The notes below the pieces were generated by a model, which was not told the origin of the DNA, ran no database searches, and saw only the letters and a program-made list of their open reading frames with translations. A stretch of 64,000 bases of DNA from Metabacillus sp. KUDC1714. GTDB taxonomy: Bacteria; Bacillota; Bacilli; Bacillales; Bacillaceae. The position numbers and the translations under genes are program-made. Position 1 is the stretch's first letter. The number at the start of each line of letters is the position of its first letter. Below are positions 1 through 64,000 of this stretch, piece after piece. The stretch covers positions 1,248,501-1,312,500 of the forward strand of contig NZ_CP055263.1 of assembly GCF_014217835.1 (NCBI RefSeq), read 5' to 3'.

Positions 1-10
1 TCGTTAACAC
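1..10 (-). CDS. hisG: HisG start (partial), ATP phosphoribosyltransferase
   Basis: Only the first codons lie in the window. Reading leftward, GTG-TTA-ACG would give Met-Leu-Thr, the usual opening of the short HisG form, preceded by an AGGTGA ribosome site that overlaps the hisZ stop. Known context: hisZ is normally followed by hisG, and the two proteins form the first enzyme of histidine synthesis. The ATG at 12 runs into a stop, so GTG at 10 is preferred. The call rests on position and three codons. Confidence 0.45.
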
Positions 11-20
11 ATCTTTCACC

Positions 21-1187
21 TCACAGCTCCTCCTTTCTTGAACCGATAAAATAGACTACCTCTTCAAAATGCTTTGTAAATGCATCAACATCTTTAATTC
101 CATTTATATCTTGCATGACAACTCGTTTATTGTTCATGCGAAGCTCATTTGTATGGGCAATCGCCTCTGTACGGCGTTCCAGACTATAGATCACACATTG
201 TAGCTGTTGTTCATCTGTCATTTTTAGAGACTCTATAATGCGATCAATGTGTAAACCAAATCCAGTTGCTGGTGCTGCTCGATTAAATTTTTCAAAAAGA
301 TGATCATATCTTCCACCACTACCTATTGGAAAGCCAACATTGTCTGCATAGACTTCAAATAAAATCCCAGTGTAATAGCTCATATGACTGACAATATTTA
401 AATCTAGCTTTAAATAATCTGTGACATGAAATGCTTCTAGTGTAGACCATAACTGAGTAATTTCTTCTAATGCGTCACGTGCAGCCCTTGATGAGACTAA
501 ATCTTTAGCTGCTGCTACTTTATCAATGCCTCCACGTAAAGTTAATAAACTAAATAAGCGCTCTTTATCAATTGAAGATAGCGGCAGCCCTTTAACATGC
601 TCTTTATAGCCTACATAATTTTTTTCATATAAGAAGCGCCTTAAAACATCGGCACGTTCTTGATTTCCTAAAACCTCTTTAAACAAGGCATCTGCATAGC
701 CAATATGGCCGATGGCAATTTTAAAATTCTCAAGTCCAGCTTCCTTTAGTGAAGCAATCATCAATGCAATCACTTCAGCATCTGCACTTGTTGTTCCATC
801 ACCGATTAATTCCACCCCAACCTGTTCAAACTCAGCGGGACGACCACCTTCTCGCTGCTGTGCGCGAAAAACATTTGCAGAATACGCAAGTCGTAAAGGG
901 TAAAGATGATTATATAATTTAGATGCAGCAACTCGAGCTATAGGTGCTGTCATATCTGGTCTGAGCACCAATGTATGACCTTGCTGATCTAATAGTTTAA
1001 AAAGCTGTTGATCAAGTATCGCGGATTGAACCCCAACTGTCTCATAGTATTCAAGAGTTGGTGTTTCAATAAATTGAAAGCCCCATTGCTCAATGACATT
1101 TGTCATCGCATGACGCGTTTTCTTCTTTACTTCATATAGATTTGGTAATGTATCAACCATTCCAAGCGGTTTCTCAAACATAAACAT
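21..1187 (-). CDS. hisZ: ATP phosphoribosyltransferase regulatory subunit HisZ
   Basis: A 388-residue histidyl-tRNA synthetase paralogue that binds the short HisG and makes it active and histidine-sensitive in the first step of histidine synthesis. The class II synthetase fold is visible: a motif 2-like stretch with FRAQQREGGRPAEFEQ near residue 107, GSGGRYDHLF near 292 and GFGLHIDRI near 312. The C-terminal anticodon-binding domain of true HisRS is reduced, as expected for HisZ. The start ATG at 1187 has GGGGG nine bases upstream; a second in-frame ATG six bases inside is less well spaced. It is the first gene of a his operon that continues off the left edge. Confidence 0.95.
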   Translation of the reverse strand: MFMFEKPLGMVDTLPNLYEVKKKTRHAMTNVIEQWGFQFIETPTLEYYETVGVQSAILDQQLFKLLDQQGHTLVLRPDMTAPIARVAASKLYNHLYPLRLAYSANVFRAQQREGGRPAEFEQVGVELIGDGTTSADAEVIALMIASLKEAGLENFKIAIGHIGYADALFKEVLGNQERADVLRRFLYEKNYVGYKEHVKGLPLSSIDKERLFSLLTLRGGIDKVAAAKDLVSSRAARDALEEITQLWSTLEAFHVTDYLKLDLNIVSHMSYYTGILFEVYADNVGFPIGSGGRYDHLFEKFNRAAPATGFGLHIDRIIESLKMTDEQQLQCVIYSLERRTEAIAHTNELRMNNKRVVMQDINGIKDVDAFTKHFEEVVYFIGSRKEEL

Positions 1188-1242
1188 GTTTCTGTACCCC
1201 CGTCGTAATTTTCAGAATGCTTTACTTCGCTAATATGCTAAT

Positions 1243-1271
1243 ATACTACCAAAGTGAAGGAGTTTTTTCAA
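1243..1271 (-). promoter_or_regulatory. Predicted sigma-A promoter of hisZ
   Basis: On the minus strand a TTGAAA hexamer (1271-1266) and TAGTAT (1248-1243) are separated by 17 bp, about 55 bp before the hisZ start. No T-box or other leader structure is apparent between this and hisZ. Confidence 0.5.
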
Positions 1272-1346
1272 GAAATTAATTACACAATTTGGCTAACCTT
1301 CGCTATTTATTAATTGTTTATTTATTCAGTCTTTTTAAAATATAGT

Positions 1347-1364
1347 TAAACAAACGTTTATTTA
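1347..1364. promoter_or_regulatory. 18-bp near-palindrome, copy 1
   Basis: TAAACAAACGTTTATTTA is a palindrome broken at one base pair, about 160 bp upstream of hisZ. The same 18-mer (19 bp with the preceding T) recurs at 8230-8247 over the yvlD stop codon. It looks like a repressor operator, but the protein is unknown. Confidence 0.35.
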
Positions 1365-1428
1365 AATCATGATTAACGCTTGGCCTTCCTATGTTTTCAG
1401 ACAATAGCTTGGCCCATTATTAAGCAAA

Positions 1429-1648
1429 GGCTCAGTTCTAAAAGATTGTTTCTTTTAAAAAGAAAACTATTTAAGGTTGATTGGAGCGGAAGTGCGAGAC
1501 TCCTGCGGGAGCAGCGGGACAGGTGAGACTCATGCAGGCGTATACGCCGAGGAGGCTCACCGCCCGCCCCGCGGAAAGCGAGCATCTCTCGCTGCAATCA
1601 ACCACACTGCATTACTTGGTAAATAGCAACCAAGTTTGAGAATACAGA
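1429..1648. repeat. ~220-bp structured interspersed repeat, copy 1
   Basis: One of three copies in the window. The GC-rich core contains nested inverted repeats: GGTTGATTG/CAATCAACC at 1475/1595, GCGAGA/TCTCGC at 1494/1587, GCGGG/CCCGC at 1505/1568, GCGGG/CCCGC at 1514/1563, GGTGAG/CTCACC at 1522/1556 and GGCG/CGCC at about 1538. The AT-rich flanks also form an imperfect outer inverted repeat. Short ORFs across it are shadows of the GC-rich core. It sits between hisZ and yvoF, filling most of this gap. Repeats with this core are, from memory, common in Bacillaceae genomes; function unknown. Confidence 0.85.
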
Positions 1649-1665
1649 ATTATGCAAAAAGGCCA

Positions 1666-2190
1666 CTAGTTTTTACTAGCAGCCTCCAGGTCCCTTTTTG
1701 CCAGCTCTTCTTTTGTATAAATAATTTGCATTGGATTTCCACCAACAAATGCACCTGCAGGAACATCCTTATGGACGAGTGTTCCTGCCGAGACAATAGC
1801 ACCGTCACCGATGATCACACCAGGGAGGATGGTAGAATTGGCACCAATTAGCACCTCGTTGCCAATCTTTACATCTCCTAGGCGATACTCGTTTATTAAA
1901 TACTCATGAGCTAGAATTGTTGTATTATAGCCAATCACAGAATTTCTACCTACTGATATTTTCTCAGGAAACATCACATCAAGCATCACCATTAGTGCAA
2001 ATGAAGCATGTTTTCCTACCTTCACTTTTAAAAAGGTTCGATAAAGAGAGTTTTTCACGGATAAAAATGGTGTATACCTTGCGAGCTGAATGACAATAAA
2101 GTTTCGGACAACCTTCCAAAATGGTACTGTCTTATAAACATGCCATAATGAATTCGCGCCAGAAACTGGGTATCTAGTCGTTCTTCTCAC
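1666..2190 (-). CDS. yvoF: Left-handed beta-helix acyltransferase, YvoF-like
   Basis: A hexapeptide-repeat acetyltransferase of about 174 residues. The C-terminal half shows the isoleucine-patch pattern (IGNEVLIGANSTILPGVIIG followed by a GAIVSAG turn) and ends in VGGNPMQII, typical of the maltose/galactoside acetyltransferase fold. The substrate is unknown. I chose GTG at 2190: GGAGTGG lies eight bases before it and it overlaps the ppaX stop by the usual spacing. An upstream ATG at 2223 would overlap ppaX by 32 bases. It is last in hprK-lgt-yvoD-ppaX-yvoF, the B. subtilis order. Confidence 0.85.
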   Translation of the reverse strand: MRRTTRYPVSGANSLWHVYKTVPFWKVVRNFIVIQLARYTPFLSVKNSLYRTFLKVKVGKHASFALMVMLDVMFPEKISVGRNSVIGYNTTILAHEYLINEYRLGDVKIGNEVLIGANSTILPGVIIGDGAIVSAGTLVHKDVPAGAFVGGNPMQIIYTKEELAKRDLEAASKN

Positions 2191-2191
2191 A

Positions 2192-2833
2192 TCATTCCAC
2201 TCCGACGATTGGTAGTAAATCACTCATTTTTTCTAATAAATAATCTGGGTTATAGCTACTAATATACTCTCTACCTTTAATACTCCAAGCTACTCCTGCT
2301 GTTTTCGTTCCAGCATTTTTCCCTGCCTCAACATCATGATGATTATCGCCAACCATGATTGCTTCCTCAGGTGATGAATCAAGCTGCTTTAACGCCAATA
2401 AAACTGGTTCAGGATGTGGCTTCGCATTTTCAACATCATCAAGGGTAACGACTACATCAAAAAATTGATCAAGCTTAGTTAGCTTTAATCCCATATTCAC
2501 GGTGTCACGAATTTTCGTTGTAACAATCCCTAGTTTAAAACCTTGCTCCTTGAGTGTTTTAATTGTTTCAAAAACAGTTTCATATTCGGTTACAAGGGTA
2601 TCATGCTGTTCATGATTAAATTTACGATAAACTTTAACCATTTCATCCATTCGATCTTGATCCACACTGCCAAACGTATCATAAAGAGTTGGACCGATAA
2701 ACGGTAGAACATCTTCTCGTTTATATTTGCTTGGGAAATATGAATTTAACGTGTGAAGAAACGATGCAATAATGAGCTCGTTTGTATTAATTAATGTTCC
2801 ATCTAAATCAAATAACAGTGTATTAATTTTCAT
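2192..2833 (-). CDS. ppaX: Pyrophosphatase PpaX
   Basis: A HAD-superfamily phosphatase of 213 residues. Motif I DLDGT begins at residue 9 (nucleophile Asp9, acid Asp11), motif II is VTTK near 104, and the acidic motif is [12 protein letters not shown] near 160. In B. subtilis PpaX hydrolyses the pyrophosphate released when HPr kinase/phosphorylase dephosphorylates Ser-HPr, so its place in the hprK operon fits. Its start overlaps the yvoD stop by 11 bases, suggesting translational coupling. Without the operon a phosphoglycolate-phosphatase-like HAD enzyme would be the alternative name. Confidence 0.93.
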
Positions 2834-3770
2834 AAGACGCTTCCTTTCTACTTGGTACAGCTTCTACCTTCCGCCAGATCGTCGCAATTGTTATTGTTAA
2901 TAGGATTGCCACAACTAGACGAATTGCAAGCAATGGTAAAACAGGAATTCCTAATGGAATAAAAATAAGTGTATCCTCAACAACCGCATGACATGCAACA
3001 AGGAAAATAAACGCTAACGTTAAATCTTTGCGACTTACATTATCCTCTTTTACAGCCTGGATCATCACACCTGCTCCATATGCCAATCCAATTGTAAGTC
3101 CTGCAACTAATGTCATCGACGTATTTTCTTTCATCCCTAACATCCTTGTCACCGGTGCCATCCATTTTGTGAAAACAGTTAATAAACCTAAGTCTTTTAA
3201 AAATTGAATCACAATCATTAATGGAATTACAATTAATGCTAGCTGGAGAACACCTAAGCCTGCCTTTTGTATGGCCAAACCAATGATTTCCAACCAACCG
3301 TTTGGGACAACCTCTGTTTTGCTTACAAAACCATATTGGGCCATTTCTCCACCACCCTGCCAGACAAGGTTCACAACGATGGCGGATACGAAGGCAAGAC
3401 CAATCCTTACAAATAGGATTACCCACAGCTTAAGACCAACTTTTGCTGCAACAGATGACTCAATAAGTAAATTGTGTGAAAAGGATAGCATGACAGCTAA
3501 GATAAAAACCTCTTTCACAGTTAAATCAAGCGATAAAATCGCCGCAATCCCTGCATACAGATTAAGAAAATTGCCGATGACTAACGGGATTGCCGCTTCC
3601 CCAGATAAACCGAAGATTCCCATAATCGGGGTAATCAGCGTTGCCAACCAATCTAGTACAGGCGTATGCTGTAGCAAACTAACAATTAACGTGATTGGAA
3701 AGATCACCTTTCCTAATGTCCAGGTTGTCTGGATCCCAGCTTGAAAGCCACTTTTTAAACTATTCCCCAT
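2823..3770 (-). CDS. yvoD: Nucleoside-recognition (Gate) membrane protein YvoD
   Basis: A polytopic membrane protein of about 315 residues with two Gate-type halves: an N-terminal half with [24 protein letters not shown], and a C-terminal half with [10 protein letters not shown] followed by [15 protein letters not shown]. The family resembles the SpoIIIAG/SpmA-type and nucleoside-transporter gate domains; the substrate is not known. The start is set at ATG 3770, since GGAGAGG sits seven bases before it; the in-frame TTG at 3776 is too close to that site. Middle gene of the hprK operon. Confidence 0.85.
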
Positions 3771-3799
3771 AGCCAACCTCTCCTTGATGTGTAATACCT

Positions 3800-4618
3800 T
3801 TATTGACTTGAATCTAAGTATCTTACGTTAGAATGTCCTTTTACTCGGCGGAAAATCATGATTCCTACAGCAACTGCAATTAAAACAATCGAAATAACCT
3901 GAGCAATTCGTAAAGTCTCTGTAAGCATCAAGCTATCTGTTCGGAGACCTTCTATAAAGAAGCGACCGACCGAATACCAAATGACATAAGTTAAAAACAG
4001 CTCTCCACGTCTAAAATTAGCTTTTCTTAACAACAGCAAACCGATAACTCCAGCAAAATTCCACAAGGATTCATATAGGAAGGTTGGATGATAATAAGCG
4101 CCATTTATATACATTTGATTTACGATAAAATCAGGCAGCATTAATCCCTCTAAAAACTCCCTTGAAACTGTATCGCCATGTGCCTCTTGATTCATAAAGT
4201 TCCCCCAACGACCAATTGCCTGACCTAGGAGAATACTTGGTGCACCGATGTCAGCAAGCTGCCAAAAGGAAATTTTCTTTACTCTAGCATAGATTGCACC
4301 AGTAATAATTGCCGCAATAAGCCCACCATGAATAGCGAGACCACCATTCCATATTTTTATAATGTCACCGGGATTTTGAGAATAATAGTCCCATTGAAAA
4401 ATGACATAGTATGCCCTTGCCCCTAAAATTGCCATTGGGATTGCAAATAACACCACATCAACAAACGTGTCTTTATGTAACCCTCTTCTCTCACTTTCTC
4501 TAACTGCAAGTAAAAGCCCGAGTAATGCTCCAACACCAATAATGACTCCATACCAATGAATTTGTATCGGTCCTAATTCAAGAAATATTGGATCAAGAGG
4601 CTGTAAATTCTCTTCCAT
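3800..4618 (-). CDS. lgt: Prolipoprotein diacylglyceryl transferase
   Basis: A membrane enzyme of 272 residues that moves diacylglycerol from phosphatidylglycerol to the lipobox cysteine of prolipoproteins. The signature [13 protein letters not shown] is near residue 140, [10 protein letters not shown] near 90 and the C-terminal [14 protein letters not shown] near 220, with about seven hydrophobic segments. GAGGGAG precedes the ATG at 4618. Two substrate-type lipoproteins, RbsB and DctP, are encoded elsewhere in the window. It lies between hprK and yvoD in one operon. Confidence 0.97.
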
Positions 4619-4672
4619 TCTCTCAACTCCCTCTATACTTATTTTTAATATATATAATCTATGTACTATCTT

Positions 4673-4722
4673 AGGGTCTGACCCCTCAAAACAACACCCT
4701 TAGATATGAGGGGTCTGACCCT
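4673..4722. repeat. REP-like palindromic hairpin between hprK and lgt
   Basis: GGGTCTGACCCCTC at 4674 and GAGGGGTCTGACCC at 4708 are inverted copies with one central mismatch, about 20 bp apart. It lies in the hprK-lgt spacer and could form an mRNA hairpin. The motif type resembles REP palindromes linked to REP-associated transposases; similar ones occur at 21313 and 50697. Confidence 0.6.
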
Positions 4723-4737
4723 TTCTAAAACAAAATC

Positions 4738-5673
4738 CTATTCTTCCTCGCGATCAGCATCTTCTATGACACCAGCGAGCTTATTTGTAAATTGCTCTGC
4801 AGCATTTACACCCATACGCTTTAATCGGTAATTCATTGCAGCAACCTCGATAATGACAGATAAATTTCGTCCAGGTCGAACTGGAACAGTTAGCTTTGTC
4901 ACATCTGTATCAATAATTCGCATTTTGTCTTCTTCAAGACCAAGGCGATCATATTGTTTATTTTGATCCCAGAGCTCAAGGTTGATGACAAGTGTAATCC
5001 GCTTAAAGCTACGAACAGCGCCTGCTCCAAATAATGTCATGACATTGATTATTCCTAACCCACGAATTTCCAAAAGATGCTCAATTAACTCAGGAGCACT
5101 ACCAACTAATGTATCTTGGTCTTCCTGACGAATTTCAACACAATCATCTGCAACAAGACGATGACCACGTTTTACTAGTTCAAGAGCTGTTTCACTTTTA
5201 CCAACGCCACTTTTACCAATTATTAATACACCGACTCCATAAATATCTACCAATACACCATGTACTGCAGTAGTTGGAGCTAGCTTTCCTTCGAGAAAGT
5301 TTGTTAAATGACTAGATAATCTTGTCGTCTTCATTGGTGATCGTAGAACAGGAACACCATCACGATTTGAAGCTTCAATTAATTCAGCAGGTGGTTCATT
5401 TTCTCTCGTAAGAATGATTGCAGGTGTAACATCTGTACAAAGCTCGTCCATTCGATGCTTTTTCTCTTGTTCTGTTAATTGATGAAAAAATGAAAGCTCA
5501 GTTTTTCCGAGCAATTGAACTCGTTCCTTTGGATAATATGTAAAGAACCCAGCCATTTCAATACCAGGACGAGACAAATCACTTGTAATGATTGGTCGAT
5601 TAATTCCCTCTTCTCCACTAATTACCTCAAAATTAAATTTATCAATAAGATCCTTTGTGCGAACTTTAGGCAC
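4738..5673 (-). CDS. hprK: HPr kinase/phosphorylase
   Basis: A 311-residue bifunctional enzyme that phosphorylates HPr on a serine with ATP or pyrophosphate and reverses it with phosphate, setting CcpA-dependent catabolite control. The P-loop GKSGVGKSE is near residue 153, preceded by the conserved HGVLVDIYG segment; the HprK signature [10 protein letters not shown] is near 203. The start ATG at 5673 has AAAGGAGG nine bases upstream. First gene of the hprK-lgt-yvoD-ppaX-yvoF cluster. Cre-like sites before rbsB, manA and possibly mtlA are candidate downstream targets. Confidence 0.98.
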
Positions 5674-5882
5674 GATTTATCCTCCTTTATGACAAGGGCT
5701 TTCACTATAGTTTATAACAAGCTTGGATATACCCTTGTATTCCTTTTCAAATGTTAAGAAAGACTCTGTTTATATTTTAGCATTAGAACATAACATTCCA
5801 AAATATTATTTTACTTTAACGCTACTCTCCTGCACTAAACTCCCTATATAAACAGTGAAGAAACTAATAGGAGGGTAAATTA

Positions 5883-6578
5883 ATGAAAATCATGATTGAT
5901 GCAGGACATGGGTATGAAACACCTGGAAAAAGAACGGTAGATGGGATGAAGGAATACGAATTTAATCGCGCTGTTGCAAATGAAATGAAAAAACTTTTTT
6001 TAACCTACGAACATGTAACCGTGCAATTTTCACATTCAGACAAAAAAGATGTTCCATTAAGTGAAAGGACTGCTAAGGCAAATCAAGCGAAGGCTGATCT
6101 ATTTGTTTCAATTCATGCGAATGCACATGGAAACGGGAAAGAATGGACGTCAGCCGCTGGTATCGAGACATATGTTTATTCATCGAAACCTAAGGCTGCT
6201 TATGAATTAGCAAAAATTGTCCAGGCTAACCTTGTAAAAGAAACTTCTAGGAAAGATCGTGGCGTCAAGACTGCTAATTTTCATGTGTTAAAAACAACAA
6301 GCATGACAGCAATCCTTTGTGAATGTGGATTTATGACCAACAAAGCTGAAGCAGGTCTACTACGTACAAGTGAGTATCGGAATCGATGTGCAGAGGCGAT
6401 TGTAAAGGGAATTGTTTCATATTACAAGCTCAAAAGAAAGAGTAAAATAGAAAATCCAACTCCCGAAAACGATTTTTTCAAGGTGCAAGTCGGTGTTTTT
6501 AACGAAAAGGAAAATGCAAAAAAACTTGCTGAGGAATTAAAAAGCAAGGGTTATGAAGCTATCATTGTGACTAGTTAA
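5883..6578 (+). CDS. N-acetylmuramoyl-L-alanine amidase, CwlC-like
   Basis: An Amidase_3 enzyme (about residues 2-175) followed by one SPOR peptidoglycan-binding repeat (about 198-231, FFKVQVGVFNEKENAKKLAEEL). Zinc and catalytic residues are visible: His9 in IDAGHG, Glu in YEFN, His in SIHANAHG and the catalytic Glu in CECGFMTN. There is no signal peptide. Together with the SPOR tail this matches B. subtilis CwlC, the mother-cell wall hydrolase of late sporulation, though CwlC has two SPOR repeats. GGAGGG precedes the ATG. It stands alone on the plus strand and ends at a strong terminator. Confidence 0.88.
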   Translation: MKIMIDAGHGYETPGKRTVDGMKEYEFNRAVANEMKKLFLTYEHVTVQFSHSDKKDVPLSERTAKANQAKADLFVSIHANAHGNGKEWTSAAGIETYVYSSKPKAAYELAKIVQANLVKETSRKDRGVKTANFHVLKTTSMTAILCECGFMTNKAEAGLLRTSEYRNRCAEAIVKGIVSYYKLKRKSKIENPTPENDFFKVQVGVFNEKENAKKLAEELKSKGYEAIIVTS

Positions 6579-6589
6579 GCTACCCTACG

Positions 6590-6625
6590 AAAAAGCCAAA
6601 TTCAGCTATTTGAATTTGGCTTTTT
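6590..6625. terminator. Bidirectional terminator
   Basis: Fifteen-bp stem AAAAAGCCAAATTCA / TGAATTTGGCTTTTT with a six-base loop. It ends the amidase on the plus strand and overlaps the stop of the phosphoesterase on the minus strand. Confidence 0.9.
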
Positions 6626-8127
6626 CAAGGTGAAAAAACAACCTTTTCATCTCGTATTTTCTTATAAACATTTATTTCAAAGTAACTTGTCGCAATCATT
6701 TTTTCCGTTCTTTTTACATCTATGTCCATTGAAAATGCATCCTTACCAGGGTATTTATCGGGATCGTAATAGAAATATTGATCCAGGTGGGGTGAGTATG
6801 TCTGAACATCAATTGAATTCGTCTCCTCATCAATATGAAGAAGACGGATAAAGCCGTTACCACCTTTAGGTCCCTTTTGGTAATCTGCAAGCAGTTGATA
6901 AACCTTCCGATCGAAAATCCCATCAAAATTATCATCAATTTCATCCACTAATAATTCACTATTATGATAATGTCCACAAAGAACCGCAACAACATTTTTG
7001 TTTGGTACAACTACCTTTTCAAAAATTTCATTGCCTTGTTGACTTCTCTTACCGTTTTTTTCTAAGTATTCGTGAAACGCTAAGATCGCTGTACGGTCTG
7101 AATAACGCTTTAATACCTTGTTCATCCACTCTATGTCCTTTTCTTCGATATCCCAGCCCATATAAAGGAAAACATAATCTTTACCATTCGCAGAGATTAG
7201 ATCATAATGGCCATGATTATTTTGATACGACTCACCATAATAATATTTTTCATAAAATCGATTCTCTCCGAAATATCGCTCATACTGCTTAAAGTCGTCA
7301 CCTTTATCATGATTTCCTGGGAGTACTCCATATGGGATTTTCGCTACGTCTAATGTATTCATGTAAGAATCAGCACGTTTCCATTGCCTCTCATCGCCAC
7401 CCTTATTGACGATATCACCAGTATGAAAGACATATTTAATTTTCATCACAGCTTTATTTTGTGAAATCCATTCTGTTAATGTCTTAAACACGGCAGGATG
7501 ATCTTGTGCATAATATTGAGTATCAGACATCCAGACAAAAGAGTAATCATAGCTTTTTGACTGTGATGATCCTACTTGATCCTGAACAATGACACTTATC
7601 TTTTTATCTTTTACATATTCACCAGCTGAGACCGTTCCATTAAGATCAAACTGATATTTTCCGGCTAATTTCCGATCAATCTCCAGCCACTTTTGTTTCG
7701 CAACATTCCAACCATACATTGTTACCTGTCTTCCTGGTAAAGACTTTCCTTCCCAATGGACAGTAATATTATCTGATGGTTGTATATCATTATTCACCTT
7801 AACGTCAAAACGGTGATAAGGAAACTTTGTTACTGATTTAGTTTTATTTGACTCACTGTCATTTTCCTTAAGCGCAAAGTATTTTTTAGTTGAAAATTCC
7901 TTTTCTCCTTTTGGGGCAAAAGTTTTCGGTGGTTCAGTACTTGTTGCATTTTCACTAACAAGTATGTGATTCTTTTTTGCGGAAGTATATTGATGAGCAT
8001 GATAAAAATTTTTCCCATTGATCTCAACACTAACCAGATCTATCGTGTTACTCTTCACAAGATGTGTTGGTATAAAGATTAGAATCATGATACATATGAC
8101 AAAAAAAACACTGTTAAATTTGTACAT
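6625..8127 (-). CDS. Secreted calcineurin-like metallophosphoesterase
   Basis: A protein of about 500 residues with an N-terminal hydrophobic signal (FFVICIMILIFIP). An N-terminal beta-rich region (about 30-195) precedes the phosphoesterase domain. The metal-binding motifs are in order: SDTQ near 205, GDIVNKGGDE near 240, GNHD near 273, AFHEY near 353 and GHYHN near 388. The first motif has Gln where many members have His. Substrate unknown. ATG at 8127 is chosen because GGGTG precedes it; a GTG three codons upstream is part of that ribosome site. It stands alone, convergent with the amidase. Confidence 0.85.
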   Translation of the reverse strand: MYKFNSVFFVICIMILIFIPTHLVKSNTIDLVSVEINGKNFYHAHQYTSAKKNHILVSENATSTEPPKTFAPKGEKEFSTKKYFALKENDSESNKTKSVTKFPYHRFDVKVNNDIQPSDNITVHWEGKSLPGRQVTMYGWNVAKQKWLEIDRKLAGKYQFDLNGTVSAGEYVKDKKISVIVQDQVGSSQSKSYDYSFVWMSDTQYYAQDHPAVFKTLTEWISQNKAVMKIKYVFHTGDIVNKGGDERQWKRADSYMNTLDVAKIPYGVLPGNHDKGDDFKQYERYFGENRFYEKYYYGESYQNNHGHYDLISANGKDYVFLYMGWDIEEKDIEWMNKVLKRYSDRTAILAFHEYLEKNGKRSQQGNEIFEKVVVPNKNVVAVLCGHYHNSELLVDEIDDNFDGIFDRKVYQLLADYQKGPKGGNGFIRLLHIDEETNSIDVQTYSPHLDQYFYYDPDKYPGKDAFSMDIDVKRTEKMIATSYFEINVYKKIRDEKVVFSP

Positions 8128-8195
8128 GCTTTTCACCCAATGGTAGTATGTGCAGAAATTAGCTTTTTTACCATTAGAAAGCGCGGATTACCTAT

Positions 8196-8224
8196 AAAAA
8201 AAGAGCGAGACAGACTCTCTACTC
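8196..8224 (-). terminator. Terminator after yvlD
   Basis: Hairpin GAG-C-GAGA / TCTC-TA-CTC with an internal bulge, followed on the minus strand by seven T residues. Confidence 0.6.
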
Positions 8225-8229
8225 AAATT

Positions 8230-8247
8230 TAAACAAACGTTTATTTA
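8230..8247. promoter_or_regulatory. 18-bp near-palindrome, copy 2
   Basis: Exact second copy of TAAACAAACGTTTATTTA (see 1347). It overlaps the yvlD stop codon, so it is not an ordinary promoter-proximal operator here. Confidence 0.3.
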
Positions 8248-8603
8248 TTTTTTTGCAGCGGCTCAATGATCGCCTTCTGGATCATCAGATGAAGCAATGA
8301 AATAACAACGGCTGCAAGTATGGCTGTGCTGAAACCATCGATATTAAAGGCGTCCCCCATAAGACCCTCAGTAATCATCAAGGTGACCGCATTAATGACA
8401 AAGAGAAATAACCCTAAAGTTACAACTGTTACAGGCAATGTTAGCAGAATGAGAAACGGCTTAACAAGTACATTTAAAACCGATAAGATGAAGCTTGCCC
8501 CTAAAGCCGCTCCGATCCCACTTAAGTAGAATGAATCAAAATAGCCAGAAACGACAATTAATATGACTGCATTCACAAGAATGCTAACTAGCCATCTCAT
8601 CAT
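8241..8603 (-). CDS. yvlD: Phage-holin-like membrane protein YvlD
   Basis: A small DUF360/phage-holin family 4 membrane protein of about 120 residues with four hydrophobic segments (LVSILVNAVILIVVSGYF, AALGASFILSVLNVLVKPF, LPVTVVTLGLFLFVINAV, TAILAAVVISLLHLMI). The start is one of two adjacent ATGs at 8603/8600, overlapping the end of yvlC; a longer frame upstream would run inside yvlC. Last of yvlABCD, which in B. subtilis belongs to the sigma-W envelope-stress regulon. Confidence 0.88.
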   Translation of the reverse strand: MMRWLVSILVNAVILIVVSGYFDSFYLSGIGAALGASFILSVLNVLVKPFLILLTLPVTVVTLGLFLFVINAVTLMITEGLMGDAFNIDGFSTAILAAVVISLLHLMIQKAIIEPLQKNK

Positions 8604-8604
8604 C

Positions 8605-8802
8605 TTAAATAATGTCCGATTCTTCTGGCACAAGGAATATCCACGCAATATAGATAATACCTAATGGAAAAAATCCAGTAGGTATAAGCAATATGACAAA
8701 TAATATCCTTAATATTGAAGCATCAATACCCAAATAATCTGACAAGCCTCCAAGTACACCAGAAAGCTTTCGATCTGAGCGAGATCGGTGTAATTTTTTC
8801 AT
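8605..8802 (-). CDS. yvlC: PspC-domain protein YvlC
   Basis: A 65-residue PspC-family membrane protein. The conserved pattern RSDRKLSGVLGGLSDYLGIDASILRILFVIL is followed by a second hydrophobic stretch (GIIYIAWIFLVP). ATG at 8802 has AGGGTG upstream; a GTG three codons earlier falls in that site. PspC proteins take part in membrane-stress sensing. Between yvlB and yvlD in one operon. Confidence 0.92.
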   Translation of the reverse strand: MKKLHRSRSDRKLSGVLGGLSDYLGIDASILRILFVILLIPTGFFPLGIIYIAWIFLVPEESDII

Positions 8803-8813
8803 ACTCTTCACCC

Positions 8814-9899
8814 TTACATATTTTTAGTCAAAATTGATCCGGTTTTCGAATCAGCAAACATAGAAAGCTTTGTCTCCTTTGCTGTTCTGAACCTTAATTC
8901 CTTTTGAATCGTTTCATTCTTCTCAAGTGAAATGTCGATATCCTTTAGTTGTGCTGATAATGCACCAAGGTTGGATTTAAACTCACCTATAACTTTGCTT
9001 TCCTCTGGGATATTTATTTCAATATTCCCAGTTGTCGTTTTTGCATAAAGTGCTTCACATGCCATATCTGCTAGTGTTAATTGAAGGTTGCCATTAAAGC
9101 TTTGTGCATCAATTTTCTCAGCAGATCCATTGAACTGAATGATTCCAGTGATCGATTCTACTTCTACCTTTTCATACTTAGAATTTGAAAGCTTAATTTG
9201 ACCATTAGCTGTTTCAAACTCACCATGCTTACCATTAATAGAAGAGAATGATAATACACCATTTGCAGTCTTTGCCTTGATAGTGTCTACATTTAAATCT
9301 TCCCCTCTTATTGGACCATTAAACAGCTTTATCTTTATTTGATCATATGCTTGTTCTGGAACATACAATACGACATTGATTTTCATTGTTTTTTTATCAG
9401 AATGAAGAATAAGACGATTTCCCTCTAGTGTACATTCAACTTCAGATAAGAAACTTTGTCGTGCTTGCTCCATATTCTCTGCACGGTACACTTTCGCATC
9501 ACATTCTACTCGAATATCCTGCTCAGTCCATGGTTGGATATTCACACTACCATTTGGAAAATTGATATCGATGTCATGAAAGGATGCACCTTGAAATTGA
9601 AAGATATGGTGGATATCAATCGATTTCCCAAAATTCAAATCAAGATCGAGCTCCTTTACCCTTTTCACCGCTGTATCAACCCAATCCATTAATTTCGTAC
9701 CTAATGATGATTGCTTCTCATGGGGTTGTTTAGCATTATCTTCATGGTTATAATCAATGACTTCTGTTGATAATGCTGTTATCTTTTCTTCTTTTAATTG
9801 TTCATCACGATCTAGAGCCTCAATTAAAGACAATGCTTCGTCCGCAGATAACTTTCCATCTTCAACAAGTTTTAAAATTCGTATTCTTTGTTCTTTCAT
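8814..9899 (-). CDS. yvlB: DUF4097 beta-repeat protein YvlB
   Basis: About 361 residues. The N-terminal 35 residues (EQRIRILKLVEDGKLSADEALSLIEAL) form the helical SHOCT-like motif seen in YvlB/LiaX proteins; from about residue 105 on a long beta-strand repeat matches the DUF4097 adhesin-like fold (NVDTIKAKTANGVLSFSSIN, ESITGIIQFNGSAEKIDAQS). LiaX-type relatives act in sensing of cell-envelope stress; no enzymatic motif is seen. GGGAGG precedes two adjacent ATGs at 9902/9899. A repeat copy separates it from yvlA. Confidence 0.88.
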   Translation of the reverse strand: MKEQRIRILKLVEDGKLSADEALSLIEALDRDEQLKEEKITALSTEVIDYNHEDNAKQPHEKQSSLGTKLMDWVDTAVKRVKELDLDLNFGKSIDIHHIFQFQGASFHDIDINFPNGSVNIQPWTEQDIRVECDAKVYRAENMEQARQSFLSEVECTLEGNRLILHSDKKTMKINVVLYVPEQAYDQIKIKLFNGPIRGEDLNVDTIKAKTANGVLSFSSINGKHGEFETANGQIKLSNSKYEKVEVESITGIIQFNGSAEKIDAQSFNGNLQLTLADMACEALYAKTTTGNIEINIPEESKVIGEFKSNLGALSAQLKDIDISLEKNETIQKELRFRTAKETKLSMFADSKTGSILTKNM

Positions 9900-9932
9900 C
9901 ATATTTCCTCCCCTGATTTAACGTTTTCTAAA

Positions 9933-10152
9933 GGTTGTTTTCTAAGAGATTGTTACTTTAAAAACAAAAACTATTTCAGGTTGATTGGAGCGGAAGTGCG
10001 AGACTCCTGCGGGAGTAGCGGGACAGGTGAGACTCATGCAGGCGTTTACGCCGAGGAGGCTCACCGCCCGCCCCGCGGAAAGCGAGCATCTGGAGCGGAA
10101 ATCAACCACATCGCTTCACTTAGTAAATAACAACAAAGTTTGCGAGTCAGCC
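9933..10152. repeat. ~220-bp structured interspersed repeat, copy 2
   Basis: Same element and orientation as at 1429, close to identical in the core. The distal arm differs: the TCTCGC-containing stretch of copy 1 is replaced by TGGAGCGGAA before ATCAACC. It lies between yvlA and yvlB, which are adjacent in the B. subtilis operon, so it is probably transcribed as part of the yvl message. Confidence 0.85.
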
Positions 10153-10165
10153 TTTCTAAAAAAGC

Positions 10166-10489
10166 TTATATTCCTGATAAGAGTTTAATTCCTTTAACAA
10201 TGTTCCAAATAAAAACAATCAGATTAATTAACCCAACAACAAGAAAACCTCCGAAGAATACGGTTAAAAAGGTTGCTTCAGAAGGATTAGAAAAACCGCT
10301 AAACACAATCATCCCTATCACGCCCAGCACCGATAAAAAGGGAATAATATGAGAGATAAGTGCCTTCTTAGCATGCTGCTTCACTTCACTATGGTCGACA
10401 ATAAAATAGATCGCAATCGGCAAAAGAAACGGTGCAAAAAACACACTAAAATAATTCAATGATGCTAGCGCTTTATTCGTTTTATCCAA
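10166..10489 (-). CDS. yvlA: DUF4870-type membrane protein, YvlA-like
   Basis: A 107-residue membrane protein with three or four hydrophobic segments and the pattern SLNYFSVFFAPFLLPIAIYFIVDHSEVKQHAKKALISH, typical of DUF4870/YvlA proteins. The start is TTG at 10489, with AAGGAGAG about 11 bases upstream. Position between uvrA and yvlB supports YvlA, the first gene of yvlABCD. Function unknown; B. subtilis yvlABCD is sigma-W controlled. Confidence 0.75.
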   Translation of the reverse strand: MDKTNKALASLNYFSVFFAPFLLPIAIYFIVDHSEVKQHAKKALISHIIPFLSVLGVIGMIVFSGFSNPSEATFLTVFFGGFLVVGLINLIVFIWNIVKGIKLLSGI

Positions 10490-10576
10490 TTTCTTTTCAC
10501 TCTCCTTATCTTTAATACGTATGAAAGTTGGAGAGGTTTCACTATTTTATTTTTTAGGTTTGTTAAAATATATTTC

Positions 10577-10614
10577 AAAAAAAGAGAGCATCGATTGTTA
10601 CTTCGATGCTCTCT
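10577..10614 (-). terminator. uvrBA terminator
   Basis: Stem AGAGAGCATCGA / TCGATGCTCTCT with an eight-base loop, then seven T residues on the minus strand, 30 bp after the uvrA stop. Confidence 0.9.
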
Positions 10615-10643
10615 CTAACTGGATACCTTAGGAAATCAACTTT

Positions 10644-13517
10644 TTACTGCGCAACTTCCTCTTTCTCTTTAATTAACTTTTTCATTCGGTCACGATCACG
10701 TTCAATTACTGGTTTTAAATATTTTCCAGTGTAGGACTTCTCATTGTTCATAATATCTTCTGGTGTTCCAACGCCAACGATTTGTCCGCCTTTGTCTCCA
10801 CCTTCCGGACCTAGGTCTACAAGATAGTCTGCCGCTTTAATAATATCTAGATTGTGTTCAATGACTAATACAGTATCACCGTTTTCTACTAGTCTTTGTA
10901 ATACTTTCAAGAGACGAGCAATATCATCTACATGTAGTCCTGTTGTAGGTTCGTCAAGAATGTATAAGGAACGGCCTGTTGAGCGTCTGTGTAATTCTGA
11001 AGCTAGCTTTACTCGTTGTGCTTCACCGCCGGACAATGTTGTTGCAGGTTGCCCTAGTGTGATATAGCCTAAGCCCACATCAAAGATGGTTTGAAGCTTA
11101 CGTTTAATCTTCGGAATGTTTTCAAAGAATTCCACAGCATTTTCTACTGTCATTTCAAGAATGTCTGAAATGTTTTTCCCTTTATAGGTAACTTCAAGAG
11201 TTTCACGATTGTAGCGTTTGCCATGGCATACCTCACAAGGAACATACACATCAGGAAGAAAGTGCATTTCGATTTTAATGATTCCATCTCCACGGCAAGC
11301 TTCACATCGTCCACCCTTCACATTAAAGCTAAAGCGGCCTTTTTTATATCCACGTACTTTTGCTTCATTCGTTGTTGCAAATACATCGCGGATATCATCA
11401 AACACACCCGTATATGTCGCAGGATTTGATCTTGGTGTTCGACCAATCGGAGACTGATCAATATCAATTACCTTTTCTAGGTGTTCAATTCCTTTTACCT
11501 CTTTATGCTCACCAGGCTTGGCTTTTGCATGGTGAAGCTTTTGCGCAAGTGATTTATGAAGAATTTCATTAACTAATGTACTTTTTCCTGATCCTGATAC
11601 TCCTGTTACAGCAATAAATGTACCTAGAGGGAACTTTACACTTACGTTTTTAAGGTTGTTTTCCTTGGCACCTTTGATCTCAATATATCGTCCATCATGC
11701 TTCCTACGTTCAAATGGTAATGGAATAAACTTTTTACCTAATAAGTATTGACCGGTTAACGAGTTAGCATCATTCATAACCTCTTCCGGTGTCCCTGCTG
11801 AAATAATCTGGCCCCCATGAATTCCTGCTCCTGGACCAATATCAATTAAATAATCAGCAGCAAGCATTGTATCTTCATCATGTTCAACAACAATTAGCGT
11901 GTTGCCAATGTCACGCATGTTTTGCATCGTCCCAATCAGGCGATCATTATCACGTTGATGTAAGCCAATTGATGGCTCATCAAGTATGTACAAAACACCT
12001 GTTAATCGTGAGCCAATTTGCGTGGCAAGCCTAATCCGCTGAGCCTCTCCACCAGATAAAGTACCAGCTGCGCGATTCAAGGTTAAATAATCGAGTCCAA
12101 CATTATTTAAAAACCCTAGGCGCTCACTAATTTCTTTTAAGATCTGGTTTGCAATGGTCTTTTCCTTTTCAGATAGCGAAACATGTTCGAAAAAGGTAAG
12201 GGAATCCTGTACAGACAGCTTCGTAATCTCACCAATGTGATTTCCATCTATTAAAACAGCGAGCGTTTCTTTCTTTAAACGATATCCTTTACAAGAAGGG
12301 CAATTTTGCTGACCCATATACTTTTCCATTTGCTCACGGATATAGTCTGAGCTCGTTTCTTTAAATCGTCGTTCAACATTTCGAACAACACCTTCAAATT
12401 GAATATAGTTCTCTCTAATTTGTCCAAAATCATTTTCATAACGGAAATAAATTTCTTCTCCGTCACTGCCAAACAAAATTTTATCCAGCAAGTGCTTTGG
12501 AATGTCTTTAACTGGAATTTCCAAATCAATTCCATAATGATTACATACTGCCTCAAGCAATTGTGGATAATACTGTGAGCTTGTTGGCTCCCACGGTGCA
12601 ATTGCATGCTGATGAAGCGAAAGATCTTTATTCGGAATAATTAGATCCAAGTCAACTTCAAGCTTTGTTCCAAGTCCGTCACATTCAGGACAAGCACCAA
12701 ATGGGCTATTAAATGAAAACATTCTTGGTTCTAGTTCTCCTATCGAGAAGCCACATTGTGGACAAGCATGGTGCTCACTAAAAAGCAGCTCTTCTTCACC
12801 CATCACATCAATTATAACTCTCCCTTCACCAAGTCGTAATGCTGATTCAAGGGAGTCTGCTAAACGAGAGGCAACACCTTCTTTGACGACAATACGGTCA
12901 ATCACAACTTCTATCGAATGTTTTTTATTTTTCTCTAATTCAATTTCATCAGATAGCTCCTGCATTTCACCATCAACACGAACACGGACATAACCTTGTT
13001 TCTTAATATCTTCAAATACCTTAGCATGTGTCCCTTTTCTACCAGAAACAATCGGTGCAAGAACTTGAAGCTTTGTTCGTTCAGGATAGTCTAGTATCCG
13101 ATCAACCATCTGTTCAATCGTTTGCGAAGATATTTCAATTCCATGGATTGGACATGTTGGTCGACCAACTCTTGCAAATAATAGACGTAAATAATCATAG
13201 ATTTCCGTTACCGTTCCAACTGTAGAACGTGGATTTCGACTCGTTGTCTTTTGATCGATTGAAATCGCAGGTGACAGTCCTTCGATCGCATCTACATCAG
13301 GTTTATCCATTTGTCCGAGGAATTGACGCGCATATGCTGATAAGGATTCAACATAACGTCTTTGTCCCTCTGCATAAATGGTGTCAAAAGCCAACGAAGA
13401 TTTACCTGAACCTGATAAACCAGTTAAAACAACAAGCTTATCACGCGGAATGGTGACATCTACATTTTTTAGGTTGTGAGCACGCGCTCCCTTCACAACG
13501 ATATGTTCCATTGCCAT
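10644..13517 (-). CDS. uvrA: Excinuclease ABC subunit UvrA
   Basis: A 957-residue ABC ATPase that finds bulky DNA lesions and loads UvrB. Two P-loops, GLSGSGKSS near residue 33 and GVSGSGKST near 640, and two LSGGEAQR signatures are present. The zinc modules are visible: CPQCGF in the first half, CPSCKG in the middle, and the C-terminal CEACRGDG...CEVC finger. Length and sequence match B. subtilis UvrA almost end to end. Seven bases separate it from uvrB; the pair is one operon under the LexA site at 15575. Confidence 0.99.
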
Positions 13518-13524
13518 AATTGTT

Positions 13525-15510
13525 TCATCCTTCCGCTTTAAGCTCTAAAATTAAATCACGTAATTCAGCAGCACGTTCGAAGTTCAAAGCCTTTGCCGCT
13601 TCCTTCATTTCGTTTTCCATTTCTGAAATGACTTTGTCTCGTTCCTTTTTCGTCATCTTTGTCAATTTCTTCGTGATCGATGTTTCATACTCTTCCAGTT
13701 CTTCAGCTGCAACTGTTGCACGAATTACTTCACGAATATCTTTTTGAATTGTTTGTGGTGTTATGCCATGTTTTTCGTTGTATGCCTGTTGAATTTCACG
13801 GCGGCGTTTCGTTTCATTTAAGGCCAATTCCATTGAATTCGTTATCTTATCTGCGTACATAATAACATGCCCTGCTGCATTTCGTGCTGCACGACCAATT
13901 GTTTGGATAAGGGAACGCTCTGAACGTAAAAATCCTTCTTTGTCAGCGTCTAGGATCGCGACTAATGATACCTCTGGAATATCTAGCCCTTCTCTTAACA
14001 GGTTAATCCCAACAAGAACATCATATTTACCAAGTCTAAGCTCTCTTATTATTTCAATCCGCTCTAATGTTTTAATTTCTGAATGCAGATAATTTATCTT
14101 TATCCCAATTTCCTTTAAATAGTTCGTCAAGTCTTCAGACATTTTTTTCGTTAGTGTTGTGATTAGTACACGTTCATTTTTCGCCACTCTAGCATGGATT
14201 TCATCAATTAGATCATCTATTTGTCCTTCAATAGGACGGACATCAATGGTTGGATCTAAAAGTCCTGTTGGGCGAATAATTTGCTCGATCATTTCTGGAG
14301 TGTGTTCCATTTCATAAGGACCAGGTGTTGCAGAAACAAACACAATGTTTTCAATATGCTTTTCAAATTCTTCAAAGCGAAGTGGACGGTTATCCATAGC
14401 TGACGGCAAGCGAAAGCCGTGATCAACCAATACTTGCTTACGAGCCTGGTCACCATTAAACATACCCCTGATTTGCGGTAATGTAACATGTGATTCATCG
14501 ATGACAATCAAGAAATCATCGGGAAAGAAGTCAAGCAATGTATAAGGTGTTGAGCCTGCTGGACGAAGTGTTAAATGACGTGAATAGTTCTCAATCCCTG
14601 AGCAAAAGCCCATTTCTCTCATCATCTCAAGGTCATATCTTGTTCGCTGCTCAAGACGCTGTGCCTCAAGAAGCTTGCCATTTTCGCGCATTATGGCTAA
14701 ACGTTCCTCAAGCTCAGCCTCAATATTGACGATGGCCTTCTCCATCTTTTCTTCTCTAGTTACGAAGTGGGATGCAGGGAAAATCGCAACATGCTCACGC
14801 TCTCCTAAAATCTCACCTGTTAATGCGTCGACCTCACGAATCCGGTCGATTTCATCACCAAAGAACTCAACGCGAATACATTGCTCATCTCGGGAAACCG
14901 GGAAGATCTCAACAACATCCCCACGAACCCGAAAAGTACCCCGGCGGAAATCTATATCATTGCGTTCATATTGAACATCAACTAATTTTCTCAATAACTG
15001 GTTTCTTTCAACTTCCATGCCTGTTCTTAAAGAAACAACAAGCTCTTTATATTCCTCTGGAGAACCGAGGCCATAGATACACGAAACACTGGCAATAATG
15101 ATGACATCATTACGTTCAAATAAAGACGATGTAGCTGAGTGACGAAGCTTATCGATTTCATCATTAATACTTGCATCTTTTTCAATAAATGTATCGGTTT
15201 GTGGAACATATGCCTCAGGCTGATAATAATCGTAATAACTTACAAAATACTCAACAGCATTGTTTGGGAAAAAATCTTTGAACTCACTATATAGCTGCCC
15301 AGCTAATGTTTTGTTATGGGCAATAACCAATGTGGGTTTATTCACTTCTTTTATAAGATTTGAAACAGTAAAGGTTTTACCTGTTCCAGTTGCACCTAGC
15401 AATGTTTGATGTTTTTTTCCTTGCTGAATTCCATCGACTAATGACTGGATCGCCTTAGGCTGATCACCCTGTGGCTTGTATTTCGAGACTAATTCAAATT
15501 GCTCGCTCAC
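13525..15510 (-). CDS. uvrB: Excinuclease ABC subunit UvrB
   Basis: A 661-residue helicase-like subunit that verifies damage and recruits UvrC. The P-loop GATGTGKT is near residue 39, the damage-clamping beta-hairpin [15 protein letters not shown] near 90, the Walker B-type DESH near 338 and helicase motif [11 protein letters not shown] near 540; a UvrC-binding UVR helix pair ([20 protein letters not shown]) ends the protein. First gene of uvrBA; transcription starts beyond 15511, where a perfect SOS operator lies. Confidence 0.99.
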
Positions 15511-15574
15511 GCAAAAGCCTCCATTCAGAAAGTTTCAATAGTAATAGTTTACCACATTTATATGGAAAATCACT

Positions 15575-15602
15575 AAAAATACGAACTATAGTTCGTATTT
15601 TT
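15575..15602. promoter_or_regulatory. LexA (DinR) SOS operator of uvrBA
   Basis: A perfect 28-bp palindrome centred on CGAACTATAGTTCG, matching the Bacillus LexA box CGAAC-N4-GTTCG, about 65 bp before uvrB. The extended AT arms also make it a potential hairpin. In B. subtilis uvrBA is in the LexA regulon. Confidence 0.85.
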
Positions 15603-15650
15603 TATTTAGGTATGTAAGATCGGTGTAATTCGGATGTTAATCGTTAATTT

Positions 15651-15829
15651 AATCTTGCAAGTTTGGCTTTGGATTTTGCAACTTTTTATGTTAATCTTGC
15701 AACTTTAGCTTAGAATTTTGCAAACTTGGGGAAATCTTGCAACTTTGGATGAAATTTTGCAACTTCTGCTCATAATCTTGCAAATTTTCATGATAATCTT
15801 GCAAATTCCGCCCATAATCTTGCAACTAC
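15651..15829. repeat. Array of nine ~21-bp units centred on TTGCAA (locus A)
   Basis: TTGCAA recurs at 15655, 15676, 15697, 15718, 15737, 15757, 15778, 15799 and 15820: spacing 21,21,21,19,20,21,21,21. The unit is roughly ATAATCTTGCAAnTTnnnnnn. It lies between the csbA terminator and the uvrBA SOS operator. Minus-strand in-frame translation gives LQDY-type heptads over part of it, but no open frame covers the array. It is degenerate, so it is not a CRISPR array. Confidence 0.85.
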
Positions 15830-15852
15830 TCCATCCTTTACCTTCAACCAAA

Positions 15853-15878
15853 GAAAAAAGAGCACCACCAGGTAGCTC
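15853..15878 (-). terminator. csbA terminator
   Basis: Stem GAGC-ACC / GGT-GCTC with one bulged base, followed by T6 on the minus strand. The TTGCAA array begins about 25 bp past its T-run. Confidence 0.7.
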
Positions 15879-15921
15879 CCATCTCTCTATTAAGTATATC
15901 TACTTTTGACGATACTCAAAC

Positions 15922-16155
15922 CTATTTCTTCCTTATTAACTCTGCTTTCATTTTTCGCGCATATAAATATCCTGCGACAAGTGAGATAATGTCCAATGCA
16001 ATGATAAGCGGATCGTCTGTAAATCCTCTTACATATGAAGCTATAAGTAGAGCCGCTGTTAAGGATGTACCAACATAGTGGTTATAGCACACTCTAGTAA
16101 AGAGGATAACGAGTAAAAACGGAAGGAATAACGCTAATATAACTTTTAAAACCAT
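15922..16155 (-). CDS. csbA: Small membrane protein CsbA
   Basis: A 77-residue DUF2198 membrane protein with two or three hydrophobic stretches (LKVILALFLPFLLVILFTRV, SLTAALLIASYVRGF, LIIALDIISLVAGYLYARK). Sequence and location directly upstream of uvrBA match B. subtilis CsbA, a sigma-B-controlled protein of unknown function. I saw no convincing sigma-B promoter in the 33-bp gap before it. It is separated from uvrB by a terminator and a repeat array. Confidence 0.92.
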   Translation of the reverse strand: MVLKVILALFLPFLLVILFTRVCYNHYVGTSLTAALLIASYVRGFTDDPLIIALDIISLVAGYLYARKMKAELIRKK

Positions 16156-16188
16156 TATTGATCTCCTATTCGAAAAATAGTTTGGATG

Positions 16189-16629
16189 TTACAGAGAAAG
16201 GTTGTAGAAAAATACAGCATCCTCTTTCACATAGCCTAACTGTTCATAAAGAGCTTGAGCCTTTGTATTATCCTTTGTTGTTTCTAAAAGAATTCCAGCA
16301 GCTTTTGTTTCTAAAGCAAACTCTTTTGCCTGATTCATTAATGCTTTACCAACACCATGGCGACGATATGTTTCGGCTACGAATAAATCATTAAGCAGCC
16401 ATTTACGTTTCATACCTACTGATGTGAAAATGGGATACAGTTGAACAAACCCCATTGGACTTTCTCCATCCATTGCTAGAAAAATAACGGATTCATTAAA
16501 TCTCATACGTTCTTCAATAAAGGTCTTTGCTCCTTCAAGATCAGCTTGCTTGCCATAAAAAATTCTGTACTCATTAAATAAGGTTGACACAAGATCTATC
16601 TCTTTCAAAGCTGCACGAAAAATTTTCAA
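16189..16629 (-). CDS. GNAT-family N-acetyltransferase
   Basis: A 146-residue acetyltransferase. Acetyl-CoA motif A is LNDLFVAETYRRHGVGKALMNQAKEFA near 84-110, and the GNAT C-terminus TKDNTKAQALYEQLGYVKE follows. Substrate cannot be told. It is on the same strand as csbA, 33 bp away, and may be co-transcribed with it. Confidence 0.88.
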   Translation of the reverse strand: MKIFRAALKEIDLVSTLFNEYRIFYGKQADLEGAKTFIEERMRFNESVIFLAMDGESPMGFVQLYPIFTSVGMKRKWLLNDLFVAETYRRHGVGKALMNQAKEFALETKAAGILLETTKDNTKAQALYEQLGYVKEDAVFFYNLSL

Positions 16630-16713
16630 CTAGCATCCCTCGCTTCAATTTAAAACTATGTATGAATTCACAAATAATCATACCATGTTCTATTTTATAA
16701 AGACTATTAAATT

Positions 16714-16740
16714 AAAAAGGCTAACTCCGAAGAATTAGCC
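16714..16740 (-). terminator. prfC terminator
   Basis: Stem GGCTAA / TTAGCC followed on the minus strand by T5, just after the prfC stop. Confidence 0.85.
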
Positions 16741-16747
16741 ATAAACA

Positions 16748-18334
16748 TTATTTTTGTGATGTGACACCTTGGTAGTCATTCTCTTCTAAAAGATCAACTA
16801 ACTCAATTTCCTTTTGATTTTCTAGGAAGTATCTTAGTGTAAATTCATTTTCAAAAAGAACAGCATAGGCACCAAAACGGTCGCGGACTAGCATGCTTCT
16901 TGAATCGAAGAAACGTTTTTCAAACTTTTCACTTTTAATCCATCGAGGAATTCGTTCCCCAAGTGATGTGAACTCGATATCGACATTGTATTCAGCCTTC
17001 ATCCGGTATTCAAACACTTCAAACTGGAGCTGACCAACTGCACCAAGGATCATTGAATCATTTAGTTCCTGTCTAAATAACTGAATGGCACCTTCTTGAA
17101 CAAGCTGTTCAATTCCTTTTCTGAATTGCTTCGACTTCATGACGTTTTTCGCTTGAACTCGTTTAAATAGTTCAGGTGGAAATTGTGGGAGCTCTTCATA
17201 ATGATACTGCCCTTTTCCTTCTATTAACGTATCCCCGATTTGATAAATATTTGGATCATAAATTCCAATGATATCTCCAGGATAAGCTTCATCCACCGTA
17301 TCACGGTCTTTTGCCATGAAGGCTTGTGTTTGGTTCAGCTTAATCGTTTTATTTGTACGACTTAGGTTTACACTCATTCCACGCTCAAACTTACCTGAAC
17401 ACACACGGAAAAAGGCAATACGATCACGGTGAGCCGGGTTCATATTCGCTTGAATCTTGAAGATATAGCCTGAGAATTGATCCTTTTCTGGTTCTACCAA
17501 GCCCTGGTCTGTTTTACGTGGCTGTGGCTGTGCAGCAAATTGTAGGAATGTATCAAAAAAGGTTTGTACACCAAAGTTAGCTAAAGCACTACCAAAAAAG
17601 ACAGGTGTAAGCTCGCCTTTTTGAACACGCTCAGTTGTAAACTCATTTCCAGCCTCTTCAAGGAGTTCGATTTCACCTAATGTATCTTGATAAACAGGTT
17701 CATCTGCTAATCCATGGTTGGCAATTTCACTGATAGGGAAAACTTCCTCTTCCTCATCACCTTTAAAACGGACAAATTGATCATTAAAACGATCGTAAAT
17801 TCCTAAAAATCGTTTTCCACTACCAACCGGCCAATTCATTGGGTATGACTCGATCCCAAGTACTTCTTCTATTTCAGAAAGAAGCTCTAATGGCTCTCTT
17901 CCTTCACGATCTAACTTATTAATAAACGTAAAAATTGGAATACCTCTCATGCGACAAACCTTAAAAAGCTTAATCGTTTGCGGCTCAACACCCTTTGTCG
18001 AATCAATAATCATGACTACACTATCAACCGCTGTTAATGTACGATACGTGTCCTCACTGAAATCTTCATGTCCAGGTGTATCCAAAATATTTACATGAAA
18101 CTCATGATATGGAAAGCTCATTACACTTGATGTAACAGAAATTCCACGTTTTTTCTCAATTTCCATCCAGTCAGATGCAGCATATTTACCAGTTTTCTTT
18201 CCCTTTACTGTCCCAGTAGAACGAATAATCTGACCAAAATATAATAACTTCTCTGTTAACGTCGTTTTACCAGCATCAGGGTGAGAAATGATAGCAAACG
18301 TACGTCGTTTATTTATTTCCTGTTGTAAGCTCAT
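16748..18334 (-). CDS. prfC: Peptide chain release factor 3
   Basis: A 528-residue translational GTPase that recycles RF1/RF2 after termination. G1 SHPDAGKTT is near residue 19, G3 DTPGHEDF near 90 and G4 NKLDR near 144; the C-terminal RF3 domain runs through [20 protein letters not shown] set the start at ATG 18334 ([11 protein letters not shown]), with AGAGGT upstream; the longer frame to 18397 adds 21 residues with no ribosome site. A single-gene unit with its own terminator. Confidence 0.97.
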
Positions 18335-18431
18335 TAGCAATACCTCTTTTAAATAAATTCGTGTTTCAAATATACTATAAAGATAAGGAAAGAACAATTT
18401 CTATATAGATGGAAATTGTTCTTTGAAACAG

Positions 18432-18455
18432 AAAAAAACAGGAGCTCGCCCCTGC
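18432..18455 (-). terminator. Terminator after small membrane protein gene
   Basis: Hairpin CAGG / CCTG extended by partial pairing in the GC-rich loop, then T7 on the minus strand. Confidence 0.65.
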
Positions 18456-18467
18456 TTTTCATCTTTC

Positions 18468-18635
18468 CTACCCTTTTTTTCTTTTATAATTGCTGATAGG
18501 ATCTCCATCAGAGTAGAGCATATCCCATGAACTTTTGTAGCGATATTTTTTCCCCCATACATGGATTAGCATTCTCAATCCTGTAATAAGGCTTAAAAGT
18601 AAAAGCGCGACAATTAAAAACAAGATTTCATTCAT
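18468..18635 (-). CDS. Small membrane protein, unknown
   Basis: A 55-residue protein: one transmembrane helix (ILFLIVALLLLSLITGLRMLIHVW) followed by a basic tail (GKKYRYKSSWDMLY...YKRKKG). ATG 18635 is chosen because GGGGGA precedes it; the frame extends ten codons upstream without a ribosome site. I do not recognise the family. It has its own terminator and lies between prfC and rbsC. Confidence 0.6.
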   Translation of the reverse strand: MNEILFLIVALLLLSLITGLRMLIHVWGKKYRYKSSWDMLYSDGDPISNYKRKKG

Positions 18636-18743
18636 ATCATTTCCCCCAATCATCCTTGTAGCCATATATATGTTTTCGCGCTAAAAACATGCGTAAAAGT
18701 TTTTGTTGGGGGGGAAATTTATTTCTTGATAATGAACTGACAT

Positions 18744-19730
18744 TTACGCAGCACTACTACCTCTTAAACGATCTAATAACACTGCCGCTACAATCACACC
18801 GCCTTTTACAACTAATTGCCAATAATAATTAACATCCATAAGTGTTAATCCATTACTAATCACACCCATGATGAGAACTCCAATAATCGTCCCTTGAATT
18901 CTACCTTTTCCTCCAGTTAAGCTTGTTCCACCTAAAATAACTGCAGCAATGGCATCTAGTTCATACATTTGTCCTGCAGTTGGCTGCCCAGAATACAATC
19001 TTCCTGCTAATACAACGCCACCTAAACCAGCTAATAAGCCACTAATGGAATAAACATTTATTAATGATTTTTCAACCTTGATTCCTGTTAAGCGTGCTGC
19101 TTCTTCGTTTCCACCAATTGCATAAATATGACGGCCAAACATTGTATATTTCAAAACAAAAAACATCACACCATAGACAAGAAGCATGATATAGATCGGT
19201 GTAGGTACTCCTAAAATAGCTCCACCACCAATAAATTTAAAGGTTTCATCTTGCAAAACAATTGGATAACCACCACTTATGACATAAGCAAGACCACGAA
19301 CATATGTAAAGCTCCCTAATGTAACGATAAATGAAGGTAGTTTGGTTTTTGCTGTAAAAAAGCCATTAATAAGTCCTACTGCATAACCTACCGCTGCACC
19401 TGATAGCATCGCAATAATTGGGTTGACTCCTGCAGCAGAAACCATTACAGAGATAACGCCAGATAAGGCAACTGTCGAACCAACTGATAAATCAATTCCA
19501 CCTGTTAAAATAACAATCGTCATTCCTGCTGCTAATATTGCAATAATCGAAACCTGCTTTAGAACATTTAACATATTTGCTGTATCTAAAAAGTTTGGTG
19601 CTGTAAACGAAAGAACAACACATAATAATAATAGAATCATAATCATGCCAAGACGATTCCATAAAGCATGAAAGATTTTGCCTAATTGAATGCTTTGAGA
19701 TGGTGAAGCGGTTTGAGTATTTACCCTCAT
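18744..19730 (-). CDS. rbsC: Sugar ABC transporter permease, RbsC-type
   Basis: A 328-residue permease with about ten hydrophobic segments and the family motif GGIDLSVGSTVALSGV near 83. IGGNEEAARLTGI near 205 and AVILGGTSLTGGKGRI near 270 are also typical of ribose-family permeases. It forms the membrane channel with RbsA and RbsB, six bases after rbsA. No rbsK or rbsD is present nearby, so the sugar may be ribose or a related pentose/hexose. Confidence 0.9.
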   Translation of the reverse strand: MRVNTQTASPSQSIQLGKIFHALWNRLGMIMILLLLCVVLSFTAPNFLDTANMLNVLKQVSIIAILAAGMTIVILTGGIDLSVGSTVALSGVISVMVSAAGVNPIIAMLSGAAVGYAVGLINGFFTAKTKLPSFIVTLGSFTYVRGLAYVISGGYPIVLQDETFKFIGGGAILGVPTPIYIMLLVYGVMFFVLKYTMFGRHIYAIGGNEEAARLTGIKVEKSLINVYSISGLLAGLGGVVLAGRLYSGQPTAGQMYELDAIAAVILGGTSLTGGKGRIQGTIIGVLIMGVISNGLTLMDVNYYWQLVVKGGVIVAAVLLDRLRGSSAA

Positions 19731-19736
19731 TTTTCT

Positions 19737-21293
19737 TTACTCCCCTCTAGTAGCTAAGTGCATAATTTTTTCCTGTGTAGCTTCATCTCTCGACAGTTCT
19801 CCCGTTAATTTCCCTTCACTCATGACAAGGATTCGATCGCTAACCCCTAGAACTTCTGGCAGCTCAGAAGAAATCATTAATACTGCTAAACCTTCATCTG
19901 CAAGCTTTGAGACAATTTTGTGTATTTCAGTCTTTGCACCAATATCAACACCTCGCGTTGGTTCATCGAGGAGTAAAACCTTTGGTGAAATAGATAACCA
20001 TTTAGCAATAACTACCTTTTGTTGATTACCACCGCTTAGGTTTGAGACCTGCTGTTCGGGAGAGGCTATTTTTATATTTAGTTCTTGGATAAACTGGTCG
20101 GCACTGGCATTAACCTGTTTCCAATTAACAATTCCTGATTTGGAATGCCTTTTCAATTCGGCCATTAAAAGATTTTCCTTTACTGACATCGACAAGAATA
20201 AACCTTGTTCTTTCCGACTTTCAGGAACATGGGCAATTCCATTTGCCATCGCATTAATTGGCGATTTTATGTTTACAAGCTTTCCATCAACGTATATTTC
20301 TCCACTCTTCAATGTCGATACACCAAATAGTGCTCTAACCAGCTCTGTTCTGCCTGCACCTACAAGTCCTGCTAAACCAACAATTTCACCAGGATAAATT
20401 TTGAATGAAACATCCTTTACTATGGTGTTGTCAGATACATTTTTCAGCTCAAGAACTGGGGTAGCCCCATATGAAAGTGGCGCCTCAGAGACCTTTGTTC
20501 GATTAAATAAATCTTTTAGATCACGACCTACCATAAGCTTGACTAAGTGGTCGGGATTTGTCTCTTCAATTGGTCCGCTTCTGATCCACTCCCCATCTCG
20601 TAATACAGTGTATCGATTAGAAATCTTAAAAATTTCGTCCATCCGATGCGAAATATAAACGATCGCAACTCCTTGTTTTTTCAAATCGGCAATAATTTGA
20701 AACAGCTTCGAAATCTCTTTATCTGTTAGCGAAGCTGTTGGTTCATCCATAATTAGAACCTCTGCCTTAAAGGATAACGCTCGTGCGATCTCGACCATTT
20801 GTTGTTGTGCAACACTCAAGGTTGATACGAGTTGACGGGGACTTAGATTAGAGCCCATCGAATCTAATACCTTTTGTGCACGTTCATGTACCTCATCCCA
20901 TTTGACCATTCCTAGTCGGTTTCTCGGAAAAGTTGATCCCATTAAAATATTTTCACTGATTGTTAGATTAGGAGAGAGATTTAACTCCTGGTGAATTACA
21001 CTTATTCCTTTGTTCCTTGCATCAACAGGATCCTTCCATGATATAGGTTGACCTTTTAAATAGATCGTCCCGCCATCATGATCAGGAGAATGGATCCCTG
21101 CAAGGATTTTCATAAACGTTGATTTCCCAGCACCGTTCTCACCCATTAATGCGTGTACTTCACCTGGATAAAGCTCCATTCTCACATTGTTTAATACCTT
21201 TACTCCTGAGAAGGTTTTACTTATTCCTTCCATATTCAGTACCGGCATTTTTATCGAGTGTTGCTTTTTTATTACCTTTTCCTTAATCGCCAT
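19737..21293 (-). CDS. rbsA: Sugar ABC transporter ATPase, RbsA-type
   Basis: A 518-residue duplicated ABC ATPase. The N-terminal domain has GENGAGKST near 52, LSVAQQQMVEIA and MDEPTASL; the C-terminal domain has a degenerate P-loop GLVGAGRTEL near 308, LSGGNQQKVVIAKW and LDEPTRGVD. This pattern is that of RbsA/MglA/AraG. A roughly 15-residue N-terminal extension (KEKVIKKQHSIKMP) precedes the usual start. Between rbsB and rbsC. Confidence 0.92.
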   Translation of the reverse strand: MAIKEKVIKKQHSIKMPVLNMEGISKTFSGVKVLNNVRMELYPGEVHALMGENGAGKSTFMKILAGIHSPDHDGGTIYLKGQPISWKDPVDARNKGISVIHQELNLSPNLTISENILMGSTFPRNRLGMVKWDEVHERAQKVLDSMGSNLSPRQLVSTLSVAQQQMVEIARALSFKAEVLIMDEPTASLTDKEISKLFQIIADLKKQGVAIVYISHRMDEIFKISNRYTVLRDGEWIRSGPIEETNPDHLVKLMVGRDLKDLFNRTKVSEAPLSYGATPVLELKNVSDNTIVKDVSFKIYPGEIVGLAGLVGAGRTELVRALFGVSTLKSGEIYVDGKLVNIKSPINAMANGIAHVPESRKEQGLFLSMSVKENLLMAELKRHSKSGIVNWKQVNASADQFIQELNIKIASPEQQVSNLSGGNQQKVVIAKWLSISPKVLLLDEPTRGVDIGAKTEIHKIVSKLADEGLAVLMISSELPEVLGVSDRILVMSEGKLTGELSRDEATQEKIMHLATRGE

Positions 21294-21312
21294 ATGTAAT
21301 CACCCCTTGTTA

Positions 21313-21355
21313 GGGACAGTCCACACAGGCAGTCCCCACAGGCGGGGACTGTCCC
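21313..21355. repeat. REP-like hairpin between rbsB and rbsA
   Basis: GGGACAGTCC at 21313 and GGACTGTCCC at 21346 are exact inverted copies around a 23-bp loop that carries a partial extra copy. In the rbs message this hairpin lies directly after the binding-protein gene, where such structures often protect the upstream part. Confidence 0.65.
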
Positions 21356-21370
21356 CTTTGGTTTAAAGAC

Positions 21371-22342
21371 TTACCACCCCTGATAAGAATCTAATGTATC
21401 CTGAGTGACAAGCTCAACAGGTACTTTAATAAGCTCTTCGACATCTTCCCCATTTTTTACTTTCATGCCAATTTCAACTGCCTTTTTCACCATTTCGCTA
21501 GGTGATTGAGCTGAAGTAGCCATGATCGTGCTTCCTTCTTTTGCCATGGCATCGGCTGCTTCGGGAGCACCATCAACGCCAACTACGAAAAACTCATCCT
21601 TACGTCCAGCTTGCTCTTGAGCAATTTCTACCCCGATTGCTTCAGGATCATTGATTGCAAAAACAGCGTCAATTGATCCAGAAGGATTTGCTTGTAAAAT
21701 ACTTTCCATAACAGTTAATGCTTTTTCACGGTTCCCCTCACCATTTTGCTTCGCAACTACTTTAATTTCAGAATCTTTAATTACATCCTCAAATCCTTTA
21801 ATACGATCGGCAACTGCTGAAACTGGAGGTCCATCAATAATGACAATGTCTCCTTTGCCATTTAATTGTTCAACCACATACTCACCAGCAAGTTTACCAG
21901 CTTGGTAGTTATCTGAAGTGACTGTTGCATCAACGCCCCCTTCAGCATTTGTATCAACTGCGATTACTGGTATTCCTGCTCCCTTTGCTTGTTGAACAGC
22001 GGCAGCGATCCCCTTCGTATCAACAGCATTTAATAAAATGACATCTACCTCTTTTGTAATAAAGTCTTCAATTTGCGAGGTTTGTTTTGCAAGATCATAT
22101 TCAGCACTTTCAACAAGAACCTCAGCACCTAATTCCTTCCCTGCTTCCTCAGCACCTTTTCCCATTGCAACGAAAAATGGATTTGCCAAAGTACCTACAG
22201 TTAATCCGATTTTTAACTGATCATCACTTTTTTTCTCGCCAGTGCCTTCGTTTGATGATTCACTAGCACTACTACAAGCTGACATTAAGGCCATTACAAT
22301 TGTTGACACTAGCACTAATAAGCTTTTTACATTCTTTTTCAT
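21371..22342 (-). CDS. rbsB: Sugar-binding lipoprotein, RbsB-type
   Basis: A 323-residue periplasmic-binding-protein family 4 protein. The signal peptide ends in lipobox LMSAC, so Lgt would anchor it to the outer face of the membrane. The binding fold shows KIGLTVGTLANPFFVAMGKGAEEAG near 44 and VIAVDTNAEGGVDATVTSDNYQAG near 125. It captures the sugar for RbsA/RbsC. First gene of rbsBAC; preceded by a promoter and a cre site. D-ribose is the likeliest ligand but allose or autoinducer-2 relatives cannot be excluded. Confidence 0.9.
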   Translation of the reverse strand: MKKNVKSLLVLVSTIVMALMSACSSASESSNEGTGEKKSDDQLKIGLTVGTLANPFFVAMGKGAEEAGKELGAEVLVESAEYDLAKQTSQIEDFITKEVDVILLNAVDTKGIAAAVQQAKGAGIPVIAVDTNAEGGVDATVTSDNYQAGKLAGEYVVEQLNGKGDIVIIDGPPVSAVADRIKGFEDVIKDSEIKVVAKQNGEGNREKALTVMESILQANPSGSIDAVFAINDPEAIGVEIAQEQAGRKDEFFVVGVDGAPEAADAMAKEGSTIMATSAQSPSEMVKKAVEIGMKVKNGEDVEELIKVPVELVTQDTLDSYQGW

Positions 22343-22368
22343 TTGTGAACCCCCTAGAAAATTAAAAA

Positions 22369-22428
22369 ATTATAATACCGTTTTTTTACGAACTACAACA
22401 TTGGCAATCTAATCTGTTAACGCTTACA
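22369..22428 (-). promoter_or_regulatory. rbsB promoter with cre (CcpA) site
   Basis: On the minus strand TTGTAG (22398-22393) and TATAAT (22374-22369) are 18 bp apart, 27 bp before rbsB. A full-match cre, TGTAAGCGTTAACA, lies at 22428-22415, just upstream of the -35, indicating catabolite control by CcpA with HPr-Ser-P. Confidence 0.7.
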
Positions 22429-22585
22429 AAACTATAACTATTTCACCTCCTTAAATCATTCAATTATGATTCAGTTAAAAGTGCTGTTGAGTAGTTGTTA
22501 CCGTTTACATATTTTTCTCAAAGATTAACTCACAGGATGATTATTATTGGTTGTTTTAAATTCAATATTGCTTATTATTGACTAC

Positions 22586-22605
22586 TTTTGATTGATTTTG
22601 ATTAT
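22586..22605. promoter_or_regulatory. Possible DeoR-type operator (10-bp direct repeat)
   Basis: TTTTGATTGA is followed directly by TTTTGATTAT. Direct repeats of this size are typical operators of DeoR-family regulators, and one is encoded next door. It is about 245 bp before rbsB. The rest of the 577-bp gap is AT-rich and shows no gene. Confidence 0.35.
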
Positions 22606-22831
22606 ATTACGCTCATTTACAATTGTCAACACATTAGGAAAATTCAGTAAATTATGTGAGGATACTAAATTTTTAGCTTTTACGACTAGTACACAACCTG
22701 TGTTTTAATAAGAATTTCTGAGCAAATCTCTTTCAAATTCTGATAAAACGATTTTTCAAAATATTTATTTTTGTGAAATTATCTATGTAAAAAAGAATTT
22801 TTTTCGAGTTGTTGCATAATGAAGGCAAAAT

Positions 22832-22883
22832 AAAAAGAGCTTTAAACCCTATCTGTCAATCAGTAGACAAACGAGTCAGCTCC
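22832..22883 (-). terminator. Terminator of the deoR-family gene
   Basis: GGAGCT pairs with AGCTC across a long loop that holds a second small stem (TGTC/GACA); T5 follows on the minus strand. Confidence 0.65.
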
Positions 22884-22919
22884 AAATTTAAACGGTTTAT
22901 GTAAAACAATGAAAGCTTT

Positions 22920-23672
22920 TTAAAAAGCTACACTGTAAATTTCCACTTTCTCCTTATACTTGTCCAGGTTTATTGACTCCTCTTCATTTGTAATAATTTT
23001 AGCTTGATGTAGATCAGCAAATTTTGAAAAGGAAACCTCTCCAAATTTCCTATGATCTGTAAGGATAAACGGTTCACGAGAGAGGGCAATAGCCTTTGCT
23101 TTCAGTTGTGCTTCTTCAGGATCAGGAGTAGTAAAACCTAGTTCATAGTGAATTGCATTTGTTCCGATAAAGCATTTATCAAAACGATAATTTTGAATAC
23201 TTTCATATGCATTGCTGCCAATCATCGCTCTTGTTACTTTTTTTACACTTCCTCCGATGATATATGTATTTATATCCTTTTCTAGTAATGCATCCAAATG
23301 GTCAATCCCATTTGTAACCGCAACAATGTTCTTTCCTTCTAAATACTGGATCATTTGGTAGGTTGTTGTCCCTGCATCTAGGTAGACACAATCTCCATCT
23401 TCAATTAGCTTAGCTGCATATTTTGCTATCATGCTTTTTTCTTTTAAATTTTGAGTTGATTTTTCAACCATACTTAGTTCTTCACGTTTTCTTTGTAACA
23501 GTGAAGCACCACCATGTACGCGCTTTAAATAGTTCTGCTTTTCTAATTGATCCAAGTCACGTCTCAAAGTGGATTCTGAGCTATTTGTTAACTCGACTAA
23601 ATCATGAATTTTAACATTTTCTTTTTCTTTTAAAAGCTCTAATATCAAACGATGACGCTCAGTTATAAGCAA
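22920..23672 (-). CDS. DeoR-family transcriptional regulator
   Basis: About 250 residues. The N-terminal winged helix is typical (ERHRLILELLKEKENVKI, then SSESTLRRDLDQLEKQNYLKRVHGGA), followed by the sugar-phosphate-sensing DeoRC domain with YLDAGTTTYQM near 98 and a late DHRKFG motif. The start is TTG at 23672 with GGGGGAG five bases upstream; the longer GTG frame has none. It lies upstream of rbsBAC on the same strand but has its own terminator, so it is a probable but unproven regulator of that operon. Confidence 0.85.
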   Translation of the reverse strand: MLITERHRLILELLKEKENVKIHDLVELTNSSESTLRRDLDQLEKQNYLKRVHGGASLLQRKREELSMVEKSTQNLKEKSMIAKYAAKLIEDGDCVYLDAGTTTYQMIQYLEGKNIVAVTNGIDHLDALLEKDINTYIIGGSVKKVTRAMIGSNAYESIQNYRFDKCFIGTNAIHYELGFTTPDPEEAQLKAKAIALSREPFILTDHRKFGEVSFSKFADLHQAKIITNEEESINLDKYKEKVEIYSVAF

Positions 23673-23807
23673 AAAAACTCCCCCCAAACAATGTTAATTA
23701 TCTTTTTACTTTAGTATAGTATAGAAATGCTTAAAAATCTTCCTAGGACAAATTAGGTTTCTCGAATATGACTTTTCTTAGCTAAGCAGAATTTCTAAAA
23801 TTACCCA

Positions 23808-23831
23808 TAAAAAAAAGCAGTCATTAACTGC
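23808..23831 (-). terminator. Terminator of the DUF47 gene
   Basis: Stem GCAGT / ACTGC with a five-base loop, then T9 on the minus strand. Confidence 0.8.
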
Positions 23832-23847
23832 CTAAAAATGGTTATAC

Positions 23848-24471
23848 CTATGCATTTTTCATGATGATCGTATCAAGTGTTTTGGCAACTTTACAGCAAT
23901 CATTTACGATACCTTCAAGAGATTCGTATATTTCTTTGTATTGAATAATCATAATCGGGTCTTTCATGGTTGCAAACAAATTTTTAATCGACATTCGCAA
24001 AAGATTATTCGTATCTGACTCTAGTTCCTTTATTTTTAAAGAATACGGTGTGATAGAAAGTAACTTTTTCCTGGATAAAAGATTGATAGCACTTGAAATT
24101 TCAATTGAGCTGTCATGAATTTTTTGAGCAAATTTCTTCATATGCTCTGTAGACTTTGTAACAGAATACATTTCTAATAAACCAGCCGTATGCTCCATAC
24201 CATCTAATACATCGTCCAAGTATACCGCCAATTGTAAGAGATCTTCACGCTCAATTGAAGTAATATAGGTATGGCTTAATTCTTTCGTAATTGTTTCTAC
24301 ATATCTATCTCCATTAACTTCATACTCTTTTATTGTTTTTAATAAGAGCTGTAGTCCTTGATTACTTGAAATATCTTGTGCCAAAAAAAACGTTGTTGCA
24401 CTTTGTAAATTATCTGTCATTTTTAATAGTAATTCTGAGAATTTATCCTTTTTTCCCCTAAAAAAAACCAT
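23848..24471 (-). CDS. DUF47 family protein (YkaA/PhoU-like)
   Basis: About 207 residues, nearly all helical, resembling the PhoU-related DUF47/YkaA family. Conserved patterns include EYEVNGDRYVETITKEL and YLDDVLDGMEHTAGLLEMY. Such proteins usually pair with a Pit-type low-affinity phosphate transporter; no pit gene is next to it here. ATG 24471 is chosen for the GGGGGA site nine bases before it; an ATG five codons upstream overlaps that site. Single-gene unit with 0A-like boxes about 125 bp upstream. Confidence 0.82.
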   Translation of the reverse strand: MVFFRGKKDKFSELLLKMTDNLQSATTFFLAQDISSNQGLQLLLKTIKEYEVNGDRYVETITKELSHTYITSIEREDLLQLAVYLDDVLDGMEHTAGLLEMYSVTKSTEHMKKFAQKIHDSSIEISSAINLLSRKKLLSITPYSLKIKELESDTNNLLRMSIKNLFATMKDPIMIIQYKEIYESLEGIVNDCCKVAKTLDTIIMKNA

Positions 24472-24594
24472 TGTCTTTTCCCCCATTGAAACCCAAAAAA
24501 ATTAGAAAACGTTGTTGCTTCTCGTAAGAAATGGTGAAAATCTTCGTTCTTTGTAAACGAAGAAAATTTCACATCCTTAACGAATTATATAGAA

Positions 24595-24626
24595 TTTTGA
24601 CGAGTTTTGATAGATTTTGTCGAATA
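24595..24626. promoter_or_regulatory. Three tandem 10-bp 0A-box-like sequences
   Basis: TTTTGACGAG, TTTTGATAGA and TTTTGTCGAA follow one another with exactly 10-bp period; the last is part of TTTTGTCGAATA, a full match to the Spo0A box TTTGTCRAA. They lie about 125-155 bp before the DUF47 gene. Confidence 0.5.
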
Positions 24627-24728
24627 CTTTACAAAAAATTTACAATGTCATCATGTCTTGTCTTTAATATGAAGAGGTAAAACATGAGGTACAATTATTG
24701 TACATGAAAGCGATTGCTTTTTCTAATA

Positions 24729-24760
24729 TAAAAAAGATCTGACTAATGAAAGCCAGATCC
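24729..24760 (-). terminator. swrC terminator
   Basis: Stem GATCTG / CAGATC with a 12-base loop, followed by a T-run on the minus strand. Confidence 0.75.
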
Positions 24761-24767
24761 TACATTT

Positions 24768-27700
24768 TTATTCTTCTTCAACTAATGACTTTTTACGACG
24801 AAGCTTACTCAATAATTCATAAACAATTGGGACCATGACAAGCGTTAACAGTGTAGAGCTTGTAAGACCACCAATAACAGTTACACCAAGTCCCTTCGAA
24901 ATAATCCCACTTCCTTCAAGACCTAATGCTAATGGAATTAATGCACCGATTGTCGCGATAGCTGTCATTAAAATTGGACGGAGACGAGTTGTTCCAGCTT
25001 CTAATAACGCCTCACGCGTACTTAGTCCTTCTTTCTCTTTATGGATCACTCGGTCAATTAAGACAATAGCATTCGTTACAACGATACCGATAAGCATTAA
25101 TGCACCAATCATCGCATTTACACTTAACGTTTCACCTGCAATTAGCAGTCCTACTAATGCACCAATGACCGTGAACGGTAACGAGAACAAGATCGCAAAT
25201 GGTGCCAAACCACCACCAAATGTAATAACTAGAATGAAATACACGATCGCGATTGCTGCTAACATTGCTAAACCTAGCTGTGTAAACGATTCTTGAATAT
25301 CTTCGGTTACTCCACCCATGTTAATATCAATTGAGGATGGAACATCGATATCCTCTACTTCAGCTTGAACATCTGCCGATACTTTAGCTACATCATCAGT
25401 CTTAATTTCTCCGGAAACTTGAACATAGATTTTCCCATCACGTCTTGTGACCGTATTAGAGGTTTCGCCTTCTTTCACCTCAACAACATCGCCAATCTTC
25501 ACTTTTTTTCCAAGTGGTGATTGAATCGTTTTATCTGTTAGGTCATCTATTGTTTCATAGTCTTCCTCTTCTACTTGTAGATAAACATTTAATTCTTCTC
25601 CATCCTTTTCAACTTTTGTTAAAACAGGACGTTCTCTTGTTGGACTTAGTTCCATACCAATTTGTGCTGCAGATAATCCAAGCTTGCTTAACTCTTCATG
25701 ATTTGCAACAAACGTATATTCATCATACGTTTCAGACATACTTGATTCGACATTCTTTAATGAATCATTACTTTCCATAATTTCTTGTACTTCTTTTACA
25801 ACTGGCTCGATGTCTTCCATGTTGTTCCCATATACAAACATCGTAATCGCATTACTTGCTCCAGTAGAAGTGAAGTCTTGTGAAGCCCACTCTCCGCCAC
25901 CCTTTGCAGTAGCCTTTAAGTCTTCAATTACCTTTTCTTTCTCTTCAGTAAAGTTTTCTGTATCATCCTCATATTCAACGAAGAAGATCGCACTATTTGT
26001 ATCACCAGGATTCATAGGATTTTCACTTCCTAATGAATATTGGACAGTTTTTACATCTTCTCGATCCATAAAGAAGCTTTCGGCAATTGCTGTCTGTTTT
26101 TCAGCCTGTTCTCTCGTTTCACCTGGTTTTGGTTTATACGTAACCATCATCATTTTTTCTTCCTCAGATGATATGAAACTCACGCCAATAATTGGAACAA
26201 GGAACAAACTACCAACTAACATTAAAATAGCAATCGATGACGTAATCACTTTATGATTTAATGTCCAATTTAAAATGCTGCGATACATTCCAGTGAACTT
26301 ACCTGGTTTATGTTCATCATGTTTAATCTTAGTTTCGCCGTAAAGGCTTTTCTTAAATAAACTATGGGCCATCATTGGAACAATTGTAATAGCAACTAGC
26401 AATGATGCTAAAAGTGAAAATACGATCGTTAAGGCAAAAGGTAAGAATAATTCACCAATCATTCCTTTAACAAGCGCTAATGGCAGGAATACTGCTATCG
26501 TAACGACTGTTGAGGACAAAATCGGCATGAACATTTCTTTCGTTGCTTCACGTACCAATGCTTTTCCTTTAAGAACCTCTCCTTTAAGAGACATTCTTCG
26601 ATAGATATTTTCAATAACAACGATAGAGTCATCAACGACACGGCCAATTGCTACAGTCATGGCTCCTAGGGTCATCATGTTTAGTGTAATATCCATTTGA
26701 TTTAGCAGGATAACCGCAATTAACAATGATAACGGAATCGAGATGATTGAAATCAATGTTGATTTAATATCTCTTAAAAAGATGAGAATAATCACAACAG
26801 CAAAGAGTGCCCCAAACAATGCTTTACTTAACATTGTGCTAACAGACTCTTCAATTGGAGTAGCTTGATCAAGTGTATACACAATATCTAAGCCTTTCAG
26901 TTCATCCTCAAACTCAGATAATTCTGCTTCCACTTCTTTTGCTACATCTACAGTATTTGCATCTGTTGCTTTTACAATTTGGATACCAATTGCTTCTTTC
27001 CCATTTGTTCTAGAAATGGATTCTGCTTTACCAACTAAATTAATTTCAGCTATCTCAGAAAGTTTAACTGTTGGTAGCTCAATTGCTTGTGCTGCTTGTG
27101 CTGCTTGAGACGCTTGCTCCTGACCAGCAGCTGCATTACCCATACCTGACTGACCAGTCATACCTGAAGCTTGTTCCCCCATTGCAGCTTGCCCAGCTCC
27201 TGGATTTTGAGGTGTAACAGGTATTTCTAGATTTTTCAGATCTTCTAAGCTTGTAATATTACCGTCTACTACAACTGATTTTTCTGTCTTATCTAATGTG
27301 TATAGGCCTAGCGGAAAATTAACGTCAGCTCCTTTAATAAGGTTTTGAACCGTTTCCTCATCAAGGCCGTACTCTTGCATTTTATCATCATTGAAGACAA
27401 ATTCTACTTCCTCTACTTGCTGACCTGATATTTGAACAGAAGATACCCCGTCAACTCCTTTTAATGCAGGAAGGATGCGGTCTTCAACGATCGTCGTAAG
27501 CTCAGCTAGTGATTGCTCATCATTTGCAATACTTAATGCTAGGATAGGAAAGGCATTTAGGCTAAGTCGAGAAACTTCAGGCTCATTTGCACCTTCTGGT
27601 AATTCAATATCTGCTAAAGCGTCGTTTAATTCATCCTCTGCTTCATCCATATTCTTTTCAAATCCATATTCTACTTGAATGGATGATGCATTTTGCATGG

Positions 27701-27953
27701 AGTTTGAGCTTACTACATTGACTCCATTTAGATTTTGAACGATTTGCTCAATTGGTACGGATACGTTATCGGCAACTTCCTCAGGTGTTGCTCCCGGATA
27801 TACTGTTGTAACTGATATGATTGGAGTGTTAATATTAGGTATTGTTTCCAACTTCATATTTAACCCCGAATACAGTCCGGCTACAGTGATAATGATCGTA
27901 AGTAACCATACAGCAAACTTGTTTCGTAAGACAAAATTAATTATGCTATTCAT
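24768..27953 (-). CDS. swrC: RND multidrug/surfactin exporter SwrC
   Basis: A 1061-residue AcrB-type RND transporter, very close throughout to B. subtilis SwrC (YerP), which exports surfactin and other amphiphiles. The N-terminal helix FVLRNKFAVWLLTIIITVAG, the central TM motif GAMTVAIGRVVDDSIVVIENIYRR near 410 and the C-terminal GIVVTNAIVLIDRVIH are intact. A low-complexity Gly/Gln/Ala loop lies around 250-290, as in SwrC. ATG 27953 follows a GGGG site; the longer frame adds nine codons. Divergent from a TetR gene. Confidence 0.95.
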   Translation of the reverse strand: MNSIINFVLRNKFAVWLLTIIITVAGLYSGLNMKLETIPNINTPIISVTTVYPGATPEEVADNVSVPIEQIVQNLNGVNVVSSNSMQNASSIQVEYGFEKNMDEAEDELNDALADIELPEGANEPEVSRLSLNAFPILALSIANDEQSLAELTTIVEDRILPALKGVDGVSSVQISGQQVEEVEFVFNDDKMQEYGLDEETVQNLIKGADVNFPLGLYTLDKTEKSVVVDGNITSLEDLKNLEIPVTPQNPGAGQAAMGEQASGMTGQSGMGNAAAGQEQASQAAQAAQAIELPTVKLSEIAEINLVGKAESISRTNGKEAIGIQIVKATDANTVDVAKEVEAELSEFEDELKGLDIVYTLDQATPIEESVSTMLSKALFGALFAVVIILIFLRDIKSTLISIISIPLSLLIAVILLNQMDITLNMMTLGAMTVAIGRVVDDSIVVIENIYRRMSLKGEVLKGKALVREATKEMFMPILSSTVVTIAVFLPLALVKGMIGELFLPFALTIVFSLLASLLVAITIVPMMAHSLFKKSLYGETKIKHDEHKPGKFTGMYRSILNWTLNHKVITSSIAILMLVGSLFLVPIIGVSFISSEEEKMMMVTYKPKPGETREQAEKQTAIAESFFMDREDVKTVQYSLGSENPMNPGDTNSAIFFVEYEDDTENFTEEKEKVIEDLKATAKGGGEWASQDFTSTGASNAITMFVYGNNMEDIEPVVKEVQEIMESNDSLKNVESSMSETYDEYTFVANHEELSKLGLSAAQIGMELSPTRERPVLTKVEKDGEELNVYLQVEEEDYETIDDLTDKTIQSPLGKKVKIGDVVEVKEGETSNTVTRRDGKIYVQVSGEIKTDDVAKVSADVQAEVEDIDVPSSIDINMGGVTEDIQESFTQLGLAMLAAIAIVYFILVITFGGGLAPFAILFSLPFTVIGALVGLLIAGETLSVNAMIGALMLIGIVVTNAIVLIDRVIHKEKEGLSTREALLEAGTTRLRPILMTAIATIGALIPLALGLEGSGIISKGLGVTVIGGLTSSTLLTLVMVPIVYELLSKLRRKKSLVEEE

Positions 27954-27981
27954 GTTATCCCCCAATATATTGATTATCAAT

Positions 27982-28088
27982 TGACTAATAGGTCACAATA
28001 TCTAATAATATAAATGACCAAGTGGTCATAGTCAACATTTCTGGAAACAATCAGACATTAATTTTTTGTAAATGTGAACAAAAGGTCA
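27982..28088. promoter_or_regulatory. TetR-type operators between swrC and its regulator
   Basis: ATGACCAAGTGGTCAT (28014-28029) has perfect seven-base arms. A weaker site TGACTAATAGGTCA (27982-27995) is centred 33 bp away, and TGAACAAAAGGTCA (28075-28088) another 60 bp on. All three lie between the divergent starts. Confidence 0.65.
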
Positions 28089-28142
28089 TAATACTTTTAG
28101 CATATCCAATACAATTGCTAAGAAACTCTTAAGGAGAAAAAG

Positions 28143-28991
28143 ATGAAGGAAAAGGAAAAGAAAATTATTGAAGCAGGAATTAGTCTTTTTGCTAGAAAAG
28201 GTTATTCTTCAACTTCGATCCAAGAAATCGTCGATGCTTGCGGGATTTCAAAGGGAGCATTTTATCTCTATTTCAAATCGAAAGAGGCACTATTACTAGC
28301 AGCTTTTAAATATCAATTTCAAACCATCCAATCAAAGCTAGATGCCTTGCCAGTAAAGGATTTAACACCACGCGAAACATTTATTGCCCAGCTAGTAACA
28401 CAGCTAGAAGAAGTTCAAAAAAATAAAGAATTTATCATTATGCAAACTCGTGAACAAACGATTCCGATCAATTCAGAGGTCGAAGAATTTGTTAGAAAAA
28501 TCAGTGCTGAGATCGGAAGTTTTTATCATAAATCACTACTAAATATATACGGCACAGCCATTAAACGTTTTATTTATGATTTAAACATAATTCTCCAAGG
28601 TATTGTTCATTCCTATTTAAAGCTAATTATCTTTGATAAAACTACCATTGATTTACACAAATTAGCGGGGTTTATTCTTAACAGAATGGATGATCTTGCA
28701 GCTGGATTTACAAGTTCAAATGAAGAACCTATTTTAACAGCTGATTGTATAGAAAAATTGTCTAAATTGTATCCAGAGCCGAGTCGGGAGGATATCGTAA
28801 GACAAATAAAGCTTTCTAAGGACAAGATAGATAACGAGGATATTATTATTACTCTAGATGTACTAGAGGGAGAAATTGAGAGGGAGACACCAAGAAGTCC
28901 TGTCATACAAGGTATGTTAGGTAATATTAGAGATGAACCTACTCTAGATGATTTGACCACAATGATCGAAAAGTTCTTCAAATTGAAGTAG
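28143..28991 (+). CDS. yerO: TetR/AcrR regulator, YerO-like
   Basis: A 282-residue regulator with an N-terminal TetR helix-turn-helix (IIEAGISLFARKGYSSTSIQEIVDACGISKGAFYLYFKSKEALL, residues 8-51) and a long ligand-binding C-terminus. AAGGAG precedes the ATG. In B. subtilis the TetR gene yerO is adjacent and divergent to swrC/yerP, the arrangement seen here, and dyad operators lie in the shared intergenic region. Likely repressor of swrC and of itself. Confidence 0.87.
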   Translation: MKEKEKKIIEAGISLFARKGYSSTSIQEIVDACGISKGAFYLYFKSKEALLLAAFKYQFQTIQSKLDALPVKDLTPRETFIAQLVTQLEEVQKNKEFIIMQTREQTIPINSEVEEFVRKISAEIGSFYHKSLLNIYGTAIKRFIYDLNIILQGIVHSYLKLIIFDKTTIDLHKLAGFILNRMDDLAAGFTSSNEEPILTADCIEKLSKLYPEPSREDIVRQIKLSKDKIDNEDIIITLDVLEGEIERETPRSPVIQGMLGNIRDEPTLDDLTTMIEKFFKLK

Positions 28992-29012
28992 CTACAATAA
29001 GTAAATAAGTGA

Positions 29013-29047
29013 TAAAAAAAAGGATCTTCAAGTCAAGATCCTTTTTT
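29013..29047. terminator. Bidirectional terminator after the tetR gene
   Basis: Stem AAAAAAAGGATCTT / AAGATCCTTTTTT with a six-base loop; serves the regulator on the plus strand and the small gene at 29049 on the minus strand. Confidence 0.9.
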
Positions 29048-29048
29048 G

Positions 29049-29228
29049 TTAACGTTTGAAATAGAGAACAACGATAGCCAAAATTATTAATCCTATAAAT
29101 AAAAAGGGCCCTACACCCGAACTATATACAATATGAATTCTAACATGGAGAATAACATTAACAACAAGTGTTATTATTAGGAAAATACACAAAATAGTGA
29201 TTAGAAGCATCTTTCTATTTCTATTCAA
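29049..29228 (-). CDS. Small two-helix membrane protein, unknown
   Basis: About 59 residues with two hydrophobic helices (LLITILCIFLIITLVVNVILHV and VGPFLFIGLIILAIVVLYF) ending in KR. The start is taken as TTG 29228, nine bases after AAGGGG; the longer frame to 29291 lacks a ribosome site. No family recognised. It is convergent with the tetR gene. Confidence 0.5.
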   Translation of the reverse strand: MNRNRKMLLITILCIFLIITLVVNVILHVRIHIVYSSGVGPFLFIGLIILAIVVLYFKR

Positions 29229-29669
29229 AACAATCAGCCCCTTTATGGACGCTTGTATTCTGATAAGAAGTAAGAAATCCTTATAAAACAATATGTTAAC
29301 CTCACCTTGTATTATTCTGGAAATTAAATAACAAGCCCTTTAAAAAAGCCTAATGTTTCTGCATACTCTATGCAAAACAAGTTATCTTATGTACTTCATT
29401 TATCACTGGGATCGGGTTGTCGATCGCATATCCATAGTACAAGAATGATTTAGTTTTCGCTAAACAATAAAAAACGCTTGAACATATTTTGTAAGTAGTT
29501 CCGTTTTTGTGGAGAAACATTGTATTTAGCATATCAATTATCAAAGTAATTGGTATGCTCTTTTCGTTAGTACAACAACATGTTCTTTCCTAATTCCCCC
29601 AATGAAATGTAACCACTTGACATTTTTGTAGGCTGTTTTTAATACAATTCTTGATAGAGGTGATGAAAA
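29229..29669 (+). promoter_or_regulatory. Intergenic region with sigma-E-like cwlJ promoter and a hairpin
   Basis: No gene is seen here. A hairpin with CTTTT after it (AGCATATCAATTA / TAATTGGTATGCT, 29528-29559) looks like a plus-strand terminator without an obvious gene in front. AATACAAT at 29641-29648 resembles a sigma-E -10 element and stands just before cwlJ, whose B. subtilis counterpart is sigma-E dependent. Confidence 0.4.
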
Positions 29670-30110
29670 GTGACGAGAGTAAAACATAGAGATAGTGACA
29701 TTGATTTAATTGCACGGATGATGCGGGCAGAGGCTGTGGGTGAAGGGCGACTAGGGATGCTTATGGTTGGGAATGTCATTGTAAATCGAGCAGTAGTTGA
29801 TTGTTTAGATTTTAAGGATTTAAGAACCATACGGGATGTAATTTTTCATGTTCAAGGAGGAAATTACTCTTTTGAAGCAGTACAAAAAGGTAGTTTATTT
29901 TATAGTCCAGCAAGAGATGTAGAGAGAAGATTGGCACGAAATGTAGTAAAGTTTTGGAGACAACATCCTTCTAAGTATGCTCTTTGGTATTTTAATCCGT
30001 ATGGTACGTGTCCACCTACATGGTATAATCAACCATTTGCAGGTCAATATAAACAACATTGTTATTATGAGCCACAGGCTAATACATGCGAAAGTGCTTA
30101 TAGGTATTAA
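29670..30110 (+). CDS. cwlJ: Spore cortex-lytic hydrolase CwlJ
   Basis: A 146-residue Hydrolase_2 family enzyme, matching B. subtilis CwlJ along its length. Signatures are LIARMMRAEAVGEGRLGMLMVGNVIVNR near 12-40, FYSPARDVERRLAR near 76 and WYFNPYGTCPPTWYNQPF near 110. CwlJ degrades cortex peptidoglycan during germination triggered by Ca-dipicolinate. The start is GTG, with AGGTGA upstream. No gerQ neighbour is present. It marks the organism as a spore former. Confidence 0.93.
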   Translation: MTRVKHRDSDIDLIARMMRAEAVGEGRLGMLMVGNVIVNRAVVDCLDFKDLRTIRDVIFHVQGGNYSFEAVQKGSLFYSPARDVERRLARNVVKFWRQHPSKYALWYFNPYGTCPPTWYNQPFAGQYKQHCYYEPQANTCESAYRY

Positions 30111-30183
30111 AGAAAGCTTGACGACAGTTGTTACCTGTTCTTCAACTAACGTGGCATTTAATAAGCTATATACACTTCAAATC

Positions 30184-30220
30184 AAAAAGCTTGAGTTTTT
30201 TATTTGCCTCAAGCTTTTTT
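30184..30220. terminator. Bidirectional terminator between cwlJ and lacI-family gene
   Basis: Stem AAAAAGCTTGAG / CTCAAGCTTTTTT with a 12-base T-rich loop. Confidence 0.85.
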
Positions 30221-30264
30221 GTCATCATCATTAGAATCGTTTATGTAGACACACGATCAGGTAC

Positions 30265-31290
30265 TCATTTTCCTTGTGACTCATTTAATTGCTTAACTGA
30301 GTTTCTGTAGACAATTTTACCTTTTACAGAAACTTGCTCCCATTTCTTTTGCTTACTTTTCAGCTTAGAAATGATTAAATTTACAGCGGTTCTCGACATT
30401 TCCTCGATATCTACTTCAACCGTTGTTAGCTTTGGTTCAGCAATTTGCGCATAAATATCATTATCAAAGCCTACAACTGAGCAATCCTCAGGTACACGAT
30501 AACCTAATGAATTCAGCTTGTTAATTAAATTATAGGCGATTTGATCACAGTTACAAACAAAGGCTGTAGGAAGCTTTTCGGGCATCTCCAAGTCAATATA
30601 CTTGCCACGATCATCACGATCATTGATAATATAAGCTTGATTTAATGGTAATTTATGCTCTAGTAGCGATTTATAATATCCTAAAAAACGATCTTGAATA
30701 CTACTAGTAGAATAGATATTTCCAACAAACCCGATCTCTTTGTGACCATTTTTTATAAGGTGATTCGTCATTTCATAAACACCAGAGAAATTGTCAGTGA
30801 TAACTGTATCTGCCTCGGCATCCTCATTATAAAAATCTATATAAACGATCGGGATTTCAATACGATTTAACAGATTTATATAGTCATTACTAATTTGTCC
30901 TAAAATAAGAAGTCCATCGACTTTTTTATCATAGTAGATTCTTGGTAATACATTGTGGTCCTCATCTTCAGAGCTAAGAATATGAAGAATACCACTATAC
31001 TGGTGCTGGTCCAAAACTCTTGCAATATGCTGGTAGAATTTCAAATAAAATGACTGTATTTCACCCGTAAAGCGCTCAGGAATAATAACACCAATATTGT
31101 ATGCTTGGCCTTCCTTCATTGATTTAGCTAAAGTATTAAATCGATAGCCCATCTCTTCCGCTACCTCTTTGATTTTTTGCTTTAGCTCATCGCTTACACC
31201 TTCTTTATCGTTCAATGCTTTTGAAATGGTGACACTACTTACACCAAGTCGAGCAGCAATGTCTCTCATTGTTACATTATTCCCCAAAAT
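30265..31290 (-). CDS. LacI-family transcriptional regulator
   Basis: About 341 residues. The N-terminal HTH and hinge are typical (VTMRDIAARLGVSSVTISKALNDKEGVSDELKQKI, then KSMKEGQAYNIGVIIP), followed by a periplasmic-binding-like sensor domain with DRFLGYY and SVVGFDND. TTG at 31290 is taken as start since GGAGGTGGG precedes it by seven bases. Downstream of manA on the same strand but beyond the manA terminator. A link to mannose or mannoside use is inferred only from position. Confidence 0.87.
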   Translation of the reverse strand: MLGNNVTMRDIAARLGVSSVTISKALNDKEGVSDELKQKIKEVAEEMGYRFNTLAKSMKEGQAYNIGVIIPERFTGEIQSFYLKFYQHIARVLDQHQYSGILHILSSEDEDHNVLPRIYYDKKVDGLLILGQISNDYINLLNRIEIPIVYIDFYNEDAEADTVITDNFSGVYEMTNHLIKNGHKEIGFVGNIYSTSSIQDRFLGYYKSLLEHKLPLNQAYIINDRDDRGKYIDLEMPEKLPTAFVCNCDQIAYNLINKLNSLGYRVPEDCSVVGFDNDIYAQIAEPKLTTVEVDIEEMSRTAVNLIISKLKSKQKKWEQVSVKGKIVYRNSVKQLNESQGK

Positions 31291-31490
31291 ACCCACCTCC
31301 GACACTCACTGAAATAAACAATTAAATTAATATAAGTAAATTGAATTAGAACGGAATTCTCCTTGTATATACATTTATTATAATGTAACTTGCATCTAAA
31401 TGCTCTATTATCTTTAAAAGAAATACTTACTAAAAGGACTTGATTACTAGAAAAAAGGGTTCGTTACTATTCTATTTTTGCCTTTATTCA

Positions 31491-31515
31491 AAAAAAATAG
31501 CCCCCTAAAGGAGCT
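31491..31515 (-). terminator. manA terminator
   Basis: Stem AGCTCC / GGGGCT (one G-T pair) with a short loop, then T7-8 on the minus strand. Confidence 0.7.
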
Positions 31516-31548
31516 TTAACTTTGACCACACAAATTCATATGCGGTGA

Positions 31549-32496
31549 TCATGGATGGGAAACAATTAGCTCTAGTGTCCCTGTTACAGTTAGCTGTGTT
31601 ATGTGTGCAGTTAGGATAAAGTGATCACCCTTTTTAACTGGAAGTGTTTCTTGACCAGTTGTTACCTCACCTTGTCCTTTGATCACACTACAAAGTAAAA
31701 ACGGCGCTTCACGTTCAGATTGATAGTCACCAGCAACCTCCCATTTATAAACAGAGAAGTACTCTCCTTCTACAAATGTCGTTATTTTTGTTCCACCTTG
31801 AACTTCAGATTGGAAATTCGCTTTATTCTCAGTATCAGGCACTGTTGTCACATCGATTGCCTTTTGTAAATGGAGTTCTCTTTTTTCACCGTTTTGATCG
31901 ACACGGTCATAATCGTATACTCGGTAGGTTGTATCAGAGCTTTGTTGTGTTTCAAGTACTAATGTCTCTTCACATAATGCATGGATTGTTCCGCTTGGTA
32001 CGTAAAAGAAATCACCAGGCTTTATCTTCACTCTTCTTAAAAGATCTTCCCACCTGCCTGAATGAATCATTTGCACAAGCTGTTCCTTAGAATGAGCATG
32101 GTGACCGAAAATCATTTCAGCATCTTGCTTACAATCAATAATATACCAGCATTCTGTTTTACCTAATTCACCGTTTTCGTTTACTTTCGCATATTGGTCA
32201 TTTGGGTGAACTTGTACACTTAAATCTGTCTTAGCATCCAATATTTTTGTGAGAAGTGGGAAACGATCTCCACTAACATTACCAAAGAGCTCACGATGAT
32301 GATCCCAAAGCCAGCTTAATTCTTTTCCTGCAAACGGTCCATTTTCAACTGTGCTATTTCCGTTTGGATGAGCACTAATCGCCCAGCATTCCCCAGTTTG
32401 TTCACTAGGAATTTCATAACCAAAGGAATCCTTTAAAGTTGTCCCACCCCAAATTCGTTCTTTAAAAACCGGTTTTAATTTGAGTAGCTCGATCAC
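31549..32496 (-). CDS. manA: Mannose-6-phosphate isomerase, class I
   Basis: A 315-residue zinc cupin enzyme interconverting mannose-6-P and fructose-6-P. The metal site shows LSVQVHPND near 95 and the Glu in KTECWYI near 115, with DFFYVPSGTIHAL near 162 supplying the later His. The short Firmicute form fits this length. It is a single gene with its own terminator; a 13/14 cre match lies upstream, suggesting CcpA control. Confidence 0.95.
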   Translation of the reverse strand: MIELLKLKPVFKERIWGGTTLKDSFGYEIPSEQTGECWAISAHPNGNSTVENGPFAGKELSWLWDHHRELFGNVSGDRFPLLTKILDAKTDLSVQVHPNDQYAKVNENGELGKTECWYIIDCKQDAEMIFGHHAHSKEQLVQMIHSGRWEDLLRRVKIKPGDFFYVPSGTIHALCEETLVLETQQSSDTTYRVYDYDRVDQNGEKRELHLQKAIDVTTVPDTENKANFQSEVQGGTKITTFVEGEYFSVYKWEVAGDYQSEREAPFLLCSVIKGQGEVTTGQETLPVKKGDHFILTAHITQLTVTGTLELIVSHP

Positions 32497-32624
32497 ATAT
32501 TTCTCCTCCTTACAATCTACTTATTTATGACTAGTAACACTCTATAGGACTGTTCCAACAATCCTTTCTAGGTACGATCGATCATAGGTTTTATTCATCT
32601 ATTATTCTATGTATCTAACACTCA

Positions 32625-32638
32625 TATAAACGCTTTCA
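32625..32638 (-). promoter_or_regulatory. cre-like site upstream of manA
   Basis: TGAAAGCGTTTATA on the minus strand matches 13 of 14 positions of the CcpA cre consensus, about 130 bp before manA. The rest of the gap 32497-32787 shows no gene. Confidence 0.5.
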
Positions 32639-32787
32639 TTATAGCATGAAATTATTTAGTAGAATGGGGGTTTGGGGAGACAAGATGGAAACCCCCTTTT
32701 CTGATTATAGATTACTTTATCGATAACTTCAAATAACTATATCGTTTAGTCTCTCAAGTTGTCAATGCTTGAATCAATAAATCCCGA

Positions 32788-34236
32788 TTACAAAATAGGT
32801 GAAAGCAAACGGGAGATCGACTCTTTGAAGCGGATTAATCTGGGGCGCTGATGATAGGCTTCTAATGATAGCTCCCTGGATAATGCGATATCGTTTTGAA
32901 AGAAATCATCAAGCTTTCGGGCAATCTCAGTGTCATAAATAAATGCATTTACCTCGAAATTTAATTTAAAGCTTCTCACATCTATATTTGCTGTACCTAC
33001 AGATGAGATTTCATGATCAACAATAATCGTTTTCGCATGGATAAAGCCATTTTCATAAATGTAAACACGTGCCCCTGAGCTTAACATTTCACCGATATAT
33101 GACATGGTTGCCCAATAAACAAATGGATGATCTGGTTTATTGGGAATCATGATATTGACGTCCACTCCAGATAAGCAGGCAATTTTTAAGGCATCAAGCA
33201 CACTTGCATCGGGAATAAAGTAAGGTGTTTGAATACGAATCGTCTTTCTCGCAGTTGAAATCATTTTAATATATCCGTTTTTAATCTGCTCCCATTCTGA
33301 ATCAGGACCACTTGTAACAATTTGTAAGCTACTATCCCCTTTTCTCACTGGCTTTGGAAAATGCTCTTGCAAGTACGAAATATTTCTCTTATGTGTTGCC
33401 TGGTTCCAGTCTAGGATAAATCGGGTTTGTATCGCATAAACGGCTGGACCTTGGATTCTTAAATGGGTATCGCGCCAATAACCAAACTTAGGGTCAAGGC
33501 CTAAGTACTCGTCACCAACGTTAAAGCCACCTACATATCCGATCTGACCGTCTATAATCACAAGCTTACGATGGTTTCGATAATTAAGACGTAAATTAAT
33601 CCATCTTAGCTTAGATGGAAAAAATTCTTCCACCTCACCCTCTGCCGCTCTTAGCTCGGCAAAAAAGGAACTTCGTAATCCTCTCGAACCTAAATCATCG
33701 TATAACACTCTTACCTTTATTCCTTGCTGGGCCTTTTTGGTTAACGCCTTTATAAGTCGATTTCCAAGCTGGTCATTTTTTAGAATGTAATATTGGAGAT
33801 GAATATGATCTTTCGCATTTTCGATATCCTCTAGCAGCTTATCAAATTTCTTATTTCCATCAATAAACACATCTACATGATTTTCTTTTGTTAACACTGC
33901 ATCATTATTGATCAAATGCATGTAAATAAGCTGTTTATTATCTCGCTCAGTTTCACTACGAAATTCAAACGTATCGTTCCGTATTTGCTCTAATTGCTTG
34001 CTTAATAATGTTTCAATCCCAAGCTTTTTCCGATCCTCCCACTGAAACATATGGTACCGACTTAAGTTTTGCCCAAAAAGCAAGTAAAGCAGAAACCCAA
34101 GCAAGGGGATAAAAAATAACACAAGTAACCATGCCCATGACGAAGAAGCATCTCTGCGTTCACGAAAAATTACAACAACTGCAAAAACAATATTTAATAA
34201 AATAATAATTCCAAGTAAAATTGATACAATATGCAT
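32788..34236 (-). CDS. cls: Cardiolipin synthase
   Basis: A 482-residue membrane phospholipase D-family enzyme that joins two phosphatidylglycerols into cardiolipin. Two N-terminal transmembrane helices (IVSILLGIIILLNIVFAVVVIF and WAWLLVLFFIPLLGFLLYLLF) precede two HKD motifs: HRKLVIIDG near 219 and HAKTIIVDH near 400, each followed by the expected Gly/Asn pattern (GGFNVG, GTANID). It stands alone; its upstream region holds repeat copy 3, shared with the divergent aminotransferase gene. Confidence 0.95.
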   Translation of the reverse strand: MHIVSILLGIIILLNIVFAVVVIFRERRDASSSWAWLLVLFFIPLLGFLLYLLFGQNLSRYHMFQWEDRKKLGIETLLSKQLEQIRNDTFEFRSETERDNKQLIYMHLINNDAVLTKENHVDVFIDGNKKFDKLLEDIENAKDHIHLQYYILKNDQLGNRLIKALTKKAQQGIKVRVLYDDLGSRGLRSSFFAELRAAEGEVEEFFPSKLRWINLRLNYRNHRKLVIIDGQIGYVGGFNVGDEYLGLDPKFGYWRDTHLRIQGPAVYAIQTRFILDWNQATHKRNISYLQEHFPKPVRKGDSSLQIVTSGPDSEWEQIKNGYIKMISTARKTIRIQTPYFIPDASVLDALKIACLSGVDVNIMIPNKPDHPFVYWATMSYIGEMLSSGARVYIYENGFIHAKTIIVDHEISSVGTANIDVRSFKLNFEVNAFIYDTEIARKLDDFFQNDIALSRELSLEAYHQRPRLIRFKESISRLLSPIL

Positions 34237-34338
34237 GTATGATCCTCGCTTACTATATTTATATACATAGTATATCGCGGAAACCGCTATTTCAGAAATA
34301 AACTACCAGTAAATGTTAGAATGAAGTTTATAATATTT

Positions 34339-34555
34339 GGCTCTTTTCTAAAAGATTGTTGTTTTTGAACAAAACTGATTAGGGTGATTGGAACGGATAT
34401 GCGAGACTCCTGTGGGAGTAGCGGGACAGATGAGACCCCGCAGGCGCTTCGCGCTGAGGAGGCTTATCGCCCGCCCCACGGAAAGCGAGCATCCTCTCGC
34501 TGCAATCAACCAACCCAATACTATTTTAAAAGCAACAAAGTTTGCGAAAACAGCC
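34339..34555. repeat. ~220-bp structured interspersed repeat, copy 3
   Basis: The most diverged copy. Paired changes keep the stems: GGTGAG/CTCACC of copies 1-2 is GATGAG/CTTATC here, and GCGGG/CCCGC is GTGGG/CCCAC. The terminal inverted repeat GGCT...TTGTTG / CAACAA...AGCC is clearest in this copy. It fills the divergent gap between cls and the aminotransferase gene, so it may affect both promoters. Confidence 0.85.
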
Positions 34556-34560
34556 TAATA

Positions 34561-34572
34561 TTTTGTCGAATA
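34561..34572. promoter_or_regulatory. 0A-box sequence before the aminotransferase gene
   Basis: TTTTGTCGAATA, matching the Spo0A box, lies 86 bp before the start codon and six bases past the repeat end. The same 12-mer occurs at 24615, 50717 and 52301. Confidence 0.45.
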
Positions 34573-34657
34573 CACTGTGAGAATACTCTTTAGTATGTTA
34601 AAATATTTCTTAATGAATTTTCAAAATTTTTATCTTCCATAGAGGTGAAACGAGATA

Positions 34658-35950
34658 ATGAATGAATTAGCACAAGCTTTAAATAATTCAATGAAAGAAG
34701 ACAACGAACATGTCTATAATATGTTGTCTCAATTAGGGAAAGAATTGTTTTATCCAAAGGGGATTTTAAGCCAATCTGCAGAAGCAGGGAAAAAAGCCCA
34801 TCGTTTCAATGCAACAATTGGTATCGCTACTGAAAACAATCAACCGATGCACTTTCAACACATTCAAAATCTTTTCGGTGATAAAATCGCACCTAAGGAC
34901 CTTTTCCCATACGCACCACCACAAGGAAAAGAAGATTTACGTAAAGTTTGGAAGAAAAAAATTCTTAATGATAACCCTAGCTTAAATGAAGAATTAGTCG
35001 GTTCACCAGTCGTAACAAATGCCCTTACACATGGATTAAGCATTGTGGCTGACTTATTTGTCGACGAAGGCAACCCAATCATCCTTCCAGATAAATATTG
35101 GGGTAATTACAACATTACCTTTAAAGTGCGTCGTGGAGGAACGGTTACAACGTATCCATTATTCAACGAAGCAGACGGTTTTAATGTTGAAGGCTTAAGA
35201 GAAGCGATCCAATCGCAAAAAGCAGCTGGAAAAGTTGTCGTGTTATTAAACTTCCCGAACAATCCAACCGGCTACACACCTCTTGAATCAGAAGCAAAAG
35301 AAATTGTTGCTGTTCTTAAAGAAGCAGCTGAAGAAGGCATAAATGTAGTAGCACTTATTGATGATGCGTATTTTGGATTATTTTACGAAGATTCAATTAA
35401 GGAATCAATCTTTAGCCTATTAGCTGACGCACACGAACGCATCCTCGCGATTAAAGTAGATGGAGCAACAAAGGAAAACTACGTATGGGGATTCCGTGTT
35501 GGATTTATCACATATGCTAGCAAAAGCGCTGCCGTTCTAAACGCATTAGAGCAAAAAACAAAAGGAATCATCAGGGGAACCATTTCAAGTGGCTCACACC
35601 CTTCTCAATCAATTATTCTACAATCATTACAGTCAAATGAGTTCAATGTAGAAAAAGAGCAAAAATTTGCGCTAATGAAACGCAGAGCAGATAAAACGAA
35701 AGAAGTACTTGCAAAAGAAGAATACCAAAAGTACTGGACATACTATCCATTTAATTCTGGATACTTTATGTGCCTTAAACTTAACAACATTAACGCAGAA
35801 GAGCTTCGTTTACACCTATTAGATAAATACGGAGTCGGAACAATTTCAATCAATTCTACAGATCTTCGTATTGCATTCTCATGTGTTGAGGACTCAGACA
35901 TAGAGGAATTATTTGATCTGATTGCTAAAGGTGCAGCAGACTTGCAGTAA
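34658..35950 (+). CDS. Class I/II PLP-dependent aminotransferase
   Basis: A 430-residue fold-type I PLP enzyme. Landmarks are PQGKEDLRKVW near 88, NFPNNPTGYTP near 200 for substrate and PLP binding, LIDDAYFGLFY near 236, and KVDGATKENYVWGFRVGF near 266 holding the probable Schiff-base lysine and phosphate-binding Arg. Substrate specificity is not evident. AGAGGTGA precedes the ATG. It is a single gene with a strong terminator and no biosynthetic neighbours. Confidence 0.85.
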   Translation: MNELAQALNNSMKEDNEHVYNMLSQLGKELFYPKGILSQSAEAGKKAHRFNATIGIATENNQPMHFQHIQNLFGDKIAPKDLFPYAPPQGKEDLRKVWKKKILNDNPSLNEELVGSPVVTNALTHGLSIVADLFVDEGNPIILPDKYWGNYNITFKVRRGGTVTTYPLFNEADGFNVEGLREAIQSQKAAGKVVVLLNFPNNPTGYTPLESEAKEIVAVLKEAAEEGINVVALIDDAYFGLFYEDSIKESIFSLLADAHERILAIKVDGATKENYVWGFRVGFITYASKSAAVLNALEQKTKGIIRGTISSGSHPSQSIILQSLQSNEFNVEKEQKFALMKRRADKTKEVLAKEEYQKYWTYYPFNSGYFMCLKLNNINAEELRLHLLDKYGVGTISINSTDLRIAFSCVEDSDIEELFDLIAKGAADLQ

Positions 35951-35968
35951 TCATATATGATTAGAAAT

Positions 35969-35996
35969 GCCCGCCATGAATGAATTGGCGGGCTTT
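35969..35996 (+). terminator. Aminotransferase gene terminator
   Basis: GCCCGCC / GGCGGGC stem with an 11-base loop followed by TTTATATT. Confidence 0.85.
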
Positions 35997-36111
35997 ATAT
36001 TATCTTAAAAGAGAAGAATACATTCAAAAAAAGACTACCCCTTTGTATCGACCTCACCTCAACCATATACTTTGACGGCTACTCTTGCCATCCACCCTAC
36101 TATTATAATTC

Positions 36112-36159
36112 TGTCACTTTAGACGGTATTTTGCACCTTTTTTAAGTACTATTTTGCAC
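36112..36159 (+). repeat. 48-bp repeat, left copy (TGTCACTTTAG...TTTTGCAC)
   Basis: Begins TGTCACTTTAG and contains two ATTTTGCA blocks 23 bp apart. A second 48-bp copy, 39 of 48 bases identical, lies inverted at 39780-39827. A hairpin (AAACCCA / TGGGTTT, 36171-36210) follows just inside it. The gap 35951-36471 otherwise shows no convincing gene; the 80-codon minus frame at 36215-36457 is not recognised. Confidence 0.75.
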
Positions 36160-36471
36160 ACCCAACATTAAAACCCAACAACCTTCACATTAGAAGATAA
36201 GCTGGGTTTCTTCATTAATTATGTCCAATCACTAAACTATTTCGTGCAGCTTCTACTACTTCGGTGGTAATTGATGTAAGGTGATTTATTTCGAGTTCAA
36301 TTTGAGTAAATAGACGGTGAAGACAGGTTGCTTTTTTGATAAAGAGCGCTTTTTTAATTTTGTTCCACAATCTGGCCAGATTCTTGCATAACAGCAGGTA
36401 AATTTGTTGATGATGTAGAAATTTAATCGTATAGTCGTTGTTAATCGAATTATACAAGGGTGGGAGTTAAT

Positions 36472-37503
36472 GTGTTAATAAAACCAAAGAAATTGCAGCC
36501 AGGAGATATTGTTGCAACAATAAGTCCTTCATGGGGAGGGGCAGGTGATCCTGAGCTAATATGGCGTTATGAGCAAGGTGTAAAGAGATTAGAAGAAGTT
36601 TTCGGTCTTAAGGTTGTCCCAATGCCGAATAGTTTGAAAGGTGGAGATTACCTTTATAAGAATCCACAAGCTCGTGCGGAAGATTTGATGACGGCATTTA
36701 AAGATAAGAGCATTAAAGGAATCTTTGCAAATATTGGTGGAGAAGATAGTATTCGTTTACTTCCTTATATTGATTTTAATGTAATACATGAGAATCCAAA
36801 AATTTTTATGGGCTATTCAGATGTAACGATTTCGCATTTGTTTTGCCATAAAGCAGGTATATCATCTTTTTACGGCCCAGCGATTTTAGTTGATTTTGCA
36901 GAAAATGTTGAAATGGATACATACACAATTGAAAGGGTAAGGCGAATGTTCTTTTCAAATGAAGTTATCGGTGAAATTCAACCAGCTAAAGAATGGACAA
37001 GTGAGTATTTGGAATGGGATGAAGCGAATAAGAACAAGCGCCGTACGATGCAGCAGAATTCGGGTTATGAATTACTTCAAGGTTCAGGTATCGTACAAGG
37101 GCGTTTGATTGGTGGTTGTATTGAAGTGTTAGAGTTCGCGAAAGGAACAGAAATTTGGCCTGATAAGAAATATTGGGATGATAGCATTCTTTTCTTTGAA
37201 ACATCTGAAGAAAAGCCAAAACCAGAACATATAAAATATTGGCTGCGGAATTATGCTGCACAAGGTATTCTGCAAAAAGCGAATGGAATCATTTTTGGTA
37301 AACCACAAGACGAGGAGTATTACGAAGAATATAAAGTAGAAATTCAAAAAGTCATGAAGGAATATGATTTGGAAAATTTGCCGATTCTTTATAACTTGAA
37401 TTTTGGTCATACCGAACCGAAGTTTATTTTACCATATGGCGCGATGGCAGAGATTAACTGTAACAATGAGACTTTCTTTATTTTAGAAAGTGGAGTGGAG
37501 TAA
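36472..37503 (+). CDS. S66 family LD-carboxypeptidase, MccF-like
   Basis: About 343 residues. The S66 serine-peptidase triad is visible: nucleophile Ser in FMGYSDVT near 120, Glu in IGGCIEVLEF near 220 and His in NFGHTEPKF near 318. MccF relatives cleave the aminoacyl-nucleotide of microcin C-type antibiotics and give immunity; others trim tetrapeptides of peptidoglycan. GTG at 36472 is chosen for the GGGTGGGAG site before it; another GTG four codons upstream overlaps that site. First gene of the segment bounded by inverted 48-bp repeats. Confidence 0.87.
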   Translation: MLIKPKKLQPGDIVATISPSWGGAGDPELIWRYEQGVKRLEEVFGLKVVPMPNSLKGGDYLYKNPQARAEDLMTAFKDKSIKGIFANIGGEDSIRLLPYIDFNVIHENPKIFMGYSDVTISHLFCHKAGISSFYGPAILVDFAENVEMDTYTIERVRRMFFSNEVIGEIQPAKEWTSEYLEWDEANKNKRRTMQQNSGYELLQGSGIVQGRLIGGCIEVLEFAKGTEIWPDKKYWDDSILFFETSEEKPKPEHIKYWLRNYAAQGILQKANGIIFGKPQDEEYYEEYKVEIQKVMKEYDLENLPILYNLNFGHTEPKFILPYGAMAEINCNNETFFILESGVE

Positions 37504-37597
37504 ATTAATTTTCTAAACGGTTTCTATTGGGAATTCCATAACAAATAACGAATTAATTAAATATGTTTGTCACACAATTTTCATGGGGGAATTATCA

Positions 37598-38107
37598 ATG
37601 AAACTTTTCCATTTTAGTGAAAATCCTAATATTACTTACTTCGAACCACATGTTCCCAAAACCAATTCCAAGGAAGAATCATTTGTCTGGGCAATTGATG
37701 AAGAGCACGCACCACATTATTATTTTCCTCGTGAATGCCCACGTGTGGCTTTCTGGACATCTTCAGAAACTACAGGTGACGACTTAATTCGTTTCTTTGG
37801 CCATACTTCTGTCAATCGAATTATCGCAATAGAAACATCTTGGCTTAAACGTATTAGAGAAACAGAACTATATGCTTACACGTTACCATCTGAAACTTTT
37901 GAGTGCTTTGATGTAAATGCTGGTTACTATGTTTCTCGAAAAGCTGTTACCCCCCTTTCTGTTGACCCTGTTGGAGATTTATTAGATAGACTTGTGCAAA
38001 CAAACATAGAATTACGAATTACACCAACCCTCTGGAAGCTTCGTGATGAAATCATACATTCATCAGTAAGCTTTTCTATCATTCGAATGAGGAATGCATC
38101 ACACTAA
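37598..38107 (+). CDS. DUF6886 family protein
   Basis: A protein of about 169 residues starting MKLFHFSENPNI, with FVWAIDEEHAPHYYFPRECPRVAFW near 30-55 and IAIETSWLKRI near 82, the pattern of the uncharacterised DUF6886 family. Some features (an early HFSEN motif and later ARC-like FWT) recall ADP-ribosyl-type or DUF952 folds, but this is speculation. GGGGGA precedes the ATG at 37598. Lies 94 bp after the MccF-like gene on the same strand. Confidence 0.75.
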   Translation: MKLFHFSENPNITYFEPHVPKTNSKEESFVWAIDEEHAPHYYFPRECPRVAFWTSSETTGDDLIRFFGHTSVNRIIAIETSWLKRIRETELYAYTLPSETFECFDVNAGYYVSRKAVTPLSVDPVGDLLDRLVQTNIELRITPTLWKLRDEIIHSSVSFSIIRMRNASH

Positions 38108-38160
38108 TATTAAGCTATAGGGCAGGAGTATTGAATAAGGGAGCTATTGGAGGAAGTAAG

Positions 38161-38580
38161 ATGAAGACCGTGTGTAAGGCTATTATTGAAGATTTGGAAA
38201 AAATAGTTAATATAGACAGTGAGGTTATTGGCAACACAAGCAGACGAGACTATATTGAGAATGCCATTAAGCTAGGACACTGTATAATAGCGAAAGAAGA
38301 AGAGTACATTGTGGGATTTTTAATTTACGATACTAACTTCTTTGAATGTTCTTTTATATCACTAATTATTGTGTCACCGTCCAAAAGACGAAAAGGATAT
38401 GCAAGCTTACTGATGGATTATATGATGAGTACATCCCCTACTACGAAGGTATTTTCTTCTACTAATCGTTCTAACATTAATATGCAAAAAGTATTTAATA
38501 CAAATGGATTTATTCAGAGTGGCATAGTAGAAAATTTAGATGAAGGAGATCCTGAAGTCATATACTTTAAATCAAAGTAG
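38161..38580 (+). CDS. GNAT-family N-acetyltransferase
   Basis: A short acetyltransferase of 139 residues. Motif A is SFISLIIVSPSKRRKGYASLLMDYMM near 64-90, and the final FNTNGFIQSG matches the GNAT C-terminal strand. ATG 38161 is chosen because GGAGG lies seven bases upstream; the longer TTG frame has none. Third gene of the accessory segment; its 3' end abuts the broken end of the IS110 relic. Confidence 0.82.
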   Translation: MKTVCKAIIEDLEKIVNIDSEVIGNTSRRDYIENAIKLGHCIIAKEEEYIVGFLIYDTNFFECSFISLIIVSPSKRRKGYASLLMDYMMSTSPTTKVFSSTNRSNINMQKVFNTNGFIQSGIVENLDEGDPEVIYFKSK

Positions 38581-38620
38581 TAGTTATTCAAGATTAGGGG
38601 TCAAAAGTGGAAGGTCGTTA

Positions 38621-39431
38621 TTAATGTCTTTGATCAATTTCCTGCTCTAGTACGTTGAGAAACTCTCGTTGTTGGAGAAGCATTTGAATATACATTTTTA
38701 GAGTAACCAAATGGCTTTGATACAGTGTTTTCTTAAATGGATTCCGTTTTGCTGCCTCTTTTAACTTCAATGCCTTTTCGAAAAACCAACCATATGATCT
38801 CTTTCCTCCTAGACCATGCATCTCCTTAGCTAATTCATCAGTTTGTACCTTCAACACGTCATCAGAAGTAGGATAGGTGAGTAAAGTCTTTAATGATATA
38901 GGAGAATATAAATTACTAAAAACCCCTTTATATTCAGGGAAAACTTGATCAAGAATGGTTTGAAACTGTAGTTTAAGTTGAACATAATTGCGGGTTAATG
39001 AATCGTGTTGTCTACTCAAATTTCTCAAGTTCATGGTTTGAACACTCTTACGATGAAACGCTGTTAAGTCTTCTTTGTAGTACAGTTCACACAAATGTTT
39101 CGCATCAGCAGGATCCGACTTCACTTTTCGAAGTCTACTTTTTTTCGTTTCGTAAGAAACAACCGGATTTACTAAGTAGTAGGTAATTTTTCTTTCCTCA
39201 AGATACTGTAAAATCGGTTCGTGGTAATGACCTGTAGATTCAAAAATGATGACTGGTTCAGCGTCAGCGTGTCGTTCTACCTCTTTATAAAATACATAAA
39301 AATCACACAGTCCATTAGTGTCATGCTTAAACTTAAAGGTCTTTCCATAGTCCATAGGGATGCTTTCTTGCCAGGAAAGCTTGAACTTGGCTTTCTCCTT
39401 TTGCGACATCCAGGCCAATCACTGGATCCAT
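38621..39431 (-). pseudogene. IS110-family transposase, frameshifted and truncated
   Basis: The true N-terminus begins at ATG 39431 (MDPVIGLDVAKGESQVQAFL), carrying the first Asp of the DEDD RuvC-like site. A 7-bp tandem duplication, TCCATAG twice at 39344-39357, shifts the frame; removing one copy joins HPYG to KTFKFKH. The rest reads on through FESTGHYHEPI and SDPADAKHLCELY but stops at EIDQRH near 38621. The C-terminal transposase_20 domain with its catalytic Ser, about 110-140 residues, is missing. Hence a dead remnant. Opposite strand to the three preceding genes. Confidence 0.88.
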
Positions 39432-39640
39432 ACTTTATCACATCTCCTCATACTAGATTTGTCGGTAGCCCCTGTCTATCTTGTAGTATCATAGCTTCGC
39501 TTGTTATGCGGGGTCTAAGCCCCAACCAGCCTCAAACATGTTTCTACAAGTAGGGGGTGGACAGTATAACGGACGGGATCTATTTGATACCAGAAGTCCC
39601 AAGGGCGCTTGCGTCCTACCCCGACTACCTAAAGAATAGC
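39432..39640 (-). other. IS110 non-coding end, possible bridge-RNA relic
   Basis: About 200 non-coding bases upstream of the transposase start, GC-richer than the flanks and rich in small hairpins (GGGGCTTAGACCCC; GGACGC/GCGCCC). Known from IS110-group elements: this end encodes the bridge RNA guiding recombination. The assignment to this copy is inference; element ends were not resolved. Confidence 0.4.
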
Positions 39641-39719
39641 CTATAAAAAATAGGCCATCCAGATAAAAAAACAATCTGGATGACCTTATAATACGAAGGG
39701 CGCTTTTCCGGAGTAACGA

Positions 39720-39768
39720 AAAAAGTCCAATTTCTCAATTTTAATGCTGAGAAATTGGGCTTTTTTAT
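39720..39768. terminator. Strong hairpin inside the right 48-bp repeat
   Basis: Stem of about 15 bp (CCAATTTCTCA / TGAGAAATTGG core) bordered by A6 on one side and T6 on the other, so it can terminate in both directions. Two smaller hairpins (GCCTAT/ATAGGC and CATCCAGAT/ATCTGGATG) lie at 39639-39685. Confidence 0.7.
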
Positions 39769-39779
39769 ATTTACTTATA

Positions 39780-39827
39780 GTGCAAAATAACGCTTAAAAT
39801 ATATGCAAAATAACTCCTAAAGTGACA
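39780..39827 (-). repeat. 48-bp repeat, right copy (inverted)
   Basis: Reverse-complement counterpart of 36112-36159: same length, 39 of 48 identical, with both ATTTTGCA blocks again 23 bp apart. Like the left copy it has a hairpin on its inner side. Confidence 0.75.
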
Positions 39828-39847
39828 TATAATTCTAGTAATCTTTC

Positions 39848-39890
39848 AAAAAAATATCCCAATAAGGTTCACCTTATTGGGATATTTTTT
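39848..39890. terminator. TRAP operon terminator
   Basis: Stem ATATCCCAATAAGG / CCTTATTGGGATAT with a four-base loop and T6/A6 on both sides, after the dctM stop. Confidence 0.9.
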
Positions 39891-39926
39891 AAAAAAGTTG
39901 GTTAAAGAAAATTTCATCTTTGTTTA

Positions 39927-41201
39927 TTACTCAGTGAACCAACTTAATGGAACAGTCACTAATTCAGGGAATAGAACTAATAGTATCAAGATCCCCAGCT
40001 GTACTAATAAGAATGGCATGATCCCCTTAGTAATATCAACAATACTAATTTTGCTGATGCCACACCCAATATAAAGTACGGTTCCAACTGGAGGAGTAAT
40101 TAATCCAATCGATAGATTAATAACCATTAATAACCCAAAGTAAACTGGATCAATGCCAACAGCGGTCACTACAGGAAGTAGTACTGGAGTAAAGATTAGA
40201 ATTGCAGGTGTTAAATCCATTACACAACCAACAACCAGCAAGAAAAGCATAATAATCAATAATAAAATGGTCGGATTGGTTGTAAGGCCACTTAAAAACT
40301 CAACCAATTCTCTAGGTATTTGTGCAACAGTGATGGCATAACCTGAAACAACAGCGGTAGATGCTACAAACATAACGATACCTGTTGTTTTTGCAGTATC
40401 CACAAACACATTAGACAACTGTCTCCATTTAATTTCTCTATAGAAAAAGCTAATAATCAATGCATAAATTGCTGCTACTACTCCCGCTTCTGTAGGAGTA
40501 AAAATGCCACCACGAAGCCCTACAATAATAATGACTGGAAGCATAAGCGCCCAAAAAGCTCGTATTAAGGCTGTCCATTTTTGTTTAGCCGTTGCTTTTG
40601 GCACTGTTTCACTTTGATCTTTTTTTGATACAAAGTACCAAACAACTACAAGTCCTACAGCAATTAAGATTCCTGGAACGATACCTGCCATGAATAATTG
40701 TGTAATTGAAACGCCTCCAACTACTCCAAATAAAATCATTGGGATACTTGGTGGAATAATTGTACCAATGATCCCTGTTGCTGCAACAAGACCTGTTGAA
40801 GAGTTTTTGTTATAACCTTTTGCAATCATCATTGGAATTAAGATCGCACCTAGTGCTGCTGTATCTGCTACAGCTGACCCTGACAACCCTGCAAAAATAA
40901 CACCTGACATAATGACAACATATCCAAGTCCGCCTCTAATATGCCCTACAAATGCACTCGCGAATTCTACTATTCGCTTTGAAACACCACCAGCATTCAT
41001 GATTTCACCGGTTAGGATGAAGAATGGAATGGCCATCAATGAAAAGTTATTTGCCCCTTTTACTAAATAATCACCCAGAATACCAGTATCAAATAAACCT
41101 AGCACAGCTAGCATGACTATCGCACTGCTTAGCATAGAGATGGCAACAGGAACTCCTATTAGAAGGAAAAGAAACAAGGTTAGCAAAAATACTAAGATCA
41201 T
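39927..41201 (-). CDS. TRAP transporter large permease, DctM-type
   Basis: A 424-residue membrane protein with about twelve hydrophobic segments, the ion-coupled channel of a TRAP transporter. Family motifs include GVPVAISM, FILTGEIMNAGGVSKRIVEFA near 60, GLSGSAVADTAALGAILIPMM near 105 and NLSIGLITPPVGTVLYIG near 370. Start overlaps the dctQ stop by four bases. Last gene of an operon with kdgK and kdgA, so the substrate is probably a sugar acid. Confidence 0.93.
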   Translation of the reverse strand: MILVFLLTLFLFLLIGVPVAISMLSSAIVMLAVLGLFDTGILGDYLVKGANNFSLMAIPFFILTGEIMNAGGVSKRIVEFASAFVGHIRGGLGYVVIMSGVIFAGLSGSAVADTAALGAILIPMMIAKGYNKNSSTGLVAATGIIGTIIPPSIPMILFGVVGGVSITQLFMAGIVPGILIAVGLVVVWYFVSKKDQSETVPKATAKQKWTALIRAFWALMLPVIIIVGLRGGIFTPTEAGVVAAIYALIISFFYREIKWRQLSNVFVDTAKTTGIVMFVASTAVVSGYAITVAQIPRELVEFLSGLTTNPTILLLIIMLFLLVVGCVMDLTPAILIFTPVLLPVVTAVGIDPVYFGLLMVINLSIGLITPPVGTVLYIGCGISKISIVDITKGIMPFLLVQLGILILLVLFPELVTVPLSWFTE

Positions 41202-41713
41202 TTTGTGTCCCCCATTTCATTCTCAGACTTTGCCCAAAGTGGAGCATCTTGATTAAAAAATACAAAACGAATTGTTTGTACACTCGTTATGATAATCATG
41301 AGAATAGAGGCAACAATACCAGCTAAATAAAAGACTGCTTCTGGTATTCCTGTCGCAGGACCCGATACCATTTTATTGACCTCCATCATTTTGAAAAGAC
41401 CATCAATAAATAGGGTTAAAACAAATACTATTAAAGAGTTAGCTATAAAGTACAGAACTTTTTGGAATTTTCTAGGGACTGAGCTAATCAAAAGATCCAC
41501 ACCAAGATGACCTTTTTCTTTTGTTGCAACAACTGCTCCCAAAAAAACAACCCAGACGAACAAATAACGAGCAAGTTCTTCTGACCATGTAATCCCGGAG
41601 TCAAAGGCATAACGTAGAACAACGTTTAAAAACACCAGTGATACCATGGAAACAAGGATCAATATGATGACGCCATTTAATATGCTATTGAGAACTTTTA
41701 ACACTTTCTCCAT
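41198..41713 (-). CDS. TRAP transporter small permease, DctQ-type
   Basis: A 171-residue protein with four transmembrane segments and the DctQ pattern VFLNVVLRYAFDSGITWSEELARYLFVWVVFLGA near 30-62. ATG 41713 follows an AGAGGTG site; the frame runs six codons further without one. It forms the membrane complex with DctM. Confidence 0.92.
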   Translation of the reverse strand: MEKVLKVLNSILNGVIILILVSMVSLVFLNVVLRYAFDSGITWSEELARYLFVWVVFLGAVVATKEKGHLGVDLLISSVPRKFQKVLYFIANSLIVFVLTLFIDGLFKMMEVNKMVSGPATGIPEAVFYLAGIVASILMIIITSVQTIRFVFFNQDAPLWAKSENEMGDTK

Positions 41714-41780
41714 CTTATTTTCACCTCTCAAAAATCATTCAAAGTCTACTTAAATGAACAAGATTGACTGAAGATTTTTT

Positions 41781-42800
41781 CTATTTTTGACTTTCAATTA
41801 ATTGAATGAATTCTTCTGCCCAATCGTATTTCTTATAAAGCTCTTCATAAACAGGTTCCATAGATTCCCTCAAATTAGCGATAAACTGTTCATCTGGAAC
41901 AATGATTTCAAGACCTTCCTCTTTTAAGTCTTGCTTTACTTTTTCCTCTGACTCTTGTAGCAGCTCCCACTCATAATTGGCTGATTCCTGGGCTGCTTCT
42001 AAAACGATATCCTTCGTTTTTTCATCTAAATTATCAAAAAATGTTTTATTCATAAGATAAACATTTGGACTGAACATATGATTTGTTTCTACGACATGAC
42101 TCTGTACTTCATACAATGCTGATTCTTTTAAAGTTACATAAGGGTTCTCTTGTCCATCGATAACACCTTGTTCAAGTGCAGTAAATACTTCAGACAACGC
42201 AAGTGGTTGTACATTTACCCCCATAGCATTACCCGTATTAATAAAGATAGGAATGTTAGGCATCCTTAGACGTAATCCTTTAAACTCTTCTTTTGATTCA
42301 ATAGCCCGATTGGATGATACAACACGGAATCCATTTGCTGTCCATGCGATTGGTTCCACCCCGAGTTCTCGGAAGGATACAGAGATTTCCTCTCCTACTT
42401 TACCGTTCAAAATACGTTTTGCTTGGTCATAACTATCAAACAAATATGGCCATTCGACAGCCCCGATTTTCGGATTTGCTGTTTGTAAACCCATCCCTGT
42501 GATTGCCATTTGAATTGATCCAATGCGTGCACCGCTAGTGAATTGTGCTTCATCTCCAAGCTCATTTGCTGGATAGATTTCCACTTTGTATTTTCCATTT
42601 GTTTTTTCTTCAATAATAGGTTTAAACTTTTCTTTAAGTGCAATATTTTGCGGATGTGTTTCTGAGAAATAGTGTGCAATTTTAATAGTAGTAACTCCGT
42701 CTGAATTAGCTTTCCCTGCTGTTTCCAGCAAGGTACAGCCAGTTGTCATGAAGAGGCATGCTGTTGCAATAATACCAGCTAAAAACGCTTTCATTTTCAT
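41781..42800 (-). CDS. TRAP transporter solute-binding lipoprotein, DctP-type
   Basis: About 339 residues. A signal peptide ends in a lipobox (FMTTGC, Cys near 22). The DctP fold follows, with KIAHYFSETHPQNIALKEKFKPIIEEKTNGKYKVEIYPANELGDE near 40 and the carboxylate-binding segment GLRLRMPNIPIFINTGNAMGVN near 165, whose Arg clamps the substrate. GQENPYVTL near 220 is typical of uronate/sialic-type DctP proteins. Start ATG 42800 is set by the signal peptide. Ligand unknown; hexuronates or 2-keto-3-deoxy acids are likely from the neighbours. Confidence 0.92.
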   Translation of the reverse strand: MKMKAFLAGIIATACLFMTTGCTLLETAGKANSDGVTTIKIAHYFSETHPQNIALKEKFKPIIEEKTNGKYKVEIYPANELGDEAQFTSGARIGSIQMAITGMGLQTANPKIGAVEWPYLFDSYDQAKRILNGKVGEEISVSFRELGVEPIAWTANGFRVVSSNRAIESKEEFKGLRLRMPNIPIFINTGNAMGVNVQPLALSEVFTALEQGVIDGQENPYVTLKESALYEVQSHVVETNHMFSPNVYLMNKTFFDNLDEKTKDIVLEAAQESANYEWELLQESEEKVKQDLKEEGLEIIVPDEQFIANLRESMEPVYEELYKKYDWAEEFIQLIESQK

Positions 42801-42867
42801 TAAAAGCCCTCCCTTATCTTGAAAGTAGAGGCAGGATAGCATATTACTCTCCTGCTTAGAATATTAA

Positions 42868-43506
42868 TCAATCTCTTGCATTGCGAACCGCTTCGACAAA
42901 TAGTGTTGCCTTTTGTTCTAGGTCAATGAAATACTGATCATTCATTAATTTCTTTGTATTTACAAGTGAGCTTCCGATTCCAGCCGCCACTGCTCCGGCT
43001 TTAATATATTCTCCTACATTATGCACATCAAGCCCACCTGTTGGCATTAATGGGATTTGCGGTATTGGTCCATGAATGTCCTTTAAATAGCTTGGACCAA
43101 ATACATTTGCAGGAAACACCTTTATTATATCAGCACCATTTTCATAGGCTGTTAATATTTCCGTTGGTGTTAAAGCACCAGGTATACTAATAACTCCATA
43201 GCGTTTTGTAATTTTTATTGTTTCAATATTCACAGTTGGAGAAAAGATAAATTTGGCACCTGCCATTATCGCTGAACGTGCTGTTTCAGGGTCAAGCACC
43301 GTTCCTGCTCCAACTATCACCTCATCACCCATCTCGCTTGAAACCCTTTGAATCAATTCTAATACTCTTGGAGTTTCTACGGTGATTTCAAGAGTCTTTA
43401 CACCACCAGCTTTCAAAGCTCTAGCGATTGGGACAATATTTTCAGGTTCAGCACCACGGATTACAGCTACAATGCCGTTTTCTTTAATCTTGTCTAGTAA
43501 GTTCAT
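42868..43506 (-). CDS. kdgA: KDPG aldolase (2-keto-3-deoxy-6-phosphogluconate aldolase)
   Basis: A 212-residue class I aldolase cleaving KDPG to pyruvate and glyceraldehyde-3-P. The Schiff-base lysine lies in ADIIKVFPANVFG near 130; GIVAVIRG near 12, LEITVETP near 40 and MPTGGLDVHNVGEYI near 160 complete the active site. ATG 43506 follows AAGGTGG by seven bases. It is 20 bases from kdgK; together they complete the Entner-Doudoroff lower branch of hexuronate breakdown. Confidence 0.95.
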   Translation of the reverse strand: MNLLDKIKENGIVAVIRGAEPENIVPIARALKAGGVKTLEITVETPRVLELIQRVSSEMGDEVIVGAGTVLDPETARSAIMAGAKFIFSPTVNIETIKITKRYGVISIPGALTPTEILTAYENGADIIKVFPANVFGPSYLKDIHGPIPQIPLMPTGGLDVHNVGEYIKAGAVAAGIGSSLVNTKKLMNDQYFIDLEQKATLFVEAVRNARD

Positions 43507-43526
43507 CACCATACCACCTTGTCAAA

Positions 43527-44483
43527 TTATCGATCAACATCTTGATTTATGTTATTGAAAAGTCCTTCAATTTCTTCAGCGTCTGGAAGACCTTCAACAT
43601 CTCCATTCACAGTTGTGACAAAGGCTCCCACAGCATTAGCCTGTTTTACTGCATCTTGAAGGCATAATCCTTTTAGAAGTCCTGAAAGGAACCCAGCCGC
43701 AAAACCATCTCCGGCACCAACCGGATCTACTACCTGGTCTACTGGATATCCTGGTACAAATTCATAATCTTTATTTGTATAATACGAGGCTCCTTTTGCG
43801 CCAAGTTTAACTACAACAGTCGAAGCACCGTTATTCAAATAGCACTCGGCTATTTTTTTAGGATCACTTTCTCCAAACATAAACTCACCTTCGGAAATAC
43901 CTGGTAGAACGATATCTGCTTTAGAAGCGATATTTAAAAGAACACTTCTTGCTTTTTCTTCACTCCAGAGTTTCCTCCTTAGATTTGGATCAAAAACAAC
44001 TTGCACTCCATTCATTTTTGCAATTTCAATCGCTTCCAAAATTGTGTCTTCACAAGAGTCACTTAAGGCTGGAGTAATGCCTGTAACATGGAGGTACTTT
44101 GCCTTCGCAATATATTCACCATCTAAATCTACTTTTGATAATGCACTTGCTGCAGAGCCTCTTCGATAATAGTAGACTCTTACATCATTTGCTCGACGAA
44201 GTTCCTTGAAATAGATCCCTGTAGGTAGTGTTTGATCTACTTTCACTCTGCTTACATCAACGCCTTCACCTTTAATAAAGGAAACCAGCGCTTTTCCAAA
44301 CTCATCATTCCCTACTTTGCTAATCCAGCCTACCTGATGTCCTAATCTCGCCAAACCAATAGCAACATTTGATTCAGCTCCACCAAACTTCATGGAAAAC
44401 TGATTAGCATATCTCATAAATCCAGTTGTGTTAGGTGTAAAGAGCACCATTGTTTCTCCTATTGTTACAACATCCATTACCAT
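43527..44483 (-). CDS. kdgK: 2-keto-3-deoxygluconate kinase (PfkB family)
   Basis: A 318-residue ribokinase-fold sugar kinase making KDPG from KDG. PfkB motif 1 is FGGAESNVAIGLARLG near 33, and motif 2 DPVGAGDGFAAGFLSGLLKG near 248 holds the catalytic Asp; RVYYYRRGSAAS near 102 is common in KDG kinases. Alternative starts at 44486 (GTG) and 44477 (ATG) cannot be separated. Function as KDG kinase is strongly supported by kdgA next door. Confidence 0.92.
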   Translation of the reverse strand: MVMDVVTIGETMVLFTPNTTGFMRYANQFSMKFGGAESNVAIGLARLGHQVGWISKVGNDEFGKALVSFIKGEGVDVSRVKVDQTLPTGIYFKELRRANDVRVYYYRRGSAASALSKVDLDGEYIAKAKYLHVTGITPALSDSCEDTILEAIEIAKMNGVQVVFDPNLRRKLWSEEKARSVLLNIASKADIVLPGISEGEFMFGESDPKKIAECYLNNGASTVVVKLGAKGASYYTNKDYEFVPGYPVDQVVDPVGAGDGFAAGFLSGLLKGLCLQDAVKQANAVGAFVTTVNGDVEGLPDAEEIEGLFNNINQDVDR

Positions 44484-44496
44484 CACACACCATTTC

Positions 44497-45509
44497 TTAA
44501 TTTTGACTTAAGTAGTCGTATACAGTTTGAGTAACAGGGACACCATTAATAAGCCTTTCCTCTTCTCGTTGCTGCTCTGGTTCTCCTGGCACCATCACTT
44601 TAGTGAACCCTTGAGCAGGCGTTGTATGATGAATTTCATCTATCATTCTATCCATATTTTCTAAGAAGGCTTCGCTTTCTGTAAATACGGCTGGGTTAAT
44701 TACAAACATGAAATGCCCTAGTTTACGTTTTTTATCGTAATCCCCATACATTGTAGTAATATGAGGGCCAAAAGCTGATCCCGTTAAAAGGCCTGATAAT
44801 ATATCAACTACCATTGCTAGACCATATCCTTTTGGACCAGCGAAAGGTAATAAAGCATTTACCTCATGAGGATCAGCAGTTGGTGAACCGCTTTCATCAA
44901 CACCCCAATCACTTGGTATAGATGTTCCCGCTTCTCTCGCATGAAGCACTTTACCAAAAGCTACATTACTAGTTGCCATATCTAAAATGACTGGCTTATT
45001 TTTTTAGCTGGGAAACCGTATGCAATTGGATTTGTACCAAAATAGGGTTCTGCACCACCAAAAGGGACTACCACTTTATCAGTATGTGTAACTGCCATTC
45101 CAACAAATCCTTGCTCTGCCGCTTGGTTAACAAAATAAGATAATGCACCGCAATGACTACTGTTTATAACAGCAACTGTACCAATACCATTCTTCCTAGC
45201 AAGCTCGATCGCGTGATCCATTGCTTCTTTAGCGATAACATGCCCAATCCCATCATCACCATCAAAAATAGCAGAAGAAGGACCAGTACCTTTAATTGAG
45301 AATTCAGGATTTGGATTCAAACCTCCTTCTAATAGACGTTTTACATAGTGCTCTGTTCGCAATACACCGTGTGAACTTACACCTCTCAAATCAGCATGAA
45401 CAAGTACATCGGCAACGATTTTAGCGTGCTCCTCTACTAATCCACCTTTAACTAGCTTATTGATTACTAATTCTTTTAATTTTTCGTGATTAACATTTGT
45501 AGTTGTCAT
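44497..45509 (-). pseudogene. Ldh2-family NAD(P)H oxidoreductase, split by a frameshift
   Basis: Two adjacent frames encode one malate/L-lactate/ureidoglycolate dehydrogenase-type protein. The N-terminal part (45509-44982) runs to [14 protein letters not shown], and the C-terminal part resumes with DMATSNVAFGKVLHAREAG and ends near 44497. The break is in a run of seven A residues (T7 at 44999-45005); one extra A restores [14 protein letters not shown]. Whole protein would be about 337 residues. First gene of the TRAP/KDG operon, so it probably oxidises or reduces a sugar-acid intermediate. Could be a real mutation, a slippage switch or a sequencing error. Confidence 0.88.
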
Positions 45510-45601
45510 ATAAATTCCCTCTTTTTAATTTAGTCAATGTTTTTTCAACTGTGTTGCGAAATACAAGAAAATTGGACCATATTGGATGTGGCTCACACCA
45601 T

Positions 45602-45615
45602 TTAAAACGCTTACT
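45602..45615 (-). promoter_or_regulatory. Weak cre-like site before the TRAP/KDG operon
   Basis: AGTAAGCGTTTTAA on the minus strand matches 12 of 14 cre positions, 93 bp before the first gene. Confidence 0.3.
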
Positions 45616-45772
45616 TTTTAGTTTTTAATATACATAGTTTCAATCATCAGCGGATGAATTGCTGATTGAAAAACGTAGAGTAAGAGAGTCTACATTAATA
45701 ATTGAATTCTGAATTTAATAGTGTAAGCAGCTCATGCAATCAGAAATATATTTTAATATTCCGAAATGTGAT

Positions 45773-45960
45773 ATGTAACATTTCACACTTTACATGTTAT
45801 GAACTAATATTATAGCTTTCTAGTTTATTCGTCAATTCTTTTATAAAAAATTTAAATAAAAGTTTATTATTATTGTCATCTATGTTATTAACTTGCATAA
45901 GAAATTGACTATATTTATCAAATTATCCTATAATTTATTAAAAGATGTTACATGTAACAT
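45773..45960. promoter_or_regulatory. GntR operators in the divergent intergenic region
   Basis: ATGTTACATGTAACAT (45945-45960) is a perfect 16-bp palindrome, 29 bp before the GntR start. Related pieces ATGTAACAT (45773) and TTACATGTTA (45790-45799) lie nearer the TRAP operon. A single regulator binding both would control operon and itself. Confidence 0.65.
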
Positions 45961-45988
45961 GTTAATTATAACTATTAGGAGGGTTACT

Positions 45989-46678
45989 TTGGCCGAAATG
46001 ATTGAAACTTCAGCTCTTGCTACACAAATATATAAAGTACTTCGAAAAGAAATAATTAGTGGGATTTTTGCCCCCGGAGATAAATTAGATATAAATGAAT
46101 TAGCAAATAAATATGGCGTTAGCCGATCACCCGTAAAAGAAGCAGTTAATCAATTAGTACACGAAGGTTTAATTGAAATATTACCACGGAAAGGAACTTA
46201 CATAACCCAATTACGTTTCAAAGATTGTATGGAAGCATTAGATGCTCGATTTATGGTTGAAACATGGGCCGCAGCACAGGCAGTTAAGCTTGTATCAGAT
46301 GAACAGATAGGTAATTGGAACCAAATAATTAAAAAAATGGATGCATTATTGGTCGTACAACCCTTTTCGTATGAAGCATACAGTAAACTTGATATGGAGT
46401 TTCATCAATTATTAGTGCAATGGACTATGAATCAAAAGGTTCAAAACATTTATTATTCAATTAATCCACTTATTTCATTGGCACGAGTTGGTTACAGTGA
46501 GGTTTTTGAACACAGCTTAAAAAGACATAAAGATCATCATAATATGCTAGAAGCTTTAAAAAATCGTGATCTCTCCTCCTTAATTGATGCATTGCAACAA
46601 CACAACCATACCTTAAAAGAGGACACTAAGTTACATTGGAATGAACAATTGTATGGACCAATTGATGAATCCAATTAA
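45989..46678 (+). CDS. GntR-family regulator (FadR/FCD type)
   Basis: About 229 residues. The N-terminal winged helix is typical (ELANKYGVSRSPVKEAVNQLVHEGLIEILPRKGTYI, near 32-67), followed by an all-helical FCD ligand domain (DARFMVETWAAAQAV; later HHNMLEALKNRDLSSLIDALQQH). Start TTG 45989 follows GGAGGG by six bases; the longer frame to 45893 reads through the palindromic operator and has no ribosome site. Divergent from the TRAP/KDG operon, like uronate regulators of the UxuR/KdgR kind. Confidence 0.9.
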   Translation: MAEMIETSALATQIYKVLRKEIISGIFAPGDKLDINELANKYGVSRSPVKEAVNQLVHEGLIEILPRKGTYITQLRFKDCMEALDARFMVETWAAAQAVKLVSDEQIGNWNQIIKKMDALLVVQPFSYEAYSKLDMEFHQLLVQWTMNQKVQNIYYSINPLISLARVGYSEVFEHSLKRHKDHHNMLEALKNRDLSSLIDALQQHNHTLKEDTKLHWNEQLYGPIDESN

Positions 46679-46841
46679 TATCACCCTTTACTTTTTTATA
46701 AAGGGACATATCTTCTAAACAGGGAAACAATTCCATGATAAATTTGAATATACCTATCTTATTAGAGCGGTGGGATAAAATTGATCGTTTCGATAATTGC
46801 CAATCAATCCAATGATCGACTCCTTTTTCCTTCTACAAATT

Positions 46842-46881
46842 AAAAAAGATCCCCTTTGCTTATTAAATACCTAAAGGGGAC
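46842..46881 (-). terminator. mtl operon terminator
   Basis: GTCCCCTTT / AAAGGGGA stem with a loop of about 15 bases, then T6 on the minus strand, directly after mtlD. Confidence 0.8.
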
Positions 46882-46891
46882 CTAATTCTTT

Positions 46892-48028
46892 TTAATATAA
46901 TGCTACTACTTTCTCAACTAACGGATGATCCAGCGTAAGTCCTGTAATTTCACTAAAAGCAGGTCCAACACCTTTTTCTTGAACCTTCTCCTTAAGTGTT
47001 AAGGATTCCTGATCTTCCTCAGAAACAAATTTTAGCGCAGCAACAATGACATTTACTAAGTGTTCTGGTACTTGATCAAATTCGTTCATGTATTCAAGCG
47101 CAGGGGCAACTAAGCGATCCTTTGCACCCAATTTACGAAGTGGTGCTCTTCCTACTCGTTGTACATCATCGATGATATTTGGATTTGCGAATCTACCGAT
47201 AATTTTTTCGATATATTTCTGGTGTTCGTCTGCCTGAAAGGCATATTTTGCGATAAGTACTTTACCCGTTTCTTCAAGGGTACCCAATACTGCCTGCTTA
47301 ATCTTTTCATCACTAATTGTATCGGCAATCGTTGTGTGTCCGGCCAAATTTCCAAGATAAGCTGTTGCAGCATGTCCTGTATTCACGGTAAATAACTTCC
47401 GCTCAATATAAGCTTGCAGATTTTCTACAAAAAGAGCTTCCTTAATATCAGGCTTTGTCCCTTTTAATTCAGTAGAGTCTATAACCCACTCGTGGAAGGG
47501 TTCAACTAAAACGTCTAAAAGCTTTTCATTATGCTGGTTAGGGACAATCCGATCTACAGCTGAATTCGGGAAGCCTACATGCTCCTGCACCCATGCTGCT
47601 TCATCTGCGGTTAATTTTTCGAGAACATGTTTTTTAAGCTCGCTGCTTCCGCCAACCATATTTTCACAAGCAATAATATTAACAGGCTGACTATTAGCTT
47701 GCATGCGCTTTTTAAGTCCTTCAGCGATAAGAGGTGCAACAAATTTTAAAATATGCGGGCCTACAGCTGTTGTTACTAGATTGGCTGTTGAAATTGCTTG
47801 AATCACAGCTTCTGGAGCTTGCCCACTGTTTATTCCTGATACACCTTTAACTTGAAATGCTTGTTTTTCTTCATTAGCAAGGATGACACGATAGGCCTTT
47901 TCTTTGTTTATTTCATCGATTACTGTTTCATTCACATCAACAAATTCCACTTCATAGCCAGATTGATGTAATAAAAGACCGATAAAGCCTCTCCCGATAT
48001 TTCCAGCGCCAAAATGAGTCGCCTTCAA
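46892..48028 (-). CDS. mtlD: Mannitol-1-phosphate 5-dehydrogenase
   Basis: A 378-residue NAD enzyme that makes fructose-6-P from mannitol-1-P. The Rossmann motif THFGAGNIGRGFIG is at residues 4-17 and the catalytic K-x-N-x-H pattern in ERKLFTVNTGHA near 212. Start ATG 48028 is one base past the mtlF stop. Last gene of mtlA-mtlR-mtlF-mtlD. Confidence 0.97.
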   Translation of the reverse strand: MKATHFGAGNIGRGFIGLLLHQSGYEVEFVDVNETVIDEINKEKAYRVILANEEKQAFQVKGVSGINSGQAPEAVIQAISTANLVTTAVGPHILKFVAPLIAEGLKKRMQANSQPVNIIACENMVGGSSELKKHVLEKLTADEAAWVQEHVGFPNSAVDRIVPNQHNEKLLDVLVEPFHEWVIDSTELKGTKPDIKEALFVENLQAYIERKLFTVNTGHAATAYLGNLAGHTTIADTISDEKIKQAVLGTLEETGKVLIAKYAFQADEHQKYIEKIIGRFANPNIIDDVQRVGRAPLRKLGAKDRLVAPALEYMNEFDQVPEHLVNVIVAALKFVSEEDQESLTLKEKVQEKGVGPAFSEITGLTLDHPLVEKVVALY

Positions 48029-48029
48029 A

Positions 48030-48461
48030 TTAGTTCACCTCGCTTAGAAGCTGAAGAATTTCCTCTTTCGACTTTGCTTGGACTAATTTCTCAACATTTT
48101 CTTCCTCTGAGCAGACAATCGCAATTTTTGAAAGAATATCTAAATGCTCGTTGCCCTTACCAGCAATACCGATTAAGATTTTAACAATATTCCCGCCGCC
48201 AAAATCAACACCTTCTGGAGCTTGGATAACAGAAAGTCCTGATTCTATGACAGCCTCCTTCGCTTCTTCCGTTCCGTGTGGGATTGCTATGAAGTTCCCC
48301 ATGTATGTTGAAGATAACTCTTCTCTTTTTAGCATTTGCTCAATATATTCTTGCTTTACATACCCATTATCAACTAAGATTTGACCAGTTGCTTTAATTG
48401 CTTCTGTTTTGTTTTCAAGGTTTTTATTTAATACAATGTTTGCTTCATTTAAAATACTCAT
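48030..48461 (-). CDS. mtlF: PTS mannitol EIIA component
   Basis: A 143-residue EIIA of the fructose/mannitol family. The phosphorylated histidine is His62 in IAIPHGTEEAKE. It accepts phosphate from HPr and passes it to the EIIB domain of MtlA. Three bases separate it from the mtlR stop. Confidence 0.96.
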   Translation of the reverse strand: MSILNEANIVLNKNLENKTEAIKATGQILVDNGYVKQEYIEQMLKREELSSTYMGNFIAIPHGTEEAKEAVIESGLSVIQAPEGVDFGGGNIVKILIGIAGKGNEHLDILSKIAIVCSEEENVEKLVQAKSKEEILQLLSEVN

Positions 48462-48464
48462 GTT

Positions 48465-50570
48465 TTATTCACTCCTTAAATTTTGGACAAAGTTTGTAAA
48501 ATATTTTTGGCTTATATATTGAATTAAGCTACTTTTAGCAGCTGTTTCAAAGTTATGAACACTCTCTTTTGATTCGATAATGCTTGCACTTATAAAGCTC
48601 ATAATCTCTAATTCGTTAGGATCTGCTTGTTCTGGAGCTAATAATAAAAGGATTCTGTTCACATTGATTATCTCGTTGTCCATCGCTTTTAATGTCATTG
48701 GTGAGTTCAAATCAATTGTATGAAAGCTAGCTCGAGCAACAGCATCACTTCTAGTATGAAACAATGCAAGCTTTGTTCCAGGTATCGCTAATCCGCCAAT
48801 ACGCTCACGATGCAGTAAGGCCATCACAAGCTCTTTCCCGTTATGAACAAGCCCTTTACCTACTAGCATTTCACTTACTTTGTTTAAGATACCTTCTATC
48901 TTTAACGTTTGATCTATCTGAAATGCCTCCATTACCTCTAATAAATCGAGAAGTAATTGAGATTGACCTGTAAAAGATTTGTAAGCCTCATAGCTTACAT
49001 ACATGTCTGCTTTTTCATACTTGTTATCATTCACTTGATTATTTGTGATTGTAACTCCCTTTTGATGAATAAAGTCCTTTATCATGTCTAATTGATCAGG
49101 TGTTAGTATCGGACTAACAAGCAAATAGTCGACTGAAATTTCCTCAATCGGAATCGTAGAAAGGATGATATCATATTTCTTTACATCCATATCCTTTAAC
49201 TCAAATGCAGAGATATTTTTCAGTTCTGCAAGGTCAGGGATTTGGTTTTTTATTTGCGTTGCTAGCATCTTTGATGTACCAATACCACTTGAACAAATAA
49301 TTAATACCTTTAATTTTGCCTTCATTATCCGCTCATTGATCGCAGCTCCAAAGTGGAGAACGAGATAGCCGATTTCTTCATCAGGTACATCATCAAATGG
49401 AAAAGCATTTGCTACTGCTTGTGTGACGATATCAAAAAGCTCACGATAATCTCTTTTGATTTCTACAAGGAGTGGATTTGTAATTTTCATCCCTTGCTTT
49501 ATGCGATAAATCGCAGGTTGTAGATGTGCTAATAACCCTTGAAATAACGATGAGTCTTGCTTTAGATTTTTTCCAGCAATGTGTTCAACCTGTTCGATTA
49601 AACGTTGCACAAGATAAGCAATTTCAACATTTTCATCCTGAATATCGATTTTTCCTTCGAAGCGGAGTTTTGCTCCCCTTAAATGCATAGTAATATAGCC
49701 AATTTCATCTTCTGGAATTGCTAATTGAAAGGTTTCTTCAAGCCTTTGGGCGATTTCTTGTGAAAAATGAAATTCCTTGGAGCTTTTGAGCTGTGAAAGG
49801 TATTCATGTTTTATTGTGATGTTTTCACCACGCTGAATTCGTTCAATAGCTAACGCTAGATGGACAACTAATCCAACGTAAGAGCTATCAGCCAAAGGAT
49901 AAGGTAACTGTGAATTAATTTGATTAATTAAATTCTCAATGATAATAAGCTTTTCCTTTTGAACGAGACCGAGTAATCGTTCTGATATGGAATCAATTTT
50001 ATTCGTCGATTTTTTTTCAATACTGCCTTTTACCATTTTTAAAAAATCAGTCACATCAAATTGGTCAGAGATGAGACTACTTATTGCCCTTCTTTTCGCT
50101 GCCTCAGAACCAATAAGTTCAATCCCGTACCCTCTTCTTCTTATGAGTGTTAAGCCATATTCTTGAACAAATGGTTCCATTTTGTCGAGATCATGACTAA
50201 TTGTTGCTGTTGTTACACCTAATTCATTTGCTAGTGTTAGCAACTTAATTGGCTCCTGATGATCTAACAGGGTGCAAAGAGCAACCATCAATCTCTCATC
50301 TGGGGTATATTCCTTATAATCTTGCTTTTGAATTGCTAGTCTTAATTCATGCAAATTTGCTTTATTTCCAACGATCTTAATCCCAATACCGGCACGCTTG
50401 ATTAATTCTAATTGAAACTCTTTTAGAATCGACTCGATATTTTTCAAATCACGATGGACCGTTCTTTCGCTGACATCGATTTGCTCAGCGAGTTCTTTAA
50501 TTGTCACTTCCTGGTTCGCCTCATCCATTAAAAATTGCAAAATGAGACGTTCTCTCGCCGAAACAATCAT
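48465..50570 (-). CDS. mtlR: Mannitol operon activator MtlR
   Basis: About 701 residues: an N-terminal HTH (ITIKELAEQIDVSERTVHRDL) and second wHTH (LGVTTATISHDLDKM), two PRD domains (about 200-410, with conserved His in GLVVHLALAIERI, YITMHLRGA, GLLAHL, YLVLHFGAA), an EIIB-like domain (VLIICSSGIGTSKMLA) and a C-terminal EIIA-like domain (LALFHTRSDAV). Phosphorylation by PTS proteins sets activity. ATG 50570 is preferred over TTG 50579; the ribosome site is weak. Confidence 0.95.
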   Translation of the reverse strand: MIVSARERLILQFLMDEANQEVTIKELAEQIDVSERTVHRDLKNIESILKEFQLELIKRAGIGIKIVGNKANLHELRLAIQKQDYKEYTPDERLMVALCTLLDHQEPIKLLTLANELGVTTATISHDLDKMEPFVQEYGLTLIRRRGYGIELIGSEAAKRRAISSLISDQFDVTDFLKMVKGSIEKKSTNKIDSISERLLGLVQKEKLIIIENLINQINSQLPYPLADSSYVGLVVHLALAIERIQRGENITIKHEYLSQLKSSKEFHFSQEIAQRLEETFQLAIPEDEIGYITMHLRGAKLRFEGKIDIQDENVEIAYLVQRLIEQVEHIAGKNLKQDSSLFQGLLAHLQPAIYRIKQGMKITNPLLVEIKRDYRELFDIVTQAVANAFPFDDVPDEEIGYLVLHFGAAINERIMKAKLKVLIICSSGIGTSKMLATQIKNQIPDLAELKNISAFELKDMDVKKYDIILSTIPIEEISVDYLLVSPILTPDQLDMIKDFIHQKGVTITNNQVNDNKYEKADMYVSYEAYKSFTGQSQLLLDLLEVMEAFQIDQTLKIEGILNKVSEMLVGKGLVHNGKELVMALLHRERIGGLAIPGTKLALFHTRSDAVARASFHTIDLNSPMTLKAMDNEIINVNRILLLLAPEQADPNELEIMSFISASIIESKESVHNFETAAKSSLIQYISQKYFTNFVQNLRSE

Positions 50571-50696
50571 TGCTATCAACTCGTTTCAAAGTGAGTTATT
50601 GACATAGTTTAATTATAAATGTGAATGATTGGTTGTTTCAAAGGAATGTAAAGTTGATTTTTTCAGATGGGTTGCTGACATTTTTTAATTGTTTGT

Positions 50697-50711
50697 GGTG
50701 CCTGTCACCAC
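50697..50711. repeat. REP-like palindrome between mtlA and mtlR
   Basis: GGTGCCTGTCACC, a short palindrome of the same style as those at 4673 and 21313, directly followed by the 0A-box sequence at 50717. Confidence 0.45.
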
Positions 50712-50716
50712 CCGAA

Positions 50717-50728
50717 TTTTGTCGAATA
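50717..50728. promoter_or_regulatory. 0A-box sequence upstream of mtlR
   Basis: TTTTGTCGAATA, 147 bp before mtlR and downstream of mtlA. A mispaired hairpin with T5 at 50741-50787 probably ends mtlA transcription just before it, so mtlR may have its own promoter here. Confidence 0.4.
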
Positions 50729-50794
50729 ACAAACCTCACACTAAAAAGGAGGACGCATCTACACAAAGTAGCAGCATCCCCCTTCTTCAATTCG

Positions 50795-52225
50795 TTATTT
50801 TAATTCGTTTATGATCTCTTCATATCTTGGACTGTTAAGGAAGTTATCAACTGAAACATGATGTGCATTAGGCAGTTTCGCTTTTGCACGATCAGTTAAG
50901 TCCTTATGTGTGATCACGATATCAGCATCATTTGGGATGTTATTAATAGAAGTATTTGTCACCTCTACATCTTTTATGTCTGCCTTTTGGACTTTATTGC
51001 GTAGGATAGAAGCACCCATCGCACTAGAACCCATACCCGCATCACATGCGAAAATAATTTTATTAACATTGTTAAAATCAAATTCTTCAGCAGTTTTTAC
51101 AGGTTCTGCTGTTGTTAATGTTTCACTTACTGAGCTCTTTTTACCTTTTAATGCTTCCATTTTTGCTGTTGCATCTGTTAAATCTTCTTCTTTTTGCTTG
51201 CTAGCTTTTAAGATTAATGAAGCAACTGCAAATGATACAGCTGTAGCCACAATTACACCTAGTAGTACACCAGTATAGTTACCTCTTGGTGTCATAGCAA
51301 GTAAAGCAATAATACTTCCTGGTGAAGGACTTGCAACTAAGCCTGCATTAAAGATTGAGAACGTGAAGACCCCACTAATTCCACCAGCAATCGCTGCAAG
51401 GATTAACATTGGTTTCATAAGAATATACGGGAAGTAGATCTCATGAATACCACCTAAGAAGTGGATAATAACTGCTCCAGGAGCTGTTTGTTTTGCAGAG
51501 CCTCTTCCAAAGAACATGTAAGCTAATAAAATCCCTAACCCAGGACCAGGGTTTGATTCTAGTAAGAAAAGAATTGACTTGCCAGCTTTTGAAGCTTGCT
51601 CTATTCCAATCGGACTTAAAATACCGTGGTTAATGGCATTGTTTAGGAATAGTACCTTTGCTGGTTCGATGAAAATACTTGCAAGTGGTAATAAACCTGC
51701 ATCAAAAATTGCTTGAACCGCACCAGCTAGTACTTTATTTATTCCTTCTACAACAGGGCCGATCCCCATTAGTGCTGCTAATGTTAACAAAGCACCTAAA
51801 ATACCAGCTGAAAAGTTATTCACTAGCATTTCAAAACCTGATCTAACTTTATCCTTTAATAAGCCATCAAGCTTTTTGATTAAATATCCACCAAGTGGAC
51901 CCATAATCATTGCACCCAAGAACATTGGGATTTCTGCGCCAACGATTACCCCCATTGTTGCAGTCGCACCAACGACACCACCACGAACATCATAAATCAT
52001 CTTACCACCTGTGTATCCAATTAAGAGTGGCAACAGATACGTAATCATTGGACCTACTAATGTTGCGAGTTGTTCATTTGGCGTCCATCCTGTAGGAATG
52101 AATAATGCAGTAATAATTCCCCATGCGATAAATGCTCCTATATTTGGCATAATCATGCCGCTTAAATAACTTCCGAAACGTTGAATCTTAACGCGGAAGT
52201 CACCTTTATTTTGGTTTGTTTCCAT
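50795..52225 (-). CDS. mtlA: PTS mannitol EIICB component
   Basis: A 476-residue mannitol permease: EIIC membrane domain (about 1-340, FGSYLSGMIMPNIGAFIAWG at the start and GGIHEIYFPYILMKP near 265) and EIIB domain with phosphocysteine in IIFACDAGMGSSAMGA near 397. EIIA is supplied separately by MtlF. ATG 52225 follows GGGGTG; an in-frame GTG lies inside that site. The order mtlA-mtlR-mtlF-mtlD is that reported for Geobacillus stearothermophilus, unlike B. subtilis. Confidence 0.97.
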   Translation of the reverse strand: METNQNKGDFRVKIQRFGSYLSGMIMPNIGAFIAWGIITALFIPTGWTPNEQLATLVGPMITYLLPLLIGYTGGKMIYDVRGGVVGATATMGVIVGAEIPMFLGAMIMGPLGGYLIKKLDGLLKDKVRSGFEMLVNNFSAGILGALLTLAALMGIGPVVEGINKVLAGAVQAIFDAGLLPLASIFIEPAKVLFLNNAINHGILSPIGIEQASKAGKSILFLLESNPGPGLGILLAYMFFGRGSAKQTAPGAVIIHFLGGIHEIYFPYILMKPMLILAAIAGGISGVFTFSIFNAGLVASPSPGSIIALLAMTPRGNYTGVLLGVIVATAVSFAVASLILKASKQKEEDLTDATAKMEALKGKKSSVSETLTTAEPVKTAEEFDFNNVNKIIFACDAGMGSSAMGASILRNKVQKADIKDVEVTNTSINNIPNDADIVITHKDLTDRAKAKLPNAHHVSVDNFLNSPRYEEIINELK

Positions 52226-52258
52226 GTAAGTCACCCCTTTTGATATCTTGACTTAATA

Positions 52259-52312
52259 ATAAAGCGATTACAGTCTTTAAACAATTTAAACTAAATACGA
52301 TTTTGTCGAATA
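52259..52312. promoter_or_regulatory. mtlA upstream region: 0A box and weak cre
   Basis: TTTTGTCGAATA (52301-52312) matches the Spo0A box 76 bp before mtlA. ATAAAGCGATTACA (52259-52272) matches cre at 12 of 14 positions. On the minus strand the 0A box lies between possible TTGTCA and TCGTAT promoter hexamers. Confidence 0.4.
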
Positions 52313-52420
52313 GGATGTTGACAAGATTAATTTTGGAAAGAAGTAGGTATTTTATGCGCTTTTTTACTTTGTACACAGGGAAACGAACTCTATTTTCTTA
52401 TGAATTACACACGAGATGGT

Positions 52421-52519
52421 GATAATTTTGCAGATTCTAGTATTAATTTTGCAGATTCAGATCATAATTTTGCAACTTTTACTATAAATTTTGCAAATTT
52501 GGTTCATAATTTTGCAAAT
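52421..52519. repeat. Array of five exact 21-bp-period units centred on TTGCAR (locus B)
   Basis: TTGCAG/TTGCAA begins at 52428, 52449, 52470, 52491 and 52512, each exactly 21 bp apart, unit about ATAATTTTGCAAATTnnGnTC. As at 15651 it lies just past a terminator (of the DHA2 gene) and before the next promoter region (mtlA). Minus-strand in-frame reading gives LQNY heptads but is broken by stop codons, so it is not coding. Confidence 0.88.
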
Positions 52520-52534
52520 ACTCAATTTCACCAT

Positions 52535-52571
52535 AAAAAAAGAGTTAAAGCTCAATAAAAGCTCTAACTCT
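52535..52571 (-). terminator. Terminator of the DHA2 exporter gene
   Basis: Stem AGAGTT-AGCT / AGCT-AACTCT with small mismatches, followed by T7 on the minus strand. Array B starts about 16 bp further on. Confidence 0.85.
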
Positions 52572-52585
52572 AAGAAAAACATCTA

Positions 52586-54037
52586 TTAATGCTCAACTCG
52601 CACGCGTTTAATAAAAAATGCAATTATCAATGCAATCCCTGCAGCAATTAACGCAAATATAAAGCCATCCTGAATTCCTGCTGTTAGGGAAGCTGGGATG
52701 TTGATTGGATCAGCAGGATCTTCTACCGTACCTAAATAATCTTGTTGACCAGCAGACATGATACTTACAGCAACAGCGGTACCTATTGCACCCGCTACCT
52801 GTTGCAGGGTATTCATTATCGCTGTTCCATCTGGATAATACTGCTTTGGCAATTCATTAAGACCATTTGTTTGTGCAGGCATCATCACCATCGCAATACC
52901 GATCATTAAAAAGATATGCAATGTAACAATTAATGTAATCGTTGATGCAGTTGTAACTCCTGATAAAAACCAAAGCACTACGGCCACAATTACTAAACCT
53001 GGAATGACAAGCCACTTCGGTCCGTATTTATCAAACAACCTACCCATAACTGGTGATAAAAGCCCATTTATAACCCCACCCGGTAAAAGTATAAGCCCTG
53101 CGACAAACGCAGATAACACCATTCCACCTTGTAAATAGAGTGGCAGTAGTAACATTGAGGAAAGAATGACCATCATACAAATAAACACGAGCACTACGCC
53201 TATCGTAAACATCGGATAGCGAAAGGCTCTTAAGTTAATCATTGGCTGCTCCATTTTTAATTGACGTAAACAAAAAAGAACAAGAGAGACAATTCCTACA
53301 AGGATGAAAATAATCACTTTAGGACTGCTCCAGCCTTCTGGTCCTTCACCAGCACTACTAAAGCCAAACACCACTCCTCCGAAGCCTAATGTTGATAGGA
53401 CAACAGAGAGTATATCAATTTTTGGTTTGGTTACTTCTGAGACGTTTTCCATATAAAAAACACCCGCTAACAAACCAATCACTAAAAACGGAAGTGACAT
53501 CCAAAAAATCCAATGCCATGAAAGGTTTTCAAGAACCAATCCAGAAAAAGTCGGTCCCACAGCTGGTGCAAACATAATAACCAAACCGATCATTCCCATT
53601 GCTCCTCCACGTTTTTCTGGAGGGAAAATCAGTAAAATCGTGTTAAACATTAAAGGTAAAAGCAATGCAGTTCCCATCGCTTGAAACACACGGGCAACCA
53701 TTAAAATTTCAAAACTAGGTGCCATAGCGGCAATCAACGTTCCAATAATTGATAAACATAACGACGTAATAAACAGCTGTCTCGTTGTAAACCATTGAAG
53801 CAAAAGCCCTGAAATCGGAACTAAAATACCTAATGTTAATAAATATCCAGTCGTTAACCATTGAACAGTTGCAGCATTCGTATTAAAAACCTGGATTAAT
53901 TCACTCAATGCTATATTCAACGCTGTTTCACTGAATAACCCAATAAAACCACTAATAAGAAAAGCAACCAAAATCGGAACTACCTTATACTCTTTATCAG
54001 CACTTTGTGGAGCTGATACACTTGCAGTTGCATTCAA
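52586..54037 (-). CDS. DHA2-family MFS drug exporter
   Basis: A 483-residue transporter with about 14 hydrophobic segments. Motif A-like FTTRQLF follows TM2, motif C of antiporters is seen in GLVIMFAPAVGPTFSGLVL near 150, and VLENLSWHWIFWMSLPF is characteristic of the DHA2/EmrB-LmrB group. Start TTG 54037 follows GAGGAG by eight bases; the longer TTG frame overlaps that site. Single gene; substrate unknown, likely lipophilic drugs. Confidence 0.9.
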   Translation of the reverse strand: MNATASVSAPQSADKEYKVVPILVAFLISGFIGLFSETALNIALSELIQVFNTNAATVQWLTTGYLLTLGILVPISGLLLQWFTTRQLFITSLCLSIIGTLIAAMAPSFEILMVARVFQAMGTALLLPLMFNTILLIFPPEKRGGAMGMIGLVIMFAPAVGPTFSGLVLENLSWHWIFWMSLPFLVIGLLAGVFYMENVSEVTKPKIDILSVVLSTLGFGGVVFGFSSAGEGPEGWSSPKVIIFILVGIVSLVLFCLRQLKMEQPMINLRAFRYPMFTIGVVLVFICMMVILSSMLLLPLYLQGGMVLSAFVAGLILLPGGVINGLLSPVMGRLFDKYGPKWLVIPGLVIVAVVLWFLSGVTTASTITLIVTLHIFLMIGIAMVMMPAQTNGLNELPKQYYPDGTAIMNTLQQVAGAIGTAVAVSIMSAGQQDYLGTVEDPADPINIPASLTAGIQDGFIFALIAAGIALIIAFFIKRVRVEH

Positions 54038-54598
54038 AATAAATTCTCCTCTCAAACTAGTTATTTTTGATCTTTACAAAATCAGTCTATATTGTAAAAT
54101 ATTGTTTTTTTATTCAACCGGTAAATTATAGTTTACTCTTTCTTTTGCTGTCAATTAAGAAGCATTTTAAAGCACAAAAAGAGAAGTGAAAAATCACTTC
54201 TCTTTTTGGAGGAAATGCATGTTATTTAGTTATAGAGTAAATATCTGTAATTATACGTTTTATAGACTCCCTGCATAAAGTGGGGAGATGAGGTAATATT
54301 CTTTATTCTAGACTGTTTTGTTAGATCACTTTTGATTCAACTTTTTTAAATTAGTAAATAAGGTTTATAGATTAAAACCTTTATACTTTCTAAACAAAAA
54401 TATAGCAGAAAAACCATTCATTTTCAAGAAAAATGCTATCAATAATAGTTGCAGGTTTCGGTAACACTTTACCTTCTATTTTATTAAAATAAAATAAATC
54501 TATATTAACGAGCATTTTAACCTCCTTCCATAAGCTATATGCGATGCCATTCATTGTTTTCATCTTTATAAATTTAGCTATCTCACTTGAACATGTAG
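54038..54598. other. Gene-free stretch with a perfect hairpin
   Basis: An exact inverted repeat AAAAAGAGAAGTGA / TCACTTCTCTTTTT (54176-54207) could terminate in either direction, but no gene ends near it. GGAGG directly after it precedes an ATG opening only 19 codons. Nothing else recognised. Confidence 0.5.
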
Positions 54599-55504
54599 TT
54601 AGTTTTTCTCTGTTAGTGATCCTTTTTTTGAAACGGTAGCATTTTTGCCTAATATAACAGAAAAGACAACAATCACTGCTATTACAGAAGTGAAAAATGT
54701 GATGGATTCATCGAGGAAAACTGTTGCAAATAGTATCATCAAAAATGGTTGTAAGTATTGAATCTGACTAACTCTTGCTATTCCGCCCATAGCCATTCCG
54801 CTATACCAAGCAACATATGCTAGAAATTGACTAACAACTGCGAGATAAATAAAACTGACCCAAGCTTGTATTGGAGCATGGAGCATTTCAGTTGTAAGGT
54901 TTAGTCCAACTGGGATAATGAAAAATGGGGCACCGATCATAATCGCCCAAGCAATTACTTGCCAACTCCCTAATTCTTTCGCTAATTTCCCACCTTCTGC
55001 GTAACTAAGTCCAAGGATAATCACTGCTGCTAATAAAGCTAAATCGGCAAATTGTAATTGACCTAACCCTAGATGAAGTGCATACACAATAACTGCTAAA
55101 GAGCCGATTATACTAGAAATCCAGAATTTTAGAGAAGGGACTTCACCAGCTCTAAACATTGCAAATCCGGCTGTGGCTAATGGTAACAGAGCTAATTCCA
55201 CTGCTCCATGAGAAACAGGCAAGGATTCCATTGCACTAGAAGTGAGGAGAGGAAATCCTAAAACTGCACCAAAAGCAACAATAAGTAGACTTTTGAATTG
55301 GCGAAGAGAAGGGAGCTTTTCTTTACGAACAATGAATACACCAGCAACTAAAATTGCGGCAACAACTGTTCTTCCTAAACCGACGACCATGGTCCCAAAA
55401 TACTCTACTGCAATACTTGTAGAAGGGAGCGTTAAGCTAAAACAAATAACACCTACTAATCCTAACAATAACCCAAATTTCTCTCTGGTTTCACTCTGCA
55501 TCAT
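54599..55504 (-). CDS. EamA/DMT-family transporter
   Basis: A 301-residue membrane protein with ten hydrophobic segments in two EamA repeats (FGLLLGLVGVICFSLTLP...; LALLAAVIILGLSYAEGGKLAKELGSWQVIAW). Probably exports a metabolite or amino acid. The divergent MocR gene 156 bp away and shared CTGTAC sites suggest it is that regulator's target, a common arrangement for DMT exporters. Confidence 0.9.
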   Translation of the reverse strand: MMQSETREKFGLLLGLVGVICFSLTLPSTSIAVEYFGTMVVGLGRTVVAAILVAGVFIVRKEKLPSLRQFKSLLIVAFGAVLGFPLLTSSAMESLPVSHGAVELALLPLATAGFAMFRAGEVPSLKFWISSIIGSLAVIVYALHLGLGQLQFADLALLAAVIILGLSYAEGGKLAKELGSWQVIAWAIMIGAPFFIIPVGLNLTTEMLHAPIQAWVSFIYLAVVSQFLAYVAWYSGMAMGGIARVSQIQYLQPFLMILFATVFLDESITFFTSVIAVIVVFSVILGKNATVSKKGSLTEKN

Positions 55505-55535
55505 ATCCTACCTACCTTTTTACTTCGTATTATAT

Positions 55536-55642
55536 CTGTACCATTTTCTGCTTTTCTTAAAAAACAGTTCTGATATAATTAACATATTAATAGGTACACA
55601 CAATAAAAATAAACCATTTTTTATCCATCTGTACTGGTACAG
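55536..55642. promoter_or_regulatory. MocR-type operator sites between eamA and mocR genes
   Basis: CTGTACTGGTACAG (55629-55642) has perfect six-base arms. CTGTACC (55536-55542) and the inverse GGTACA (55593-55598) lie further up. A TATAAT at 55574-55579 fits a promoter for the plus-strand gene. Confidence 0.6.
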
Positions 55643-55660
55643 TTGAAGGAGGATAAATGT

Positions 55661-57037
55661 ATGAGCTCAAAATATATTGAGATAATGGAAGAAATTAAGC
55701 TTCAGCTAGCAGATAGGTCGCTTATTGCAGGGAGTAAACTTCCTTCTGTTCGTCAGCTATCTGAGCATTTTTCATGTAGCAAAAATACTGTCATTAAAGC
55801 ATACGAAGAACTAGAAAAAGAGCATTTAATTTATTCTGTTCCTAAAAGTGGCTACTTTGTTTTGAATGAATTTCAACATGCGACCAATGAAAATGACGTG
55901 ATTGATTTCTTGTCTGCTGGTCCAGATAAAAACGTTATGCCTTATGTTGAATTTCAACATTGTATGAATCAAGCAATTGAACAATATAAAGAAGAGCTTT
56001 TTACATACTCTGATCAACAAGGGCTTTACTCATTACGAGTACAGTTAGTGAAATATTTGCAGAATCTACAGGTGTTCACTCAACCAGATAGAGTAGTTGT
56101 TGTTTCTGGTTCGCAGCAAGCACTTAATTTATTAGTTTCTATGCCGTTTCCAAATGGAAAAAACAATATTCTAATTGAACAGCCTACTTATTTCGGATTC
56201 ATTGAGTCCATCAATATACAAAAAGCTAATACTTTTGGAATTGAGTTATCGATGGAAGGCATTGATCTCGATCGTCTGGAATACATTTTTCGAAATAACG
56301 ATATAAAGTTTTTCTATATAATCCCGAGATTTCACAATCCACTTGGACATTGTTACTCGAATAGCGAAAAGAAAAAAATCGTTGAGTTAGCTGAAAAATA
56401 CGATGTATATATAGTGGAAGATGATTTTTTAGGAGACCTTGACCCAAATGCAAAATCCGATCCTTTATTTTCTTTCGATCCTTCAGGGAGAGTGATTTAT
56501 ATTAAAAGCTTTTCGAAAATATTCCTCCCAGGGTTAAGGATTGCTACAATCGTTCTTCCTACATTAATGATTAACAATTTTTTACGATATAAATTTAGTT
56601 CGGATTTTAATAGTTCAGCACTTTCACAAGGTGCTCTAGAAATCTATTTAAAAAGTGGAATGTTTACTAGCCATCTCAAAAAAATAAAAGAGGTATACCA
56701 TACTAAAATGCAAATCCTTCAAGAAGCCTGTGAGTTATTGCTACCGGCTGATACTCATTTTTCAAAACCGACTTCAGGATTCTATCTATCCATCAGTTTG
56801 CCCGAAAATGTGACAGCAAAACAGGTAGTTCATATGCTAAACGAGCAGCGTATATTTGTTGATGATGCCTCTAGAATGTTTTTGCCAGAATATAAAAAGG
56901 AAAATCTCCTTCGATTAAGCATCTCACAAGTGAACGAGAGTCAAATTAAACTAGGGGTAGAGCGATTGGCTCATTGTATTTCTTTAATTAACAGTAGAAA
57001 AAATCATATTACTCCAAATAACTTTTTACTCTTGTAG
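55661..57037 (+). CDS. MocR-type GntR/aminotransferase regulator
   Basis: A 458-residue chimera: an N-terminal GntR winged helix (IAGSKLPSVRQLSEHFSCSKNTVIKAYEELEKEHLIYSVPKSGYFV, near 22-67) and an aminotransferase-fold domain with PRFHNPLGHCYS near 222, EDDFLGDL near 255 and the PLP lysine in YIKSFSKIFLPGLRI near 285. Such proteins sense amines or PLP-linked compounds. ATG 55661 follows AAGGAGG by seven bases; the TTG six codons upstream is part of that site. Confidence 0.92.
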   Translation: MSSKYIEIMEEIKLQLADRSLIAGSKLPSVRQLSEHFSCSKNTVIKAYEELEKEHLIYSVPKSGYFVLNEFQHATNENDVIDFLSAGPDKNVMPYVEFQHCMNQAIEQYKEELFTYSDQQGLYSLRVQLVKYLQNLQVFTQPDRVVVVSGSQQALNLLVSMPFPNGKNNILIEQPTYFGFIESINIQKANTFGIELSMEGIDLDRLEYIFRNNDIKFFYIIPRFHNPLGHCYSNSEKKKIVELAEKYDVYIVEDDFLGDLDPNAKSDPLFSFDPSGRVIYIKSFSKIFLPGLRIATIVLPTLMINNFLRYKFSSDFNSSALSQGALEIYLKSGMFTSHLKKIKEVYHTKMQILQEACELLLPADTHFSKPTSGFYLSISLPENVTAKQVVHMLNEQRIFVDDASRMFLPEYKKENLLRLSISQVNESQIKLGVERLAHCISLINSRKNHITPNNFLLL

Positions 57038-57369
57038 TATGGGTGAGTTTAATTGAGGGTAGCATCAGGATTATGCGGATTTTCAACGCTAAGAAAATAT
57101 GCTTAAAACAGTTGTCTATGAAACTTAGGTTGAAAAGATATATTATTGCAATCTATTTATCAGCTTATTCAAAGGCACTCCATTTCTCGACTCTATCTTT
57201 TGAGGTTAGTTTGAGTTATTTCTACCAAGCTTATTCTCATTACCGATTTGCACATTAAACGAGGTGGTAGTATCAGCTGTTCCAATGTAACATCTTTCAA
57301 CTAATGTAAGTTTCACTTCATCACCTATCTTAATTGCAGCAGATTTCCTAAATATAATAAAAACAACAA

Positions 57370-57411
57370 AGCGACCATTTCTATTCTAATCAGAATAAAA
57401 AGGTCGCTTAT
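57370..57411 (-). terminator. Terminator of the 47-residue ORF
   Basis: AAGCGACC / GGTCGCTT closes an outer stem over a second stem ATTCT / AGAAT; T-rich sequence follows on the minus strand. Confidence 0.65.
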
Positions 57412-57445
57412 ACGATTTCTACACTCATAATTTTTTCCCTTCAGT

Positions 57446-57589
57446 TCAGTTAATCCATTGTTTTACCAGCTTATCTTTTGAATGATCCTTAACATCAGCA
57501 TTAAATTTATCAAATAAATAAGTTAAATAAGAATTTAATTCAAATCGGTCTCCCTTAACAAAATCAGATAAAATATGTTTTTTCTCCAT
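57446..57589 (-). CDS. Small hypothetical protein (47 residues)
   Basis: A short frame MEKKHILSDFVKGDRFELNSYL... ending KLVKQWIN, charged and soluble, with AAGGGAG 7-10 bases before TTG/ATG starts (57592/57589) and a terminator 35 bp after the stop. These signals suggest a real small gene, or the start of a truncated one. No family recognised. Confidence 0.45.
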   Translation of the reverse strand: MEKKHILSDFVKGDRFELNSYLTYLFDKFNADVKDHSKDKLVKQWIN

Positions 57590-58050
57590 CAATACATGTC
57601 TCCCTTCTTTATTCTTATCTACATGATTCCCAAACTATTAATATCTTATACATATAAAATAAAAAATCTTTATAAATTTTCTACGAAAAACAAAGCAAGT
57701 ACTTCGATGCGATGGCTGTTATTTTATTAAATTTATTCATTTGCACCCTCTTCGATCTGATATTCCTTCTATTTCTTCAGAAAAAAATTTTGCAAGTTTT
57801 AAGAGAAAAATCGGGAAATTCATGGCTGATGCTGAGAATGATTGTAAGAATACTTCGAATTGAGTGGATGGCTTTGGAGATCGTGCTGGAAGCGATAGCT
57901 AAAGACCGATGTCGGAGGAGACACATAAGGACTTCTGCGAAAAGACATTGTTAGAATATTTAAAAGTGAAGATTTAAAGAAATAAACGTCTCCCCTTATA
58001 AAGGTTTATTCTTATTTGCGATCTACAGCTTTGTAAAGAGAATTCAATGC

Positions 58051-58082
58051 AAAAAAAAACTAATCCAAGTTAGATTAGTTTA
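58051..58082 (-). terminator. Terminator of the rrn-tRNA operon
   Basis: Stem AAACTAATC / GATTAGTTT with a seven-base loop and T9 on the minus strand, directly after the last tRNA. Confidence 0.85.
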
Positions 58083-58084
58083 AA

Positions 58085-58155
58085 CGTGCCTTAGAGGTTT
58101 CGAACCTCTAACCGACGGCTTAGAAGGCTGTTGCTCTATCCAGTGCTAAAGGCAC
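58085..58155 (-). tRNA. tRNA-Arg(TCT), degenerate
   Basis: Acceptor GTGCCTT/AAGGCAC, T-arm AGAGG/CCTCT and a CTTCTAA anticodon loop are intact, but the D-arm is shortened by about three bases with a mismatched stem (GCAC/GAGC) and the anticodon stem has an A-C mismatch. No CCA is encoded. Only 71 nt. Probably a decaying gene. Confidence 0.7.
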
Positions 58156-58174
58156 AAAATAAAATATTAAATGA

Positions 58175-58248
<74 letters not shown>

Positions 58249-58259
58249 ATTTTAAAAAT

Positions 58260-58333
58260 TGGAGCGGGTGAAGGGAATCGAACCCTCATCATCAGCTTGG
58301 AAGGCTGAGGTTTTACCACTAAACTACACCCGC
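58260..58333 (-). tRNA. tRNA-Gly(TCC)
   Basis: Acceptor GCGGGTG, anticodon TCC in loop CTTCCAA, CCA encoded. Confidence 0.95.
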
Positions 58334-58340
58334 AAGTAAA

Positions 58341-58417
58341 TGGGGCGACTGATGGGAATCGAACCCACGAATGCCTGAACCACAATCAGGTGCGTTAACC
58401 ACTTCGCCACAATCGCC
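58341..58417 (-). tRNA. tRNA-His(GTG)
   Basis: Acceptor begins GGCGATT, anticodon GTG in loop TTGTGGT, CCA encoded. Confidence 0.95.
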
Positions 58418-58431
58418 ACTATATTTTAAAC

Positions 58432-58505
58432 TGGCAGGGGCAGTAGGAATCGAACCCACATCAAAGGTTTTGGAGACCTCTATTCTACCGTTAAACTATG
58501 CCCCT
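58432..58505 (-). tRNA. tRNA-Trp(CCA)
   Basis: Acceptor AGGGGCA, anticodon CCA in loop CTCCAAA, 3' CCA encoded. Confidence 0.95.
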
Positions 58506-58513
58506 ATTTTAAA

Positions 58514-58597
58514 TGGTGGAGGGGGGCAGATTCGAACTGCCGAACCCTAAGGAGCGGATTTACAGTCCGCCGCGTTTAGCCACTTCGCTACCCCTCC
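58514..58597 (-). tRNA. tRNA-Tyr(GTA)
   Basis: Class II tRNA with long variable arm, acceptor GGAGGGG, anticodon GTA in loop CTGTAAA, CCA encoded. Confidence 0.95.
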
Positions 58598-58631
58598 ACG
58601 TATTTTCAATATTTAGATAATTTATGTTAAA

Positions 58632-58707
58632 TGGTGGCTCGGGACGGAATCGAACCGCCGACACATGGATTTTCAGTCCATTGCTCTACCAACTGAGCTA
58701 CCGAGCC
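58632..58707 (-). tRNA. tRNA-Phe(GAA)
   Basis: Acceptor GGCTCGG, anticodon GAA in loop CTGAAAA, CCA encoded. Confidence 0.95.
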
Positions 58708-58727
58708 ATTTAGTTTACGGCTTCCAC

Positions 58728-58828
58728 TAAGCTTCGAATCTCTTCATCAGCTCCATCGCTCACATCCTCACTCACGTATTTACATACGCTCCGGTGTTCG
58801 CTCAGTCGCTTCCTCGACCTTCTCGCTT
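58728..58828 (-). repeat. 101-bp spacer repeat between tRNA-Asp and tRNA-Phe
   Basis: Minus-strand sequence opens AAGCGAGAAGGTCGAGG and closes GAAGAGATTCGAAGCTTA, with an inner palindrome around CGTATGTAAATACG. The 16S-23S spacer holds a relative of exactly the same length at 63581-63681. Confidence 0.7.
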
Positions 58829-58873
58829 ATTGAAACCCTTCTCCTTGAGACAAGGGAGTTTTAAAAATAAAAA

Positions 58874-58950
58874 TGGCGGTCCGGACGGGACTCGAACCCG
58901 CGACCTCCTGCGTGACAGGCAGGCATTCTAACCAACTGAACTACCGGACC
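58874..58950 (-). tRNA. tRNA-Asp(GTC)
   Basis: Acceptor GGTCCGG, anticodon GTC in loop CTGTCAC, CCA encoded. Confidence 0.95.
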
Positions 58951-59023
58951 ATTTGGTTGCACTAAAGCACTCCTATGTTTCCTTGCTAAGAAGTAAGAGC
59001 AACGGAGTTTCGTCAACTGAATT

Positions 59024-59100
<77 letters not shown>

Positions 59101-59106
59101 ATAATA

Positions 59107-59259
59107 AAAATAATAAAAATAATAAAGATATCCTATGCATATTGTTTCTGCTTATACGGACCGTCCCGATTTCAGGAAGTAAATTCAAGATGCTGTTCAA
59201 TCGGTACGCTGATGTTAATCAATGAAGCATATTCGTTCGTGCTCCACCCCGCGATAATA
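59107..59259 (-). repeat. Insert with duplicated tRNA-fMet 5' end
   Basis: A 20-bp block covering six leader bases and the first 14 bases of tRNA-fMet is present at 59087-59106 (in the gene) and exactly repeated at 59240-59259, enclosing a 133-bp insert. The insert is related to the one beside tRNA-Lys (59991-60110). Confidence 0.8.
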
Positions 59260-59287
59260 GAAATATAAATTTTAATTAAAAAAAGTA

Positions 59288-59380
59288 TGGAGGAGGAAGG
59301 GGGATTCGAACCCCCGCGGGTTTTGACACCCCTGTCGGTTTTCAAGACCGATCCCTTCAGCCGGACTTGGGTATTCCTCC
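59288..59380 (-). tRNA. tRNA-Ser(TGA)
   Basis: Class II tRNA of 93 nt, acceptor GGAGGAA, anticodon TGA in loop CTTGAAA, long variable arm, CCA encoded. Confidence 0.95.
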
Positions 59381-59415
59381 AAGTATATGGACCTTATATA
59401 ACCAAAAACTTTGAC

Positions 59416-59492
59416 TGGTCGGGAAGACAGGATTCGAACCTGCGACCCCTTGGTCCCAAACCAAGTGCTCTACCAAGCTGAGCTACTTCCCG
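59416..59492 (-). tRNA. tRNA-Pro(TGG)
   Basis: Acceptor CGGGAAG, anticodon TGG in loop TTTGGGA, CCA encoded. Confidence 0.95.
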
Positions 59493-59498
59493 GTTATA

Positions 59499-59575
59499 TG
59501 GCGCGCCCGAGAGGAGTCGAACCCCTAACCTTTTGATCCGTAGTCAAACGCTCTATCCAATTGAGCTACGGGCGC
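59499..59575 (-). tRNA. tRNA-Arg(ACG)
   Basis: Acceptor GCGCCCG, anticodon ACG (read as inosine) in loop CTACGGA, CCA encoded. Confidence 0.95.
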
Positions 59576-59582
59576 ATTAAAT

Positions 59583-59708
59583 ATATTTGTCTAGCTACGA
59601 AAGCCAAACCGTACGGCTGTTTCACTTCTTCCTGCGGAGTCAAACAACGACTCCTTCTCAGAAGCTCCAACATCCTATCGGTTTAAGCGGGCTTTCTCCG
59701 CTTTTCTA
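59583..59708 (-). repeat. Structured spacer repeat between tRNA-Leu(TAA) and tRNA-Arg(ACG)
   Basis: Minus strand opens AGAAAAGCGGAGAAAGCCCG, contains the hairpin GGAGTC/GACTCC, and ends GCTAGACAAA. Its opening AAAGCGGAG...GCCCG and closing GCTAGACA recall, from memory, a dispersed Bacillaceae repeat. No tRNA is hidden in it. Confidence 0.5.
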
Positions 59709-59710
59709 AG

Positions 59711-59799
59711 TGGTGCCGAGGACCGGAATCGAACCGGTACGGTAGTCACCTACCGCAGGATTTTAAGTCCTGTGCGTCTGCCAGTTCCGCCACCCCGGC
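59711..59799 (-). tRNA. tRNA-Leu(TAA)
   Basis: Class II tRNA, acceptor GCCGGGG, anticodon TAA in loop CTTAAAA, CCA encoded. Confidence 0.95.
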
Positions 59800-59817
59800 A
59801 CTTTGCTAATGTAGAAA

Positions 59818-59900
59818 TGCGGGTGAAGGGACTTGAACCCCCACGTCACAAGGACACTAGATCCTAAGTCTAGCGCGTCTGCCAATTCCGCCACACCCGC
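59818..59900 (-). tRNA. tRNA-Leu(TAG)
   Basis: Class II tRNA, acceptor GCGGGTG, anticodon TAG in loop CTTAGGA. CCA not encoded. Confidence 0.95.
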
Positions 59901-59915
59901 AAGATGTGTATATGA

Positions 59916-59988
59916 TGAGCCATGAAGGACTCGAACCTTCGACCCTCTGATTAAAAGTCAGATGCTCTACCAACTGAGCTAATGGCTC
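59916..59988 (-). tRNA. tRNA-Lys(TTT)
   Basis: Acceptor GAGCCAT, anticodon TTT in loop CTTTTAA. CCA not encoded. Its first 26 bases plus two leader bases are duplicated at 60111-60138. Confidence 0.95.
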
Positions 59989-59990
59989 AT

Positions 59991-60138
59991 TATAAAAATG
60001 AGTAGTATTATGTTGTTTTGCACTTGTGATGACGCCCATATTTCAGAAAGTCTAATCAAGTAGTAGTTCAATATGTGCGCTGAAGTATCGCTTTGATGCT
60101 TATTCGATCGTGCTCTACCAACTGAGCTAATGGCTCAT
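59991..60138 (-). repeat. Insert with duplicated tRNA-Lys 5' end
   Basis: A 28-bp block (tRNA-Lys bases 1-26 plus two leader bases) at 59963-59990 recurs without mismatch at 60111-60138, enclosing a 120-bp insert. In the transcript the orphan tRNA half comes first, then the insert, then the intact tRNA. The junction GAGCACGATCGAATA parallels GAGCACGAACGAATA beside tRNA-fMet. Confidence 0.85.
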
Positions 60139-60153
60139 ATATAAATAATAAAG

Positions 60154-60229
<76 letters not shown>

Positions 60230-60243
60230 ACAATAAATTTAGA

Positions 60244-60319
60244 TGGTGGAGGATGACGGGATCGAACCGCCGACCCTCTGCTTGTAAGGCAGATGCTCTC
60301 CCAGCTGAGCTAATCCTCC
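60244..60319 (-). tRNA. tRNA-Val(TAC)
   Basis: Acceptor GGAGGAT, anticodon TAC in loop CTTACAA, CCA encoded. Confidence 0.95.
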
Positions 60320-60322
60320 AAA

Positions 60323-60397
60323 TGGTGACCCGTACGGGATTCGAACCCGTGTTACCGCCGTGAAAGGGCGGTGTCTTAACCGCTTGACCAACGGGCC
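60323..60397 (-). tRNA. tRNA-Glu(TTC)
   Basis: First tRNA after 5S. Acceptor GGCCCGT, anticodon TTC in loop CTTTCAC, CCA encoded. Confidence 0.95.
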
Positions 60398-60421
60398 AAT
60401 TACAAAAACAAACAAAATAAT

Positions 60422-60442
60422 AGCCCCGAATAAGGGGCTTTT
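60422..60442 (-). terminator. Hairpin between 5S and tRNA-Glu
   Basis: AAGCCCC / GGGGCT stem with a five-base loop and only a weak T-run, so it may attenuate rather than stop read-through into the tRNAs. Confidence 0.4.
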
Positions 60443-60559
<117 letters not shown>

Positions 60560-60631
60560 AAATTTAATTGAAAGGTTGTTCCTTCAAAACTAGATAACGA
60601 TTTACAATTCAATTCACTTCATTTAACGCTT

Positions 60632-63565
<2,934 letters not shown>

Positions 63566-63580
63566 TTCTTCGACGAATGA

Positions 63581-63681
63581 TAAGCTTCGAATTTCTTCGT
63601 TGACTTCGTGTTCTGCGGTGCTCATGTACACAAAACGTACATTCCGCTCCTCGACCACTCGTCGCCTCGAACTTCTCGCTT
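63581..63681 (-). repeat. 101-bp spacer repeat in the 16S-23S spacer
   Basis: Relative of 58728-58828: opens AAGCGAGAAGTTCGAGG, closes GAAGAAATTCGAAGCTTA, with an inner palindrome TGTACGTTTTGTGTACA. The 16S-23S spacer carries no tRNA gene. Confidence 0.65.
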
Positions 63682-63883
63682 CTCCTTCGTCTCAGGATAT
63701 CAGTACTTACTGAATATCCGTTAATATTACTAAGAGAATCACTAAACTAAGCGTTTAAACTCAGTGAATTACTTGAATTGTTATCGTTATCTAGTTTTCA
63801 AGGAACAAATTCGAGAGATAGTTCTCTCAAAACTAAACAAAATCAGAAACGTCGTTTTATGAAGAAGCTTGTCCTTCATTTAT

Positions 63884-64000
<117 letters not shown>

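Follow-up and report, generated by a model that had tools for sequence, protein, structure and literature searches.

Introduction

DNA uptake sequences of Neisseria and Pasteurellaceae are dispersed short motifs with clade-specific dialects and ties to terminators, features shared by the arrays described here, but they number in the hundreds, each copy single or part of an inverted pair, unlike these 21-bp arrays. In Bacillus, RefZ binding motifs (RBMs) are dispersed near oriC at positions conserved across the genus, and their reader, RefZ, is made early in sporulation, according to the accessible part of the source (PMC6657595). The present arrays are likewise dispersed, in part at positions shared between species of a genus, and lean towards the origin in the two genomes best covered; however, RBMs as characterised there are near-palindromic and number five per chromosome, whereas the arrays are rows of direct repeats, at least 20 of them in genome G018, with dialects and a leader. 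Rows of 21-bp period and a Spo0A-box leader would also distinguish them from RacA ram sites, both being absent from the available portions of the ram-site descriptions. Beggiatoaceae possess TAACTGA direct repeats that, like the arrays, are short, intergenic and present in many sets per genome; in the part of that source accessible to us (PMC4679880) these consist of one heptamer placed mostly just before start codons, with neither dialects nor a terminator link, unlike the arrays.

The window analysed here is a stretch of 64,000 nucleotides from Metabacillus sp. KUDC1714 (NZ_CP055263.1, positions 1,248,501 to 1,312,500). The original prediction held that TTGCA arrays lie just past intrinsic terminators in all four places where they were seen. 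We consider it quite possible, if still tentative, that the arrays are dispersed cooperative sites for a co-evolving putative DNA-binding protein, located in sheltered 3' gaps and perhaps serving as an origin-region organiser linked to sporulation. Topic and literal-motif searches of the open-access literature, with most subscription papers outside their scope, returned no published description of such arrays. Literal motif strings turned up in six papers; among the four listed, three concern SARS-CoV-2 and one fish eDNA.

Materials and methods

Arrays were called with at least three units, each matching at least 8 of 10 positions; TTG had to keep its T and G, so that the invariance of these letters carries no meaning. 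Array calling was applied to 132 loci, 21 of which yielded none at threshold, including the uvrB regions of G003, G005, G006, G016 and G019 and loci of G002 and G007. The 121 called arrays were reduced to 119 once two split ones had been merged, and were grouped into 74 sites by sharing either neighbour; both neighbours were common to the first member in 16 of 23 multi-genome sites. Arrays and orthologous pairs are non-independent, and site-level figures are therefore given beside array-level ones. Genes were taken as mechanical open reading frames (ORFs).

In the genus search (E <= 0.01), 150 first-look candidates were scored per genome, and per-genome counts are thus lower bounds, those of G000 and G013 included; 13 of 16 matches were listed in G000, all inside ten arrays, and 15 of 24 in G013. 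Terminators are script predictions, with limits of -8 kcal/mol and 140 bp for the full array set and the loci outside the genus, and of -6 kcal/mol and 160 bp for the co-directional comparison.

Results and discussion

Two arrays in the window

The first array and its surroundings comprise the following features:

13525..15510, minus strand, uvrB, downstream neighbour of the first array
15575..15602, no strand, palindrome upstream of uvrB, distinct from the terminator
15651..15828, minus strand, dialect-1 (CAA) array of 9 units, AAGTTGCAARATT on the strand of both neighbouring genes
15854..15881, minus strand, intrinsic terminator of the DUF2198 gene, aimed into the 15651 array
15922..16155, minus strand, DUF2198 gene, 3' end toward the array

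Those of the second array are:

50795..52234, minus strand, PTS EIIC/IIB gene, downstream of the second array
52424..52520, minus strand, dialect-1 (CAA) array of 5 units, every step 21 bp
52535..52571, minus strand, intrinsic terminator of the MFS gene, aimed into the 52424 array
52586..54055, minus strand, MFS transporter gene, upstream of the second array

Unit steps in the first array are 21, 21, 21, 19, 20, 21, 21 and 21 bp. With both strands counted, the window contains 18 instances of TTGCA-N16-TTGCA where 0.43 would be expected, a count reached in 0 of 100 shuffles. At both arrays the predicted arrangement was confirmed, the T-run of a minus-strand terminator preceding the array by about 25 bp at 15651 and about 14 bp at 52424 (distances by eye). 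The fold of the DUF2198 terminator (15850-15885) has -14.7 kcal/mol and a z-score of -4.05, and the MFS-gene hairpin -17 kcal/mol and -5.98. The former escaped the consensus terminator scan. Rfam gave nothing above the gathering threshold over either array. We presume the DUF2198 gene to be CsbA-like and take the 15575-15602 palindrome to resemble a LexA/DinR box; inspection by eye shows such a palindrome ahead of uvrB in the 19 species listed.

A transposon remnant at the other two places

The positions 36112 and 39780 are an inverted 48-bp pair at the limits of a 3716-bp stretch, and not 21-bp arrays, so that only half of the four-place claim stood and a single repeat class for all four was ruled out. 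We take the element to be a Tn552-like transposon:

36104..36111, no strand, 8-bp direct repeat TATAATTC, left copy
36112..36159, plus strand, left end of the presumed Tn552-like remnant
39780..39827, minus strand, right end of the presumed Tn552-like remnant, inverted
39828..39835, no strand, 8-bp direct repeat TATAATTC, right copy

Both ends begin with TGTCA as inverted terminal repeats and have the layout TGTCACTTTA..TATTTTGCA, N14, TATTTTGCA; inverted TGTCA ends and internal repeated sites are as in Tn552-like transposons, whereas the flanking repeat of 8 bp instead of 6 bp and the lack of a transposase in the tested ORFs are not. The four tested ORFs inside the element encode an S66 peptidase, DUF6886, a GNAT protein and an IS110 fragment, and none is an rve and Mu C-terminal DDE transposase or an AAA ATPase, which is why we call it a remnant and not a working member. 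Paired ends of its type were present in three further genomes and a lone end in a fourth. The elements of G018 and G019 carry the rve/Mu_C transposase and the AAA ATPase, with a resolvase also in G019, and the flanking repeat measures 6 bp in G018 and G002, none having been found in G019. The hairpins predicted on the same side of both ends fared unequally: a strong terminator-like one (39724-39770, -17.9 kcal/mol, z -4.79) lies beside the 39780 end, within the element, but that at 36112 is weak (-4.9 kcal/mol, z -1.49) and belongs to the transposon end itself.

Architecture, dialects and conservation of the arrays

Across the set, arrays consist of AAGTTGCAARATT sites every 21 bp separated by variable spacers, typically four or five sites of 13-14 bp with the leader unit included. 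The 21-bp period accounted for 19 of 22 matches in G000 with 18-33 bp allowed, and, in the full set with permitted steps restricted to 20-22 and 41-43 bp, for 340 of 390. A match at 4554827 in G000, with 32-bp spacing, is not an array. The mononucleotide-shuffled control gave 0 arrays in 538 kb. The array model matched 19 of 21 Metabacillus genomes; G009 and G014 gave no match at E <= 0.01, and arrays are therefore not essential to the genus. An exact-pattern scan of genome contigs returned 18 stretches, four of them in Metabacillus (three in M. bambusae, one in Bacillus sp. SA1-12) and two, in Ammoniphilus and Cytobacillus, representing similar arrays. By eye, the other 12 look like different tandem or coding repeats, and all seven viral contigs that matched look unrelated.

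A period of 21 bp, equal to two helical turns, would place the sites on one face of the helix, where a putative sequence-specific protein could bind them cooperatively. It also equals seven codons, and the unit gives KL-x-D-[YF] in one frame, with AAC and AAT alternating in dialect 4, as might be expected of a heptad-repeat peptide encoded from a leader ATG. However, 20-bp steps (23/390) break the frame, which is open in only 40 of 119 arrays with stops at 5.4% per codon, and coding was rejected as extremely improbable.

Four spellings of the site, here termed dialects 1 to 4, were distinguished: CAA, A[CG]A, ATA and AA[CT]. The only palindromic part is the TTGCAA core of dialect 1, units being otherwise direct repeats. 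CAA, A[CG]A and AA[CT] each dominate in one supported uvrB clade, and ATA covers two clades, in which CAA relics survive. The division is not clean: G003, G005 and G019 carry CAA arrays too, and weak ones are present in G002 and G007, next to the ATA species G015. At one gap with both neighbours orthologous, arrays of all four dialects were found in nine genomes; a tenth shares one neighbour only. Under the reading of protein-bound sites, the specificity of the protein would shift between clades and the sites would follow, giving rise to the dialects.

In 32 orthologous pairs, mismatch was 6.1% at the ten motif positions, against 24.9% in spacers and 17.8% in flanks. Since arrays were chosen by motif, which favours motif conservation, the fair test is given by unit positions 6 and 7, which lie outside detection and showed 5 mismatches in 265 (1.9%; p = 6e-21 versus spacer).

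These data bear on a different origin of the dialects, as subfamilies of a propagating repeat that lands in 3' gaps, older ones decaying as new ones spread. It would agree with the occurrence of 51 of 74 sites in a single genome (a figure inflated by not every genome having been examined at each site), with two dialects side by side in G013, G003 and G005, with degenerate CAA arrays persisting at uvrB in G003, G005, G006 and G019, and with tandem copies including flanks in G004 and spacer letters shared by G018:C8 and G018:C34 (the last three by eye). Nevertheless, the motif is held in place while spacers drift, one gap bears different dialects in different clades, and spacers are mostly unlike between arrays within one genome (by eye). 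On casual inspection of the arrays we noticed neither ends or target duplications nor an insertion signature of the terminator-seeking element that had been suggested. We regard a propagating family as rather unlikely.

Terminators and gene context

A predicted terminator is aimed into 88 of 119 arrays and, counted by first member, into 50 of 74 sites, compared with 32% of pseudo-arrays in 82 array-free gaps and 43% in 53 non-divergent gaps. The proposed tie between arrays and terminators thus holds as a statistical excess but not as a rule: 31 arrays have none aimed in, and when co-directional sites are considered alone, 22 of 30 have one, while among control 3' ends the figure is 31 of 57 (p = 0.11). 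The single orientation that was also expected is evident by array (60:19) but weak by site (29:15, p = 0.049), and the two arrays of G148 are opposite (by eye). Outside the genus, where the pattern is modestly above control (8 of 397 genomes versus 4), pattern-selected loci had a terminator in 9 of 11 cases, compared with 124 of 660 for random points. Mechanical ORFs of 65-471 aa overlap eight of the 11 loci, and the two loci without a terminator are those overlapped by the two longest of these ORFs, of 225 and 471 aa.

The excess, the array-level orientation and the loci outside the genus would all suit the earlier idea that protein-bound arrays are roadblocks, backing up the terminator and preventing read-through into the next gene. 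Against it stand the 31 arrays lacking a terminator and the slighter or reversed orientation by site and in G148, and read-through control by itself would not predict the origin bias presented below; we consider the roadblock unlikely. Under the reading of dispersed protein-binding sites, it would be the terminator that shelters the nucleoprotein array, and not the array that serves the terminator.

Arrays were present in 8 of 38 divergent gaps versus 69 of 130 other gaps (p = 0.0007). For co-directional arrays the median distance to the next start is 149 bp, which would fit activation of the following gene from upstream, through a regulator that recognises direct repeats of about 21 bp; the LytTR type was considered, with AAAGTTG presumably fitting its half-site. 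However, of the 119 arrays 28 have convergent genes on either side and 19 run counter to both neighbours, and the neighbouring genes tested have no common function; we consider activation quite improbable. The functional mixture of the neighbours suits a structural element. A position between terminator and next promoter is explicable if these gaps are unoccupied and see little transcription.

Leader and position on the chromosome

The core of the Spo0A box is TGTCGAA, as given in the accessible part of its description (PMC3485338). This exact heptamer leads 53 of 119 arrays, as compared with 0.33% of control windows, and is distributed by dialect as 3/47 (dialect 1), 26/35 (dialect 2), 5/12 (dialect 3) and 17/22 (dialect 4); it is absent from both window arrays. 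The register is fixed: of the 79 arrays whose box has at least 6/7 matches, 61 have it 24 bp ahead of the first detected unit, and a weaker second box often lies 10 bp upstream of the leader core. A leader pattern with three mismatches, which gave 30 matches versus 16 in the reversed control, was not used alone. The likeness to the Spo0A box ends with this core: the 21-bp units do not match it, and dialect-1 arrays are mostly without the leader. Overlap of the first unit with the Spo0A-box-like leader is frequent in dialects 2-4, so that binding may couple to sporulation entry; this short box, which may be a candidate Spo0A site, is what points to sporulation.

In the two best-covered genomes, 10 of 10 arrays (G000) and 10 of 13 (G013) lie within 1.02 Mb of dnaA, a limit chosen after G000 was seen. 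Among the matches listed in G002, G003, G005, G007 and G015, with origins deduced from mfd-like genes and the G003:C2 and G005:C2 matches left out, 9 of 14 lie within this distance (p = 0.035); the three listed on the main contig of G003 are all more than 0.8 Mb from the origin. Given the bias, organising or anchoring the origin region of the chromosome would be the most likely role.

Conclusions

A bolder and doubtful form of the proposal would make the arrays a new landmark of Bacillales, namely origin arrays headed by a Spo0A operator, with a rapidly evolving centromere-like putative reader that underwent at least three specificity changes in the genus while sites were kept at one position. 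The first reading is reversed, as the terminator appears to be the neighbour of the array and not its purpose. Should the leader prove to be a Spo0A operator, an undescribed chromosomal element would join early sporulation. The clade-wise change of spelling, including one position shared by nine species, would be a natural experiment on a protein and its sites changing specificity together. If the bolder form is true, a DNA-binding protein and the sites dispersed for it would have co-evolved in a bacterium in the manner of centromeres.

Arrays in the window and across the genus

The window corresponds to positions 1248501-1312500 of one 5.76-Mb contig. It contains two arrays of short motif units that recur at 21 bp and have TTGCA as their core:

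15651-15828, array of nine units
52424-52520, array of five units

Chance is excluded as the source of this spacing, since 18 TTGCA pairs at array distance were counted on both strands of the window against 0.43 expected. Both arrays lie 14-25 bp beyond the T-run of a minus-strand terminator, and the next minus-strand gene is uvrB for the first and a PTS gene for the second. The palindrome on the uvrB side of the first array resembles a LexA/DinR box; inspection by eye showed such a palindrome upstream of this gene in the 19 species listed. The stretch 58085-64000, minus strand throughout, is occupied by a large cluster of tRNA genes together with 5S, 23S and partial 16S rRNA.

Twenty-five arrays were used to build a sequence model, which matched 19 of the 21 Metabacillus genomes searched and had no match in G009 or G014; the window's own genome (G000) has at least ten arrays. 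The 132 fetched loci yielded 119 arrays, which occupy 74 sites and come from 17 genomes, and the shuffled-sequence control gave zero arrays. With spacings of 18-33 bp permitted, 19 of 22 matches in G000 fell at 21 bp; in the full set, where only 20-22 and 41-43 bp were permitted, 340 of 390 steps were of 21 bp, a step that sets all units along one helix face.

Tn552-like remnant

The original prediction placed four TTGCA repeats just past terminators, which held for those at 15651 and 52424, whereas those at 36112 and 39780 are transposon-like ends. These two 48-bp repeats are inverted towards each other with 3716 bp between them, TATAATTC flanks the element on either side, and the two ATTTTGCA blocks of the repeat lie 23 bp apart, versus 21 bp in arrays. 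The same kind of paired ends delimits elements of 13.9 kb (G018), 13.4 kb (G019) and 5.1 kb (G002), and one single end occurs in G016. The G018 and G019 elements encode an AAA ATPase and a transposase in which an rve domain is combined with a Mu C-terminal one, with a serine resolvase additionally in G019; none of the three was found among the four ORFs tested in the window copy. We call the latter a Tn552-like remnant. A strong hairpin adjoins the 39780 end, so the hairpin reported there was real, but it lies on the inner side of the element, that of the cargo genes. Within the remnant, a piece of an IS110-type transposase occupies 38621-39418.

Motif conservation and dialects

The repeat unit reads AAGTTG-NNN-RATT followed by a variable 8 bp. 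In 32 orthologous array pairs compared within clades, mismatches affected 81 of 1329 cells (6.1%) at the ten motif positions, 176 of 708 (24.9%) in spacers and 651 of 3667 (17.8%) in flanks. Because arrays were selected by motif, the unscored unit positions 6 and 7 provide the fairer figure, 5/265 (1.9%; p = 6e-21 versus spacer). The motif is thus conserved and the spacer drifts, of which sequence-specific binding at every unit would be the natural cause. One of the two main rival explanations is that the arrays may form a propagating repeat family. By eye, L241 and L234, arrays at different sites of G018 (contigs C34 and C8), have letters in common in the spacers of units 1 and 4 and look like diverged copies of one array. 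In G004, array plus flank occurs in three tandem copies at locus L332 (G004:C11:72300-74384) and in two, 285 bp apart, at L338 (G004:C6:188300-191800).

The three variable letters define dialects, assigned to each genome by the majority of its arrays.

Dialects by genome (arrays in brackets)
CAA: G000 (10/10), G012 (9/10), G013 (10/13), G010 (11/11), G016 (3/3); single array of G019; weak arrays in G002 and G007
A[CG]A, some GGA or GTT: G018 (20/20), G008 (7/7), G017 (8/9)
AA[CT]: G001 (6), G004 (10), G011 (7)
ATA: G015 (3/3), G005 (3/4), G006 (1), G020 (1), G003 (1/3)

In a tree of uvrB from 20 genomes (without G020), the CAA, A[CG]A and AA[CT] groups each fell within one supported clade, array-less G014 being sister to the AA[CT] group, and ATA appeared in two (G015, G002 and G007; G003, G005, G006 and G019). 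This distribution suggests that dialects are mostly, though not cleanly, inherited. CAA arrays persist in both ATA-bearing clades, and such relics fit one dialect replacing another with time. Arrays of all four dialects occupy one gap, bounded by a Polyketide_cyc-like gene (a weak assignment, E = 2.7e-4) and a NERD-domain gene, in nine genomes with both neighbours in common; in a tenth, G010, only the NERD gene is common.

Gene context and terminators

The other main rival explanation is that the arrays may block read-through. Of the 119 arrays, 88 had a terminator directed into them, and so had the first members of 50 of the 74 sites, against 32% of control pseudo-arrays in 82 array-free gaps and 43% in the 53 non-divergent ones. 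For co-directional arrays the preference was clear by array (48/60 versus 31/57 control 3' ends, p = 0.005) but not by site (22/30, p = 0.11). In orientation, 60 arrays ran with both neighbours and 19 against both, which by site became 29 versus 15 (p = 0.049); a further 28 arrays lay in convergent gaps, 9 in divergent ones and 3 were unassigned. When gaps of at least 150 bp in the fetched loci were counted, an array was present in 8 of the 38 divergent ones and in 69 of the 130 others (p = 0.0007).

Genes adjoining arrays include rnr/smpB, prfB, pyrG, uvsE, RNA polymerase delta, fabI, pepA, QueG and SHMT, among others. No common function was found among the neighbour genes tested, which speaks against a regulon.

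Candidate arrays outside the genus

Of 397 genomes from the order, 8 matched the 21-bp TTGCAA pattern, the window's genome included; this count by itself is weak, because the reversed control matched 4. Eleven pattern-selected candidate loci, nine from the order-wide search and two from an exact-pattern contig scan, were examined for terminators, and a strong one at most 88 bp away was directed into 9 of them versus 124 of 660 random points. The G253 locus, within a 225-aa ORF, and the G393 locus, a near-identical tandem repeat, may not belong to the class; the two G148 arrays are, by eye, opposite in orientation relative to the terminator. In a distant genus, Ammoniphilus sp. YIM 78166 has a four-unit CAA-dialect array (L056, 7455-7537) 13 bp beyond a terminator. 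G377, of another genus, carries an array of 17 units at 21-bp steps, of the GTTGCAATAAC type (L187, G377:C1:141114-141371), and a second array at G377:C1:3961880 (3.96 Mb of about 4.1 Mb), possibly near an origin too.

Origin bias, leader and possible role

Among the matches listed, 10/10 arrays of G000 (nine on the left arm) and 10/13 of G013 (8/13 on the left arm) lie within 1.02 Mb of dnaA; a test without distance limit gave simulated p values of 6e-5 and 6e-4, respectively, and two array sites are common to both genomes. In five further genomes the origin was inferred from mfd-like matches, which in G000 and G013 lie 63-65 kb away from dnaA; here 9 of the 14 array matches listed were within 1.02 Mb of the inferred origin (p = 0.035).

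A TGTCGAA box precedes the first detected unit by 24 bp, chiefly in A[CG]A (26/35) and AA[CT] (17/22) arrays, less in ATA (5/12) and CAA (3/47); overall the exact box was present in 53/119 arrays versus 0.33% of control windows, and a weaker second box 10 bp upstream in 55/119 versus 0.5%. The Spo0A box has TGTCGAA as its core (PMC3485338), and binding of Spo0A to the leader is predicted. Letters 3' of the box are mostly dialect-specific (TGACAGAT in A[CG]A, TGATAGAT in ATA, TGAACGAT or TGATGGAT in AA[CT]), and therefore the leader box overlaps a first unit.

We read the arrays as strips that would be bound cooperatively by a putative protein, whose specificity may have shifted together with its sites; terminators would shelter the strips from transcription. 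Origin bias and leader together suggest a tie to the organisation of the chromosome as sporulation begins, a possible role comparable to that of RefZ and RacA sites.
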